Assembly (NCBI GenBank): GCA_030272155.1
Contig: CP126193.1
Coordinates: 5,642,001 to 5,706,000 of the forward strand
Source of the DNA: Tetradesmus obliquus
Lineage: Eukaryota; Chlorophyta; Chlorophyceae; Sphaeropleales; Scenedesmaceae
Direction of reading: 5' to 3'
Length of the DNA stretch: 64,000 nucleotides
Shown one piece after another: positions 1 to 64,000 of the stretch; the first letter of the stretch is position 1, and each line of letters begins with the position of its first letter. The position numbers and the translations under genes were made by a program. Under the pieces are notes generated by a model. The model ran no database searches, had not been told where the DNA came from, and saw only the letters and a list, made by a program, of their open reading frames with translations.

Positions 1-356
1 TTGTGTGTTGTGAGAAGGCCAGCGGGTGCAGCACCAGCAGCTGGTCCTGAAGAACTGGCTGGAGGCGTGGGCTTCAAACAGCTGCGAGAACTGCTGGTCC
101 ACGCCGGGCTTGCACAGCCCCGGCTCACCATACCTGTTGTCAGGCACAGCAGCAAACGGCAGCAGCAGCAGCAGTGTTGGGACATTGTGATAATTTGCTG
201 GCTGTGTCGTGCAGCATGCATCAGCGCAGCAGTTGTGTGTTGTTAGAAGGCCAGTGGGTGCAGCACCAGCAGCTGATCCTCTGGGAACTGGCTGGAGGCG
301 TGAGCTGTGCAGTCTGCTGGTCCACGCCGGGCTTGCACAGCCGCGGCTCGCCGTAC
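1..356 (-). repeat. Tandem duplication of importin exon 9
   Basis: Two copies of one exon lie head to tail, about 9-134 and 240-356 (on the minus strand the 356 copy comes first). Both have an acceptor CAG followed by G and YGEP(G/R)LCKPGVDQQ. The copy at 9-134 continues FSQLFEAHAS, which fits the importin-7 family. The copy at 240-356 has lost about 12 bases and reads TAQLT there, so it looks like the decayed one. The sequence does not show which copy is spliced in. Confidence 0.8.
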
Positions 357-389
357 CTGCAATGCACGGAAGATGCGGTTGCACAGCAT

Positions 390-430
<41 letters not shown>

Positions 431-2267
431 CGTTGAAAGTTGTGTGTGCCACAGCCAGGACAGCTACAACCGCTGGACGCTGGCAGCGACATGAATACGG
501 CAGCGATGTGGCATCAACAGACGATTTTGGTTGGACTGTAGCTTCACGCTGGCAGCAAGGCAGCAAGGCCTGTAAGGCAGCTGCAGCAACTGCAGGCTGC
601 AGTGCAGCCGGAGGCCTACTCTTTGATTGAAGAGGAGCGCTTTTGTGCGAGATGGTCGTTCTCACGATCTAAGCCTTCAAAGAGCAGAAGTGTCTACAGC
701 CCCCGCCGCTCACCTGTTGAAGAGCCTGTAGGTGATGTGCAGCACCCACTTCAGCGCCTTGAACCACACCCACTTGCGCCGCTCATCAAGGCCTGCAGGC
801 AGCTGGTCCTGCACGGTGCGCGGCACGCATACATATGACAGCAGTTCAGCCAAACAGCCAACGCCCAGGCATTGTATACACCGCATGTCCATCATCTGGT
901 CGCTGCGCACAGTTGCTGGTTGCACTTGAGCACCAGTGCACGCGCCAGCGCGGCGGCAAACGCAAATCTATATCATGGATGAATGCGCAGTCAGTCTGCT
1001 GCCGCGTGATGCTGGCAAGACATGTTGTCCTGTGTGTCCTCAAGCAGGGCAGCTGCTTGGGCATGGCTATAGCAGGCATGTGCCAGCGCGGCGCCACAAG
1101 CAGCATAGATCATGCAGCGACAATGGATCTAATGCTGTGATATGCTAGTTAACTATTGCGTCCTCACCCATGGCAGCGGCTTGCGCATGGCCTGGTGTAG
1201 GCACTTGCCAGTTCAGCGCAAAAGGCTGAGCGTCATAATGCATGCATGCATGCGCAGCCAGTACTGGTATGACAAACTCATTAGCGTAGCATGTGTCCTC
1301 TCACCCATGGCAGCGGCTTGCGCATGGCCTGGTGCAGGCACATCATCCAGCCGCTGAACTGCTCCATGTTGAGCAGCAGCTCAGGCACAGCCATGAAGGT
1401 GGCGCTCCAGAAGATCTGCATAAGCCAGCGGCAGCAGCAGCGTCGTCACTCAGTGGTGATGCGGCAGCAGCAGCAGAGTAGATGCAGCAGCAAGCAGCTG
1501 CACCAACAGCTATAGCGACAGGCTGTTGAACGCAAGAGTGTATGCCAACTTGCAGATCTACCCTGCAAGACGCCAATCATCACAATCATTTCTGCTATCA
1601 ATGTTGATCACCTTGTCACTGTGATGCCGCACACCTTGCACACCAGCTTCATGAACTCGGCCACTTCAACACACTCACATATGTTACTGATCTCTATCAC
1701 ATGTTACAGAGTGCCAGTAGCATGTCACTGATTGTCGCCAACCATGCCGCGCACCTTGCACACCAGCTTCATGAACTCGGCCACCTGTGCCGTGGGGCTG
1801 GGGTTGGCCACCAGCTGCTGCAGCAGCCCCAGCAGCACAGGGAACGACGCGTTCACAATGGGAGCCATCGGCGCACGCTCCTCCTGCAAGCGGTAGAACA
1901 GACGCAAGAATTTGATTGAAACACAGTGTGCAGGCGTCAGTTCCGTGCCAGCAGCTGCGCTGGGGTGCTTGCCGCGCTGCTGCACATGTGTGCCGCATGC
2001 CTGCAGGTCCCGGCCAGGGCTCCATGTGCGCCAGCAGCAGCTGAGCGCTGCGCAATGCTAGGTGCCGCCTGCCTGCCTGCAGGCTGCTTGTATGGGCATG
2101 TGCAGTAAAGCCTGCAATATTGAGCAGCTCCCAAGCTGCTGCAGCGCTGTTGCCGAGCTGCTGCCACTGCCAGCACCTCGCTGAGCTGTCTGCCCGCCTG
2201 CCTGTTGCAAAACAGAGCGACAATCCAGCAACAAGTAGCCAACACAAGAGGTCCCAGTGGCCTGACA

Positions 2268-2299
<32 letters not shown>

Positions 2300-2385
2300 A
2301 CTACGACTCACGTCGTCCCTGAACTCGTACTTGCGCGTCAGCACACGCAGCACCAGCAGCGCGCCATACATGCGGGGCTGGTCCT

Positions 2386-2421
<36 letters not shown>

Positions 2422-3476
2422 GCGATGCAGCAAGCAATTGGCACGCTGAGTAAGCCACGCTATGCGCAGCACGCACTGAACTGCCATCATCATCGCTATG
2501 AAAGATAGATGGCAATGGCTGCCACGTATCTATGAACTGCCATCATCATTGCTCGAGAACGACCCTGCCTGGTGCAGCTGTCCTGCAAGCCTAATTCTTG
2601 CACATGGCAAAGCGACCGCACACATTCACAGTCCGCTGTCAGCCTTGCAGCTGCTGGCACAGCGCTGGCTCCCAAACCAAATACTAGGTGCATCGCACAG
2701 CTGAATACGATGAAGTGTAAAACGAAGCCATTGCTGATGACAATGCTGGGTGGCCTGTCATGGCTGCTCGCTGCGGCTGTGACACAGCTGGCTGCCTGCT
2801 GCCGCCTGCCGCTGCCGCCTGCTGCCTGCTGCCGCTGCTGCCGCATGCCGCCGCCTGCGCTGCTGCTGCTGCTGATAATGATGATGACGATGCTGCTGCT
2901 GATGATGATGATCATGCTTGCTGCTGCTGCTGCTGCTGCACGCACCCCGCTGGTGAGGTGCGCCATGACTGTCTCCAGCAGCTGGGGCCAGTGCTGCGGG
3001 TAGTCACAGTACACCACCGTTGTCAGCACCTCCTGCAGCTGAGACTGCACGATGTGCGGGGCACTGCAGGAACAGAACAGGAGGCAAACACAGAGGGGCA
3101 CGCAGGACATCAGCAAGTGTGTACCAGGCGCAGAAGAAACGCATGTGTGTGCTCTGCATTGCTCCTGCAGTGTGCTGCAGAGCAACGGCTGCAAAGAGCG
3201 GAGCGCGTTGCGACTGGCTACGTTCCACGCAGCTGCTACCTGCCTGCTGCTGCACGGATTGAAACTGCCGCGCGTCTCATTAGTCGCCCGAGTGCTGAAA
3301 GTAAGTTTTGGCAGCACGGCTGCTAAGAAAGCAAAAGCCAGGTGCTGCGCCAGCAGCTGCAAAGCTGCTTGCAAAGATACCGCCGGCGTTGCTGCTGGTG
3401 CAACCGCCAGTGCAGCTGTTGCCGCCACTGTTCGCGCAGCTGTTTCCGCTTTTGTTTCGCTGCTGCTGCCACTCTC

Positions 3477-3507
<31 letters not shown>

Positions 3508-4292
3508 ATGTCCTCCGTGCTGGTGCTGCTGCTGCCCACCTGATGATGGCCTGCAGCAGGTGCTCCCTGATGGTGGCCTTGTCCTCGTCATTCAGCACAG
3601 GCGCACCCTCTGCAGGCACAGCACACAAAACACACAACAACATGGGGTTCAGGCTTGTGAAGCCTCCCTGTTGAAGATAGTCCTGTGCTTCACGGTTGAG
3701 TCAGGTTTCACAGCAATAACGGCGTGAGCGCTGCAGTTGCCAGCGTGTTGCGTGCCGTGCTGATTGTGACTGCTGCCCAATCACGCGCAAGCTCACACCA
3801 GCAAGCACACTGACTGTGCTGCTGGCACAGCACTTGCTGAAACACACTCAAACAGCAGCATTGAATCAACATGCAGCAGCAGCAGCAGCAGCTCACCCTT
3901 CTCCGGCTCCCAGTATTTCTTGGCCACCTGCTTGAAGGAGATGGAGGCCACCTGGCGCACCGACATGTCCAGAGAGGGCTCGCCAGCCACCCTCAGCAGG
4001 TTGACACCGTGCCCTTTGGCCAGTTCATGCTGTGTGTGTTGATTTAAAGCACATAAAGGCAGCAGCATGGCCAATCAGCAGCAGCAATACAACAGCACTA
4101 TGGGTTGCAGGTTAGGGGTACGGCAAGCGGCTGCAGGCATTGCTGGATCGTTGTGTGCTTGGTGAGAGCTGCCTGGTGGAGTTGCAAGGCATCCAGCAGC
4201 ACCTGTTTGAGCAGAGCTTCCGCTGCTTTGCGCTCTTCAGGGTTGGCGCTCAAGCAGCCCTGCAGCACTGCACACAGCTGCTGTATATCCAT
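1..4292 (-). CDS. Importin-7/8-like nuclear transport receptor (importin-beta family), 3' end missing
   Basis: This is a karyopherin-beta receptor that carries cargo through nuclear pores with Ran-GTP; only about the first third is in the window. Eight complete exons read in phase: 4203-4292 (starts MDIQQLCAVLQG), 3897-4029, 3540-3609, 2946-3063, 2312-2383, 1755-1883, 1305-1415 and 714-808. A ninth begins at 133 or 356 and runs to the edge. Family landmarks in order are the N-terminal importin-beta stretch (QVASISFKQVAKKYWEPEKG), a DEDKATIREHLLQAII helix, DYPQHWPQLLE, MYGALLVLRVLTRKYEFRDD, and the Trp-rich KWVLHITYRLFNRYGEP block. Together these match IPO7/IPO8 and plant SAD2 rather than other importins. 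The start is the first Met in frame, followed at once by a donor at CAG|GTGCTG. Exon copies inside introns are listed separately. The exon nearest the window edge appears twice and copy 1 seems to shift frame near position 55. The family is secure; the exact subtype is inferred. Confidence 0.92.
1163..1204 (-). repeat. Intronic copy of the importin exon 7 end plus donor
   Basis: These 42 bases repeat 1300-1341 almost exactly, which is the last part of exon 7 (residues QAMRKPLPW) with its GTGAG donor. The copy lies in the same intron, about 360 bases before the next acceptor. It keeps the donor but has no obvious acceptor next to it. Confidence 0.85.
1624..1664 (-). repeat. Intronic copy of the importin exon 6 end plus donor
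   Basis: Forty-one bases match 1744-1784 with about one difference. The source is the end of exon 6 (EFMKLVCK) and its GTGCGCGG donor. The copy is 120 bases further downstream, inside the following intron. Confidence 0.87.
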
Positions 4293-4642
4293 GGCTGCGG
4301 GTAGGGAGCTCGTCTAGTGCGTGCAAAGATTTTGAATTGAAAGGAGTCTGCAGGTTTAATGGGGGCAATCGCAGTGACTGATCAGGCTGCTCCGTGGTGG
4401 CTTTCGTTTGAAACCAGGATCACCGCTCGCGTCCGTCACGGCGCCTATAGGGCAAGCTTGTTGAGCAGGTGAATACAGCTGCTTTGGCGAGGCCAGGTCC
4501 ACGCCCGCCCACCTGTACCACATCTAACAGCCACCTGGTGACACGCACATGAACTTTTGAACGCGTTCACGCAGGCTTCATTCATTCATTGCTCTGCTAG
4601 TTGAATCCGATTGTTTGTTGCTGTGTACAGCCAGCCAGCAGG
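4293..4642. promoter_or_regulatory. Divergent promoter region between the importin and TLC genes
   Basis: The two flanking genes start 350 bases apart and point away from each other, so both promoters must lie here. An imperfect TTCA/CATT run is at 4577-4591. No TATA box or named element is clear. Confidence 0.5.
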
Positions 4643-5246
4643 ATGCAAGAGCACGCTCAACTCCTGTTGCAAAAGCTGCTGCATGGTGTAGACACAGCCA
4701 AATATCAACGGCTGTGGGATCCAAGGCATATGAACCCGAAGGAGGCCACGCTGTCAATCGTGGCTGTAGGTGAGTGTCCCAGCTGCTGGTTACTGTAGCC
4801 AGTGGCCAACTGACTGTGTGGTTGGCCTCAGCTGCGAGCACTGGCTGCATCGTGCTCGCCGCGAACTACCCTGACTTACATTCTCATACTGTTCACGTGC
4901 TATGCTAGCCTTGGCGTGGCTTCTGCTGGAGGGCCTGATTCAGCTGACCCTCAGGGGCTGGGTATACAGCAAGCTGTACCCTGGCGGTGCTGCGCTGCAC
5001 AGCAAGGGCCAGCGGGAAGCAGCAAGGAACACCACCTCGGGCGTTGTGAAGCTCGTCAGTGTCGTGCACAACACGATTCAGGTGCCAAAATGAGCTAAAT
5101 GACGATGGATTGCAGCTGGTCAGTGTCGTGCACAGCGCACAGCGCAGTCCAGGTGCTGTTGATGGGTTCTATGGCGCTCATTGTACCGCTGACCAACGCG
5201 TGAGGCGGCACTGCACAGCACGGCATGGCTTGGCAGCAGCGGCGGC

Positions 5247-5283
<37 letters not shown>

Positions 5284-6607
5284 GGGCAGTGACAGGTTGG
5301 CAGCAGCAGCTTTGGAATACGAGTTTGCATGCTGGCAGGCCTCATGCTTGCCTTGGCATTGGCAGCACGGCAAGCTGGCATGCATACTAAGCAGCTGCAA
5401 CTGCAAGTCTTTTTGCAGCAGCAGTGTGCTTAGCGTTGTCAGCAGCATTACGTTGCGTGTGCTCAAGCAACAGCAAGCTTGTGATACTTTGGTTAGGCAA
5501 GTTGTCCGATGACAAGACGGCATGTGGTGTGCGCTGCAGATCCCCATCGCCTTCATGGTACTGCTAGACCCTGCAGTAAACCACGACACCATCTACGGCC
5601 ACACCCACCTGTCGACGCTGATGTGCCTCATCAGCAGCGGCTACTTCCTGTATGACATCTTCGTGGTCATTGCGAGGCGAGAGGGCGGCGGCATGCTGGT
5701 ACATGCAGCCTGCTGCCTGTTTGTGTACACATACGCGGTGTATTCCTTCTACCTTCACTTCTTCGGTGAGCAGGGCAGGACGCAGCAGCACTTGACGGTT
5801 TGTGACTAGTGAGATGGTGTGTAGCCGGGTGGTGGATGGGCTGCTAGCTAGCCCTTTGCAACTGCATTCCTGCATTGCGCGTCTGTCCGTAATTTGGGGC
5901 TGCTATCGTGCGGGATGCTAGCTGCTGTGGCAGCTCTGTCTTGCTTTGTCTTTCCTGCAAGCTGGCCAGCACTGCAAGCTGGCCAGCAGTCGGTGGCTGC
6001 TGTCACTACCCTCCACTTCAGCGCTGTGCCTGCCCTGCTGCTGCTGCTGCTGCTGCAGGTGCGGGCTTCCTGCTGTGGGAGCTGTCCACGCCCTTTGTGC
6101 ACTTCCGCTGGTTCTTACATCGCTCCGGGCAATCTAAGAGCCGGCTGTATGTGGTCAATGGCCTGGTCATGCTGCTGGTCTTCTTCCTGTGCAGGCCGCT
6201 GTGGGGCACCTGGCTCTCATACAGGGTGAGCCTGCTGCCGCTGCTGAGGTGCCAGAAGTATTGAAATGCCTGAACTGATTGGAACGGCCCCCTGTGAGCC
6301 TGCTGCCGCTGCAGTGCTAGAGTTTGCTGAGTGCAGAGCACTGTAGGGATGCAGCGGTAGCACACAGCAGCGAGGCCGTGGTTGCAGCAGGCTGGTGATG
6401 TGACCAGTTATGGCTTGGCTGCCGTGCAACCATGAGCCTGGTGACTTCCAAACCAGAGTTAGTGGGTGGTAAAGTCGGGTTCTTATTGCATACATCGCCC
6501 TGACAGCCTGGTGTCTGCTTTGCTAAGCTTGTTCCGCAACCTCATCGCCTGGGAGCGCCGAACCGCGCCCCTGTTCAGCCACCTGACGCTGATGCAATGC
6601 TGCTACC

Positions 6608-6651
<44 letters not shown>

Positions 6652-7125
6652 AGTTCTTTGCGGACACCGAGGTGGAGCTGCGCAACCCCAGGCCCAACGG
6701 CTTTCCTGCAAGTGGGATCTGGGGCTACCGGGTGGCCAACGTGGCTCTCAACCTGCTCAACTACTTCTGGTGCGCCAGCAGCAGTGCAGCACCAGGCGGT
6801 TGCCAGACACAACTGACATTGTGGAGCAGCTGCGCTCATCAGCTGAAGTGCTATTGCTGCATGCTGCCCCAGTCCACGTGTTGCAGCCTGTGCGCAGTAC
6901 ATTTACTCGTCTGTGCAGGCTGCTGCTGCCACCCAGAGCGATGCAGCATTTCTCTGTCTGTGTCTGTTATACCAAGCCATGCAGCAGCACGTCAATCAAG
7001 CTGTAATGTTCCTGCTGTTGCCACCGTGTGCTTTGCCCATGCGCAGGTTCAGCAAGATTGCAGCTGGCGCTGTCGAGCTGCTGTTCCCAAGCAAGAAGAA
7101 GGCAGCGCAGGGCAAGATCTGCTGA
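4643..7125 (+). CDS. TLC (TRAM/LAG1/CLN8) domain membrane protein, TLCD4/TMEM56-like
   Basis: A multi-pass membrane protein of about 310 residues; TLC-domain proteins act in membrane lipid handling, but the substrate of this subgroup is not settled. Exons are 4643-4769, 4909-5081, 5153-5197 or 5199, 5540-5765, 6059-6225, 6654-6769 and 7047-7125. Visible TLC features are membrane segments at LALAWLLLEGLIQL, VLLMGSMALIVPL and VNGLVMLLVFFLCRPLW, the block HDTIYGHTHLSTLMCLISSGYFLYDIF split here as HDTIYG and SSGYFLYDIF, a central HAACCLFVYTYAVY, and WELSTPFVHFRWFL, a close match to the TMEM56 ELSSPFVNQRWF motif. The C-terminus PSKKKAAQGK is basic, without a clear ER-retrieval motif at the very end. 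Phase closes only if exon 3 ends at 5197, which implies a GC donor (AAC|GCGTGAG). With a GT donor at 5200 the frame breaks. The neighbours are unrelated. Confidence 0.87.
5049..5152 (+). repeat. Duplicated exon 2 end bounding a 71-bp intron
   Basis: The end of exon 2 at 5049-5081 (LVSVVHNTIQ, ending CAG|GTGCC) is repeated at about 5113-5152, ending CCAG|GTGCTG directly before exon 3. The intron 5082-5152 therefore lies between the AG|GT of the first copy and the AG|GT of the second. Confidence 0.8.
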
Positions 7126-7940
7126 CAGCAGACAAGTTCAGCTCTGTTGCCAGAGCTGTTCCACTAGTATAAGGCATGGGCTGTAGTTGCAGAAGCTGCA
7201 CAGGGTGCAGCAGTGACCTTAGCACATTTTTGGGAATGTTGCTGAGTGGCTCGTTTCCTACGAGTAATTCCATGATTGGCGGTTGCCGATGATCTGAGTG
7301 ACAGTCGCAGTAGGTGGCTCTAAAAGGTTGCTGCTGTCGTCAATTCCCGGGCAGTTGGCTTCGCAACGTTTTGCTTTTTTTGCCTTTTTGCAGCTGCTCA
7401 TGCACTAGTGCAGTACTGCATGTGTTGCGCTGAGCATGAGGCAGTACCATCATCTGTGTCCAGTGTTGCTGTGTACAGCTGGTCTACACCAGCAGCAAGG
7501 CCTCATCAACTGCATATGTTGCAATTGTGTGTTTGCTCCTTGGACATGCTCTTGGTCAATCCAATCTGTTTTAAGCACAGGAGCAGGCATGCTGCAATTC
7601 AGTGCTGTAGCCTGTGGTGTCATTACATTCCTGCAAGTCAGTTGATGTGAATGCTTGTGCCTGCTGTGAATGAGGTCACCTCTGCTTTCCTGGCTGCTGA
7701 AACAACTGCAGCTGCGTCTTGAGCTCTCTCATGGCTTCTTGTCGCTGTTTTGGGTTGCTGAGCAGTTGCACGGTGGCATTGTAAGCAGCTGAGGAGGCAC
7801 TTGGTGTTAGGGTTCTTTGGCTCCCGGAATAGGGCATGGTGCACTCCTGTTGCATGCCCTGCTTCACCTGCATGCACAAAACGTCGTAAAATATCACAGC
7901 TTCAGCCGTTTGGGCTCTTTCATTGCTTTCAACCGCCAGG
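7126..7940. other. Non-coding stretch between the TLC and heme-oxygenase-like genes
   Basis: This should hold the 3' untranslated region of the TLC gene and the promoter of the next gene. A TGTAA is present at 7780-7784, a possible poly(A) signal. A minus-strand open frame at 7676-7954 looks moderately protein-like but has no recognisable domain and overlaps the next start, so it is not called. Confidence 0.4.
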
Positions 7941-9519
7941 ATGGCCGGAGACAAGCAGGACTACGACTTGCTGATCGAGATGCGCACGGCCACACGGCGT
8001 AGCCACAACATAGCCAACGCTCTGATCTTAAGCAAGCTCGTGCTTGTGCTTACGGACAAGCGCCTGTACGCTCAAGCCCTCAGCAGCTTCCTGCCAGTGT
8101 ACAGTAAACTAGAGGCTCTGCTGCAGCAGCACAAGGATGTCCCGGGCTTGTCAACAGTGGTGGCAGTCACCTCGACCATCCCAGCCAGGACAGCAGCAAT
8201 GGAGCAGGTATGCAGGACAGCAGCAGCTGCTTCGCATGGTGTTCTGCAGGCACAGCGAGCAAGCAGGAGAGCAAAGTGCTGTGCTGCTGTGTTGCATCCG
8301 CACAGCTCCACCACGGCTGATGTGCGCTGTCATGAAACCACGATGCACGGAGTCTGTAGCGCGTCATCTCTGACAAAAGAAACACAGCTGCAGCCCGCTG
8401 CTTACTAGCACAGCACTCTGTACTTCGCCTTCAGTGCAGCAGCTAAATGCGCCCAACATGGACCCAGCAGCAATGCATCCACAACATTTTAACCACACTG
8501 CCCAGCATTATTACGGCATGCAAATACTGCGACAATCGTGGTGACTGCTCCATGCCCTCGCAGGCCGCACATACATACATATATTATTAGGGCATGCACC
8601 CTCCCATGCACACCATACATCACCCCATTCTCTGCTGTTACACATCCTTTGCAGGACTTAGCCTATCTGCTGGGCCCAAATTGGCGCTCCTACATACCCT
8701 CCTCCCAAGCAGCAGCAGCGTACGCAGCACACCTGGAGCAGCTGGCAGCAGCAAACCCCGTGCTGCTGCTGCCGTACGCCTTCAGCCTGTACGTGCCCAT
8801 CCTGCTGGGCTTCATGGCGAGACGCATCCAGAAAAGCTTGGCGCTGCCTGAGGGGCAGGGGCTGGAATTCTTCACAGTGAGCAGCAGCTTGACATAAATA
8901 AGAAAATAAAAAATATGCATGATTTGTGTGTAGGGATGAGCTGTGTGCGCTTTTAGCCAGCTTGGCGCTGCCTGAGGGGCAGGGGCTGGCGTTCTTCACA
9001 GTGAGCGGCAGCGTGAAGTGTGGCGTGAACTCTATGTGAACTTTGTTTGGGACTGTGTGTGGCTTACATGTTTGTTATGCATGCCGTCTGGTGCGTGCAC
9101 GCAGGCAATAGCTGCGTTGCAGGGCTGCTTGCTGTACAAGGCTTTTGCACTGCGACTGTGCACGCGGTGGCTGTCTGAAGTCTGCGGCTTTGTATCCTGC
9201 TGCTCTGCTGTGCGCGCAGATTCCAGACAAGGCAGGCAAGCTTGCGCAGCTGAGAGCAGCGGTCACCCATGCCGGTGGGGAGCTTCCCAGCCAGCAGCTG
9301 CGGCAGTCGCTGCTGGCGGAAGCAGTAGAGCAGTTTCGGCGGAACAACGCTGTCGTGGCAGAGTTTCGGGTGGGATGGCGCGCAGTGCTGCACGCTGCGC
9401 TGCTGGTGCTGCGCAGGAGCATGAGGTATGCTGTGGTGGCAGCGGCTGTGGTGGTAGGGCTGCTGTCGGTGGCGGCAGCTGCTGGTGTGTTGCCTGCTGG
9501 CTTGTTTGCGAGGCGGTAG
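7941..9519 (+). CDS. Heme-oxygenase-like protein with C-terminal membrane anchor
   Basis: A predicted 262-residue protein in three exons, 7941-8207, 8655-8876 and 9220-9519, with phase closing exactly. The fold resembles heme oxygenase, which opens heme to biliverdin, CO and iron. The N-terminus RTATRRSHNIANA places a His at residue 22 where the proximal heme ligand sits. LGPNWRSYIP and EGQGLEFFT match conserved heme oxygenase positions. The distal-helix GDLSGG motif is not seen; the equivalent stretch reads LYVPILLGFMARRI, so heme cleavage is uncertain. A hydrophobic segment near residues 232-257 (VVAAAVVVGLLSVAAAAGVL) followed by RR suggests a tail anchor, as in ER heme oxygenases. No plastid transit peptide is evident. 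It could be a catalytically altered homologue. The start is the first Met of the conserved frame. Confidence 0.75.
8959..9010 (+). repeat. Intronic copy of the heme-oxygenase-like exon 2 end plus donor
   Basis: The segment repeats 8835-8886 with few changes. That source is the end of exon 2 (LALPEGQGLEFFT) and the donor ACA|GTGAGC. The copy keeps the donor and lies 80 bases into the intron. Confidence 0.87.
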
Positions 9520-12500
9520 CTGGGTTGCGCGTAGCAGTTGCATGGGTGCGCATGTACAGTTTGTGAAGAAGCGTGTTTGAACACATTGCCAGGAATGACA
9601 GTTGGGCTCATCAGGGGTGTGTGCGGCCGACAGCATTGGCATTGCACTATTTGGGTGCGCACTGACGGGCGCAGCCTGTACACACAGGCTCAACTTATGG
9701 CCTGAAGCTGTGGCTAGTCAGGACAGCAGTGTTTGGGCACGCTGTTGCAGTGGTGGATTTGCTTTTGCCGCTGCCTGTACGTTGCGCCACGTCCTGTACT
9801 ATGGTGCACACACGTGAGCAGCGGATTGCATTTGCAAATGCTGCAGGTATCATGCAGGGCTTGTGTGTGCGCATGTGCGCCGCTTGTACGCCAGGGATGT
9901 TCAACTTGAACGTCAGATGCTCTCGTTACAGATCGCAATGCAAACCCTCTATGCGCTGTGCACAAATTCATGTGGTGCATGGACCAGAACAGATACTGTG
10001 GGCAAACGGCAAAGTGCATACCGTAGTGGCGCTAGTAGCCCAAGGGTCCTTGCAGCACAGCGCCACTGAACGGCAGTGATGCGGCAATGATGCTGGCAGC
10101 TTGGTGCCAGTGGTAGCAACCGTAGCAACGTAACAACGTAACAGTGAGCAGTCCGAGATGCTGTTAATGTACACACCAACATGTGTATGCCTCCAAGCAG
10201 TAGCAGACAAGGACACACAGGCACATGAACACGTGTGAGCGCCTTGATCATCATCGTGTGCCCCAGAAAATGCTGAGTCCTGACACATGCGAAGTGTGCT
10301 CGAGGAGCATGTCAACCCAAAGTTGTGAGCACCAAGATCCTGTCCACATCCTCAGTGTGCCAAGGCAGCAGACACATATAGTCGCCGAACAGTTCAGCAG
10401 TTCCATGTTCAACAAGGCAAGCGGCCGTGATGGCTCAGCAGCTGTCCTGCAGGTGGCACGGCAGCCTCCTGCCTAGCCACATACGCTGCCTGCCATTAAC
10501 AAAGCACATCACAGCAAGCTGAGCAAAGTACATTCTATGTGTATTTGACCGGCGCTGCACAGGGCATCATGCACAGGATAGCAAACTCACCCCATGCACA
10601 GAGCAGCATGTGGCTTTCCCATCCAACACAGCCCAAACAAAATGCAGCACCACAAGCTGGTCACCACGGCTCAAGCAGCTCAATGATTCAGCCAGTATCC
10701 TGCAAGCCGCAGCAGCATTTGATGCTGCTCCCAACCAACTCACACCTGGCGCAGGATGCGGCATCCTCTGGCAGTGCTGTGATGCTGTGATGCATACAAA
10801 ACCTCCGCCGTTGCCATGAAAGCGTACACAGCAAACCACAACTCAGTGTTCCATTGCCAGCGTGCGCCCCCACAGCGCGTATCGTGGCCATGCTGCCTCT
10901 TATTACCCCTGTACATGTAGCAGCACGGCAGGCGGCACAGCCTGCAAGTATTAACGCGGATCACCCCAGTCGCAACAACTGCATACGTAACACACATGCC
11001 ATGGCCAGGCTCTCTTTACTATACTGTTATATCCAACAAAAACCTCTGCAGTCAGCACAGGGGCACATCAGCGTGCTAACTTCACTGTGCTGGAAGTATG
11101 TACACATTTCGTTGTTGATGTGATGTCAGCGGCAGCTGTGCACTAGCACCAGGCAGATAACATGTGGTGGTCAGGAAATACACACGTGCACTGCCAAACA
11201 CCAAGAGCTGCAGAGGCCCATAAGGCACAGTAACCGCAGCAGCACAACACTGCCCTCCTCATCGCTCGATGCTGCTTTTTCTTGCTTCCTTTCTTTGACC
11301 GCATGTCGCACAGCTGTTGCGCCAGCAACCAAGCAGAAACAAAACTTGATATGCTGCCGCAAGAATTCGGCAATGCAGACCGCGTTAGCATCCCCTTGGA
11401 ACTGTGCTGCTGCGGCTCAGCCAATTCAAGTATTCCGATCAACCAAACAACCAACCAACCAACCAACCAACCAAGTATTCATATCAACGCCTACCACGCC
11501 AGATGCAAACGCCAACACCAATGCACTGCCATGGCTGCGTGCTGCTGACCAGCACTGCATTAGCAAGCAGTACTGCTGTTTCAGCACCCCAGCCGTTTTG
11601 TTCAAACATGCGTTGTTAGTTTAAACCTCTACCCATAAGGCACCTCAAGTGAATATACAGGCAGCATCCCCCATATCATCACATCACAAGCACGCACGGT
11701 CAAACCGCAGACATGCAGCAGTGCAGTTGCAACAACGCTGAAGTTGGCAAAAAAACAGGAAGTGTCCTGGCAGGCCAGCAAGTCCAGAAGGGTTGAGCAT
11801 GCTCGTCATCAGCTGTGCACTGCATTGCAGGATAAGCTGCAGTGCGTTGGTTCAGTTGCATTGTGGCTCACAGGTGCTTCTGTGAAACCAGTTTACTGCA
11901 AGGCGCACGAGATAGCACCATGCCTGTGCAACCAGCCAGCAACCAACACACAGCAAATCAACAGCAGACCATGCTAGACAGCACCATCCTGTCAGCCCCT
12001 GGGGCAATCAGCTGACTCAGAGTGTGTATGAGTCATACACAAAAACGATCTTGCAGGCACAGGAAGGCTGGGAGAGCTGGGCTGGGAAGGCACAGATCTG
12101 TGCTCTAGAGCACTGACGCCAGCACTGGCCCAGGCAGCACAAAACAAGGCAGCGTGCTGCTGCTGCTGCCTGCTGAACATGTGGCACATCAACAAAAGGT
12201 GCGGGGGCATGATGCGGAGCGCGCTGATGCTGTCAATAACCATAACCATACCATATGCTTCACAAAGTCGCTGTGCATGCGGGTGGAAGCCAGCTGCGGC
12301 AAAGCCAAGCTGCCATGAGCAAGCAGCAGCGTGTGAGCACATGCCGTCGTTCGTTTTGTGTGCAAGTTGTTATGCATGCTGATACGGGTCCTAGGCCCGG
12401 CCATTTGAGGCTGCATACAGTGTATGGCCTCACTGGGTTTGGGCAAATACATAAGCTCTTTCTTGTCTGGCATATGTGACATGCAGTGTGTGTTTGGCAG

Positions 12501-14382
12501 TGCAAATACAAAGATGTCGGATGTGGCGGCACAGCAGCCTGCTGGGATACATGCGCACACATGACAACCCCGCAAAAAGCGCACAGTAGGGATTTAGCTC
12601 CCCCTGATAACAAAACAAAACAAAAGAAGTGCACACGACACGTGATGCTGCTGCACCAGAGTTGCGTGTCATTGCTCATGCAGTCCATCCACAAGTGTTG
12701 ATAAAGAGGTGACGCCAGGGTGGGCACAGCAGGAGTGGTGGAAGTGTGAACGACTGTGGACAAACGCAGGCAAACCCTCAACCCCAACTCAACCGAAGTG
12801 TGATCACTTCCAACCCGCACCCAGAACCAAACAAGTATGTATATACACATGTATGCATATGAATATATGGAGCTTCCTTGCCCTCAACATGAGCGCAGTT
12901 CTGTACCCAACCAAGTGCCAATGGCTCATGCTGAACCCGTCGTCTCAACCGAGGCTGTACTCGTAGTGTAGATGCTTTCTTGCTTCCAACATGCCTGCAG
13001 CTCTGTGTACCAAACAAGACTCCTGTCTCAAGCACACCCTCAAGCGACCAACCCAATCAAGGCTGTATCCAAAGGTGGTTCATGCATTTATGTCTGATCA
13101 TACAGCGTCATGAGCGAATGCATTTCATGTACCCAACTACGTCTCAAGTTCCGCCCTTTCTAACAATTGCAATGCAGCTCAAAGTGCAGTGCAGCTACAG
13201 ACAGCGAAAGCGCCACGGCTGTGAAGCAAGCAGCACCGTGCAAATGCCGTGGTCAACATGAAATCCAGATGAGTTGTAGATGCACCAGGCCTACAATGAT
13301 TGATGCAAGGAGGGGTGACACGGCAGTGGGAAAGTGCAATGCGCTGACATCAAGGCTATTATCCGCCAAGAAAGCATCTGCAGCTGCCATGATGCCGCAG
13401 AGCCATCACACCACAGCTGCCAGTCTGTCCAACGACCAACAAAAGTGTATCTTGGCAGACACCAGCATGCCAGCTGCCCTAACATGCATGCACGGGCAAT
13501 GCGAGCAAATCCTCCACGTGTGATCCCTGCCGATGCCTCACCAACCAAACAAGTCATTGACCCGCAACGTGGCATCAAGTGTGATCAGGCAGACATCACC
13601 ACACTCCCAGCAGTGTTGATGAGAATGAATAGACAGCACAGCAATGCAGGTGGGATGGAAAAGGACTCGTGTACACGCTAAACGCATCAATGCAGGGGCC
13701 TTGCCAGGCAGAAAATGATGCAGAGCCTCTGCATTGAGTGAGGGGTAGCCCTCGCAACTGAAACCATTCCAGGCAGCATATCTAATCAAAGAGGGCCCCA
13801 AGTTGGCCTGTAAACGAAACGCCAATGCCGTTCAGGAAAACAAGGTCGGCAGCGCACCACAGTGCGGCGTAGTGAATCCAACAGCCATGGCAGCAAGTGC
13901 AAGAGAAATGCGCTTGCAGCAGCGCTGCAGCTCACAGAGCACTCATACATCATGCCAATTTGTCAGTGGAGCGCGTGCACGACGTGGAGAAGGAGAAAGT
14001 AGCTGCGACAAGTGTGGGCGCTGATTAGCCAGCATGCCATCAAGCCAGCATGCTGGCATGAAACCAAATGTCAGTAACACCCAACACGACGCATCCGCTG
14101 CTCTGGGCAGCCGCATCGGTTGATCAACGGAGCAGCAAACCAACACCTGGCCACTGACAGGACAATGCTCAGCTTTTGGGGCAAGGGAACTCAAACTCAA
14201 AGTCATATGAGCTAGGGGCATCATGGAACTCAGCAGTAGCACGTGATGACACAATGCATGCTGACGAGCTGCTTTAACAACATCATCCGCAAGAACACAC
14301 TTGCAGCAGCACAATCCACGCGCGGTTTCTGCATGCTGCATACAAGCAGGCGGCGCGTCCGCTGCCAACAACTGCTACCAGC
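9520..14382. other. 4.9-kb stretch without a recognisable gene
   Basis: I find no conserved protein segment on either strand and no convincing exon chain. Open frames here are under about 200 codons with low-complexity or random-looking sequence. The CAG/CTG density is lower than in the rest of the window. Part of it must be the 3' regions of the two convergent flanking genes. An AACC tetranucleotide run is at about 11441-11475. Confidence 0.5.
11441..11475. repeat. AACC tetranucleotide repeat
   Basis: About seven tandem AACC units, with one interruption near the start. Confidence 0.85.
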
Positions 14383-17300
14383 CTACCAGAACAGACTGGT
14401 GATGGTAGCTGGAGCGGGGTTGTTGAAAAAGGTGCGCACATCAGCAGCATCAAAGCCTCCCCTCAAAGAGCACTCCCCAGCATGCACAGTAAACCCGAAG
14501 CAGGTACTCATCATGTCGCACGTGTGCTTGCAATCAGACAGTTTGTAGCCGGTCCCCAGGCTGTATGTAATACCAAGAGACCTGCCCACAGCAGCAACAT
14601 CGGCCACGTTGCAGCGTGCATACAGACCAGAAGACATCGTCTTGTCCCTGACGGTGCCGGAAGGAGCCGCACCAACAGTGCTGCTGCTGCTGGTGGATGC
14701 AATGCTTGCAGCTGCAATAGCACCGCTAGGTGGCAGCTTTTGGAACAGCAGCGCTGCTGATGCATCCTTGTATGCCCATGGGTTGTTGCTGGGCTCAAGG
14801 TTTAAGTAGCTGCAGCTTGCAGCACGCCTGTTCAAGTGCCCGTAGTCAAACTGCACAAAGCAGCAGCTCTCCGCAGCACAATTGCTGAGACACGCTGGCA
14901 GGTCCGCACTGCCTGCAGCTGTCTGCATAAACGCATCTTTAAATATCCTGGAGCCGACATCAACGCCAACCTGCACTGTTTGAGGCACACACTCCTCTTC
15001 ACCTGTGGAGCCGGAGCGGAAGGTTGTTGCGCGGGAATTGAACTCTGCTTCTTTGCCTTTCGAGCTGAGGAAGATAGACAGTGTGGTGGGGCATGCAATG
15101 CAAGTCTCGCCGTTGCCGTGTGCTGCAGCATCCTCATTTCCTGCAAAACCAGCCTGGTAGGTGCCAGTAATGCACTTGGTGCAGTCGGCGCTGCCAGGTT
15201 GCTTGCCATAGCCAGGCTTGCACTCTGCAGGGTTGCAATTTGTGCGGCAGAAGGCAAGCAGCAGAGAGCAGCAGTGTGGTGTGAGCTTTTGGGCATCATC
15301 AGCAGCAGCAGGATTGAAGCAGGCGTGTACAAGCGGCTCAGCATCCAGTGCACAAGAAGCTGCGGTGCTGTAGATTTTAAGTATGCGTGCAGTGAGGCGG
15401 CACACACGGCCAGCGCATGTCATGCTGCTGTACTGTGCAAGCTCGAAAAGATTTTGAGTACATGCACAAATTCAGGTGCACTCACTGTTGCACTCGTCCT
15501 TGCTCGTGCTGCCTTCGCGCTGTGTCGTAGTGCCAGCATCGCACGCAGCGCACACACTGGCCAGCTGCCCACCGCTGCTGTAGCTACCCATCGGACACAG
15601 CTGCGTGGGCAGCTGTGCCAGCTGGGTGGCATTCAGCGCAGCCAGAGCAGCCGCACATGCGTCTGTGGGCAGCTGCAGCAGCCGGCGTCCCAGTGATGGC
15701 TTGCCCTTGCAGCACGTGCCTTCTTTCTTGTCTGGGCCTGACGGCATCCATGTGCAGTTTTTCTTGCCGCCACCCGAGCAGTTGTCTTCGTTCTTGCAGT
15801 TGCAGTGGCCGCTGCTGCAGTCGTGGGAGCCTTCGTTGTCTGCCTCACAAATGAAGGTAGGATCGCTGCAGGGGGGCGTGGTGGGTGGGTGGGTGGGTGG
15901 ATGGCGCGCAAGGCAGCGCACAGATTTTGTTGTGAGAACAGCCAGCCCCTGGGTCCACTAAGACATTACAGCAGCAGGCTCGAGAGATGACAGTTGCACA
16001 AGCACGCCATCCTAGAAGGAGTGTTTGATTGCTGAAGAATTGCCTGCACTGCAAAAGTAGCTAACAACAACACAAACCTCAAAAGGGCAGCTGCCCAGCA
16101 ATATGCCTGACCCAAGCCTCAGGAGTCACTGGAATTCAGACAAAACACTCACATTGGCGGTGTGGCTCCAGCGTCTGGGCTGCTGTTGACTGACGGTTGG
16201 CAGTCAGGCAGCACAATGCCGTGCCCTGGTTGCACAAAGCAGTCGGCGATGCTTGTCTGCTTTGCCGCATCGTCGGCGGTCGTCCTTCCCTCTGGGCAGG
16301 GCATGCAAGCGCCAAGGCTGGCTGCATGCGTGAAGCACATGGGCAGCAGCAGCGCAAACACACAGGGTGAGATGAGGCCTTGGGGCTCGAGGCTTTTGAG
16401 AGGACACACTATAAGGACAGCAAACAGGCCATGCTGAAGCTACATTTACCATGCTCAGCATGGTCGCTGCTGTTCTCAGGTACAAAAGCAGGCACTCGCG
16501 TCGCGGCATGCACCATAGCAGGAAGGTGCGATCACACGCAGGCCGCCCACAATCATACATGACGTGCAGCAGTCAAGGTGGATGCTGACTAGTGCCGAAC
16601 TGCGCAGCTCAAACCAGCCTGATAACTATGCAGCTATGCCAAGGCAGGGCCCTCAGACACGAGTTTGCAGGCAAAACAGTGTGTGAGGCGTTTGAGCCAC
16701 AAGCAGCATGCTTCACTGCTGTTGCTGTTGCCACCCACTCACCCAGTGACGTGTACGAGCCCACAGCGCAGCGGTTGGCGCCAGTTGGGGTGTAGCCGTA
16801 TCCCCCAGGGTTTACACACTGGGAGGGGTCGGTAGAGCCAGCTTGCAGCGTAATGAGGTTGCGTGCACAGGGCTGCAGGCATTAACAGCAATTCACAGCG
16901 CAGGGCAGTCAGCGGTTTGATTCATTTGAAGTGTACAGACAGACACAAGCTGTGAATTGGGCTGCCGGCAGGACTGGAGAGAAATAACAGTTGACAGCAG
17001 GGCTGCTGCACAGAGCTGCCAAAGCTCATGCCGCAACACCTGCCAGGTGCAGTGGTCTTCACCAATGCCGCTGTACTTCTGTCTGTTTGCAGCAGTACAT
17101 GAGCTGTGCAGTGATGCAGCAGGTACACTGCTAGCAGTTGCTGTGTGCCTAACAGCGCAGCAATCAGGTTGCAGCCGCCAGAACCGCATATACGCACCTT
17201 GCATGGCGTTGCCTGCAGCCCAAACGTGGTGTTAGCCACACCGTATGTGTTTTTGTCACACACAGTGGCCGCAAACTCCATCGTATAGTCCGCCTTCACA

Positions 17301-18463
17301 ACGCCAGTGGGCATCATACCCCACCCGGTCTCGATGTAACATGAAAATGACGACCCAGCCACCAGCGCAGCCGTATCAGTCCCACCCAGCGCCTCATCCA
17401 CATCAGTTAGGGCCGATTTAATGCCCTTGCCGCAGGAGGAGCAGGCGGTCGTTCCACTCCCTGCTTCCTGCACATTCTCATCGTCAAACCGCACCCAGCC
17501 CGCCCTGAAGTACCCCTGTCCATCTGCATTCTCAGGGCACTTGACCATCTTGCCGGTGGCTGCTCCTGCCGCGTCCAGCTGAATGAAGTAGCCAGGAGGG
17601 ACCATGCAGTCATTTGGAGAGGTAGCCCCAAGGCCCTTGGTGGTACTGCCGAGTGGGCAAGGCAGGCAGGTGATGTCACCGACAAAGGGCCCCCCCGGGA
17701 AGTAACTGCCATAGCTGCAGGGTGTGGTGCTGCTGTTGTCGGGGGCCTCTCCGGCGGGTGCTGTGGTTGCGATTGCTTGCGCGATGGTGTCTTGCGTGAA
17801 GAGCACGCCAGCGCCGACAACTGCAGTGAGCGGCCAGCAACATGCCGCAGCGAGGTCGAGCACTGGCAGCCACAAACACTCAGAGGCTGCTGTCACTGGA
17901 AGTTGCTTACACTGTACTTGCAAGCCAGAGCGGTTGATTTGCATAAACAGGCCATGCATTTGTATCCGGCCTGCTGCAATGTGCCTAGCTTGTGCATTAC
18001 TAGGGCAGCAGTGTGCTTTTGGGCATGCTGCCTGTTTGCTGTACTTACTGTTGCAGTCGCTTGGAAGGGTTGCCCTGGCCTTGCTGGTGGTGAGGCCGGC
18101 CGGACCTGCAAAGAGCAGCAGCAGGTGTACATGCCATGCACGCAGTCAGTGGCGGCCCATCGTATGTGTGCTGCATCTGCGCTGCGAGTCTGCGCGCACT
18201 AGCGGATCACTGGCATTGCCGGCAACAACTAGGAGGAAGCAATACATCGCATGTTAGCTCACAGCACAGAAAACCTCGCACACGGTATCATCTGCCGGAT
18301 GCAGGTATGTCAGCACCCACTCGAACACCGCACCCGCAGCCGCTCACATGAGAAGCAGTAGCGTGAGGCAGTCTCGGTGGTGTAGGTGAAGCTGCCACGG
18401 AAGCTGCCTGGGGGGCAGTCCCGCACCACGTTCTGGGACAGGTAGCCGCCAGGTGGCACCTCT

Positions 18464-18495
<32 letters not shown>

Positions 18496-19095
18496 GGTGG
18501 TGTTGTGAGCGGATGTGCAGCGTGAATGCCTGCATCATGCAAGAGGTGGGACTGCATATCTGGAAGGTGCGTGCTTGTCGCTGCATGGCGCGCATTTTGT
18601 CATCGGCAGCAGCAGCAGCAGGCGTGGGTGTCAGGCACTGACCGAACAGCATGTGGGCATGTGGCTTCATGCTTCCTTGGCTAGGTTCTGATGCCTTATA
18701 TTGGGCAAGCAACCAGTGAATGCGAGAATGGCTGGCTTGTATGCAGTGTGAGAGGCAGCATTTGCAAGCTGCGTATTGCAGGCACAGGCTGCCTTTGATT
18801 ACTCACGGCACACTTTGAGCCTGTCGGTGCACAGTGAGGCTTTGTCGGGGTACTGCCCGGGCTGCAGCGCATCCACATTAGCAAATCCAGCGTCGGGGTT
18901 CTCTGCGGTGCCTGACTGGCAGCGCAGGCATTGGCGCAGCCTTGAATAGCCGGGGCTGTAGGTGTTGCGCCTGCAGGGCGCTGCCTGCACACAATGCATG
19001 CAGCAGTCGTGAAGTGTGGGTGGGAGGCACAGCAAGGGCAGGTGTGGGTGTGAGGATGGCAGGGTGCCTGCACAGCAAGGCTAGATGTGGTAAAG

Positions 19096-19133
<38 letters not shown>

Positions 19134-19433
19134 CTAGGTGTGGGTGTGAGGATGGCAAAGTGAATGCACAGCACCCGCCCAGAGGCACCTCTGCAGCAGC
19201 AGCAGCGACAGGCAGGGCAGCAGGGGTGATGTGGCCAGCAGGTCTGCATTGCAGGACATTTCAGGGCACTGGGGGTGCTGCGCGGTGCCAGACTGGCAGC
19301 GCAGGCACCGGCGCAACCGCGAGTAGCCGGGGCTGGAGGTGTTGCGCCTGCAGGGCGCGGCCTGTGGATCTGAATGCATTGCGTGCAGCGTGGGGTGTGA
19401 GGCAGATGCAGCATGGGGTGGCAGGTCTTTGAG

Positions 19434-19510
<77 letters not shown>

Positions 19511-20816
19511 CCACCACCAGCTGCGCAGGCGGGAGGGACATGCGCCTGCAGCAAACCATTCAAACCTACGCAGGCCAGTCAGCGCAGCATGCTGCACACA
19601 CATACGTTTTCAAAGCTGCATCCACACACATCCACACACACCTCTTGCGTGGCAGGGCTGGTGGTCTTCAAATAAAAACCAGGCAGGGTCACACAATCCA
19701 CAAAGCGCTTAGCGCGCGTGGTCTTGGTGGTCAGTCCCTGCCTCTGGATGCTTGTGGTGGTGATGAGGGTGTTGGTGGCATTGACTTCCTCTGCCTTCAC
19801 GCAGGACAAACGCAGGCCTTTCTGGGAGTCTGGCGCATAGTTTTTGGCCTCAGGGTTGCCACCGGGGCCTGCAGGAAGGGAGGGAAAACAAAGGATTGCG
19901 GGCTTTTTAGTGTGTGTTGATGGAGGAAGCGCAGCTGGAGTGGGCTTAGGAGGCTACAGCCGCAGCGCAAGCAGGGGTGCGCAGCAGCAAACACGCTTGC
20001 CAGGCACGGGCAGGCGTGCAGGAGCAAGCTGCGGAAAGTTGTGTGCCTAGATAGGGATGGAATACATGCGCAGATACATACAGCTGCTTCGTTTGCTTGA
20101 AGTGAGTTGAAAATGGGTTTTCAGCGTAGCAGCTGCTACTGCAGTAACAGATGTGCTGCCAGCAGGTGCTGCACAGCTGCCACTTGCACTCTGTGCATGA
20201 TGCGGGCAACGCCGCTGCGGCAGGACATGCATGCAGCAGCTGGGTTGCATGCTAGCCAGGTGCCCTTACAGAACATCGCCCTGTCGCAGGCCTTGCACTC
20301 GCACGCGCTGCTTCCACAAGAATACCATGTGCCAGAAGGGCAGACTGCAGGTGAAGTAGGGTTGATGGCAGCAGTAGCAGCAGCAGCCACTGAGCGGCAC
20401 GTGCACGGACGCGAGGCTTCTGCATAGGTGTGCAATGAGCTTTCCCACGGTATACTTGCATGTAAACTGCAAGTATGGCGAAAGCGCATCGTTACGGAAG
20501 TCCCGGGTCGACGTCACCAAGGTCAAACCACGCAGATGTCAGACAACCACAAACATGCAAAACTGTCTTCAAATTCTTGTTGATAAGACTTACTGCACTG
20601 CAGATTGTCCTTGCTCGGCACGAAGTTCGGCTTGCAGCGCTCGCAGACCATCTGGGACTTGCCATCCACTGTCGCCAGCAAACATCTGCCTCCCTCGCAG
20701 TCAGCGATTTGGTTTGTGCAAGATGATGCTGCCTGTAGCATCCGGGCACAGCACCCTGTTGTGCCAAGCGCCAGAACGCTAACAGCCCAAGCCGCTACGC
20801 AGATGCGCCACCTCAT
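14383..20816 (-). CDS. Secreted Cys-rich protein with ephrin-receptor-like (GCC2/GCC3) repeats and a PAN-like C-terminus
   Basis: A large predicted extracellular protein, function unknown. It starts at 20816 with a signal peptide (MRWRICVAAWAVSVLALG). Exons seen: 20594-20816, 20270-20419, 20082-20214, about 19642-19870, 18808-18980, 18344-18461, 18049-18109, 17200-17800, 16750-16870 and 16150-16325, then 15486-15865 and 14383-15224. Repeated Cys motifs of the type CxPGxY...CxxCxxGT recur, for example CLPCPLGSTT, CMPCPEGRTT, CKPGYGKQPGSADCTKC and CPSGTWYSCG. NTYGVANTTFGLQATPC resembles a motif I associate with algal proteins of this class. An RRLLQ sequence is near 15670. The last exon holds two Cys-paired blocks around CLSNCAAESCCFVQFDYG and CKHTCDMMSTCFGF, which resemble PAN/Apple domains. 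The phase of the early exons around 19870-20082 is not resolved. A wall or surface role is inferred from the architecture only. Confidence 0.75.
19279..19363 (-). repeat. Diverged copy of a Cys-rich exon of the ephrin-like gene
   Basis: About 85 bases match 18901-18987. Both read PCRRNT(Y/S)SPGYSRLR(Q/R)CLRCQSGTA on the minus strand. The lower copy continues in a long open exon (AENPDAGFANVDALQPGQYPD in two parts), whereas this one runs into unrelated sequence, so it is probably a non-functional echo in the preceding intron. A short copy of another acceptor (GGCACCTCTGCAG on the plus strand) occurs at about 19187 and 18457. Confidence 0.78.
19436..19510. repeat. (CAG)25 triplet tract in an intron of the ephrin-like gene
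   Basis: About 25 uninterrupted CAG units on the plus strand, CTG in the sense of the gene. A second tract is at 19097-19131. A third at about 18464-18492 sits directly before an acceptor. Confidence 0.95.
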
Positions 20817-21047
20817 GTTTTCTGTTGTTTTTAAGAGCTGTATTAAGCTATTCTTGACCTGTCGACTTGACTGCCTGGGAAGGATACAAGACAAGCTCGC
20901 TTGGGATCTCTGTTGCTAGCATTGATGTGTGCTTCAAGAAAACGTTGATGAACTATATGTACAAAATTTTGATACGACACACTCGGTAGGGGTGCACACG
21001 GTAAACGAGTATAGCGTGTTGCTTGTTCGTGGTTGGCGATCTTCTGC
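20817..21047. promoter_or_regulatory. Upstream region of the ephrin-like gene
   Basis: The 231 bases between the start codon and the transposon target site. They must contain at least the core promoter unless the transposon has separated it. No TATA element is clear. Confidence 0.35.
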
Positions 21048-21050
21048 TGT

Positions 21051-23777
21051 CACTATGGTCACCGAGATGTCCAGCTGCATGTCCAGGCATGTCCAGTGGC
21101 ACCAAATCGTGTCCAGTTGGTGGGTTTGCATGTCCAGTTGCAGGTCCACTGGACTGGCAGTCTGCCTGCAACTGGACATGTGCTGCTGCTGATGCGTTGT
21201 ACGGCACGATACCCGGCTAAAACGCCGCAAGTAGGTTTTGTTGCATGTATGCCGCTTATACTGTGTCGCTGAACAGCCAGCACGTCAGCTGGCCAGCCCA
21301 TGGGCTTGCTGTAGGGTTTGTCGATATCACGTCAACACCGGCTTAAAATTCACGCCAAAGCGTGCGATAGAGCAAATAATCATCATATAAAGCAGCATTT
21401 ATGGTGTCTTATGGCACGACAGCGCCTCAAGGCGAAGATCAGCATGTCACTACAGCATTGCACGACTTTCCCCCGCTGCCGAAGCAGCAGCCTTTCCAAA
21501 CACATCGATTAGTTCTATTACAGTAAGTTTAGTGGCCCGTATAGCCCCATTGCGCGCTGCTGCAAGGTGTGTCACTTGTTAAAATACAAAATGGTCAGTT
21601 GGCATACGCTCGTGAACTGTTCGTCTACTGGTAAGCAAACAGCTGCAAACGATGATCAATATGATTACTGCTGAAGCATTACAGCGATCGCACCTGTGTC
21701 GCGCACTGCTGCTGCGTTGCATATGGTGCACGGGGCTGAAACAGACTGCAAGCTCGTGTCCACTGGCAGAGACCATCGCTGAAAGCGTAATGAATGACAA
21801 CAGATCAATGCGGTTATTGGGCGTTTGTGAGGCTGCAGACGCCTGCTCATTGAGCAGCAGCAGTCCTTGAAGCACTATGCAGCTGCAAGGTTGATCCTGC
21901 AGGATTTCAATGCTGTAGAAAGCGCATGGAGCTGCTACTGCTTATCTTGATACTTTGATGACATGGTGAGCGACTCTTACCAAGATCAGCAGCGGCTGAA
22001 ACGACAGCACCCAGCCCTGCAGCTGCTAGGGCGCCCAGCTCACAGCAGCAGCAGCAGCAGCAGCTACAGTTGCAGCAGTGCAGCAGTACTGTCGCAGGAA
22101 TGATCACACCATTACCAGATCAAGATCAGTTGCAGCAGTGCAGCAGCATCAGCCGTGCTATGTCAGCTGTAGAGGCTGGGTGCATGCAGGTTGACCACAG
22201 GTGCAGTTGTGTGTCACCTGCGTTGCTGCTGCTGCTGCTGCTGTGTGCAGGCTCCTGTCAGCTGCCCGTCTCCCAGCATCACAGGTAGGTCAGAATAACG
22301 AAAAACGTTAGAACCTAACAGGTAGCAGGTTACAGCTGCTGCTACTGCTGCTGCTGCTGCTGTGAAGTGACAGCTCTCCCAATCAAGAGCATGCCGCTTG
22401 CTGCAGGGCTTGTCGTGATCATTCTTGGCAACGCGTGCATGAACATACGCACGCAGCAGACAGCATGCCCAGCAGGCCAGCAGTTGCAGAATGTGGAACG
22501 TGCTTGCGACGCACTTCACACACACCATACTTGCTCGCAATGCCCTCCATGTGGTGTGCGCGCCACCCATCCAGCTTTTACTTCCTGCGTGCATGGGTCC
22601 TACTTGATTGCAGTCAGCATGGCGCCACTGTATCTAATGCAGCAGCAGACAGCCTGCTTGGAGACCACCATTGTGATATATTGACATGAGACCTCTGTTG
22701 GTGCGCAGACCTTCCCTATAGAGACACAGGGGCCGACTTTCCGGCAGCGTGGCATGGCTGATGCACTTCCTGGTGAGCTTGAGCGGTGTGGCATTGCAAG
22801 CAGTCTGCCTCATATGTGCGATTCAGTGGCAGCGATTATGTTGGCGCAGATGCTGCTGCTCTGTAGTGTTGCATGTAGTGGTGCGTGGCGGGCGCCAATC
22901 AACGCGCAAACGCCGGTTGGCCCAGACCTTGATTGAGATAACGCCAACCTCAACAAGTGCCACATCCTACGCTGCAGCATGCAAATGTAAGTGCAGCTGC
23001 TCTGTTTCTGCTGCACTGCTGCAGGGGTGTTCTTTGAAACAAGCGCTACACTTGTGATCAATGCAGGCAGTGGCAGCCTGCCAACTCGCAGTTGATGCCG
23101 GCTACGCAGACACCAGTGCGCGATCAGCAGCTGCTGGAACTTGTATGTTTTCGTTGGCAGATGGTGGCATGCAGCGGTAGTGGCAGCTGGTGCATTGCTG
23201 TGCTGGCGCTGCCTGCAACAGGATGCACAGTGAATGCAGTTGGCATAGGCATCATCTGTACAAGTGGTAGAGACGCAATCTTGTCAATGCAGTTCTTGGC
23301 AGCTGTTCCGCGTGGTGTCCTCACTGCTTATGTTGTGATTGCAGCAGCTGGGTGCCTTTGCTGTCATGCAGCAGCTGCGTGCTGTTGTTGTGATTGCAGC
23401 AGCTGCCAGATTCTGTTTGTATTGCAGCAGCTACATGCTGATTGTGTTACAGCCCATGGGTCACTTGCCCACTTGGCAGTTGCAGCTGCAGTGACTTGGT
23501 ACCAGGGGGTCGAGGGCGCCAACCCAAGCACCTCGACATTGCTGTCCTGCCGCGAACACTTGTTTACTGCATCAAATACGTTTGTTATAACGGTAATATA
23601 TAGGCAGTTTATGAAAGTCCAATTGCCGTGTCCAGTATCGTGTCCAGTCACCTACTCGATGTCCAGCAGCATGCTGGACATGGCCATGTCCAGTCTCACA
23701 CTGGACATGCCACATGGCATGTCCAGTTGCACACCATACAACTGGACATGCAGCTGGACATCTCGGTGACCATAGTG
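21051..23777. mobile_element. CACTA (En/Spm) superfamily DNA transposon, probably non-autonomous
   Basis: The element is 2,727 bases. Both ends carry a perfect 36-base inverted repeat, 21051-21086 and 23742-23777, beginning CACTATGGTCACCGAGATG. The direct flanks are TGT at 21048-21050 and TGT at 23778-23780, the 3-bp target duplication typical of CACTA elements. Inside each end is an array of TGTCCAG motifs in both orientations (about six on the left to 21180, about nine on the right from 23628). Such subterminal repeats bind the element's own DNA-binding protein in En/Spm. No transposase domain was recognised inside, and 2.7 kb is short for an autonomous CACTA element, so mobilisation in trans is likely. 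Perfect repeat identity suggests recent insertion. Confidence 0.93.
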
Positions 23778-23780
23778 TGT

Positions 23781-25780
23781 TCGCTTCGAAGCTCGCGGAT
23801 AATTCAAGCAACGGGGTTTGTAAAGCACACGAGCCGCTGTTCGTTCCGTTATATTATACATAGCCTGATACTCTATTAGTTTTAAGAGGCCTTGTGCAGA
23901 GCTTGATGAAGCCGGCACGGAGTGCTGGCCGACTAATCACTGGCACCACCATCCATGATCCCGCAGCACCGCTGCATGCAGTCCAGAAACAACGCAGAAA
24001 GGTTTTGTAACTTTCTTAAATAAACTTAATGTTACGATCGCGCATCAGCCCTGCTTGATGTGCCAGTTCGTAAATCATCGCCTACTCACGTGCATGAGGC
24101 ACCGCACTGCTAGGTTGAAGCCCTTCAGGCAGGTGGCGATTCACTGCTTGTTGAGCACGTAGAAACCACTGCAATACGATCACCTGCAGTAAAACAGGAA
24201 TACATGTATGAGTTGTCATTTGAGCACATCATGCGCTTGCATTGTAAGCATATCAGCAGGATTAGCCTCAGGCTACAGTGTGATGCGTCCAACGTCATGA
24301 TCATCATGACGCCCCAGCGTTGACACTTGGCATGTTCACATGCGTGCCATGCAGTACATGTCATGATGATGGTGATCATACTGACAGCTGCCAGGTTGGT
24401 GAGGCACCAGCTGATGCCGCAAGGTGTGGTCGCACGTGCACCGTGTTTGAAACAGAACGGCTAGCTGAGCGCTCAGCTGTCAGCATGATCAGCATCACCA
24501 TGCACTGCATGGCATGCATGTGAACATGCTGACGCTCACTGTGTTAGCAGCTGCATGCAGTATGCGACCGTTCTCAGCGACTGGGAGACGCAGCAGGTAA
24601 CCGTACTACAAATAACATGTGAATAGGACGATAACATGCGCAGTCACTGCATGTGTGCATGCACTGCATGGCATGCTGCATGCAACCAGGTGTTGACGCC
24701 GAACATCATCATCAGATCTGAATCAGCAGCTTGGAGAGCGCTTTCCCGACCTTGTCATGCACATGCACATGTACAGTTCTGCTGCAGATGCTCAACAGCA
24801 TGTGCCTCACAGCTGCGTCAACATACATGTAGCGTAACAAGCATCCCACTCCCATGTGAATATGTCTGGCTCAGGTACGGCTGCCTGGCCTCCAACATGC
24901 CATGGCATCGATGACAGCAGCAGCTGCCAGCACTGCATCAAGCACAATGAACCAGCCAGCGCAACAGCAGCAGCTGCAGCGAACCATGCAGAGAGGACGT
25001 TTGTTGTGTATACATTTATCACTCAGCACACAACAGCAACCCATACTATATGCAACAAAGACCAGCCTGTCAGGTAGCACTAGCAACCGCCGGTCCATAT
25101 AGCACACCTCCTCATTTTCTATGCGGGGCTGGATGCCCTGAATTAGACCAGCCTTGCATATGCTGCCCAACCAGCCTGGCCTTTTCTTGCAGGCAGCGGC
25201 TCGTGATGCAGAACCTGACCAAAATGACAGCCAGAACTTGAGCTCCCACCATTATCAAAATACGGAGAAGGGAACTGACACCATCTGCATGTGTTGTGCT
25301 GTGCGACGGCTCCCACAGCCAGCCGTGCACTTTGTGACGCCCGTTGTGAGCTAAGCCGCAACCCAGATCAGCAGTAGCACAAAGCTGAGATTCTGTTCAG
25401 CTCAGGCCCGCCAGTATTGACTATACAAGCGACAGGCAAGCCAGTATTGACTAGTCAAGTGACACACACCCACAGGTGTCTGCCATGCAAGAGACACATA
25501 ACCTCTGCAATGCAGCAACAAACGCCGCCTTATCTGTGATGCACCCAAAAGTCCTCATCCATGCAGGAAATACCTGTGCATGCGTTGATTTTTGTGGCTG
25601 CAGCAGTACAGTTGATCAAACAAAGTGGACAAAACAGCAGGTGTTTTGACAAGCACGCCGGCAAAGCAACAGGCACTGCTCAACGTTTCAAGGCAGCATT
25701 TCCAGGTAATGGCAGCAAAGTGGCACGCATGCTGTATGTGCTGTGTGATTCCGCGCCCCAGCAACGCGGCCACACCCAGA
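23781..25780. other. 2-kb stretch without a recognisable gene
   Basis: It lies between the transposon and the 3' end of the first beta-helix gene. It is rich in GCATGC/TGCATG palindromes and contains the inverted repeat at 24331-24529. No conserved coding segment was found. Confidence 0.45.
24331..24529. repeat. Long inverted repeat able to form a hairpin
   Basis: The arms are 24331-24391 and 24474-24529, with a loop of about 82 bases. Each arm starts (read outward to inward) GCATGTTCACATGC and ends near CTGACAGCTG, with a 4-6 base length difference and several mismatches. A perfect 16-base palindrome, AGCTGAGCGCTCAGCT, sits at the inner end at about 24463-24478. Confidence 0.8.
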
Positions 25781-28334
25781 TCACTTGCACGCTGTTGCGT
25801 ACGATTGAAACGAGTCAAACTCAGAAGCCCTGTAGTGCTGTACATCTGGCATGAATCGCGCTTGCTCAGGGAAGTCAGGTGGGTACATCACAGCAGCTGA
25901 CGTGTAGCTGTTGCCAGAGAAGCAGGTGCCTTTACCCCATAGCGCGAAGTCCACAAAGTCGTTATACAGATCATAAGACCACATGGAGCAGCAGTTGACG
26001 GGTGCGTAGCCATTGTTGCTGAAGCGGTTGTTGGTGATTGTGGTATTGGTTGCAGCTTTGTTGATCAGCGCAGGGTCATCCTTAATGTCCACAAAATGCA
26101 GCCCATAGTCATGGTCTGCAAGAAAGACTCCACCCTGAGAGTGGTTCTGCAGCCACGCAGCATACAGAGGTTGCATTGTCAGCAGCAGCAGCAGCAGCAG
26201 CAGCAGCATGGCGTGCGGCACGGTGCAGCTGCTGACCTACATTGCTCTTGTGTCAGTTGATATTGCAGAACGCGTGGGCTGGTCTGCACCCAACACATCA
26301 AAGGATGTGCTGTATACGTTTGTCAGCACACAAAGATGCACACCAAAGGCAACTAATCCTGTGCAGCGGCAACAGTACCTTGCTGTGACAGCCTGTAGCA
26401 GGCACGTCGGTCATCTGCGGATCCCACCCAGCAACACACGGCAGCCAGCCAGCCCTATGCAGCTGCATCAGCAGCCTGCCCACAGCCGCCGCACCTCGAT
26501 CCGGTTGCGCGTGACGTTCACACGCTGCGAGCCCATGACCATGACGCCAATGCCTTGCGGCAGGATCGACAGCACCCCGTCACCACTCCCCGGGTTTGGC
26601 ATGCTGTTGTTCAGCACGATGTTGTCTGCAACCACGATGTCTTGGTTGCGCTTGATGTCTAGGAAGTCTCGGCTGTGTGCACGAGTGAAGTCGGCAGGCA
26701 GGTGGTGCCCGGCGGCGTGCAGGTTGCCGAGGAGCAGCAGCAGCAGCACCGGCGGCAGCAGGAAAGCAGCAGCAGCAGCAGCGGCAGCAGCAGCGGCGGC
26801 AGAGCGAAGCGTATGGACGTTGAAACTCAATGGTCAAGTAGATTGCAATGCACGCCGCATGTTGAGCAGGCAGTGTGCTTGTGGCAGTTACAGCCGTAGT
26901 GACATCGCAGACAGCCCAGGCATGCAGGCGCAGACTGAAGGTAGTCAAACCACACTAGCCCAGGCATGCAGGCGCAGACTGAAGGTAGTCAAACCACACT
27001 AGCCCAGGCATGCAGGCGCAGATTGAAGGTAGTCAAACCACACTAGCCCAGGCATGCAGGCGCAGACTGAAGGTAGTCAAACCACACTAGCCCAGGCATG
27101 CAGGCGCAGACTGAAGGTAGTCAAACCACAAGAGCCCAGCACCCACCAGGCGGCGTGCACACAGCTGGCAGCAGCAGGCTTGTACCATACTGAAGACAAA
27201 CTGATGCTCTCAGCAGCTGCTGTCAAACACATACTCTGACAGCACAGGCGATTCACATCTGCAGGACAATCCCAGCGCTGTTGTTGGTGACGGTGTTGTT
27301 CTGGACCACCGCCCCGATGCTGTTCTCAATCTCAATCCCAATCTTGCTCCTGCACCGGAAACATCGCAGCAGGGGCATCTGCTGAGCAGCAGGGGCATCT
27401 GCCGAGCAGCAGGGGCATCTGCTGAGCAGCAGGGGCATCTGCTGAGCAGCAGCAGGGGCATCTGCTGAGCAGCAGGGGCATCTGCTGAGCAGCAGGGGCA
27501 TCTGCTGAGCAGCCTAAGCAAGCATGCCGCTGCTGCTGTGCCAAGGCAGGCTTTAAAAGGGCGAATCTGTGCATGGTACATGCATGGACTGCTTCTCTGC
27601 CATTACAGGTAGCGTGCACACGCAAACGCACACACATCACGTGCAGCTGCAGCTGGCTTCAGGTACACATGTGCAGCTGCAGCTGGCTTGACAGAACGCT
27701 TGCAGCTCAAAGGTTTTGGCCACCCGCAACACACACGAGCACCTCAGCATCATGGCGGAAGGTGCTGTAACACTGTGCTGCACAATGTTCGTGCTTCCAA
27801 CAGCCACACACACAAGGTGTCAGCACTGGCGGGAACACAGTAGGGCGCATGGTGGGTTTTGTTGCAACGAGGTCTGCTGAGGCAGCCCTTTGTATCAAAA
27901 TAAATAACAAGCAGTGGCAGGCACGGCCTAACTGCCACATGGTCAGGCGCAGCAGTCCAAAGCACTCAATCAACTCAATGTTCTGCCCTGTTATTCGCAA
28001 AGGTGCAGGCATAGCTGTTGCCCGCGTGGAAGGCAGCATCTTTGCAACCACGCGCATAGTTGTTCCTAAAGGCGCCATTCTTGCTGCATTCAGAGGCCAG
28101 CGCATGCTTGCCCGCATCAATCACGCTGCAGGCGGCAGAAAGCAGCAGAGGCAGTTGATGCCAGGGCAGCAACTTATGCTATTTGCTCACGCAGCTGCAG
28201 CTGTGTATTCTCAGCCGTGGGGCATAAGCAGCACAGGTGCTAGAAGGTGCCCGCAGGACTGCGTGTGTGCAAATCATGCCATGCCGATGCCGGCAGCAGC
28301 AGGTGACTGTCATGTTCCCCATCAACAACTGTAG

Positions 28335-28394
<60 letters not shown>

Positions 28395-29550
28395 GCAGAG
28401 CACCCACCTGGTGCCAGACACCCGGAAGCCGTCCACTCCGAAAATGTAGATGGCTGTCTCTGACGCATTGCGGACCTGCAGCAGCGCCACGCGATGTTAA
28501 CAGGTGCAACATCCACCGAAAGTGTGCGGCACACATCAGACGCAGGCAAGCCTGCTTGAGCCTATGCTGTTCAGTATGTAGTTTAGAGATGGGCAAGGAC
28601 ATCCACATTGGCACCGAAGAACGGTCCTCGCACGCCGCTGCCGCTGCCGCTGCCGCTGCCGCTGCCGCTGCCGCCGCCGCCGCCGCCGCAGCAGCAGCCA
28701 CACGCAAGAAAGAGAGAGCGAGAGAGAGAGACTACGCGAGGCTAAGGTGCACCCCTGGCTGCCAGGGACGCGGAAGCCTGCGTAAATTAAGGAACGAGGG
28801 TAGGCTTGCCGTCGCTGGCTCCGTACCCCCTACCCCTCCGCCAGGTGACCGTGCGGCCCCCTGGAGAGGTTTGTGCTGACCAAGGCAGGCATCCTTGGTC
28901 AGCCCCAGCCACAGCGCTGATTGCTGCTGCACGCTTGCTGACAGGTAAGTGTGCTTTGCCTGCATGAGGCCTGCTCAAATGTGGCCTGTTGCCTCACCTG
29001 CAGGGTCCCTCGCAGTGTGAAGTTCTTGAGTGGGAACTGCTGCTTGGGCCCCTCAGGACACATGGTGGGCCTCTTGAAGCTGTCCGCACGCACAATGAGC
29101 GCAGGTTTGGTGCTGTTGAGAGGCTTGGAGGCGTTCAAGCAGTCGAGCACAGCCCCTGCAGCGTGTAGTTGGCAGGCAGCAGCAGCAAGCAGCAGCAGCA
29201 GCAGCAGCAGCAGCAGGGTGGAGATAGTGCCTACGACAGCGTTTCGCAGACCTGCAACGAACCGCAAACACCTCACCCCTTCTTGCGAAGATGGTGATGT
29301 TGTTCTTGCGCACGATGAGAGGCTCCCGCACGATGTACCGTCCAGCAGGGATCGTGACTGTCGTGCCGGGAGCAGCAGCGTCCAAGGCCGCCTGGATGAT
29401 GCTTGCGTTTCCGTGAGTGACCGTGACACGTTGAAAGCCCGGGTCGTCGCTCGTTTGGCCGCTGACAGTGGCCAGCAAGCAGAGGACAGCGAGCACAGTC
29501 GCCACCAGCCTGTGCATCACATTCGTCTTTGAGATCAATGGAGCCTTCAT
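25781..29550 (-). CDS. Secreted right-handed beta-helix (pectin-lyase-fold) protein, paralogue 1
   Basis: A predicted 427-residue secreted protein. Exons: 29277-29550, 28998-29155, 28408-28475, 27979-28125, 27257-27349, 26495-26672 and 25781-26146; phase closes. It starts with a signal peptide (LVATVLAVLCLLATVSG). The block SIIQAALDAAAPGTTVTIPAGRYIV is typical of pectate-lyase-superfamily N-termini (a short IQ.ALDAA then T+.IP.G.Y). Several Asn-rich coil turns follow: ECSKNGAFRNNYARGC, IGIEIENSIGAVVQNNTVTN, and QDIVVADNIVLNNS then GSQRVNVTRNRIE. Such folds bind or cleave polysaccharides; no catalytic residues can be assigned with confidence. The intron after exon 4 begins TT and not GT (27978-27977); the paralogue has a normal GTGAG donor at the same place. 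The N-terminus may alternatively begin at the Met at 29520. The neighbouring paralogue has the same intron positions. Confidence 0.88.
26915..27134. repeat. 44-bp minisatellite, five copies
   Basis: Five tandem units begin at 26915, 26959, 27003, 27047 and 27091, each starting CCCAGGCATGCAGGCGCAGA. The third has one base change and the last a small change at its end. They lie in intron 5 of the first beta-helix gene. Near-identity points to recent expansion. Confidence 0.97.
27368..27510. repeat. 20-bp minisatellite, seven copies
   Basis: The unit is AGCAGGGGCATCTGCTGAGC. Seven copies, one with an extra AGC, fill the end of intron 4 of the first beta-helix gene, about 20 bases before the acceptor of exon 5. 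Confidence 0.96.
28337..28393. repeat. (CTG)19 triplet tract
   Basis: Nineteen CTG units on the plus strand, so CAG in the sense of the gene, starting just downstream of the exon 3 donor of the first beta-helix gene. Confidence 0.95.
28637..28698. repeat. GCC/GCT repeat tract
   Basis: Alternating GCCGCT units grade into GCC units and then CAG units. It lies in intron 2 of the first beta-helix gene, followed by an AGAG-rich stretch at 28710-28731. Confidence 0.9.
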
Positions 29551-31003
29551 ATTGACAAACGTGAAAATGTTTTGCCCGGTTCTGCTCCTCACTGTAGCAG
29601 CTTACACTGCACGGCTTCCAGGCGTGGCAGATCTCGCACCCAGCGGATCTGCGTACACTCGGTTCGCTAGACAGCAATAAACAGCCTGAGACAACTTTGA
29701 ACGCAACATCAGCGCCCTGTGCGGAAGTTGTCACTTGTCACTTGTACGTCCAATTAAATCCCGGCAGTGGGTGCACCGGTCACCGGCGAGGTACCTCATG
29801 AAAAGTACTGTTCACCCTCCAGTGACAACAGGTCTAGGCTCGCTCATGTTCACAAAATAAGTGGATCTAGATGCAGAACTGTCCAGACGAGTATTGTGCT
29901 GCTGTTTTCGAACGCAACTGAACGCCACAACACATCCAACACGTCATGATCAGTCACTGGCAGTGACTGCATGCAGCTGCGCTAGCGCTGCACGACAATA
30001 CGCAGGGTGAGTATTGCGCTTGCCAAAACGTTCACCAGCAAACCCTTTATATACCCTTGTGCAAGAATAACTCATCAACAGCTGCATCAAGGATTGCAAC
30101 CAGCAAGTGCCAGACACATAGTCACTATGTGGGGGCCCGTAGCAACGCTGCTGCACGTGCAGCGCGCACCCTGCTGCTGCGGCAGTCTGCGGCAGACTCC
30201 GCTGACTCCGAGTCTCTTTGAGTCAGTTATCTGAGTCAGATAACCCCTTGCAGTCACATTATAGCATTCGAGGTCAACCCATGCATGCCGACATGTATAT
30301 ACCGCCTTTCCAGGCACACCTACGGTGATGGATGGTCACCAGGCAACCCGCGAGTTAAGAGAGTGCACCTTTACAGCGTGAAGCTTCAATGCATTGCTGG
30401 CACGTTGCAGCAGCGAGCTAGCATCCTTGACCTGGAAAGCATTGCTGCAACAACAGCAGATCACGGCAATGATATCAATCGATTGATGTGGGCTCTGCAG
30501 CGCACTGGCCATTGGAAAGTGCAAATTTGATTCAACTTCAAAGCTGAACATGCAGCGGATTGGCCATTGAAAGTGCAATGCAGCACACGCCACCGTTGCC
30601 GCAAGCTGGCTGAGCAAGATACGGTACATGTGGTCGTGCCGTGTTTCAGCCAGCCACCCTCTTCAGACAGTATGCAAAGATTAATTCTGATTGTAGCAGC
30701 CTGCGACACGGCTGACTTCATCTATGGTGAAAAGGTGGCCAAGCAACAGCTCCATCTTGCCACCTGCTCCATGGCGCGTGGCCACGCCTGCGAAGCACGT
30801 AGCCACGCCGTTCCGTGGCACGCGCAAGGGCCACAACAGAACAGAACAGAAGGCCGTTGCACCTGCAGGCTGCTAGCAATGTGTCCATCCAGTCACCCGC
30901 CAAAATCAGGACAGCAGCAAAGCCCTCTCATCAACCCAGCACCTTTTCTGCCACCGCCATTCAGCGTGTTGACTGTACACATGCCATGCTCTGCCCTCGC
31001 AGC
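29551..31003. other. Region between the two beta-helix genes
   Basis: It must include the promoter of the first paralogue and the 3' region of the second. A TTACA at 30371-30375 is TGTAA on the minus strand, a possible poly(A) signal for the second gene. A near-perfect palindrome, GTTATCTGAGTCAGATAAC, is at 30226-30244. A short direct repeat (TTGGCCATTG and flank) is near 30506 and 30560. No coding segment is supported. Confidence 0.45.
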
Positions 31004-32014
31004 TCAGGCGCAAGGGAACAGCGCGTCGAACTGTGCAGGCTTCAGGCGCTGAACTTCAGGCATGCCTCCTGCACCCAGCGTCAGCAGCGCCGCCGACTTG
31101 TACTTGTTGCCAGCAAAGCAGTTGTCCTGCTGGCCAGCCACCATGTACACAATGTCACCGGCCAGCTGTGCAATGAAAGGGTTCTCTGTGTCAGGTGCGT
31201 AGCCGTTCTTCTTGAAGCGGTTGTCAGTGACGGTTACGTTGCTTGAGGTTCTGTCAATGAAATCCGGATCTTCTGTGTGCTCTGGATCAATAAGGGTGAA
31301 TTCATGGTACAGCACAATGAACCCCAGCCTGTCGGTGATCCTGCAGCATCAGCGGCATCGGGGCAACTTTGCTTGGATGCGCAGCAACACATCCGCTGCA
31401 GTCGTCAGGACTCGAGGGATGTACAAATTTGTTCTTTTACAACTGATGTCTTTTAGCTGCAACAGCCGCATGCCATCAGCGACAGACGCATGATATTGAA
31501 CTGATTGTGTGACACGGTGTGGCTGCTCCTGACAAGTGACCTCATGGTGCTCCCCTTGACTTTCAGGCAGTGCTTTGATCAACAGCATCCATGGTCTGCA
31601 TGCATGTTTGGCCACCATGCACCACTGCAGCAGGTGCATATGTCTGTGCAGCACCAGCCATGACAACAGCACGCATCCGGCAAAGCTGCCATGATATGCT
31701 CAACGTTACAAAGACGGCCGGCACCACACGATGCAGTTTGCAGCAGCACAGACCGCCTGCAGCCGCCGCACCTCAATCCTGTTGCGCGTGACGTTCACAC
31801 GCTGCGAGCCCATCACCATGATTCCGATGCCTCGCGGCAGCAGCGCCAGCACTAGGTTGGGGTCATCGGAGAAGTTGGGGATGTTGTTGTCCAGCACGAT
31901 GTTCTCCGCTACTATGACATCCTGAGTGCGCTTGGTGTCAGCAAAGTCTTGGCTGCGAGCAGGCGCACTGCAGTCCAAGTAGGCCAGGCGGCGCAACATC
32001 CACCGAGCAGCAGC

Positions 32015-32113
<99 letters not shown>

Positions 32114-32650
32114 CAGGTCTTGCTCAACAGCCACCACAGGGAGTGCTTCCAGGCACAAGGGGCACAACAAAAACTCTGCAAACTCCATGTTAACATCGCT
32201 AAAAATCAGGCCCGTCTCCTGCTGCAAACTTGCTGTTCCCGTGTGCACTCGTCATCAATGCACGACATGCCAGGCACCCGGTGTTGCAGGAGCTTTGTGG
32301 CTACAAGCGAGACTGGTGCTACAGCACCAATTTGCCAAGAGCTAACTGCGGCAGTTACTAGGCGCACTCTTGTGAAGCAGCAGGCGTTGACAGCAGGGCG
32401 TGCTCTTTAGCGGAGCCAAGCCTTCACTACAAGTGGAGCAAGCCGATAAAAGGCTGCAGCATGTGCATACCTAGTTGTTTCAGCAGAAGCATCCGCTCTC
32501 CACAAGTCAGCACTGGCACAAGCAAGGCTGGAGGAACTTACAGTTGCACGAGAATGCCGGCGGTGTTGTTGGCGACTGTGTTGTACTGGACCACTGCGCG
32601 TATGGTGTTCTCCACCTCAATCCCAATGACGTTGCTGCATGGAGCACAGC

Positions 32651-32710
<60 letters not shown>

Positions 32711-34840
32711 TTATCTGGTGACCGGCCGACGCAGTCGCGCTACTGCTCGCATTCAGGGCAGGCTGCAAGCAAGCACACACATGTGCGTGCACGCGCCCAA
32801 CTGCAGCCATCCATCTCCACGCACCACAGCTTGCAGCCGAGCGCCCCTCACCACCAAGATGCTGTACCGAGGCCAACTGAACACGCTGAACCAGGCTGGA
32901 CAGGTGTGCTGGACAGGTGTGCGGACAGGTGTGCTGGACAGGTGTGCGGACAGGTGTGCTGGACAGGTGTGCGGACAGGTGTGCGGACAGGTGTGCGGAC
33001 AGGTGTGCGGACAGGTGTGCTGGACAGGTGTGCGGACAGGTGTGCGGACAGGTGTGCTGGACAGGTGTGCGGACAGGTGTGCGGACAGGTGTGCGGTGTG
33101 CTGGACGGGTGTGTGTGCTGGACAGGTGTGCTTCACACGGTGCATAATCCGCAAAGCTCTGCATGCAGCGGGCGCACCGCTGGCAGAGAAACAGCCGAGA
33201 GCGACGTGTGAGACGCGCGCCTCCTGAGTCTGCGGAGGCAACTGCACAGTAACACATGTTGCGCAGTGGAAGCACAGCTGATTACGCACTAGCAGGCAGA
33301 AGCTGCAGAGGATTAAATCAAACATGATGCGCACAACCCACTCACCCTTCTGCTCGGTTGTATGCTATGGTGCAGTCAGCGCCCCTGCCCACGTTGAAAG
33401 CAGCGTCCTTGCAGCCCCGGCCGTAGTTGTTCTTCAGCGCGCCGCCCTTGCTGCACACCAGGTACAGCCCATGCTCTCCTGCATCATACACACTGCAGAG
33501 GCAGCAGAAGGACAGCAGGCACTTAGTGCTACGGCGAACGGCAAAGTTTGTGCAGTTTCTGGTGCCGAGCCATCACAGTTACGGCGTCGGCTCAAGCCAC
33601 AATTGTTGTTGCAACAAGCTCAATGAAGACGGAGTCTTGCTTGTGTGCAATGTGGCGCCGACGCGGCGGTGCGGCGTGCAGAGGTCATAACTATGCTGGG
33701 GACTCTGCAGCATTCCAGGCACCTTCATGCTGCTGCTCATCCGTGCTGTGCGGCTCGCGACCTGCGTTCAGCGCAGAGGGCTTCTGCTGCAGAAGTTCTG
33801 CCGCGGGGCAGCCACGTGTGGGACTGCGCGCACATGCATCATGCAGCACAGGCCGCAGCATGTGCTTCCGTCATAAGCACTTCTGATGATTGCAGCTGCG
33901 GTTGCTGTGCAGCGAATCCCCCACCTGGTCCCAAACACAAGGTACCCTTCCACCCCAAGGATGAGTATGGCGGTTTTTGCAGAATTGCGGACCTGCAGCA
34001 GCACCGCGTAGCAGCAGTCGCTGAAAAAACGTGTGCTGTAAAGGTACTGCGGGCTCAGGCAAGGCCTGAAACCCTGATGCCAGGCGACGGATGAGGTTGG
34101 CCGCCAGGCTGACGTGCAGCAGGGGCTTCAGCACACTCTGCTTGCCTCTCTCGCGGCAGGTATAGAATATATTGCTTGCGGCACACATGCGACGTCGCGA
34201 GTCGACTGAAGCTTGCAAGTTGCACTGACAAAGTGTTGTGCAGGCCCCACAGCTTCTATGGCAGCCTAGTGGCGTATCGCACGCTGCATTGCGCTTGCAG
34301 GACATTGTGAAAAATAGACTGGCTGGGAGCAGTCGGCTGCCGCACCTCCAGAGAGCCTCGCAGCACAAAGTTCTTCAGTGGGAACTGCTGGTTGGGCCCC
34401 TCAGGGCACATGGTGGCGTTGTTGTAGCCGTCAGCGCGTACAACCAGCGCGTTGACTGCGCGGTTGCGTGTTATAGGATCCAAACAGTCGAGCACAGCTC
34501 CTACGGTGCGAAATTGGCAGCAGTTTGGCGGGGCAGCAGGGTGAGCATGCTGTCCACGTCAGCTGGTGCCTCCGACCGTACTGGGTCCGAGGTTCTTACC
34601 TCTCCTTGCAACGATAGTAACATCGCTTTTGCGCACGATCAGCGGTTCTGGCACGATGTACCGTGCAGCAGGAATCGTGACTGTCGTGCCTGGTGGGGCA
34701 GCATCCAAGGCAGCTTGGATGCTGCGAGCGTCTCCCGGCCTGATTTTGGCGCCATGACCGCCTTTATCTTCACCACCGTGCCCGCTGACAGCAGCGACCA
34801 TGCAGGATGGAGCAATCACTGTCGTAGCCAGCCTGGCCAT
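31004..34840 (-). CDS. Secreted right-handed beta-helix protein, paralogue 2
   Basis: A tandem paralogue of the gene at 25781-29550. Exons: 34600-34840, 34346-34500, 33925-33992, 33346-33492, 32542-32634, 31772-31967 and 31004-about 31340. Exons 3, 4 and 5 have exactly the same lengths as in the first gene (68, 147 and 93 bases). Shared blocks include SIQAALDAAPPGTTVTIPAARYIV, MCPEGPNQQFPLKNFVLRGSL, NNYGRGCKDAAFN and GSQRVNVTRNRIE. The N-terminus (MARLATTVIAPSCMVAAVSG) is a plausible secretion signal, weaker than in paralogue 1. After exon 6 the frame does not continue: the acceptor at 31341 gives one extra base ahead of TDRLGFIVLYHEF. Either a one-base error or a real frameshift is possible. 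The downstream frame is intact to the stop. The role is presumed polysaccharide-related, from the fold only. Confidence 0.82.
32016..32112. repeat. (CAG)~32 triplet tract
   Basis: The longest pure triplet run in the window, CTG in the sense of the gene, about 50 bases before the acceptor of exon 6 of the second beta-helix gene. Confidence 0.95.
32652..32709. repeat. (CAG)19 triplet tract
   Basis: CTG in the sense of the gene, ending about 18 bases before the acceptor of exon 5 of the second beta-helix gene. Confidence 0.95.
32898..33131. repeat. 12/13-bp minisatellite (GGACAGGTGTGC), about 18 copies
   Basis: Units of 12 bases, some with an added T, run through intron 4 of the second beta-helix gene. 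The order of 12- and 13-base units forms a higher-order pattern. The first paralogue carries a different minisatellite in the same intron. Confidence 0.96.
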
Positions 34841-35271
34841 TGTAGTAACGCACGGAGAATCAAGAGAGAAATACTGAAGGGGTTGATTGTGGAGAGTTCC
34901 TGAAAGGTTTGGAGGTAAACCAGCGGCTAAAACTGCAGGGCCAACAGGAGCGAGAGATCTGGCAGCCAGCAGACCGTACACAATCAGTCGCGACACAGCA
35001 GCGTCGACACACATCTCCCTGATTAGTACAATGTTGTATCTGCGCTGTTACACGCGTGTCACTTGTAACAAATCTAATCGTGTCTCACTCGTGACACAAC
35101 TGCTGTACTAGCACATCGCCTGGGTGAGTGGCGGATACACAGGGCCAGAAGCACCTCCGATATATATATAGAGAGTTCAGATCCCTTGAATAGATGCGCA
35201 GCGTCTCTGGAGCCGCAGTACAAACTGGCACTGCCGCACTTACCCACAGCGTCACCCAAGCTGCTGGCAAT

Positions 35272-35333
<62 letters not shown>

Positions 35334-35974
35334 CTCGCAGATGGACGCACAGCTGCCCTGTTTGCCGACGATGCCAGGACAACCAGCCTCAGTCAACATC
35401 TGCAAGGCTAAAAGCGGCCTTCAGGCATGACGAACCATGCAAGGACTTCCCAGTCAAACGCTCAGTGCGCATGCACTGCAAGGTTACTCTAGTAACTTCC
35501 AAAATGTGAAAAATGTGCAAGCATTAGTGTGAATAGCACGAGAGTCCCACACTGCAGGCACAGCAACAGCCGTGGGAGATGTGTTGGCAACGGCTGCGGC
35601 ATGCACCTTGCTGTTCGTTGCATGACTACAAACCGTCGCAGGTGCAGGACAAAACCCTAGCCAGCAAACTCTGGGTTCTGGCACCAGTCATATCAAACAG
35701 AGCGACTGCAACATGCAAAAGGGCAGTTATACGACTGCCGCCAGCACACCTGCCGTGCCACCCTGAGCTTCCATGTTCCAATGAGCAGCTGCCCGTGGCA
35801 TGCTGCAGGTCTGAGCAGCTACCTTGCTGCTGCTCTTTTGTGCTGCACTGGGTAAGCTGCGCGCAAGCATACTGCTACAGCAGCCCTCTCCGCCGCAGCA
35901 GCCTTCACTGCCGCAGCAGCCCTCACTGCCGCAGCAGCCCTTACTGCCGCAGCAGCCGACTGTCGCAGCAGCCC
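34841..35974. other. Intergenic stretch between paralogue 2 and the TspO-like gene
   Basis: It holds the promoter of the second beta-helix gene and the 3' region of the TspO-like gene. A TTACA at 35048-35052 is TGTAA on the minus strand. A (CAG)20 tract is at 35273-35332, and TATATATATA lies at about 35160-35169. Near the right end, 35877-35980, is an 18-bp repeat built on GCAGCAGCCCTCACTGCC. No coding segment is supported. Confidence 0.45.
35273..35332. repeat. (CAG)20 triplet tract
   Basis: Pure CAG units in the intergenic region upstream of the second beta-helix gene. Confidence 0.95.
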
Positions 35975-35980
35975 TCACTG
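35877..35980. repeat. 18-bp tandem repeat at the TspO-like gene 3' end
   Basis: About five to six imperfect copies of GCAGCAGCCCTCACTGCC, ending just past the stop codon at 35975. Confidence 0.85.
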
Positions 35981-36509
35981 CTGCTTTGTGTTAAGCTTCA
36001 CAATGTCCCAGTTCAGCTTCGCGGCAACAGTCACCCACACCTGCAAGCAGCAGCAAGTGACAGCAGCCGTCATACACAACACCGTACATACAGCACAGAC
36101 TGCCCTATGGAAAAAGATGGAGCTGCAATGAGCACTCTGCAGGTCAGTGCAACACGTACACTGCATTGTGCCATGTGTCGTCAGGTGCTGCTTTGTAGGT
36201 GTGCAGCTGCGAGCGCAGCTGGCGGCAATGCGCACGACGCCCAGACTCGCAACACGCAACGCTGGGCTAGCCAAACACCAGTGCCTAGAGATCATAGAGC
36301 ACACCGCACAATGCCAACCTCAAGACCCCGCCAGGCCTGCGCCAGGGTGCACTGGCTGCTGCTGCTGCTGCTGCTGCTGGCTGCTGCAATGCATGTGTGG
36401 CTGCCCGTGATCCTGGCGACACACAGCAACTTCAGCACGCCCTCATGTGGAATGCTGCTGCTAGATGGCTTCAGCATGCTGCAGGTGATGCTACAAGCCA
36501 AGTGGCTGT

Positions 36510-36572
<63 letters not shown>

Positions 36573-38346
36573 GAAGCAATGCAGGCAAAGCAGAGCAGCT
36601 GTAGCCCGCCAGGCTCACCTGGGTGGGTGCAAACAGCGCTGCTGCCAGGGGCGACACCTGCGCGAATGATGCGATGCTGCCTGCACAGGCAAACATCACA
36701 GCACAGCACACAGCGCAGCTCACCACAAGCACATCACATCACATGCACATCTCAACAAATGCACAGCATGAAACAGCTGCTCAAGTCAGCCAGAGTCTGG
36801 CATACATGTGACATTGCAGGGCAGCAGCATTACTGGCAGCAGCAGTGTAGCCTCCCCCCCACGGTGCAAGGGTCTGCAGCGCAGTGCTGTGGCAGCAGCT
36901 CGCAGCAGCAGCTGCGCCGCTCTCTCGACCACCTAGGCTTGCTGGACAGCGCACCTGCTATTGACAGCCAGAAGGCGCCCATCCACTTGGTGCTCTCCTC
37001 CATCTTCTGCCGCCCAAAGAACACCACTGCAGCGGCAGCAGCGGCAGCAGCAAGAAGAAGCAGGAAGCAGCAGCAGCTTCTGTCAGCAGATGTCGCCATG
37101 CAGCGTGTGATGTGATGCAGCGTGCTGCAGCAACATCACCATGGATGTCGACGGTGCAGGGCTGCCTGGCGTACATCTGGCAGTCTAAGGGGCCTGGCCA
37201 AGGTTCTGCACAGCCTGGCCTAACATCTGTGGCTGATTTCTGCAGTGCCTACCCCTGCAATCCGTGTGGGCCCCCCCCCCCCCCCCCCGCCCACCCACCC
37301 ACACACCACCACCACCGGGTGTCCTCACCGTTCCACCAGTTGCCCAGGAACAGGTGCAGCCCAAACAGGCTGACTGGCAGCAGCAGCTCCTTGCGGCTCT
37401 CAGCCTGCTTCAGCACCAGCCACAGCGACACCTGCAGCACGAAAGAGGAAGGTTTTGGCGGTTGACGCACGCCGGGCACTCACTGCATGCACACATTGTT
37501 GATGCCGATGAGCAGGGAGGGTTGTCACACTGCTAAAATGGCTGCCTATCTGCTGCCAGCACATAGCAGCAGCGGCAGCAGCAGCAGCAGTGGCGGCAGC
37601 AGCAGCAGCACTCACCGACTGCAGCACCTTGAGGGGGATCCACACTGCAGGGAACACCCAGTTGGGAGGCGTCCAGCTGCCAGCACAGCATGCCAAGCAG
37701 CACATGGCATAACGGGTCAAACAGGTAACTTGAGAGCCACACACAAGATGGGAGGCAGGGCCAGTTGCGGGGCTGTCTATGAATGCTTGTGCAAAGACAG
37801 GCACTGGCAGCTGGGAAGCTGACTGCTGCCACACTCAGCAGAGCTGCCAGCCTGCATTCTCTGCAAACTGCACCGCTCACGTGGGCTTCTTGATGGCCTG
37901 CGGCAGGACCGCAGCAGCAGCAGCAGCAGTTCCTCGCAATCATGCAAGTTCTAGGAGTTGTGACTGGTACGGCACACACGACACAACCATCAGTTGCATG
38001 CAGAGCATGTGTTATGCGCATTGCCGCTGCAGGTGCACTGGCAGAGCTGTCACCGCTGCCAGCAGCTACACAGATGCAATTCAGTTGCGCAGCGGTGTTA
38101 AAACATCTCTTATGCTCTTGGTGCAGCCAGCAGGCAGCTGGGCATCGTATGAGGTGAGCTGTTATAGAGCGACTATGTGCTGCCCTCATCCAGGTGCCTG
38201 CCAGGGCCTGTGAGAGACAGTGCTCTGACCTTGTACCATGTGTCGTCGTAGGAGGGCACCTGCATGCAGAAAGCAAGGAAAGTGCCACACTTCAGCACGG
38301 TGCTGCTTGATACATGTGCAAGGAAAGCACTGTACTGCTGTGTGTC

Positions 38347-38397
<51 letters not shown>

Positions 38398-39000
38398 TAT
38401 CTGGAGTCACATCAGGCCGCACCAGTCTCTGTACTCCAAACACAACAGCTCCAGAAGCCAACAGAGTGAGGTCCGCCCTGCGTTGAACCAACACGAGCAC
38501 GACGTGGTCGACGTTGGCGATCTGTGCATGCATATGGTCCCCATCACAAGCTCGCACAATTGCATAACTGAAAAACGTATTTCGGAATGATTGAATTACT
38601 TTGGCAACGCGCCGAGCAGCCCCGGACTTGACAGGTCCAGCTCTTTCAGTATGTTTGATGGCATCCTTTGCTGCCTGGTTGCTTGTGTGCCTGCCTGAGG
38701 ATTCCACAGTAATGCTCAATGTGTTTTCACTTCGAGGCGCTTCGAGGTGCTCCCCGACCGGCCGTATAGTTATCTGATCACTACTTGACAAGCCATGGCA
38801 GTGCCTCTGGTCACATGCCAAAAACCTTGGCACCCATGTGGAACCTGCCACACACGTGCCTCAGCACATGTGACAAGGACGCAAGCCAGAAGCCCAACCA
38901 GTATTGCATAAGCCACAAACCCATCAACCGGAACTAAAAGCAGGAGCTCTGATGGCCACCACTGCAACAGGCTGCAGGCGCGCCAGATGTTCCCAACCTG
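35975..39000 (-). CDS. TSPO: TspO/MBR-family tryptophan-rich membrane protein (translocator protein-like)
   Basis: A small five-helix membrane protein family that binds tetrapyrroles and sterols, usually mitochondrial, plastid or ER. Exons from the 5' side: a segment ending at 38845, then 38230-38259, 37881-37897, 37616-37676, 37329-37431, 36955-37026, 36619-36680 and 35975-36040; phase closes from 38845 to the stop. The first segment holds membrane helix 1 (VAYAILVGLLACVLVTCAEARVW). The family signature is KKPTWTPPNWVFPAVWIPLKVLQ. Then come FGLHLFLGNWWN, FGRQKMEESTKWMGAFWLSIAG, SIASFAQVSPLAAALFAPTQ and WVTVAAKLNWDIVKLN, matching helices 3 to 5. Exon 37881-37897 is only 17 bases and supplies AIKKPT. 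The first coding exon with the initiator Met was not found; it lies upstream of about 39000. The intron before 37329 contains a run of 18 C at 37271-37288. Confidence 0.85.
36510..36570. repeat. (CAG)20 triplet tract
   Basis: CTG in the sense of the TspO-like gene, within its last intron (36041-36618). Confidence 0.95.
38346..38395. repeat. Interrupted CTG tract
   Basis: About 16 CTG units with one CTT interruption and a CTGTTG end. It lies in an intron of the TspO-like gene, CAG in its sense. Confidence 0.9.
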
Positions 39001-39558
39001 CTAGCAGCATACAAACGTGGATGCTGCATGCCACTCAGCTGCCACCAGATACCCTGATATCATGGCTAAGCTGGCGTTACCATTCCCTCGTAGGTCCTGC
39101 TGTTGCCAACTAGCACACATGGAGACCTGCGGGGCTGCTGCGCAGCGCATGTCCTGCCACAGGAGCGGAGCCGGCTGCGAAGGCAACCCCAGTGCACTTC
39201 TGCATGCGGAAGAGGTGCTGACACACGAGCATACCAAGCTGCTGCTTCTGTGACTGCCAGGCACTGAGCACAGAAGAGCTGCCACTTCAGAAGTAGGATA
39301 TGCGCCAAACACATTGATGCGTGGGAGATGTCGCAGTGCATCGTTGCTTGTATGGCTGCTTCAGTGCTTGACTGCATGCACAGCACCAGCATGTTGCATG
39401 CGGCGCTGAAAACGGTGCTGATTGACAAAAGCTAATGCCATGAGATGCACTGCCTGCTGCCAGCTGCCAGCACCTTGGTGAGCTGATGCCGCAGGGGTCG
39501 AGGAAAGTGAACACGGCCCTGTGCCACCATTGTTGCACTAAAACACTTCCGCGACAGC

Positions 39559-39591
<33 letters not shown>

Positions 39592-39604
39592 TGCTGCTGC
39601 TGTA
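39001..39604. other. Upstream region of the TspO-like gene and 3' region of NAA38
   Basis: The missing first exon of the TspO-like gene should lie here. A stretch around 39020-39110 is open on the minus strand (SLAMISGYLVAAEW), but no splice path to 38998 could be shown. A CTG tract at 39559-39602 adjoins the NAA38 stop. Confidence 0.4.
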
Positions 39605-40254
39605 TCAGCTGGCACCATTCACCAAGCTGAGCATGTTCGCCCTTTCTGACAGCGTCACTTCTAAAAGCACGTCACCCTGCTGCGCCTTGGGTATCAACAC
39701 CATACCCATCTGGTTGACTACTGGCTTGCTGCTGCTGTTGCTGCTGCTATCGCCCTGAATGCTGCTGCTGCTGCTATCTGCCGCATTGTTGCTGCTGCTG
39801 CCATTGCTGCCATTGGCGTTGATGTGCTCTACTGCATTGTTGAGGATGATGTTGCCTTGCTTGTCTAGGCATGCCAGGTCACCCTCTATTACACGGCCAG
39901 ACGTCAGCAGCACCTGCGAAACATACAGCATGAATGATCGTATGTAACAGGTGTAAAAGTATGTGATGATGTTTGCTGTGGCTGGAGTGCTGCCCTCGGT
40001 TGCGCATGACCTGCGTGCTAACACATGCTGGTGATGCTGGTGGCTCTGGAAAAGCCAGACCAGGATCTGCGCATGCACTGACAGTGAGAGGAAGATCCAT
40101 ACTTAGGGCAGCTGTAGGTCGACACCCATCAAAGCAGGGCTTCTACTGGTGTACGTACCTTGAGCCGCCGATACAGTAGCTCCTTGGCTTTGGTTACTGC
40201 TGGCTGCTCTTTGGTAGGTCTGCTGCTACTGCTGCTGCTCGTGCTGCTTGCCAT
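39605..40254 (-). CDS. NAA38: NatC N-alpha-acetyltransferase auxiliary subunit NAA38 (LSMD1), Sm-like fold
   Basis: NAA38 is the small Sm-like subunit of the NatC complex, which acetylates nascent protein N-termini at ribosomes. Two exons, 40159-40254 and 39605-39913, give 134 residues with phase closing. Exon 1 encodes a Ser-rich start and KAKELLYRRLK. The Sm1 motif reads VLLTSGRVIEGDLACLDKQGNIIL and is followed by NNAVEHI. After a Ser/Asn/Gly-rich insert of about 45 residues comes the Sm2-like MGMVLIPKAQQGDVLLEV. The insert replaces a loop that is shorter in animal LSMD1. The start is the first Met before the conserved helix. It is divergent from the Nudix gene, 549 bases away. An ordinary LSM protein is the alternative, but the GRVIEGDLACLDKQGNIIL form fits NAA38 better. 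Confidence 0.82.
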
Positions 40255-40803
40255 ACTGTGCCAGAGGTCTGTAGCTAAATTAAATGCCGAGCACTAAACG
40301 ACGCTTGTTGATGTTGTGAAGCAAAATGAAGTAGTGTGTTCAGGCTGAGATATGATGCGTGCCAGCAGCAGCGGCGTTATGTGGGTTCAATTGTAATTAA
40401 TGGTTTGTTTCCATCAGTAGAACTTTGTGCATGTCATAGTGCGGAACCGCGGCAGCACAGCTCGGTTGTCATTACTCACACAACCCTTGCCCCGACGTAT
40501 TCCGTGCGAGAGCAAGTTCAAGGTCCCATTGCAATCCCATTGGTCATGTAACATGTTTTTCGCAGCCCTTAGCATCACGTTCATCCGTGTCCTTACGCAC
40601 GAGCAAGAAGAGCAATGCTGTGGCAGCAACAGCACTGCAGGTGGGAATGCAGCAACCTTGTCTTAAACTCTCACCTTGCAGGACTCTGCTGCCTGAGTTG
40701 TGCTCATCTATATTACAACCCTGATCCGTGCATATCCACTGTATGGTCCCTTCTCTGCTGTTCCAGGGTTGGTTCTGGCAGCCCGCAGCACACCCAACCT
40801 GCC
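40255..40803. promoter_or_regulatory. Divergent promoter region between NAA38 and the Nudix-PHPT1 gene
   Basis: The two genes point outward from this 549-base stretch. No TATA box or named element stands out. An open frame continues upstream of the Nudix Met to 40615 but lacks protein-like composition. Confidence 0.45.
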
Positions 40804-41150
40804 ATGCTGCAACGCTGCTCACAGCCACTCAGCCGCCTGGCTGCCCAGCAAGCACGCCGGCTGCTTGTGGCAGCACATGCGTCATCACAGCAGCAAGGCG
40901 TGAGCTCTACAGCAGCATCAGAGGCAGAATCATCATCAGCAGCAGCGGCAGTGGCTGAAAGAGCCAGGGCAGCCAGCCAGCGCTGGTCTGAGCAGAGCAC
41001 AGTGTACTACTCAAATTACCCGCTAGATAGGGCAGCAGACGCCCGGCGAGATGAGGCACAAGTCCAGGCATGGTTCAACGCACCCAATGCTCGACTCACA
41101 CCAGTCAACGGCGCCCGCATCTTGGTGACTCAGCAGCAGCCAGCAGCAGC

Positions 41151-41206
<56 letters not shown>

Positions 41207-44200
41207 CGAACGGGGCCCAAACCGCCGCACCACAGCAGCAGCAGCAGCAGCAAGCCCTCCTGCAGCCGGTTTGGGTGTCCCCAGCATCCGAGCTCACCTG
41301 TGCTGTCAACGCAGCAGTACCTCCGCTGTTTCTTGGACTTGACAGAGCTAGCGGTGCGCCTCACTTTGCGGTGCAAGTTGCAGCAGCAGAAGCGGAGGGG
41401 CTTGCAGGAAGCTTTGGTGCCCGCTGGATGTCAGCCAGGAATGCAGGACCAGAAATGAGCAGGAGTTATGCGGCGCTGATGGCAGTGGCATCCGGCTTAG
41501 CAGTGTGGAACCTGGATGCGCAGTATCACGGTGAGCGGGGTTTAGGTGTTTGTTGGAGTGGGGCTTAGGGAATTGTCGCAGTGGGGTGTAGGTTGCCGTG
41601 TAGCAACGGGGTTGCATGCTTGCTGTCGCCGCAAGGGTGCATCATTGGCTGCAGCTGCGGTGGTCTCTGTATGGTGCCCGCTGTTGTCGGCGAGGACTGC
41701 GGGGCCAGAGATGAGCAGGAGTGATGCGGCGCTGATGGCAGTGGCATCCGGCTCAGCAGTGTGGAACCTGGATGCACAGTATCACGGTGAGCGGGCTTTC
41801 AGGTGTTTGTCACATTGACGGTGGCAGGCTTGCTGTTGTCGCAAAGGCGCATGAGCCGCTGCAAGTGTAGTGAACTCATGCGAGCTCTTAAAATAAGTGT
41901 TTCTTCCACATGCTGCCTGCCTGCCAGGCACCACTGGCAGCCCCACCACGCCTCGCAGCAGCAAAACATTTGGCTTGCATGCTCTGTGCTTGCCGCATCC
42001 CTGCAACGTGGTGTCTGCTTGTCCCTCAAACTGCCCGCCTGCCAGGCACCGCTAGCATCCCCACCACACCTCGCAGCGGCTCCACCTTCACGCTTCATAG
42101 CATTCACAACTCGTTCAAATGAACACACAGCATCTGCCGCATGCTGCCTGCCTGTCAGGCACCACCGGCAGCCCCACCACGCCCCGCAACAGCGGCTTCT
42201 CTCGCAGCTGCAGCAGCAGCGGGCGCAGCCTGTACCCGCGCGTGGACCCGGCAATCATCACGCTTGTGACAGGAGGGGCCGAATGGTGCCTGCTGGGCCG
42301 CAAGCAGGAGTGGCCACGCGGCAGGTGCGTGCGTGACACTACAAGTAGTAGTTGGTCCATACAGCTGTGAACCTGTATAACGTCATCATGGTCGTGGCAA
42401 GTGTTGAGCACTCAGTGGGACGCGTGCAATGGTCGGTATCTGCGCAACTTTTCTGTTCAGCGCTATCTGTATTTTGTAATATACCGGCTGCTGGCAGGGA
42501 GGGTGTAACTGCAGCAGCTGGCACCTGCTGAGGCGCATGCTCGGCTGCTGCAACAGCATGCAACAGCGCCCTGCAACCAGTCCCTACACCAAAGCATTTG
42601 AATGCACACACGGGAAGAGTTGACATCTGCCGCAACAACGTGTGTGTCTCTGTGCCTGGCCTCAAACTGCCTTGCCATGCGCAGGTACTCCACGCTGGCG
42701 GGCGTCCTGGAGATTGGTGACAGCCTGGGGCAGGTTCATCTCTGAAAACATCACGACAGCAAGTTTCAAAAGCATCTGCCTTTGCGCTGCCTTGTGTCCT
42801 GCAGGCATGCCACGCTGGCGGGCTGTCTGGAGAGCGTTCAGCTGCAACAGCAACAGACGTCAGGGGCAGCCACTGCATCCCACTGCATCTGTCAACTGCT
42901 GCTGCATCATAAACTGCAGGTACTCCACGCTGGCGGGCTTCCTGGAGATTGGTGAGAGCCTGGAGCAGGCGCTGGCTCGTGAGGTGCTGGAGGAGTCAGG
43001 GGTGGACGTCCAACTGCCCAGCGTGCGGTGAGAAGCGCAGCAGCAGCATGCTGTGTTGTGTAGCTTGGTCGTGCTGCTTCACTCGTGCTGTGCATGTGGG
43101 AAAGTGAGTGTCTACTGCCCAGCGTGCGGTGAGCAGGCACAGTCTCTCAGCCGTGAGCCACTCAGTTCATTATCGGCAGCAGTACAAGAGTCCTGTTGTG
43201 GTGTGGTGCGTGAGGTGTTGGAGGAGTCGGGCGTGGAGGCGGTGCTGCCCAGCGTGCTGTGGGAAGCAGCAGCAGCAGCAGCAGTTGCAGCCTTGTTGCG
43301 GCAGTATAAGTCGAATCGGGGGTGGAGAGGTGCAGGGCATCACTGGAGGGGCCAGCGCCTCATCTTGCAGCAGCGATACACAAGGGCGTGCCACACAAGC
43401 ACCTCGTAGTGCTACTACAGCCGCCGCGCACGCTGCGACCGGCTCAACCTACCCACCTGCGCTCTGCTGTTGTTTTCAGGCACAGCCACACATATGTGTC
43501 GCAGGGATGCTGCCATCCAGGCACGTGTAGCGAAGCAGTACAGCATGCATGCTGGTGCAGCCGGCTCAACTCAATCTTCACACGCTTCTCTTCTCCTGCA
43601 TACTACCGGGCATGCACTGCAGGTACGCTGCCAGCTAGCGGCATATGGCACAGCAACACAGCATTCAAGCCAGGTGCAGCCCGTCGAACCCCGTGTTCAA
43701 AATGCTCTGCTGCTGCTTTGCGTATGTCCATGCTTGCATTGCAGGTATGTTGCCAGCCAGCCGTGGCCCTTTCCCAGGAGCCTCATGGTGGGCTTCTACG
43801 CAGCAGCAGCAGCGTTGGACGGCAGCAGCAGCAGCAGCAGCAGCAGCAGCGCTGGCCCTGTGGAGCTGCTGTCGCACCAGGGGCGCATGGCGATGATGGA
43901 CACGGGCATCAAGTGAGTGACCCGGCGTTCTGAAACCAGCGCTATGCTTGCTATGCTTGGGTGGCTTGGTTGGACAGCTGCCAGCATGTCGAGCATACGT
44001 GTTGAAGTGTTGAAGTGTTGAACCCATTGGCTGGGTGAGTTTGCCATATCGCTGATTTTTGCACCCACTGAGTTACACTGCTGCTGCTGCTGCTGCAGGC
44101 CTGCTGAGGTGTCTGCTGTGCTGGGCGACTGCCGCTTCCTGCAGCCCCCCGTGCCCCAGGAGGGAGAGATGGAGGACGTGCGCTGGTTCCACAGGTGCGG

Positions 44201-45121
44201 GGCGGGGGTGGGGGCCAAGATGGGTTCTGAGCAGCTGTATGTGCAGGAAGGCAGACTAGCACGCCGGCTTAGGCAGGCAGGAGGGCGAGATGGAGAATGT
44301 GCGCTGGTTCCACAGGTGCGGGCCGGGGGAAAGGCAGACTAGCAAGTAGGATCGCAGGCAGCTGTGTATGCAGGCAGTCGACCACGCACGCAGGCAGGCG
44401 GCCAGCTGTCGACAGTGAGATTGCATCTGCATGTAAGTGGCGGGCAAATGATGTATGTTGTTACTTATAATGATAGCTATGTCATCGTAAGGCAAGCTTT
44501 TGTGCAACCTATTCTCCAACTTTTGCATCTTCTTCATTGAGCTGCAGGGACTGGCTGTCGTGGGCGCTGCAGCAGGGCCCTGAGGCTGCCCCAGGTGGCT
44601 TCATGATACCGGGCGAATACAGCTTGGCCTACAGACTCATCACAGGCTGGCTGCAGCAGCAGAAGCAGAGTGTGCCACAAACTGTTCAGAACTCACATCA
44701 AGAGTCGGGGTCAAACAGCAGTAGTAGCAGCAGCAGCGCCAAGGGCATTTGGCTGGGCGACCAAGTGCCACAGGTGGAGGTAGATGAGGGTGTGTTTAAA
44801 TATGTGCTGCTGCGGCTAACAGACAGCAGCAGCGGCAGGAGCAAGCTGCTGGTCAGGGGGGCTGCTGCTGCAGCGTACCACAACCACATCTTGCAGCACA
44901 CCAAGGGGCAGCTGCAAAAGCTGTGTCCTCAAGGAACCCTGCAGCTTGATGTGCTAGGCGGCGGCAGGATTGAGCATCATGCGGATCAGAAAGTGATAAG
45001 TGTGTATGGGTACTCTGCAGCGTTTGGTCCAGCGGTGCATGAGGTGACGGCAGCACTGCTGCAGCGCTGGTACCCCTTTTATGATGCCAGCAGCATCACC
45101 TGGAGCTATGAAGGTTACTGA
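40804..45121 (+). CDS. NADH pyrophosphatase-type Nudix hydrolase fused to a Janus/PHPT1 phosphohistidine phosphatase domain
   Basis: A predicted 612-residue protein in six exons: 40804-41530, 42159-42324, 42920-43027, 43745-43912, 44099-44194 and 44548-45121; phase closes at every junction. The N-terminus is basic and Ala/Ser-rich (MLQRCSQPLSRLAAQQARRLL), compatible with organelle targeting. A polySer/polyGln stretch is near residues 118-145. The Nudix half resembles NUDT12 and plant NUDX19: LYPRVDPAIITLV, the Nudix box G304-V326 (GFLEIGESLEQALAREVLEE...), then SQPWPFPRSLMVGFYA, the SQPWPFPxS signature of NAD(H) diphosphatases. The zinc-ribbon Cys are mostly gone (HGTTGSPTTP...CSSSG). From about residue 496 the sequence is PHPT1-like: EGVFKYVLLRL, AAYHNHILQH with the expected catalytic His at 533, LGGGRIEHH, VYGYSAAFGPA and the terminal WSYEGY. 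The last exon is continuous across the Nudix tail (FMIPGEYSLAYRLI) and the phosphatase, so the fusion does not depend on an intron call. Confidence 0.92.
41151..41205 (+). repeat. In-frame AGC tract encoding polySer
   Basis: About 18 AGC units lie inside exon 1 of the Nudix-PHPT1 gene and are read as serine. A CAG run encoding Gln follows at 41235-41251. Confidence 0.95.
41440..42200 (+). repeat. Exon echoes in intron 1 of the Nudix-PHPT1 gene
   Basis: The exon 1 end with donor (about 41440-41545, ending QYH, GTGAGC) is repeated at about 41690-41800 with the donor intact. The exon 2 beginning with its acceptor (42145-42190, CCTGTCAG then GCACCACCGGCAGCCCC) has earlier copies at about 41915-41965 and 42033-42085. 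The last set is the one that keeps phase with exon 1. Confidence 0.87.
42678..43262 (+). repeat. Echoes of the Nudix-box exon
   Basis: The true exon is 42920-43027. Partial 5' copies with acceptors are at about 42679-42738 (YSTLAGVLEIGDSLGQ, then GTTCATC) and 42800-42840 (truncated after CTGG). Partial 3' copies are at about 43108-43136 (CTGCCCAGCGTGCG plus GTGAGC) and 43201-43262 (REVLEESGVEAVLPSV). Only the central one contains a whole Nudix box. Confidence 0.87.
44150..44330 (+). repeat. Echo of the exon 5 end in the Nudix-PHPT1 gene
   Basis: The end of exon 5 (EGEMEDVRWFHR, 44159-44194, with GTGCGGG donor) recurs at about 44279-44325 as GEMENVRWFHR-type sequence with one base offset and the same donor. 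Confidence 0.82.
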
Positions 45122-45849
45122 TGGCTGGTGCTGTGAATTCTTGGCATGCCAATGCGCACTGCACTGTGGCAGCAGCTGGCTGCAGCATGGGCTGTGTAAC
45201 CAAACGCCACATGATGGAAGGCAAGAGGCAGCAGCGTGTTGCGCACTCACTAGCTACTTTTCCAACTCTGCAACTGAGCTGTGGGAACGAAAGGTGCAAG
45301 CACCACTGGTTGGGGCGTAGGACCAAAGGGCCCTTGTGGAGTAAACACGGGACAATACGTGTGCCGCACTGCGGCAGGATGCCGGACCTCTTGTTGATGT
45401 TGAAGGTAACAAAAGCGGAGACGACACCTTGCAATGGCAGAGGGTGCGTGTTTTACGCAGGCTGTGCTGTGGATTGCATGCCGGCGAGAACTGCGGTACC
45501 TTGGACGTCCAATGTCGACATGCGCATGCCGCGGCGTTGGGCTACAACGTTAACGGCACGGCAGGTTGGCACGTGAAGGCCAGCAGAATATCATGCAGTG
45601 TTGGTGCCGACGAGCAACCGTAACACGTGCGTTTGCCCTGCCCAAATATTTGATTCCCAGATCTTAGATTCGGCAGCAGGAAGAGTGTTGATCACTCAGT
45701 GGCGACATCCATCAGCATCTCGTATAGACCGCACTGCTTCTACGCGTCGTCCCATGTTGTCTCCAGGCTTACAAGCAACCATGCTGCCGTGTTGAACGCT
45801 GCCAGAGCGACTGGGGCGCAGCTGCGACACATAAACTAATCACCACCTC
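45122..45849. other. Intergenic stretch between the Nudix-PHPT1 and surface-protein genes
   Basis: It should contain the 3' region of the first gene and the promoter of the second. TGTAA is at 45195-45199. No coding segment is supported. Confidence 0.45.
45195..45199 (+). terminator. Possible poly(A) signal TGTAA
   Basis: TGTAA is the usual chlorophyte poly(A) signal; this one is 74 bases past the Nudix-PHPT1 stop. A five-base match is weak on its own. Confidence 0.35.
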
Positions 45850-47103
45850 ATGACATACAGCAGCAACAGCAGCAGCAGCACGCTGCTGCCCATGCTGCTG
45901 CTGTTGCTTTTATGCACCAGCCTTTGCCATATTCAAGCTGATGGGCAGCAACTGCCACAGGCCCGGTGCCAGCTGCTGCTGCGGGGCAGGGGCCCAACTG
46001 CTGCTGCTGCACCACCAGGCAGCACCAGCAGCAATCTCATCGCTGCTGCCAGCCTCAAATGCAGCGGCGCGTTGGTTACTGTCGGCATCAACAGCACGCT
46101 GCTGGGGCCTTTTATGGCATCATCCTTCCATGGAGTGAAGGTCGCTGCTGACTTAAATTGCCAGCAACGAGCTAGTGGAGGTAGCCTGCGAGGCATGCCT
46201 GTGTCTGGGCTGCTGTACCTTTGTGACAGCGCAGTAGAGGTGCTGCTAGATGCACCTGTTGTGGAAGATGTGTGGCTAGGAGTAGGCAGCCAGCAGCAAG
46301 CTACTGCCTTGCTTGTTGTTGCAGGGCAGGCACGTGTGAGGGTGTCTGGTGGCAGGATAGAAAACAACAAGGCTAGCTCAGCTGTTGTGGTGGGCGATCA
46401 GGCTGTAGTGAGTCTGCAGAACGGCACGAGTGTGAGCGGCAATCGCTGTCTTGATGGTATAGGTGTGTATGCTGCACAGAATGCATCCGTATCAATCATA
46501 GAAAGCATGATAGACAACAACACGGCTGTGGGGACTGATGGCATGCTGTCTTTACAGACCTCTGGGGGTGGTCTGCTACTCTCAGGGTCTGCGAAAGTGC
46601 TGCTGCAAGACAGCAGCTTGTCAGGCAACACCAATGGCTTTGCTGGCGGCTGGTATGCAAAGCAGTACTCCAGCATTGTCATCCGCAACAGCCTGGTGTC
46701 AAACAACACGGCTGCTCAGGTGAGAGGGTTGTCAGGGTGACAGCTGGGTGTGGCTGGCCTAACGTGATCTGTATGTGAACAGCGGGAAGCAGTACTACTG
46801 CTCATAGTATGAGGCAGCACTGCCGGCAGTGTGCGTTGTGAGCCGAATGGTCACATGATGTCACGATGAACATTATGCTGCTGCACAGAATGCATACAGG
46901 GAACAGCCAGAGTTGCCTACGGCATCAGCAGCAGCAACAGCAACATGCGATGTGCATTGCCTGCACATGTGCATTGCTGTTCCGGCTTCTATGACGCCTA
47001 GCACTCATGCACGGTCAAAGTCTTGGGGTACAGCTTGCTGTGGAGGGGCACTGCTGCGACAATGCACTGCACTGCACCCTTATATATGCTGCTGCTGCTT
47101 ATA

Positions 47104-47155
<52 letters not shown>

Positions 47156-50100
47156 TCGCTGCTGCCTGTTGCTGCTTGTAGCGAGGTGGCGGCTGCTTCA
47201 TGGAGGGCTCAGCCACAGCACGCATCAGCGGCAGCCGCATCATGCAGGCAAGCCTTTTTCTGTATGGTTCTGTAGAGAGACACCCGTTTTGTTTGCCACA
47301 AGCGGCGACAGCAACAGCGATGTGCAGCTCTTTGACAGATCACCACCGGTGCCTGGTGACTCCAGGAGTGGCTGTGCAGCATTGCGTGGAAACAACAGTC
47401 ACTGGTAGCAGCCTAAGAGCATGCACAGACGTGTGCGGGCAGCTGCACACAGTACATTGGCAAGCCGCACATCATGCGGCTGACCTTGAACCGGCCTGTC
47501 ACAGCAAAACCCTGCTGGTGCACGCATTGCCTGCAGCACCCTCCACTTCATCTGCCTCCTGTTCATACAGCTGCCTGTCAAACCTCCAACCTGCTGCGCA
47601 TGCGTCTTCCCTGCATTAACTTGTCCCCTCCAACTGCAGAACAAAGCAGCCAGGGGCTACGGCGGTGGCGTGTATCTGTCAGAGTCAAACGCCATGAGCA
47701 TCAGCAACAGCACCCTGCAGGGCAACTTTGCCTCGTTCTCCGGAGCCGCCGCATTTGTGCGGCACTCTGCCAACCTGGGCATCAGTGCCAGCACCCTTAC
47801 TGACAACCTTGCCAACATATACGGTTCAGGTGATCTGAAGGCGACCAGCGCAAGATGAATGAGACACACAGCCATGCCCCTGCAGATGCAAAGTACAGGC
47901 AGAGCTGGAGGCTGCAAGCCCAAGTGTATTCAGCCTAGGTCAGCTTGAAACAAATGTTTGCGCCTCTGCTGCATCTTCTCAGCACAAAACAAACCCTGCA
48001 CACTGCAGATATTTGGCTCAGACACACTCTTGACAATCTCCTGCAGGCATTTACTGTCAGGAGAACAGCACTGTCGAGACGGCTGCGGGCACGCTGCTGC
48101 GCGGCAACCGGGCACTCAACAGCGGGGCTGGGCTCACCGCCTCAGGCAGTGCAAAGGTGAGCAGCTGGATGTGTGGCAACTGGAGCTCTAGCAGTCAGGC
48201 TGCGCTGCATAGAACAGGTTAGCTTTGCTGTTGTGATGAATCAGGCAGGCCCACATAGAGATTGGCAGGGCTGCCGGCAGCTTTATGAGTATGACAGACA
48301 TAGCATGCTGTCATTACAGGCATGCAGCATCAAGCGTGTTTCTTTGCTGTCGCTCGTGCTGCAGGTGATTGCGGTTGACACCATCTGGCAGCACAACACA
48401 GCCACCAGCGGAGGAGGCTTGTTCATGTACGAGTTCTCACGGCTGTCCATGCACAACAACACACTGCAGCAGAACAAAGGTGTGAGTGCTTCCTGCTACA
48501 CTGCGCAGTAGTGGCTGCTTGCCAGTGCGATGCCTGCAGCGTTTAGCCTGCCAAGGCAGGGTAAGCATGTATGCACGTGCACGCATCACTGCTACTGCTG
48601 CGTCCTGCCTCGCCTTCAATCTGGTGAGTTATCATATGGTGGCTTCACATCCCAAGCAGCTTAATGGAGCAGCATGGTTGGCCTCTTGCTGCAGAGCCGC
48701 AGCTGTATGCCTCGCATGCCATACATCACAAACAATGATGGCAGAAATGCTGCTGTGAGCAGCTGCTGCTCTTGCAAATGCACTGGGCCGGCCACCATGT
48801 CACAATTTGTTGTGTTCACCTGCACCTATCCTTCCATCCTGCAGCCGCCGAGTCTGGCGGGGCCATCAGCAGCCAGCAGCTGTCACGCATCACTGTCAGC
48901 GCCAGCACCTTCAGCACCAACCATGCAATGGATGGCGCTGCCATCGGCCTCAAGGACAACAGCAGTGCTGTGCTGGAGGCCGGAGTGCGGCTGCTGGGCA
49001 ACGTTGCTGAGAAGTCTGGAGGGGGCTTGGCTGCTGAAGGCAGCACACAGGTGGGGCTGCAGCAAACTGTAGAGACCTGGGGTGGCTGGCAGGGTGGTGT
49101 GGCCAAACATGTTGCAGCAAACTGCTCTGTGCGGCGTGGCTTTCCGGCTGCAGCACACACAAACAGAGCTGCTTCAGCATTCTCACAAGCCACATCTCTA
49201 CAGATGCCCAGCAGCATAGTGTGCACGCACGTGTACTCACATTTGCTTTGTTGCGAGGAGCAGCAGCAACTTGCCCCATGCGGCCACATGAGAGAAAGGA
49301 CTGACTTTGACTTTGGGATGTTCTGCTGCAACCTGTCTTCACTCCTGCCGCAGGTCACCCTTCATAGTGCCTTCATCTCCAACAACACCGCAAGCCTGGG
49401 TGGCGGCATCAGCCTCAAGCAAGCTGCAGCAGCCACCCTCTTTGCCACAACCATTGAAGCCAACCAGGCGCTGCGCTCTGGGGGAGGCATCCATGCAGCG
49501 CTGCAGGCCAGTTTGATTATTAGTAATGGCAGCAGCATCCGGGGAAACACCGCCAGGGGTACTGGCGGTGGTGTGGCTTGTGCGGATGCATGCAAGCTTC
49601 GGGTGCCTGTTGTGTTGCCAGCTGGGCATGAAATGGTGCATACAGAGGTGTCAGCATCCATTGTGAACAACAGCGCAAAGGGAGGGTGGGGTGGCGGGGT
49701 GCTTGCTGAGAGTGCCGACATAGTCGCTGCCGAGCTTGCTGCGGCGTCGCACGGCAACAACGCATCGTACGGAGCGGACTTGCATGCTGGCATTGCACGC
49801 GTCGAGCTTTTGACGCCGCATACAATCACTGGCTTTGCTAGCCGCTTGGGTGTGGAAGAAGGAGTGCTGCACGTAGCGCTGCGTGTGTTTGGCCACCAGA
49901 ATATCCCCAGCGAGGGAGCTCTGGTGCAAGCTGTACTCGGCAGCAGCCAGTTCCTCGCTGCTAACCGCACAGACAAAGCTGGCAATGTATCCCTGAGCTT
50001 GAAAGTGGTCAGGGCACCAGGACAGTATGTCCTCTCTTTTGTGCTCCCAGAGGCAGTGAATGTGCCTGCGGCAAACGTGAGCCTTTCCATTCGGCCTTGC

Positions 50101-52208
50101 GTGCGTGGCGAGGTGTCGCCTAGCCCGGACAGTTGCCTGGCGTGCCCCAGTGGCTACTTCAGTTTGGATCCTGCCGATGCAGTGTGCAGCGTTTGTGTGG
50201 CTGGCGGGGTGTGTCCTGGTGGCTCTCTGCTGCTGCCGCAGGCTGGCTACTGGATGTCTACGGCAGACTCAAACCAGCTCCACAGGTGAGCCGCTGTGAG
50301 GCAACTCATGCGGATAGCTGCTGTGTGTACACTGTGGCGATGCTTGCAGACGTCTGGTGGTTATTTTGTTGTGCACCTGGGGGAGGGCAGCTGTGCGATT
50401 AACTCAACATGCAACACCATATTAGCATTGCATGCAAGCACCTCATCTGCAAGCGCTAACCAAGGGCTGCTGCACACCTGCTGTCTTGCTTGCTGCTGCT
50501 GCGGCGGATGCGACCGCCCTGCTGCAATGCCTACAGGTGCCCCCACCCCTCGGCCTGCAGCTCAGACAACACAGCGCTGGCAGCATGCGAAGCCGACCAG
50601 CACTGCAGGCAGCAGGACACCTTCAGGCAGCTGCAGTGTGCCCCAGGCTACACTGGAAACCTGTGCGGCGTATGTGCTGCGGGCTATGCAGCTGTGAAGC
50701 CATTCACATGCAGCAAATGCATGGCAAAGAACACTCTGGTTCCCTTGTATGCCACTGCTGTTGTGGTGCTGCTGCTATTTATGAAGCTGCTGGTTGCGTC
50801 TACTTTAGCGGCTAACAGAGCGATGAGGTCAGTTTCTGGAGCACCTTCGAATTCAAATTCAAACTGCAGCTGTGAGCCTGGCATGCTGCTGCGGCCGTTA
50901 CTTTTGTTCACACAGTACATCCTGATCATTGCCAGCCTCAACATCGATTTCCCAAGCACAGTGACGGCGCCACTGAAAGCAGTAGCATGGTTCTGGGCGC
51001 CTGCATCTCCCCAAGCCTTATCCATTGACTGTTTGCTGGAAGGCTCGGCAGCAGCAGGCGCACTGCCTGTCGCTATGCAGCGGGTGCTGGTGTATATCTG
51101 CATGCCGCTAGCCATGCTGCTTGCGCTGCTGGTGCTGGAGGCAGCTCTGCTGAAGCTTGCACACAAGGCGAGTGTGCGGGCAGGCATGGCTGACAGACTG
51201 TTCAGCAGTGCCTTTGTAGCTGCGTTCTTTTTCCTGCCATCGATTGCACGCAGCCTGTTTAGCCTGTTTGCTTGCGTGCCGATTGACGAGCCAGCCAGCC
51301 CACCGTTTGCTGCAGCAGTGGTGGGCTCCTTTTGGGCATTGGATCTGAATATGCAATGCTGGGTGGGACACCATAGGGTGTTTGCGCTTGGTGTGGGAGT
51401 GCCGCTGCTGCTGCTCATTTGCGTGGGTTTTCCCGCCTGCATCTTGTACAAGACGCTGTCATACCGGCGCGATTTGGCAAACCCCCACGTCATTCAGCAC
51501 TATGGTTTCCTGTTTCGTGCTTATAGGAGCCGCTTCTGCTGGTGGGAGTGTGTGGTGGTTCTGCAGACCGAGGCGCTTGTTGCAGTCAGTGTCTTTGGGC
51601 ACTCCATTGGTCCAATCTATCAGGCGCTGTTTGCGAATGCCATGCTTGCACTCATGACAATCATCCTGATGATGGCACGCCCGCATGCGCATGCAGCTGC
51701 ATACCGTGTGATGCTGCATGCTATGTGCTGCCTTGTGCTCACAAGCTACATCTCCATCTCCTTTATACCATCTGGCAGCTACAAAGCTGGGCCAATCTAT
51801 GGCATCATCATGGGGTGTGTCCTGGTACTGCTGAATGCATCATATGTTGTATCAGTGCTCTGGCAAATGCACAAGCTGATGAAGTGGGAGGCTGTTGCGG
51901 GCGCATGCCGCGCTTTCGCATACGGTGTGGGTGGGTGGTGTGCCGGCAGGCTGCCGTGGTGTGCTGACAAGCTCTGCTGCTGCATTGTGCCACCAGAGCT
52001 GCCGACCAGGCGGTTTGGCAATGCAGGGTTCAGTTTCAGGCACCCGGCAGAGCAGGCATACGCTGCTGCAGCCAATGCAGCCAGTACAGCCAATGTAAGG
52101 GATGCAGGCAACGACCCAGCAGCAGCCAATGCAGCTAAGGCAGGCAAGACAGGCAAGAATCCAGCAGCAGTCAAGGACCCTGCAGCAGTTCCTGCAGAGG
52201 GTGTCTGA
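45850..52208 (+). CDS. Large surface protein: beta-helix ectodomain, Cys-rich stalk and multi-pass membrane domain
   Basis: A predicted 1,364-residue protein in seven exons: 45850-46719, 47640-47829, 48047-48156, 48365-48479, 48845-49050, 49354-50285 and 50537-52208; phase closes throughout. It starts with a signal peptide (LLPMLLLLLLCTSLCHIQA). Residues of roughly 130-720 carry repeats of the polymorphic-membrane-protein/right-handed beta-helix kind: VSGGRIENNKAS, DSSLSGNT, SLVSNNTA, GGGLFMYEFSRLSMHNNTL, GGAISSQQLSRITVSASTFS and GGGIHAALQASLIISNGSSIRGN. A Cys-rich region follows (CLACPSGYFSLDPADAVCSVC, CAPGYTGNLCGVCAAGY). The last half has about seven to nine hydrophobic helices, with YGFLFRAYRSRFCWWECVVV between two of them, a motif I associate with many algal and protist membrane proteins of this layout. 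The C-tail is Ala/Lys-rich and cytoplasmic by inference. Ligand and signalling role are unknown. Confidence 0.88.
47103..47155 (+). repeat. (CTG)~17 triplet tract in intron 1 of the surface-protein gene
   Basis: Pure CTG in the sense of the gene, preceded by two TATATGCTGCTGCTG copies. It is about 490 bases from the acceptor of exon 2. Confidence 0.93.
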
Positions 52209-53278
52209 CAGCATGCAGCAGCTCACGTGCAGTGGGGCTACCATGGTTTTGGAGGTTTGAATTGCATGCCAGCATGCAGTATGCACTCGTCAGATGAGCA
52301 CGCAAGACTTCAACCATGGTTTAGGTGTAGGATAGCAAGTACTGCATCATGGTATATCAGTTTCTGTTTGGCTGCCGATGTGCTTGCAAGTAGGGAAGAT
52401 GAGCATGCAATTGCATTGAATGCCTGTTGCGGATCTGCCAGGGCTCTGCATGTACATCCAGCGGAGTTTAAGCCCATCCGTTTCAGGGACACAATCAAGT
52501 GTTGTGAACTGTTCAGTTGTTGCCATCATGTTGTAGCGCAGCTGCCCAAGTGTGTTGAGCAAGTGAATAGTTTAAAGGTAGAGTGCAGCTAGGTCAGATT
52601 GTTGAACCATTTTGAGGGCTCACAAGAGAGATGGTAAGGCATCTTGTAGATCAGAATCAAGCAATGTGTGGGTGCTCAGCTCTTGCATGTCGCATCAGGT
52701 GTGTGTTTTGAAGTTTCTGTGTCGAAAAGATAAATGGCGGGTGCGATAGATGCCATATGCTCAAAAGCTGGCATGTGCCATGCCATGAGATTGGGCAAAT
52801 TGGTCGTTTGGCCGTCAAGAGCAGCAGGCTCGGGTGTACAGCCGCTGGCCGGATGCCATGCCGTTGTTGAGTTGCAAGTTGTTGTTGGCAGGATTCCTGC
52901 CACAGATATAGCCAACGGGAAGGGAGCAGGCATGGCGTGGCATGCTGGCAAGAAGTTTCCATTTAGCAACATGCAAGCTTACAGCATTGTGTTGCTGTCA
53001 TGGGCGCCGCCTCCACGCGCATGCAACCCATGGGCTGTGGCCACAAGTAGCTGCCTTTGGAAATTTATGAGAGTGCCTTTCAACAAGCATCGCCCTTTTG
53101 AAGGTGCAGCTGTGGTGTGGTAGCAGCAGTGTACTTTGAGCTCAAAAGGAAGGTGGCTGCTGAGCTTCATGAAGCTGATCAGCTTGCAGGCTGCTGCAGC
53201 TACTGCAGCTCCACCAGCCGTTGTACAACACAGAGTGTTGTGACACTGCGCAGCATGCTGAGGCTTTCTGGCATCCTT

Positions 53279-53283
53279 TGTAA
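53279..53283 (+). terminator. Possible poly(A) signal TGTAA of the surface-protein gene
   Basis: It is 1,071 bases past the stop. It is the first TGTAA I see on the plus strand after it. Confidence 0.3.
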
Positions 53284-53318
53284 CTTTAGTATCTGTGTGC
53301 GCCATCACAACTGCAACG

Positions 53319-53323
53319 TTACA
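53319..53323 (-). terminator. Possible poly(A) signal TGTAA of the E2 gene
   Basis: TTACA on the plus strand, 555 bases past the E2 stop. Confidence 0.3.
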
Positions 53324-53877
53324 CTGTGTGTGCTGTTGATCAGCAGTGCAGCGCCAGTGCCATCAAAGTACAGCGGTGGACGATGGCTTGCATGCTTCGA
53401 AATTGGAACGCATAATGCTCTGGTCTTGTCACCAGCTAGGCCAGACACAGCTTGCTTGATGAACAAAATAAAAAAGCGGCCATCAGCCGCAGGGATGCGC
53501 TGTGTGATCAATGGTGACGCCCGCAGGGGCTGACAGCGACGCTGCTATGTCTAGAGCGGAAACACAATGATGGTGATGACGCCCCGACTGATGCTGGTGT
53601 ACAAGTGGACCGCACACGATGCGGTACCGCATGACTGTAAAGAGGAACCTGTCGACACCATACAACGGAACCACTGCATGCTATTAGTCTTCTTGAACGG
53701 AACCATTGCATAACCCCAAACCATGTGGCTCTGCTGACAATGGCTGCGCAGGTGGCAGCATAAGGAGCAGCACCGGCCAACTGCCAGGCAGGCCGCTTGC
53801 AACTAACTTGGAACTACTACTGCTGAGGCCTGCTTGAATGCTCTGCGGGACTAACATGCCTCACCAGACAACCCCTC

Positions 53878-55223
53878 TCAGCTGCCACCAGTGAAGCTGT
53901 CTCGCAGCCGAGTCAGCACAGACAGGCTGACAGCACCATCCGTGCTAAACAATGGCACCACAGCAATCGCCAGCACTATCGCAACCATGGCAAACGTAAA
54001 CAGGCCCCCGCCGCCAGCTGCTGCGCCGCCCCCGCCAGCACCTGCCGCCTGCTGCTGCCCTGGCTGCTGTACCAGCGGCTGCACCTGGCCGCCTGCTAGC
54101 TGCTGTTGCTGCTGCGTGCCCGGCTGCTGCTGCTGCTCCCCGTTGCCGCCCGCCTGCTGCTGCTGCTGCTGAGCGGCTGCTGCTGCTGCTGCCGCTCGCT
54201 TGTTGTGCTCCTCGAGCCAGTTTGGAAACAGCTTGCGGAACGTCGCGTTCTTTGCATTGTAAGCCAAGCTCTCTTTTGCGAGCCGCTGCTTCTCTGCTTT
54301 GCTGCTGGTGATGCTGCCTGTGGTAGGCTGATTGTCATACATGAACGACAGCAGCCCGGTCAGAATCGTCCCGACAGACCACATGGGGTTCCAGGACTCC
54401 GGGTGGTAGTCTGTGATGCTGAGGCATAGCTTGGTGTTGACTGCAAAGCGGCCATTCGGCGTGAGCATGCTGATGCTTGGCGGTTTGAAAGGGTAGTTTG
54501 GCGGGAACACCAGCTTGCCATGGTACACGCCTCCATCAAAGTCAGTGGCTGGTGCTCCTTCCAGCACAAAGTGCCACTCCAGCAGGTTGGAGGGTACTGG
54601 GTGTGCCTGGATGTGCGGCACAGGTTCCTGCAAGCAGTTGCGCAGTAGTTTTGGCGGTGATTGTGGCGGTGAGCATGGGGAGCGGGAAGGTGAGTGTGGC
54701 GTTGCTGTTAAGCAGCACACCCCTGCAGCTGCGCTCCATGTGTGAGGCTGCACCTATATTAGCAGTTGTAAGCGGGAGGCGGGCGGGTGGTGGGTTGTGC
54801 TGGGCTGGTGCTGCTGCTGCTTTCCTGCAAGCTGCTCTGCTGCTGTGCTGCATCGTCTCCCACACTTGTACAACCATGCAGCGTATCCATATGCAGCCTA
54901 TACAGGACAGAGGGACAACTGCATGCAACTAGACAACATGAAGGCTGCTGAGCTATTCGCTGCTTGATCGCTGCACTGCCTGCTGCTATGTGTGGCAGCA
55001 TCTGCAGCAGGCAGCACCCACACACCCCATGCAAAGACTGTGCTGTGATGTAGGCAAGGCTCTGGCCCAGAAAGGGCTTCCACTGCATTGAGCAGGCATG
55101 CTCAGCTGCACAACTGCTGCTGCTGCAGCCACTCCTGCTGTGGTAGGATGTGTCACTCACCCTCAACAAGCTCTTATACTCCTTCTGAAGCCGAGTGACG
55201 CAACCCTTCTGGGCCGAAGCCAT
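53878..55223 (-). CDS. UBE2J: Tail-anchored E2 ubiquitin-conjugating enzyme, UBE2J/UBC6 type
   Basis: An E2 of the ER-associated degradation pathway, charged by E1 and paired with ER membrane E3 ligases. Two exons, 55161-55223 and 53878-54627, give 270 residues with phase closing. Exon 1 is MASAQKGCVTRLQKEYKSLLR. The core has LEWHFVLEGAPATDFDGGVYHG, PPNYPFKPPSISMLTPNGRF, and NTKLCLSITDYHPESWNPMWS with the active-site Cys at residue 89; the TKLCLSI...HPESWNP form is typical of UBC6/UBE2J enzymes, which lack the usual HPN. After a Gln/Ala/Gly-rich linker a hydrophobic segment (LFTFAMVAIVLAIAVVPLF) anchors the C-terminus, with a short luminal tail. This is the expected size of the family. The start is the only Met in exon 1 in frame. 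Confidence 0.96.
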
Positions 55224-55852
55224 GACTATAACCTGCTGCTAGGCGTGCCAGAAGGCTGCTACGAAACACGTCTGCTGTAGACAACGTCTGCTGCGTGGGT
55301 TGGCCAAGCATGCAGAGTGCCTTGATCCCCTGGCGTGCTGCGCTAATTCAAGCGCACTACGTTGAGTAACAAACAAATTGTATAGCTTCAGCGTCGAGCA
55401 TACACTGACACCTGTAGCAGAGCAAGCAAGGCCGATTGCGATTGCAGCCTACAGCAAGCCAGCACTTCACGATAGCAGTTGCATGCACCCCACAGATCGT
55501 CATGCACAAGCAAATCAGGCTTCAGGCTGCATCCAAGCCTCAGTGCTGCTTCCCGGTACAAACCCTGTGACATGTCACAACAGCCTTCGCACCCGGGTTT
55601 GTCTTATGTTGAACTACGCAGAGCGTTGTCTTTTGCTTGGCAGCATAAGCTTTGTGCTCATCCAGACGCTGTGAAGTGAACACTGCCGTCAAGAGCGAAT
55701 TTCTCGTCGTGTGTCCCTGTTTGTGCTGTGAAACTGTTGTTAAAGCTTAAACGAGCGCACTTGAAGCCATTTTACATCGGCAGGAACAACCGATCGGACG
55801 CCTGCACACCTGCAGTCCCGTGGCAGCAGCAGCTGCAGCAGCAGCAGTCCTC
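55224..55852. promoter_or_regulatory. Divergent promoter region between the E2 and MPP10 genes
   Basis: The start codons are 629 bases apart and face outward, so both promoters lie here. No TATA box or named element stands out. A TTAAAGCTTAA stretch is near 55740-55750. Confidence 0.45.
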
Positions 55853-56242
55853 ATGGCTAAACGCAAAACGGTGAGCCAAACGCGTTCACCTCACTACTTC
55901 ATTTTTTCAAATTTGAGTGGAAGCTCACTGTATGGAACACTCACCATCTGCACAAGCCTCCCTCCGTCATTGCAGGCTGCAGAAGAAGAGCCAGCAACAC
56001 CTGCCAGGCGGCAGCGGCGCAGTGCAACGGCAGCAGACGAGCAAGCAGGCCAGCAGCCGCAGCATGAAGAGCAGCCCAGCACCCGGCGCAGCACACGCAG
56101 GTCGAAGCAACAAGCGCAGCAGCAGGCTGCAGCTGCTGAGGCTGCGCCACCTGCCCGCAGGTCCACGCGGCGCCCGCAACAGCAGCAGCAGCAGCAGCAA
56201 GCAGAGCAACATAGTGAGGACCCTGACCACCTGGAGCAGGAT

Positions 56243-56275
<33 letters not shown>

Positions 56276-56915
56276 GCAGGTGAAGCAGCTGGTGCAGAGC
56301 AGATGGATGACTTCAGCAAGCAAGCGGACCTGGCAGCTGCTGTGGAGGCACTCAGTGCAGCAGCAGCCGACCCTGCCGCCTTCCTGCAGCCCAACTCAGA
56401 CATAGCACAAGCAGCTCGCCATGCAGCCAAGGTGAGCGCATGGTAATTAAGGCTTGAACAGAGTCTACTGCTTGGCTAGCTGCTGCTCCGCACTGTTGGC
56501 AAGACTAGTGTTGCATGTAGGCAATAGCAGTCAATCCGTGCGGCGCAGAGCAGTGTGGTTGGCATGGCTGTTGGTGTGTCTGGGGAAGTGCAGCACCCGT
56601 TTCGGCTGCTTGGTCAGAAGACAATTCGCCCGCCTGCAGATACCTTGGCACACTGTCTGTCGAGTTGCGACTGTTGCAGCACTGTTTGCATGGAAACTGG
56701 TGTCGACACAGTGCCCCACCACATGCATTTCACGCATGCTGCTCGCCCGCTGTTGTTGCAGCACTGTTAGCATGGCAACTTAAGCCAAGCACATGTCCAG
56801 CCACCTGCGTCTCACGCCTGCTCGCCTGCTGTATGCCTCCATGCCTTGCACTGTTACAGGCCCTACTGCAGTACACAGTCAGCAGCTGCGCAGAGGCACG
56901 CAGCCACGCCAGCAC

Positions 56916-56959
<44 letters not shown>

Positions 56960-58002
56960 CAACAGCTGACCCCTTCCTGCAGGAGCAGGAACTAGCAGCA
57001 GCGCTGCATGTGGGCGATGGCTTTGACAGTGAGCAAGTGTGGCTGCAGCTGGATATGCAGCTGGCTCCGCTGCGCAAAAGACTGCGCAAGCTGCTGGGCC
57101 AGATCGACGGCAGCAGCAGCAGCAGCGAGGGTGCGGCAGCAGCAGCAGCAGCAGGAGGGCTGCGGCTTGTGCCTGCAAATGTGGAGGCTGGCATTGATGC
57201 TGTGCTGGGAGATGCAGGCACAGACAGCGGCAGTGAAGGTGATGACGAGGACGACACTGACAATGACAATGATGATGACAATGATGATGAGCAGCTGGAC
57301 GATGGTGACGGATATCAGGAGGCAGGGGCAGCAGAGGAGGAAGCAGGGCTGGGGCAGGCAGCAGCAGCAGCAGGTGGCCGGCGTAAACCGCTACCGACAG
57401 AAGACAGGTGGGTGGGCCAGCTGCTGGGTGCATGCTTGTAAAATTGCTGGTGTGAGCTGTTTTGTGGTGGTCCTTAGTTGCAGATGGGAGGCTGCTGCAG
57501 GCGGCGCTGCAGCGTGTGTTGCGGTTGGCTGAGGGTTTGTGGTCGTTGTGCTTTTGTGCTCTGCGTGCATTGTGCTGTATGCTGCGGCACGTGCCGTGGC
57601 TGTGCCGTGTGCTGTTGGCTCTGGAGGTATGCTGTCTGCAGCTGCGCCATGCTGCTGCTCCTGCGTGTGTTGTTCGGTTGATGCCGTGTTACTGAAACCC
57701 ACTGTTCCTGCTGCATATATGCGTGTGTAGGCCAGGCAGCTATTGAGAGCTTGGGGCTGACACCAGCATCTGACCTACCGTGCTAGGTTGTAACTCAGCT
57801 GTTGCAACTGCTGCTGCTGCTGCTGCAGGTTCTTCCACCTTGATGACATGGAGGCCTTCGTGGCTCAGGCAGAGCGCGAAGCAGCAGCAGGCGATGACGA
57901 CGACGCAGCAGCAGCAGGCGACGATGACGAAGAAGGCGATTCAGACGATGATATCGATTTCTTTGGCGGCACTGCTGACCTGCCTGATGAGGACAACAAG
58001 AA

Positions 58003-58033
<31 letters not shown>

Positions 58034-61000
58034 GCCAAGAAGCAGAAGCAGAAGGCAGCTGGGCTGCAGCTGCAGGGGCTAGCGGGTGAGGGTGTGGGCT
58101 CAGATGAGGAGGAGGCAGCGCTGGATGAGCTGCTGCAGAGCAGTGCAGCGCTGGTGGGCAAGCAGCCGCCGCAGCGGGGCAAGCAGCAGCAGCAGCAGCA
58201 GCAGTGGGGTGGCGGCAGCTCAGATGATGAGGATGATGAGGATGAGGAAGGGGTGGGTGTTGACCCTGGCCAGGTCTTTTACAAGGACTTCTTTGGGGAG
58301 GAGCCGGGGCTTGCAGGACAGCAGCAGAAAAAGGCGGGAAAGCCCGGCAAGAAGCAGCAGCAGAAGAAAGGTGGGAGAGCAGCAGCAGCAGCTGGTGGTG
58401 GTGATGACAGTGAGCAGGAGGATCACTTGGAGGATGAGATGGGCGGTATGATGGGCAGCAGCGAGGAAGGGGAGGAGATGGATCAAGATGATGGCAACAG
58501 CGGCAGCGATGGTGACGGGGATATGCTAGCAGCAGATGCTGATGATGAAGATGATGACGCTGCCTGGCTATCTTCTGAGGAAGGCGAGGAGGGGGCAGCT
58601 GGCGCTGCTGCTGCTGGCAAGCAGCGGCGCGTGCGGTTTGCTGGTGCAGATGATGATGCGGAAGAAGCGCGGCAGGGGCTGCAGGCGTGGCAGCAGGCGG
58701 CAGGCGGCTTTGACAGCTATGAAGATGATGAGGAGCAGCAGCAGCCGCTATCAACACACGAGAAGCGGCTGGCGCGCATGCAGGTGGGTGGTGGTGCTGC
58801 TGCTGCTGCTGCTGATGTTGGCACATGGTTGCAGTTGGTGGCAGTTGGTGTGCACGGTCTTTGGCAGCACGCAAGCGATGGCGCTATGACACCGCGTTGG
58901 CAGCGCGGCAGTAGCGTCCTGATGGCATGCTGACGTGCACCCAGGCCACTTCATTTGTTACACCTGTTTCTGCCCTATGCCACTCATGCCTGGCACTCCT
59001 GCATCCCTCTTCTTCTTTTTCCCCCTGCAGGAGCGCATTGCTGAGCTGGAGGAGTCAGCCATGGGTGAGAAGCCGTGGCACCTGGTGGGCGAGGTCCTGC
59101 CTCACACGTTCCCGCCCTTTCCCTCCCTGGTCACCCTGTCACCTCACTATTGTCCCTGCAGGAGCGCATTGCTGAGCTGGAAGAGTCAGCCATGGGTGAC
59201 AAGCCCTGGTGGGAGAGTTACAACACATTACTCCTGCCTTATCTTATTCTTTCTTCCCTTGCCGCCTCACCCTTTTCCCTGCAGGAGCGCATCGCTGAGC
59301 TGGAGGAGTCTGCAACAGCAGTGAGCGATTTGCTGTTTCACACTTTTTCCCGCCCTTTCTCACCCTGGTCTCCCTGCCGTATCACTCTTTTGCCCTGCAG
59401 GAGCGCATTGCTGAGCTGGAGGGGTCAGTCGTGGGTGAGAAGCCGTGGCACCTGGTGGGCGAGGTCCTGCCTCACACTCCCTCCTGCCTCTCTCACTTTT
59501 CTTCTTTTGCCGCCTCACTCTTTATTCCTGCAGGAGCGCATTGCTGAGCTGGAGGAGTCCGCAATGGGTGAGAAGCCGTGGCACCTGGTGGGCGAGGTGC
59601 AGGGCGCAGCGCGGCCCCTCAACAGCGCGCTGGAGATAGACATGGATTACGACACCACCAACAAGCCGCCGCCGGCCCCCACTGAGGAGGCAACTCACAG
59701 CCTGGAAGACATGATCAAGAAACGCATCGCCGACAACAGGTGCACAGTGTGATGAATTGTTATTCATTGTATAGTGCTGTGTGTGGTGCACCGCCGTTGC
59801 TTTGCACCCCGGCTGTGGATTATCAGGTGATAGTGGGATACACCCTGCTGTGTTGGTGGAGGTGACCCAGATGCACCTACAGCAATGTACTGGGGCCACT
59901 TGGCACCAGAACACAGCTGCACAACCCTGTTGCTTCCATGCAGCAGATCCCCAGAGCATTGCATTTAGCATGTTTGCTGCTGTTGCACCTGCAGGTGGGA
60001 CGACGTGGTGCGTGTGCTGCCTCCCCCCACTGAGGTGAAGAAGCGGCAGGTGGTGGAGCTGGACGACAGCAAGGCGCAGCAGGTGAGGCATGGGCACAGG
60101 AACATAGCAATGACTACTTCAGTTCATTGCACGTGCACACACGTGGTCGACATCAAGGCACAGCAGGTGCGATCACTGTGCATATACGCGTACTTTCACC
60201 TGGTGCTGCCTATAATACTGCCTTTCTGTACCATTCCTCTTGTGCCATCCGCCTGAGGCCTGGGTTAGCTCTACACGGCTGTGATTACTCACTGTACTTG
60301 CGCGTGGTCACACCAACACTGATTATAACATGCTGGTTCAATTGGTGCCGACTCGACTTCTTGCTGCACTCTGCAGGGCCTGGGTGAGATCTACGAGGAG
60401 CAGTATGTGTCGCAGGCCACGGGCTTCACCGCGCCAGACAAGCAGGAGCCGCTGCGGCGCCAGGCTGCCGCGCTGTTCAAGGAGCTGTGCGGCAAGCTGG
60501 ACGCGCTGTCAAGCTTTGTCTTTGCGCCCAAGCCCGTGGTGGAGGAGCTGGAGGTGAGGGCTTGAGGGTATTGGGGTTGTGTGCTTTGTTTTGTCCAGGA
60601 TGTCGTGCATGTCAAGCTTGCAGGAACAGGCATGCCTGTGCTCCCAAGCATGGTGGTGGAGGAGCTGGAGGTGAGGGTTTGGGTTTTTGGGCTTGGGTGT
60701 TGGGCTGTTTGGGTTTGTGTACTTGTGAACACCGCGTGCAGGAATAACTTGCAGCCCTGGAAGCTGTTGGCAGTCACCATACACGCTGCGTGTGCACACC
60801 TTCCATCATCCAATAAACATCCGCAGTCGTCATTCTCAAACAATTGTGGTCAAACCTCAATCAACCCCTGGTCAAACCGCGCTCACGCCCCGGTCTCCGC
60901 TACTGCTGCTGCTGCAGGTGCGCTCTGATGTGGCAGCGCTGGCATTGGAGGAGGTTGCCCCGCTGGCTGTGAGCGATGCCACGCTGCGCACACCCGGGGA

Positions 61001-61843
61001 GGTCTACAAGCCTGAGGCCAAGGGAGAGGCCAAGGCAGAGGAGGAGCTCACACAGTGAGTGCAGCTGGGGCTGGGGCAATAACATATCACAACTAGCCAC
61101 AGCAGTAGTGCTAGAGGGTGCCTTCTAGGTGCTGTGCTGTGTTCATGCCCGAGGCCAAGGGCGAGGCAAAGGCAGAGGAGGAGCTCACACAGTGAGTGCA
61201 GCACCGGGGTGTAATGCAGGGCGCACTGCATTGGGTGCTGGGGAGTTTCCTGCATGTATTACTGCAAGGTGTACCACAGGGTGTCCATAGCTTGAGTAGT
61301 AGGGTGTTGACTGGCGATGTATGCTGTGTGCTGTTTTGAGGGTGGATGAGGCAACAGCGCCCACGGCAGAAGAGCAGCTTCTGGCAGGCAGTGTATACAC
61401 TACACTGTCGTTCACCGCACGCAAGCTCCGCTGCTCGCACCCACCACTGCACGCTGCTGCTGCTGCACCTTTGCAGGGAGGAGCGCAAGCGCCGTCGCGC
61501 CAAGAAGAAGCGCACTCACAAGCTCAAAGAGGCCGAAAAGGAGGCCACTGCTGCTGCGCGCGCTGCCGCTGCTGGCGACGCGACCGCGCTGGCTGGCCGC
61601 AAGTCTCTGGCCAAGCAGATGGCAGCAGCGACCAGCAGCGGGCTTGTCAAGAAGGGTGTGGTGGCTGGTGGTGCTGGCTCTGGCGGCAAGAGTGAGTTTG
61701 GCAAGAGTGCTGCTGTGTTCGGCAAGATAGCGGAGGCTGCTGCTGCTGGCGCTGCTGGTGGCAAGGGTGGGAAGGGAGGCAAAGGAGGCAAGGGTGGTGC
61801 CAAGGAGGGGCAGCAGCTGCGCGGCGCAATGCTGAAGCTGTGA
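55853..61843 (+). CDS. MPP10: U3 small nucleolar ribonucleoprotein protein MPP10
   Basis: MPP10 joins the small-subunit processome in the nucleolus, bound to IMP3 and IMP4, for early 18S rRNA cleavage. Nine exons, 983 residues, phase closing: 55853-55870, 55976-56431, 56860-57407, 57829-58783, 59534-59739, 59995-60082, 60377-60553, 60918-61054 and 61477-61843. Exon 1 codes only MAKRKT. The middle is very acidic (runs of Asp/Glu near exons 3-4) with polyGln insertions. Family marks are FFHLDDMEAFVAQAE, VFYKDFFGE, HEKRLARMQERIAELEE, MGEKPWHLVGEVQGAARPLNS, LEIDMDY then EDMIKKRI, WDDVVRV, IYEEQYV, KLDALSSFVFAPKP and the basic RKRRRAKKKRTHK near the C-terminus, with a Gly/Lys (GGKGGKGG) tail. The protein is longer than animal MPP10 (about 680 residues) mostly because of low-complexity inserts. 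Four echoes of exon 5 precede the chosen exon; only the last continues in frame. Confidence 0.94.
59026..59472 (+). repeat. Four tandem echoes of MPP10 exon 5
   Basis: Copies begin at 59031, 59161, 59286 and 59401, each directly after CCCTGCAG or a close variant, and each starting GAGCGCAT(T/C)GCTGAGCTGG. They code for ERIAELEES-like starts. The copies at 59031 and 59401 extend through EKPWHLVGE to GAGGTCCTG. The 59161 copy ends soon after the ATGGGTGA equivalent, and the 59286 copy diverges at GCAACAGCAGTGAGC. The true exon starts at 59534 and continues with GTGCAGGGCGCAGC. The spacers between copies are pyrimidine-rich and similar to each other, so the duplicated unit includes the acceptor tract. 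Confidence 0.95.
60100..61210 (+). repeat. Echoes of MPP10 exon 6, 7 and 8 ends in their introns
   Basis: The exon 6 end (AAGGCGCAGCAG, GTGAGG, 60071-60088) recurs at about 60153-60172 as AAGGCACAGCAG then GTGCG. The exon 7 end (GTGGTGGAGGAGCTGGAG, GTGAGGG, 60536-60560) recurs at 60651-60680. The exon 8 end (GCAGAGGAGGAGCTCACACA, GTGAGTGCAG, 61035-61062) recurs with upstream flank at about 61150-61202. In each case the donor is copied with the exon end. Confidence 0.87.
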
Positions 61844-64000
61844 GGATGACGTTGTTTTCGGGCACATATGTGCTATGCAGTGTTGTGCAGCGCAGTTGTG
61901 CTGCGTTGGGTGTGATGTTTTGGTGTGCAGGCCACAGCAGCTGCTCTGCAGAGGTCATGTGCGCTGTGGTGCGTTGAAATGGTGCTGGCAGCAGCGCAGT
62001 GCTCTTGCATGTATGTCGGGCGGCGCTCTTTGGTGCAGTACAACCGCAGCATTGATAGTGCATGTGCTGCATGTGACTACCCAGCAGTGTCGTATGGTGG
62101 TTGTGCGGTGCTGTGCGATGCCTGCAAGAAAGTTGCCTGGCAGCTATATTGCAGCTGTCTGCAGCCAGATTTTGCCACCTCCTTTATGTATGATGTTACA
62201 GTTGATCTCTGGCGTCCCTCAGGGACGCTGGTTCTAGCACTGTTGCGCATTGCAGGCGGCTATTGCTTGAGCTCAACCTCTCCAGTCTGTCGCTGGCCTG
62301 GCAGCAACAGCTGGGCTGCAACACTCTTGCAGAATGAGACTGTTCTGGCTGGCCAAGGACAAGCTGACAGTGCCGACATTCAAGCATTATCGTTCATCTT
62401 GAGGTTTCATCCTTCAAGTTCGGGTTATCAAGACCTCCCAGCCATAGTTTCGACCAGCCCCAGCATTGCAGTGCAGCATCAGCAGCATCAGCTGGTTGTG
62501 ACCGCCACTAGTACCCCCTACAGGTTCTGCAACTTCCAAAAGGCGGAACAACATCAATTTTAACCATACACTGAACCTTTTGCCTTCCCACCACGACCAA
62601 AGTAATGGCGCCAAAGTGACGTGGCAACCATGACCTCGTCGATGTAACATACCATCTGCTCGCCAGGGTACATCAGCCGTTCCCGCAGTAATCTTCTTCG
62701 CAGGCGGGGTTAGTGTACAGTCTTGTCCACTGTGCACTCGATTCCGGCTGTCGAATCCTAGGACGCGTCCGACACTGTGGTGGCGGTGTGTGGAAATTGC
62801 GCCCTCTCCACGGATGCACCCTAAGTCTAGTTCCCGAGCGGACTGGATGGCAACGAGGCTATACGCCTCAGGTGTAGACGTTGTGAGTGGAGGGTAATTG
62901 TTCTTGCTGAACTGGAGTCCTGTTTTGTCAGCTTCTGTTCTGCTGTTCTTCTGGGTGGGATGGCAGGTAGCTTTCAAGCTCTCAGGCTGCTGCTGCAGCT
63001 TCTGCGGATGGTGCAATTTGCAGCACACACGCTAGCAATATTTTGAAGCAATTTGTCGGGCTAGCAACATATAGTTATAGTGGAGCATATGCTCCAGCAT
63101 GCATGCTGTCAAAACACTTCACAAAACTTCACATGCGACGATTGCAGCTGGAGCTGCAGCATCCAGGAGTCCGCATCCCCACATGCAAGGATGATATGTG
63201 ACAGCAATCGAAAAGGCAGCAGCTGCTGCAGCTTTGAACAGCATACAAGCACCGCGTGTGTTTGTGCACATGGAGCACACCCCACCAAGTGCTCCTGAAT
63301 CTCATAACAACATGCCTTTTTATAGTGCAGTAACCATTGTGCTGCTGAATGGCAGGTGGACACGGCGCCCCTTTCCTTGTGGCTGACCTTGCAATGCAGC
63401 AGACTGCGCTCCTTGCATTTTGAGGCATGCAACAAAGCTGCACAGCGGCATACCAGCCTGAACATATGCCTGGCCTGCTGCTGCTGGAGCTGGTCCAGCA
63501 CACAAAAGGCTGCAGCATCTCCTGCTGCCAGTGCAATGAACACGTGAAACACCACCTCACAACACCATGCAAGTCCTTCTAAAACCACCCCTCTGTCGGC
63601 CAAAGTGTCTTGCTGTCACATCTCCCACAAGCCAGGTGCCTTGGGTGGTAGTTGGCCCCAAGCGGGGCACTGAACACAAAGCAGTGCAGCCAATGCAAAC
63701 GCAGCACATCATGTGTGACAGGTTGCGTCCGCAAGGAGCGCAACACCTGCCACGCACATCAAACTAGCTGCCAGAGCTCATCATCTACCAATGTCACCCA
63801 TGTTTGGACTAGCGCATGCAACGCCTGCATGTGCCTGTATGGCACCATGTGCATGCGCACAACTGAACGCACCAAAGTGCTTGACAGTTCAACTCTTCTC
63901 CTCCTGCAAACATCAGCACTGCTGCCAGCACTGCTGTTGCTGCAATCAATGTAGCTGCTAGCCCCACAGGTGAACCTCACCCTGGCTCCAGATCAGTGTC
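61844..64000. other. Terminal 2.2 kb without a recognisable gene
   Basis: The left part should be the MPP10 3' region; TGTAA is at 62643-62647. The most protein-like stretches are on the minus strand at 63557-63757 (GPTTTQGTWLVGDVTARHFG) and 63109-63603, but neither shows a known domain or a clear exon chain. They could belong to a gene running in from the right. Confidence 0.4.

Follow-up and report, generated by a model that had tools for sequence, protein, structure and literature searches.

Introners of algae and fungi are dispersed families; in plants and yeast, minisatellites and short tandem duplications arise when staggered nicks or flaps are repaired, and we know of no splice-junction preference or core-only conservation in minisatellites. 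In potato, an RdRp gene carries a local tandem duplication that takes in an intron's 3' end together with the following exon's 5' edge, which the available account presents as a single event in one gene that was confirmed by RNA reads and made a new intron (PMC4974935). The AGGT tandem-duplication route of intron gain (Hellsten 2011, as summarized in the same account) instead has repeats that bound a new intron cut from an exon.

In many introns of the green alga Tetradesmus obliquus the edge of the adjacent exon recurs, splice site included, in one to six worn copies. As in potato, an exon edge with its splice site recurs in direct orientation nearby and a small exonic segment has turned intronic. 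Unlike the potato case as described in PMC4974935, the copies occur at 45 of 506 tested junctions in 314 kb, beside donors as well as acceptors; they form a ladder with steps of about 125 bp, and nothing points to new introns. The likeness is also often confined to the exon-edge core, the intron part being alike in a few arrays, in 13/46 pairs by flank score and in 1/10 recent pairs. Short local direct repeats containing splice-site sequence are shared with AGGT gain as outlined in that source, but the repeats here lie inside an existing intron beside one junction. The arrays resemble introners in being intronic, algal, junction-related and short, and differ from them in that the one spacer searched genome-wide is unique. 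With minisatellites they share local direct duplication, variable copy number and shuffled units. We found no description of such ladders in the open-licence literature that we searched.

Intron lengthening and the origin of spare splice sites have so far mostly been inferred from rare single events. The affected junctions come from 0.3% of the genome, and naive scaling to the whole would give cases on the order of ten thousand, differing in age. Two quantitative clues, the near-125-bp step and the end of the likeness at the splice site, lend themselves to testing. The copies are also a warning for gene predictors, as a simple HMM took many of them for exons.

The window, that is, the whole 64-kb stretch of DNA analysed, contains 19 sites with offsets of 90-144 bases and at least 24 of 30 bases matching, against an average of 0 in four control offset ranges; two of these sites show no clear exon edge (one near 19,036, the other a 44-bp minisatellite near 26,906). 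Combining self-BLAST pairs with the offset scan, and including the longer offsets (41,685-41,799 and 43,209-43,267), we count 19 intronic exon-edge copies in the window (Table 1), those near 1,033, 43,106 and 43,606 being weak. The exon-edge echoes in introns are real and beyond chance, and even with its weak members this count bears out the "more than 15" copies of a preliminary description of the window. The exon part measured 26-120 bp (median 43) in the 37 pairs where it reached at least 25 bp, in agreement with the 25-110 bases given there. Six genes had been named as carriers. Copies are firm in four of them: an importin-like gene (Pfam Xpo1 at 21.0 bits only, not reaching the cut-off of 22.7), a heme oxygenase (37.2 bits; the flanks of its pair at 8,876 are unlike), a Nudix gene (NUDIX, 45.7 bits) and an MPP10 gene (278.7 bits). 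The predicted gene at 4,902-7,125, which we take to be the putative TLC gene, has only two borderline matches (scores 20 and 14; null maximum 20), and in the ephrin-like gene (28.2 bits) no copy score reaches 13. An Rfam search of the window gave no match.

Table 1. Exon-edge copies and the junctions they accompany in the window (window positions).
Gene	Junction and copies	Span	Strand	Match	Offset or spacing (bases)
Importin-like	donor 1,304; copy 1,163-1,204	1033..1341	-	41/42 bases	offset 137
Importin-like	donor 1,304; second, weaker copy near 1,033-1,067		-		offset 262
Importin-like	donor 1,754 (exon 1,755-1,883); copy 1,624-1,664	1624..1784	-	40/41 bases	offset 120
Heme oxygenase	exon end 8,835-8,876 plus 16 intron bases; copy 8,959-9,016	8835..9016	+	93%	offset 124
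Nudix	donor 41,530; exon end copied at 41,685-41,799	41429..41799	+	91%	offset 256
Nudix	acceptor 42,158; upstream copies 41,902-41,962 and 42,031-42,080	41902..42193	+		offsets 231, 113
Nudix (Nudix-box exon)	acceptor 42,919; upstream copies 42,681-42,734 and 42,799-42,833	42681..42969	+		offsets 235, 115
Nudix	donor 43,027; weak copy near 43,106-43,133	42978..43280	+		offset 101
Nudix	donor 43,027; further copy 43,209-43,267	42978..43280	+	81%	offset 231
Nudix	acceptor 43,744; weak upstream copy near 43,606-43,639	43606..43762	+		offset 122
Nudix	donor 44,194; copy 44,278-44,329	44157..44329	+	92%	offset 121
MPP10	acceptor 59,533; four upstream copies starting 59,031, 59,162, 59,285 and 59,401	59015..59598	+		spacings 131, 123, 116, 133
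MPP10	donor 60,553; copy 60,653-60,681	60536..60681	+	28/29 bases	offset 117
MPP10	donor 61,054; copy 61,139-61,202	61002..61202	+	91-93%	offset 137

Such copies also occur beyond the window. In 200 kb of a contig denoted C1 there are 70 sites with an offset peak at 120-129, and 50 kb of another, C8, holds two junction arrays; the total sequence scanned for junction copies was 314 kb, with simple repeats masked before repeat scans. Control offsets of 5,000-5,968 gave 0 matches in C1 and 8 in the window, which contains a pair of paralogous stretches 5.2-5.5 kb from each other. All junctions are predictions of a joint-strand HMM gene finder without RNA support; because this program calls some copies exons, tests were repeated with exons of at least 70, 100 and 150 bp.

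The preliminary description had missed that the copies form a ladder of about 125 bases. A scan with junction cores (exons of at least 100 bp), with a threshold higher than any score in 2,929 null scans and no preselection of junctions by offset, found 78 intron-side copies, bearing in mind that some of the 506 junctions share one array and see identical copies. By offset, 37 of the copies fall at 94-142, one at 182, 21 at 210-262, one at 321, seven at 342-396, one each at 422 and 454, four at 499-510, three at 624-637 and one each at 750 and 777, so that most of those beyond 262 lie near further multiples of the step. An initial ladder count used 36 junctions preselected by a pair at offset 85-160 and was blind to other first rungs. 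The whole unit is steadier in length than its components: the sd is 11.9 for the offset (121.6), 15.8 for core length and 16.7 for the spacer, and core length and spacer are correlated at -0.73 in 47 pairs chosen with offsets of 85-160. The idea that intron lengths themselves come in 125-bp quanta was rejected, the periodogram being just at the 95% null level.

Duplicates favour splice junctions, as had been claimed. A predicted junction lies inside 46 of the 62 pairs at offset 85-160, compared with 24.8 ± 3.8 (maximum 36) in 500 re-placements within genes; with exons of at least 100 bp only, the figures are 34/62 and 17.8 ± 3.4. Pairs of one array are not independent, and we therefore also counted per array: where the smallest offset is 85-160, a junction is present in 35 of 42 arrays. 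Exon edges are copied in 15/372 cases versus 2/372 for stretches lying 60-140 bp inward in those exons, a preference to be qualified by the duplicates that also arise within introns. The copies are also directional, with intron-side copies at 45 of the scanned junctions and exon-side copies at 5, all five being predicted junctions inside arrays. These results point to recurrent local copying at exon-intron borders rather than chance. The 16 of the 62 pairs that hold no predicted junction were excluded from the alignment, splice-site and flank-homology counts below, and the alignment set of 36 pairs also excludes 10 pairs below 88% identity.

We tentatively favour, at a little short of an even chance, the reading that these are mini-arrays anchored at junctions, made by tandem duplication of about 125 bp across the junction, silent in effect and with a core re-copied from the live exon. 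First, a tandem duplication of some 125 bp across a splice junction would add a copy on its intron side. Splicing would continue at the outermost site (the first donor or the last acceptor) and the extra edge would sit silently in a longer intron, so that mRNA and protein would be unchanged. The arrays would then grow and be shuffled in whole units. Conversion or template switching would repeatedly rewrite the exon-edge core, typically 40-65 bp of exon and a few intron bases, after the live exon, and the unit's intron part would drift past recognition. Nucleosome spacing may set the size of about 125 bp. The data show the duplication itself, the ladder spacing, the junction enrichment, the direction and, in one array, the contrast of core and rest; from the sequence we infer the splice site in use, the splicing and mechanism of the arrays, conversion as the homogenizing step and the cause of the 125-bp size.

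Whole-unit duplication is seen at C1 100,274-101,024, where full tandem units follow one another at spacings of 126, 125, 125, 125, 124 and 125 in the order of types A B C B C A. Units of different type in this one array differ at 28/588 positions (4.8%) in the exon core and at 232/916 (25%) in the rest; within types the values are 5/147 (3.4%) and 19/229 (8.3%), so the core is only mildly better kept within recent unit pairs. Head-to-tail alike units also occur, by pair listings, in the C8 2.5 kb array, and are not found in most recent edge pairs. In two arrays, C1 22,892 and MPP10, spacers match units that are not their neighbours, as expected of shuffled arrays. In the C1 62,911 array, judged by eye, the exon parts of the first two copies differ only synonymously and the intron part is nearly identical, a pattern explained neither by decay nor by simple conversion.

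It is possible, although we think it unlikely, that plain tandem duplication anywhere in the genes, combined with a visibility bias, accounts for the arrays. Duplicates that cross a junction would be visible for longer because the exon original is conserved, whereas intron-only duplicates would decay twice as fast and exon-only ones would be purged. Such a bias explains the direction, the exon bias of old copies and the scarcity of exon-side copies, and it is in keeping with the full tandem units and with duplication within introns (14/474 intron windows). Alike intron flanks (p<0.01) in 13 of the 46 junction pairs also fit. However, ten recent pairs, with 14 mismatches in 460 exon bases (3% diverged), should still align in the intron, and homology past the splice site is found in only one of them at p<0.01, with a test power of 0.99-1.0 at 10-20% divergence. 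This count omits nine pairs with an exon part below 25 bp, six of which do have alike intron flanks, and two of the ten rest on doubtful predicted junctions (C1 33,298 and 100,946). The bias is further strained by the contrast of core and rest within the same units, and only 7 of the 42 arrays are without a junction. The lack of intron homology in recent pairs and the same core/rest contrast led us to reject mere decay as the origin of the copies. The ten recent pairs also count against junction-anchored duplication itself: whole-unit duplication is not visible in them and would have to predate the core. A conversion tract of 40-60 bp is short, which counts against the re-copying step.

The opposite emphasis is that an active process takes exon edges alone, ending at the splice site, and places copies of them in the intron next door at distances that are multiples of some 125 bp, with junctions seeding and re-seeding their own ladders. 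We regard this as doubtful; if it were true, it would be a source of intron growth and spare splice sites, and so precise an end at the splice site would imply a process able to tell exon from intron, through RNA (pre-mRNA repair) or chromatin (nucleosome-bounded exons). Its more specific form, in which a route linked to RNA or chromatin sets down the exon edge alone at a distance of about 125 bp, be it by pre-mRNA repair or by a template switch from one nucleosome linker to the next, seems to us rather unlikely. In its favour, the alike stretch includes at most 16 bp of intron in 26 of the 36 aligned pairs, further homology is found in only one of the ten recent pairs, and exon interiors are seldom found in introns (2/372 and 0/169). 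The spacers agree: within the 314 kb, 21 of 27 have no match outside their own array, five are matched weakly elsewhere over short stretches and one is repeat-like and matches widely, and the single spacer put to a genome-wide search matched at one place only. The full-unit arrays with homologous intron parts, the pairs with alike intron flanks and the two recent pairs on doubtful junctions speak against such copying, and we know of no machinery that would perform it. An ectopic paralogue as donor was also considered and rejected, as two arrays searched genome-wide have local matches only among the best candidates scored.

That selection maintains the copies as alternative or decoy splice sites, or that they are, as the preliminary description put it, "kept for a purpose", appears quite improbable. 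The GT (or GC) / AG dinucleotides are intact in 42 of 46 copies, their sites score a little below the true ones (donors 4.6 vs 6.0; acceptors 4.4 vs 6.7), the copy equals or beats the true site in 13/20 donors and 7/26 acceptors, and in one array the core is better kept than the rest of the unit. This dinucleotide retention is, however, about what the overall identity of the copies predicts. Taking one pair per array, from copies that lie outside predicted exons with offsets of 800 or less, the codon changes in 21 arrays comprise 38 synonymous and 32 replacement changes, a synonymous fraction of 0.54 (0.41-0.67) compared with 0.78-0.80 expected under coding constraint on both copies; all 104 pairs give 197 synonymous and 222 replacement changes and 6 stops. 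An early impression of coding constraint, drawn from the share of third positions, was weakened by these per-array counts. Third positions hold 48 of 78 changes, above a rough estimate of 46% for a neutral copy, which is a point against the favoured reading. An in-frame stop is common to two units of the C1 100 kb array. Domain matches are better without the copies for NUDIX (45.7 vs 38.3 bits) and Symplekin_C (96.8 bits in one piece vs 90.0 in two), and are not affected for the NUDIX-like second domain of the Nudix gene (28.4 vs 28.8 bits). Translated alternative exons were therefore rejected, since replacements pile up and NUDIX and Symplekin_C score lower with copies; the spread of arrays over 16 of 42 predicted genes also argues against a selected function.

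Exchange between haplotypes is very improbable. Copies derived from a diverged second haplotype would explain why exon differences are mostly synonymous and introns unalignable, and both the slight synonymous excess and a 2024 paper on Scenedesmus obliquus UTEX 3031, whose title speaks of haplotype divergence, are compatible with it. Several copies are nevertheless 97-100% identical, third positions included, with introns that do not align, and exchange predicts no 125-bp ladder.

Intron gain of the AGGT (Rogers/Hellsten) type, or by introner-type mobile elements, is scarcely credible here. Junctions and duplications do co-occur, and some junctions read AG|GT. Nevertheless, the copies sit at one junction inside an existing intron, not at both of its ends, and lie on its intron side, so that the intron-gain model offered in the preliminary description is not supported; a transposon or introner origin of the spacers was rejected, as most are not a repeated family and the one searched genome-wide is unique. 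An assembly artefact is of negligible probability, given that the copies turn up on three contigs with a constant spacing and that most of them are identical neither to the exon nor to one another.

Diverged copies of exon edges, splice site included, do sit in adjoining introns, as the preliminary description had claimed: they stand out above control offsets in the window and recur in independent sequence. When the window was compared with itself, ungapped and with simple repeats masked, local direct repeats lay chiefly at offsets (copy-to-original distances) of 113-137 bases and multiples thereof, with none at 2,000-2,669. A looser cut gave 19 sites at offsets 90-144 against a mean of 0 in four control ranges, and by our reading exon edges make up 17 of the 19. 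An independent 200 kb of contig C1 yielded 70 sites, peaking at 120-129, and zero at control offsets 5,000-5,968; the window had 8 matches at these control offsets, where two paralogous stretches are that far apart. Two adjoining stretches of the window resemble each other over several kb (see table) and are probably tandem gene paralogues.

The full sample, 314 kb, comprised the window (C3:5,642,001-5,706,000), the 200 kb of C1 and 50 kb of contig C8 (C1 and C8 sample positions numbered from 2,000,001), and covers 0.3% of the genome (104.7 Mb, 17 contigs). Exons and introns are predictions of a gene finder, a two-strand HMM trained with the 314 kb itself, which called 40 genes and 408 introns with donor consensus MAG|GTGAGY and acceptor consensus CTGCAG|G; all four gene products that were checked, in full or in part, have good Pfam domains, while their junctions remain predicted. 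Predicted intron lengths are seemingly bimodal (about 40-140 and 180-460 bases), the short class probably being in part an artefact of copies miscalled as exons. Runs of CAG/GCA are very abundant throughout the sample, the exonic ones often reading as polyglutamine, polyalanine or polyserine. With thresholds biased towards copies of at least 30 bases, we found 160 repeat pairs spaced 50-1,199 bases. Pairs at most 800 bases apart group into 62 arrays, of which 41 touch a predicted junction, as do 35 of the 42 arrays whose smallest offset is 85-160.

The copies form a ladder with a period of about 125 bp. We scanned a 51-base junction core against 800 intron-side bases at each of the 506 predicted junctions whose exon is at least 100 bp long, with a cut-off higher than the maximum of 2,929 scans against unrelated introns. 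Intron-side copies appeared at 45 junctions, 78 copies in total, some junctions sharing one array and counting the same copies. By distance, 37 copies lay at 94-142, 1 at 182, 21 at 210-262, 1 at 321, 7 at 342-396, single ones at 422 and 454, 4 at 499-510, 3 at 624-637, and single ones at 750 and 777. Exon-side matches were seen at 5 junctions, all predicted ones within arrays, at nearly the same rungs. The ladder looked the same in 36 preselected junctions, 16 of which had at least two copies. The offset of 47 pairs in the 85-160 range was 121.6 (sd 11.9), less variable than its parts, the core (sd 15.8) and the spacer between copies (sd 16.7), whose lengths are correlated at -0.73. That nucleosome spacing sets the size is a guess.

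Arrays and other repeated or unusual features of the sample
Feature	Position	Spacing or unit (bp)	Remarks
C1 six-unit array	C1 sample 100,274-101,023; true exon at 101,024	126, 125, 125, 125, 124, 125	six full units upstream of true exon; three types, arranged A B C B C A
MPP10 gene array	window	131, 123, 116, 133	
C8 array	C8	140, 127, 129, 129, 127, 125	
C1 spacer	C1 sample 22,958-23,015		matches 23,179-23,230, a non-neighbouring unit
MPP10 spacer	window 59,079-59,153		matches 59,321-59,389 and 59,449-59,522, non-neighbouring units
C1 donor array	C1:2,062,911-2,063,283		three copies
Intergenic tandem arrays (two)	C8:2,029,466-2,031,189 (sample 29,466-31,189)	144	without predicted splice site
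Minisatellite	window 26,913-27,139	44	about 5 copies, 97% alike; within predicted intron
Short-unit array	window 32,898-33,096	12/25	unit GGACAGGTGTGC, about 16 copies
Adjoining similar stretches	window 25,886-29,676 and 31,082-35,000		59-64% alike
Long open frames	window 45,961-52,208		

The proposed bias towards splice junctions also held against randomised placement. A predicted junction lies inside 46 of the 62 pairs with offset 85-160, against 19.0 ± 3.4 when placed anywhere and 24.8 ± 3.8 within genes (maximum 36 in 500 runs). With exons of at least 70, 100 and 150 bp, there were 35, 34 and 22 junction pairs against genic nulls of 20.7 ± 3.7 (maximum 32), 17.8 ± 3.4 (29) and 12.5 ± 3.0 (21), pairs of one array being non-independent in all these counts. 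Such pairs affect 16/251 donors, 17/255 acceptors and 16/42 genes, and in 33 of 34 cases the partner copy lies intron-side. Exon edges recur in their own intron in 15/372 cases, sequence 60-140 bases inside the same exons in 2/372, sequence 150-230 bases inside in 0/169, and edges searched in unrelated introns in 0/2,208. Intron windows also recur within their own intron (14/474), so duplication is not limited to exon edges.

Are the copies used? In 21 arrays, each having a copy outside the predicted exons, we counted codon changes in one pair apiece and found 38 synonymous and 32 replacement changes and 0 stops. The synonymous fraction, 0.54 (bootstrap 0.41-0.67), lies on the high side of the 0.39-0.43 expected when a constrained exon is paired with a neutral copy; two coding copies would give 0.78-0.80, and the copies are therefore not maintained as protein. 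Splice dinucleotides are intact in 19/20 donor copies (GT or GC) and 23/26 acceptor copies (AG), where by our arithmetic about 39 of the 46 would be intact anyway at roughly 8% divergence, and mean splice-site scores are lower than those of true sites. In both genes compared, omitting copies that overlap a Pfam domain improved its score: NUDIX from 38.3 to 45.7 bits, and Symplekin_C from 90.0 bits in two stretches to 96.8 in one. Elsewhere in the NUDIX gene, copies had no effect on the NUDIX-like domain (28.4 bits without, 28.8 with).

Judged from the alignments, copies tend to end at the splice site: the exon part of the alike stretch measures 6-121 bases (median about 42) in 36 aligned pairs, and the intron part at most 16 bases in 26 of them. 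Little intron likeness is expected in old copies, because the intron has drifted on both sides. In the ten youngest pairs (exon parts of 25 bases or longer and no more than 5% different; 14 mismatches in 460), two of which depend on doubtful predicted junctions, likeness extends over the following 50 intron bases in 1/10 at p<0.01 and 2/10 at p<0.05, where flanks simulated with 10% and 20% divergence were detected in 100% and 99% of cases. Overall, 13 of 46 junction pairs have alike flanks at p<0.01, including 6 of 9 with a short exon part, so whole-unit duplicates occur too. In the remaining pairs, either the edge alone was copied or it was renewed after the intron part decayed.

One array bears on this choice. 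When types of the C1 six-unit array are compared with one another, 28/588 positions (4.8%) differ in the 49-base exon core and 232/916 (25%) elsewhere in the unit; within types the figures are 5/147 and 19/229, all these pairwise counts being non-independent. Even decay would give equal divergence, from which this array departs, and edge renewal appears visible here, in a single array. Two type B units share an in-frame stop within the core, so its protein-coding sense is not being preserved. In two other multi-copy arrays, too, spacers match non-neighbouring units, as might be expected of shuffled arrays. In the C1 donor array, by eye, copies 1 and 2 are near-identical in the intron part and differ at synonymous sites in the exon part, a pattern explained by neither decay nor conversion.

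We favour, at just short of even confidence, a reading in which about 125 bp spanning a junction would be duplicated in tandem, re-copying then keeping the exon edge matched to the live exon as the remainder of the unit drifts. A junction-crossing duplication would stay silent provided the outermost splice site is used, which would account for the intron-side direction and the survival of the duplications. The bolder alternative, a process whose edge copies ended at the splice site from the outset, we consider unlikely. Visibility bias alone is likewise unlikely, since it leaves both the recent edge-only pairs and the core-versus-rest contrast unexplained, and for this reason we prefer re-copied tandem arrays. 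The AGGT intron-gain model, put forward earlier as a possible cause, does not fit: its geometry, as summarised in PMC4974935, is absent here. The same paper describes a single potato case in which tandem duplication over an intron-exon boundary produced an intron. Searches of an open-licence literature library brought up no description of ladders of exon edges within introns.

No mobile family or paralogue was seen to supply the spacers, either among 27 spacers compared against the 314 kb or for one spacer and two arrays searched genome-wide. Within the sample, 21 spacers match only themselves or their own array, 5 also have short weak matches elsewhere, and 1 is repeat-like, matching widely; genome-wide, the spacer had no second match and the arrays, among the best candidates scored, matched only themselves. 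Tandem repeats of other kinds also occur in the sample (see table). One of the long open frames in the window weakly matches the Chlamydia polymorphic membrane protein repeat, and their product is possibly a secreted repeat protein.
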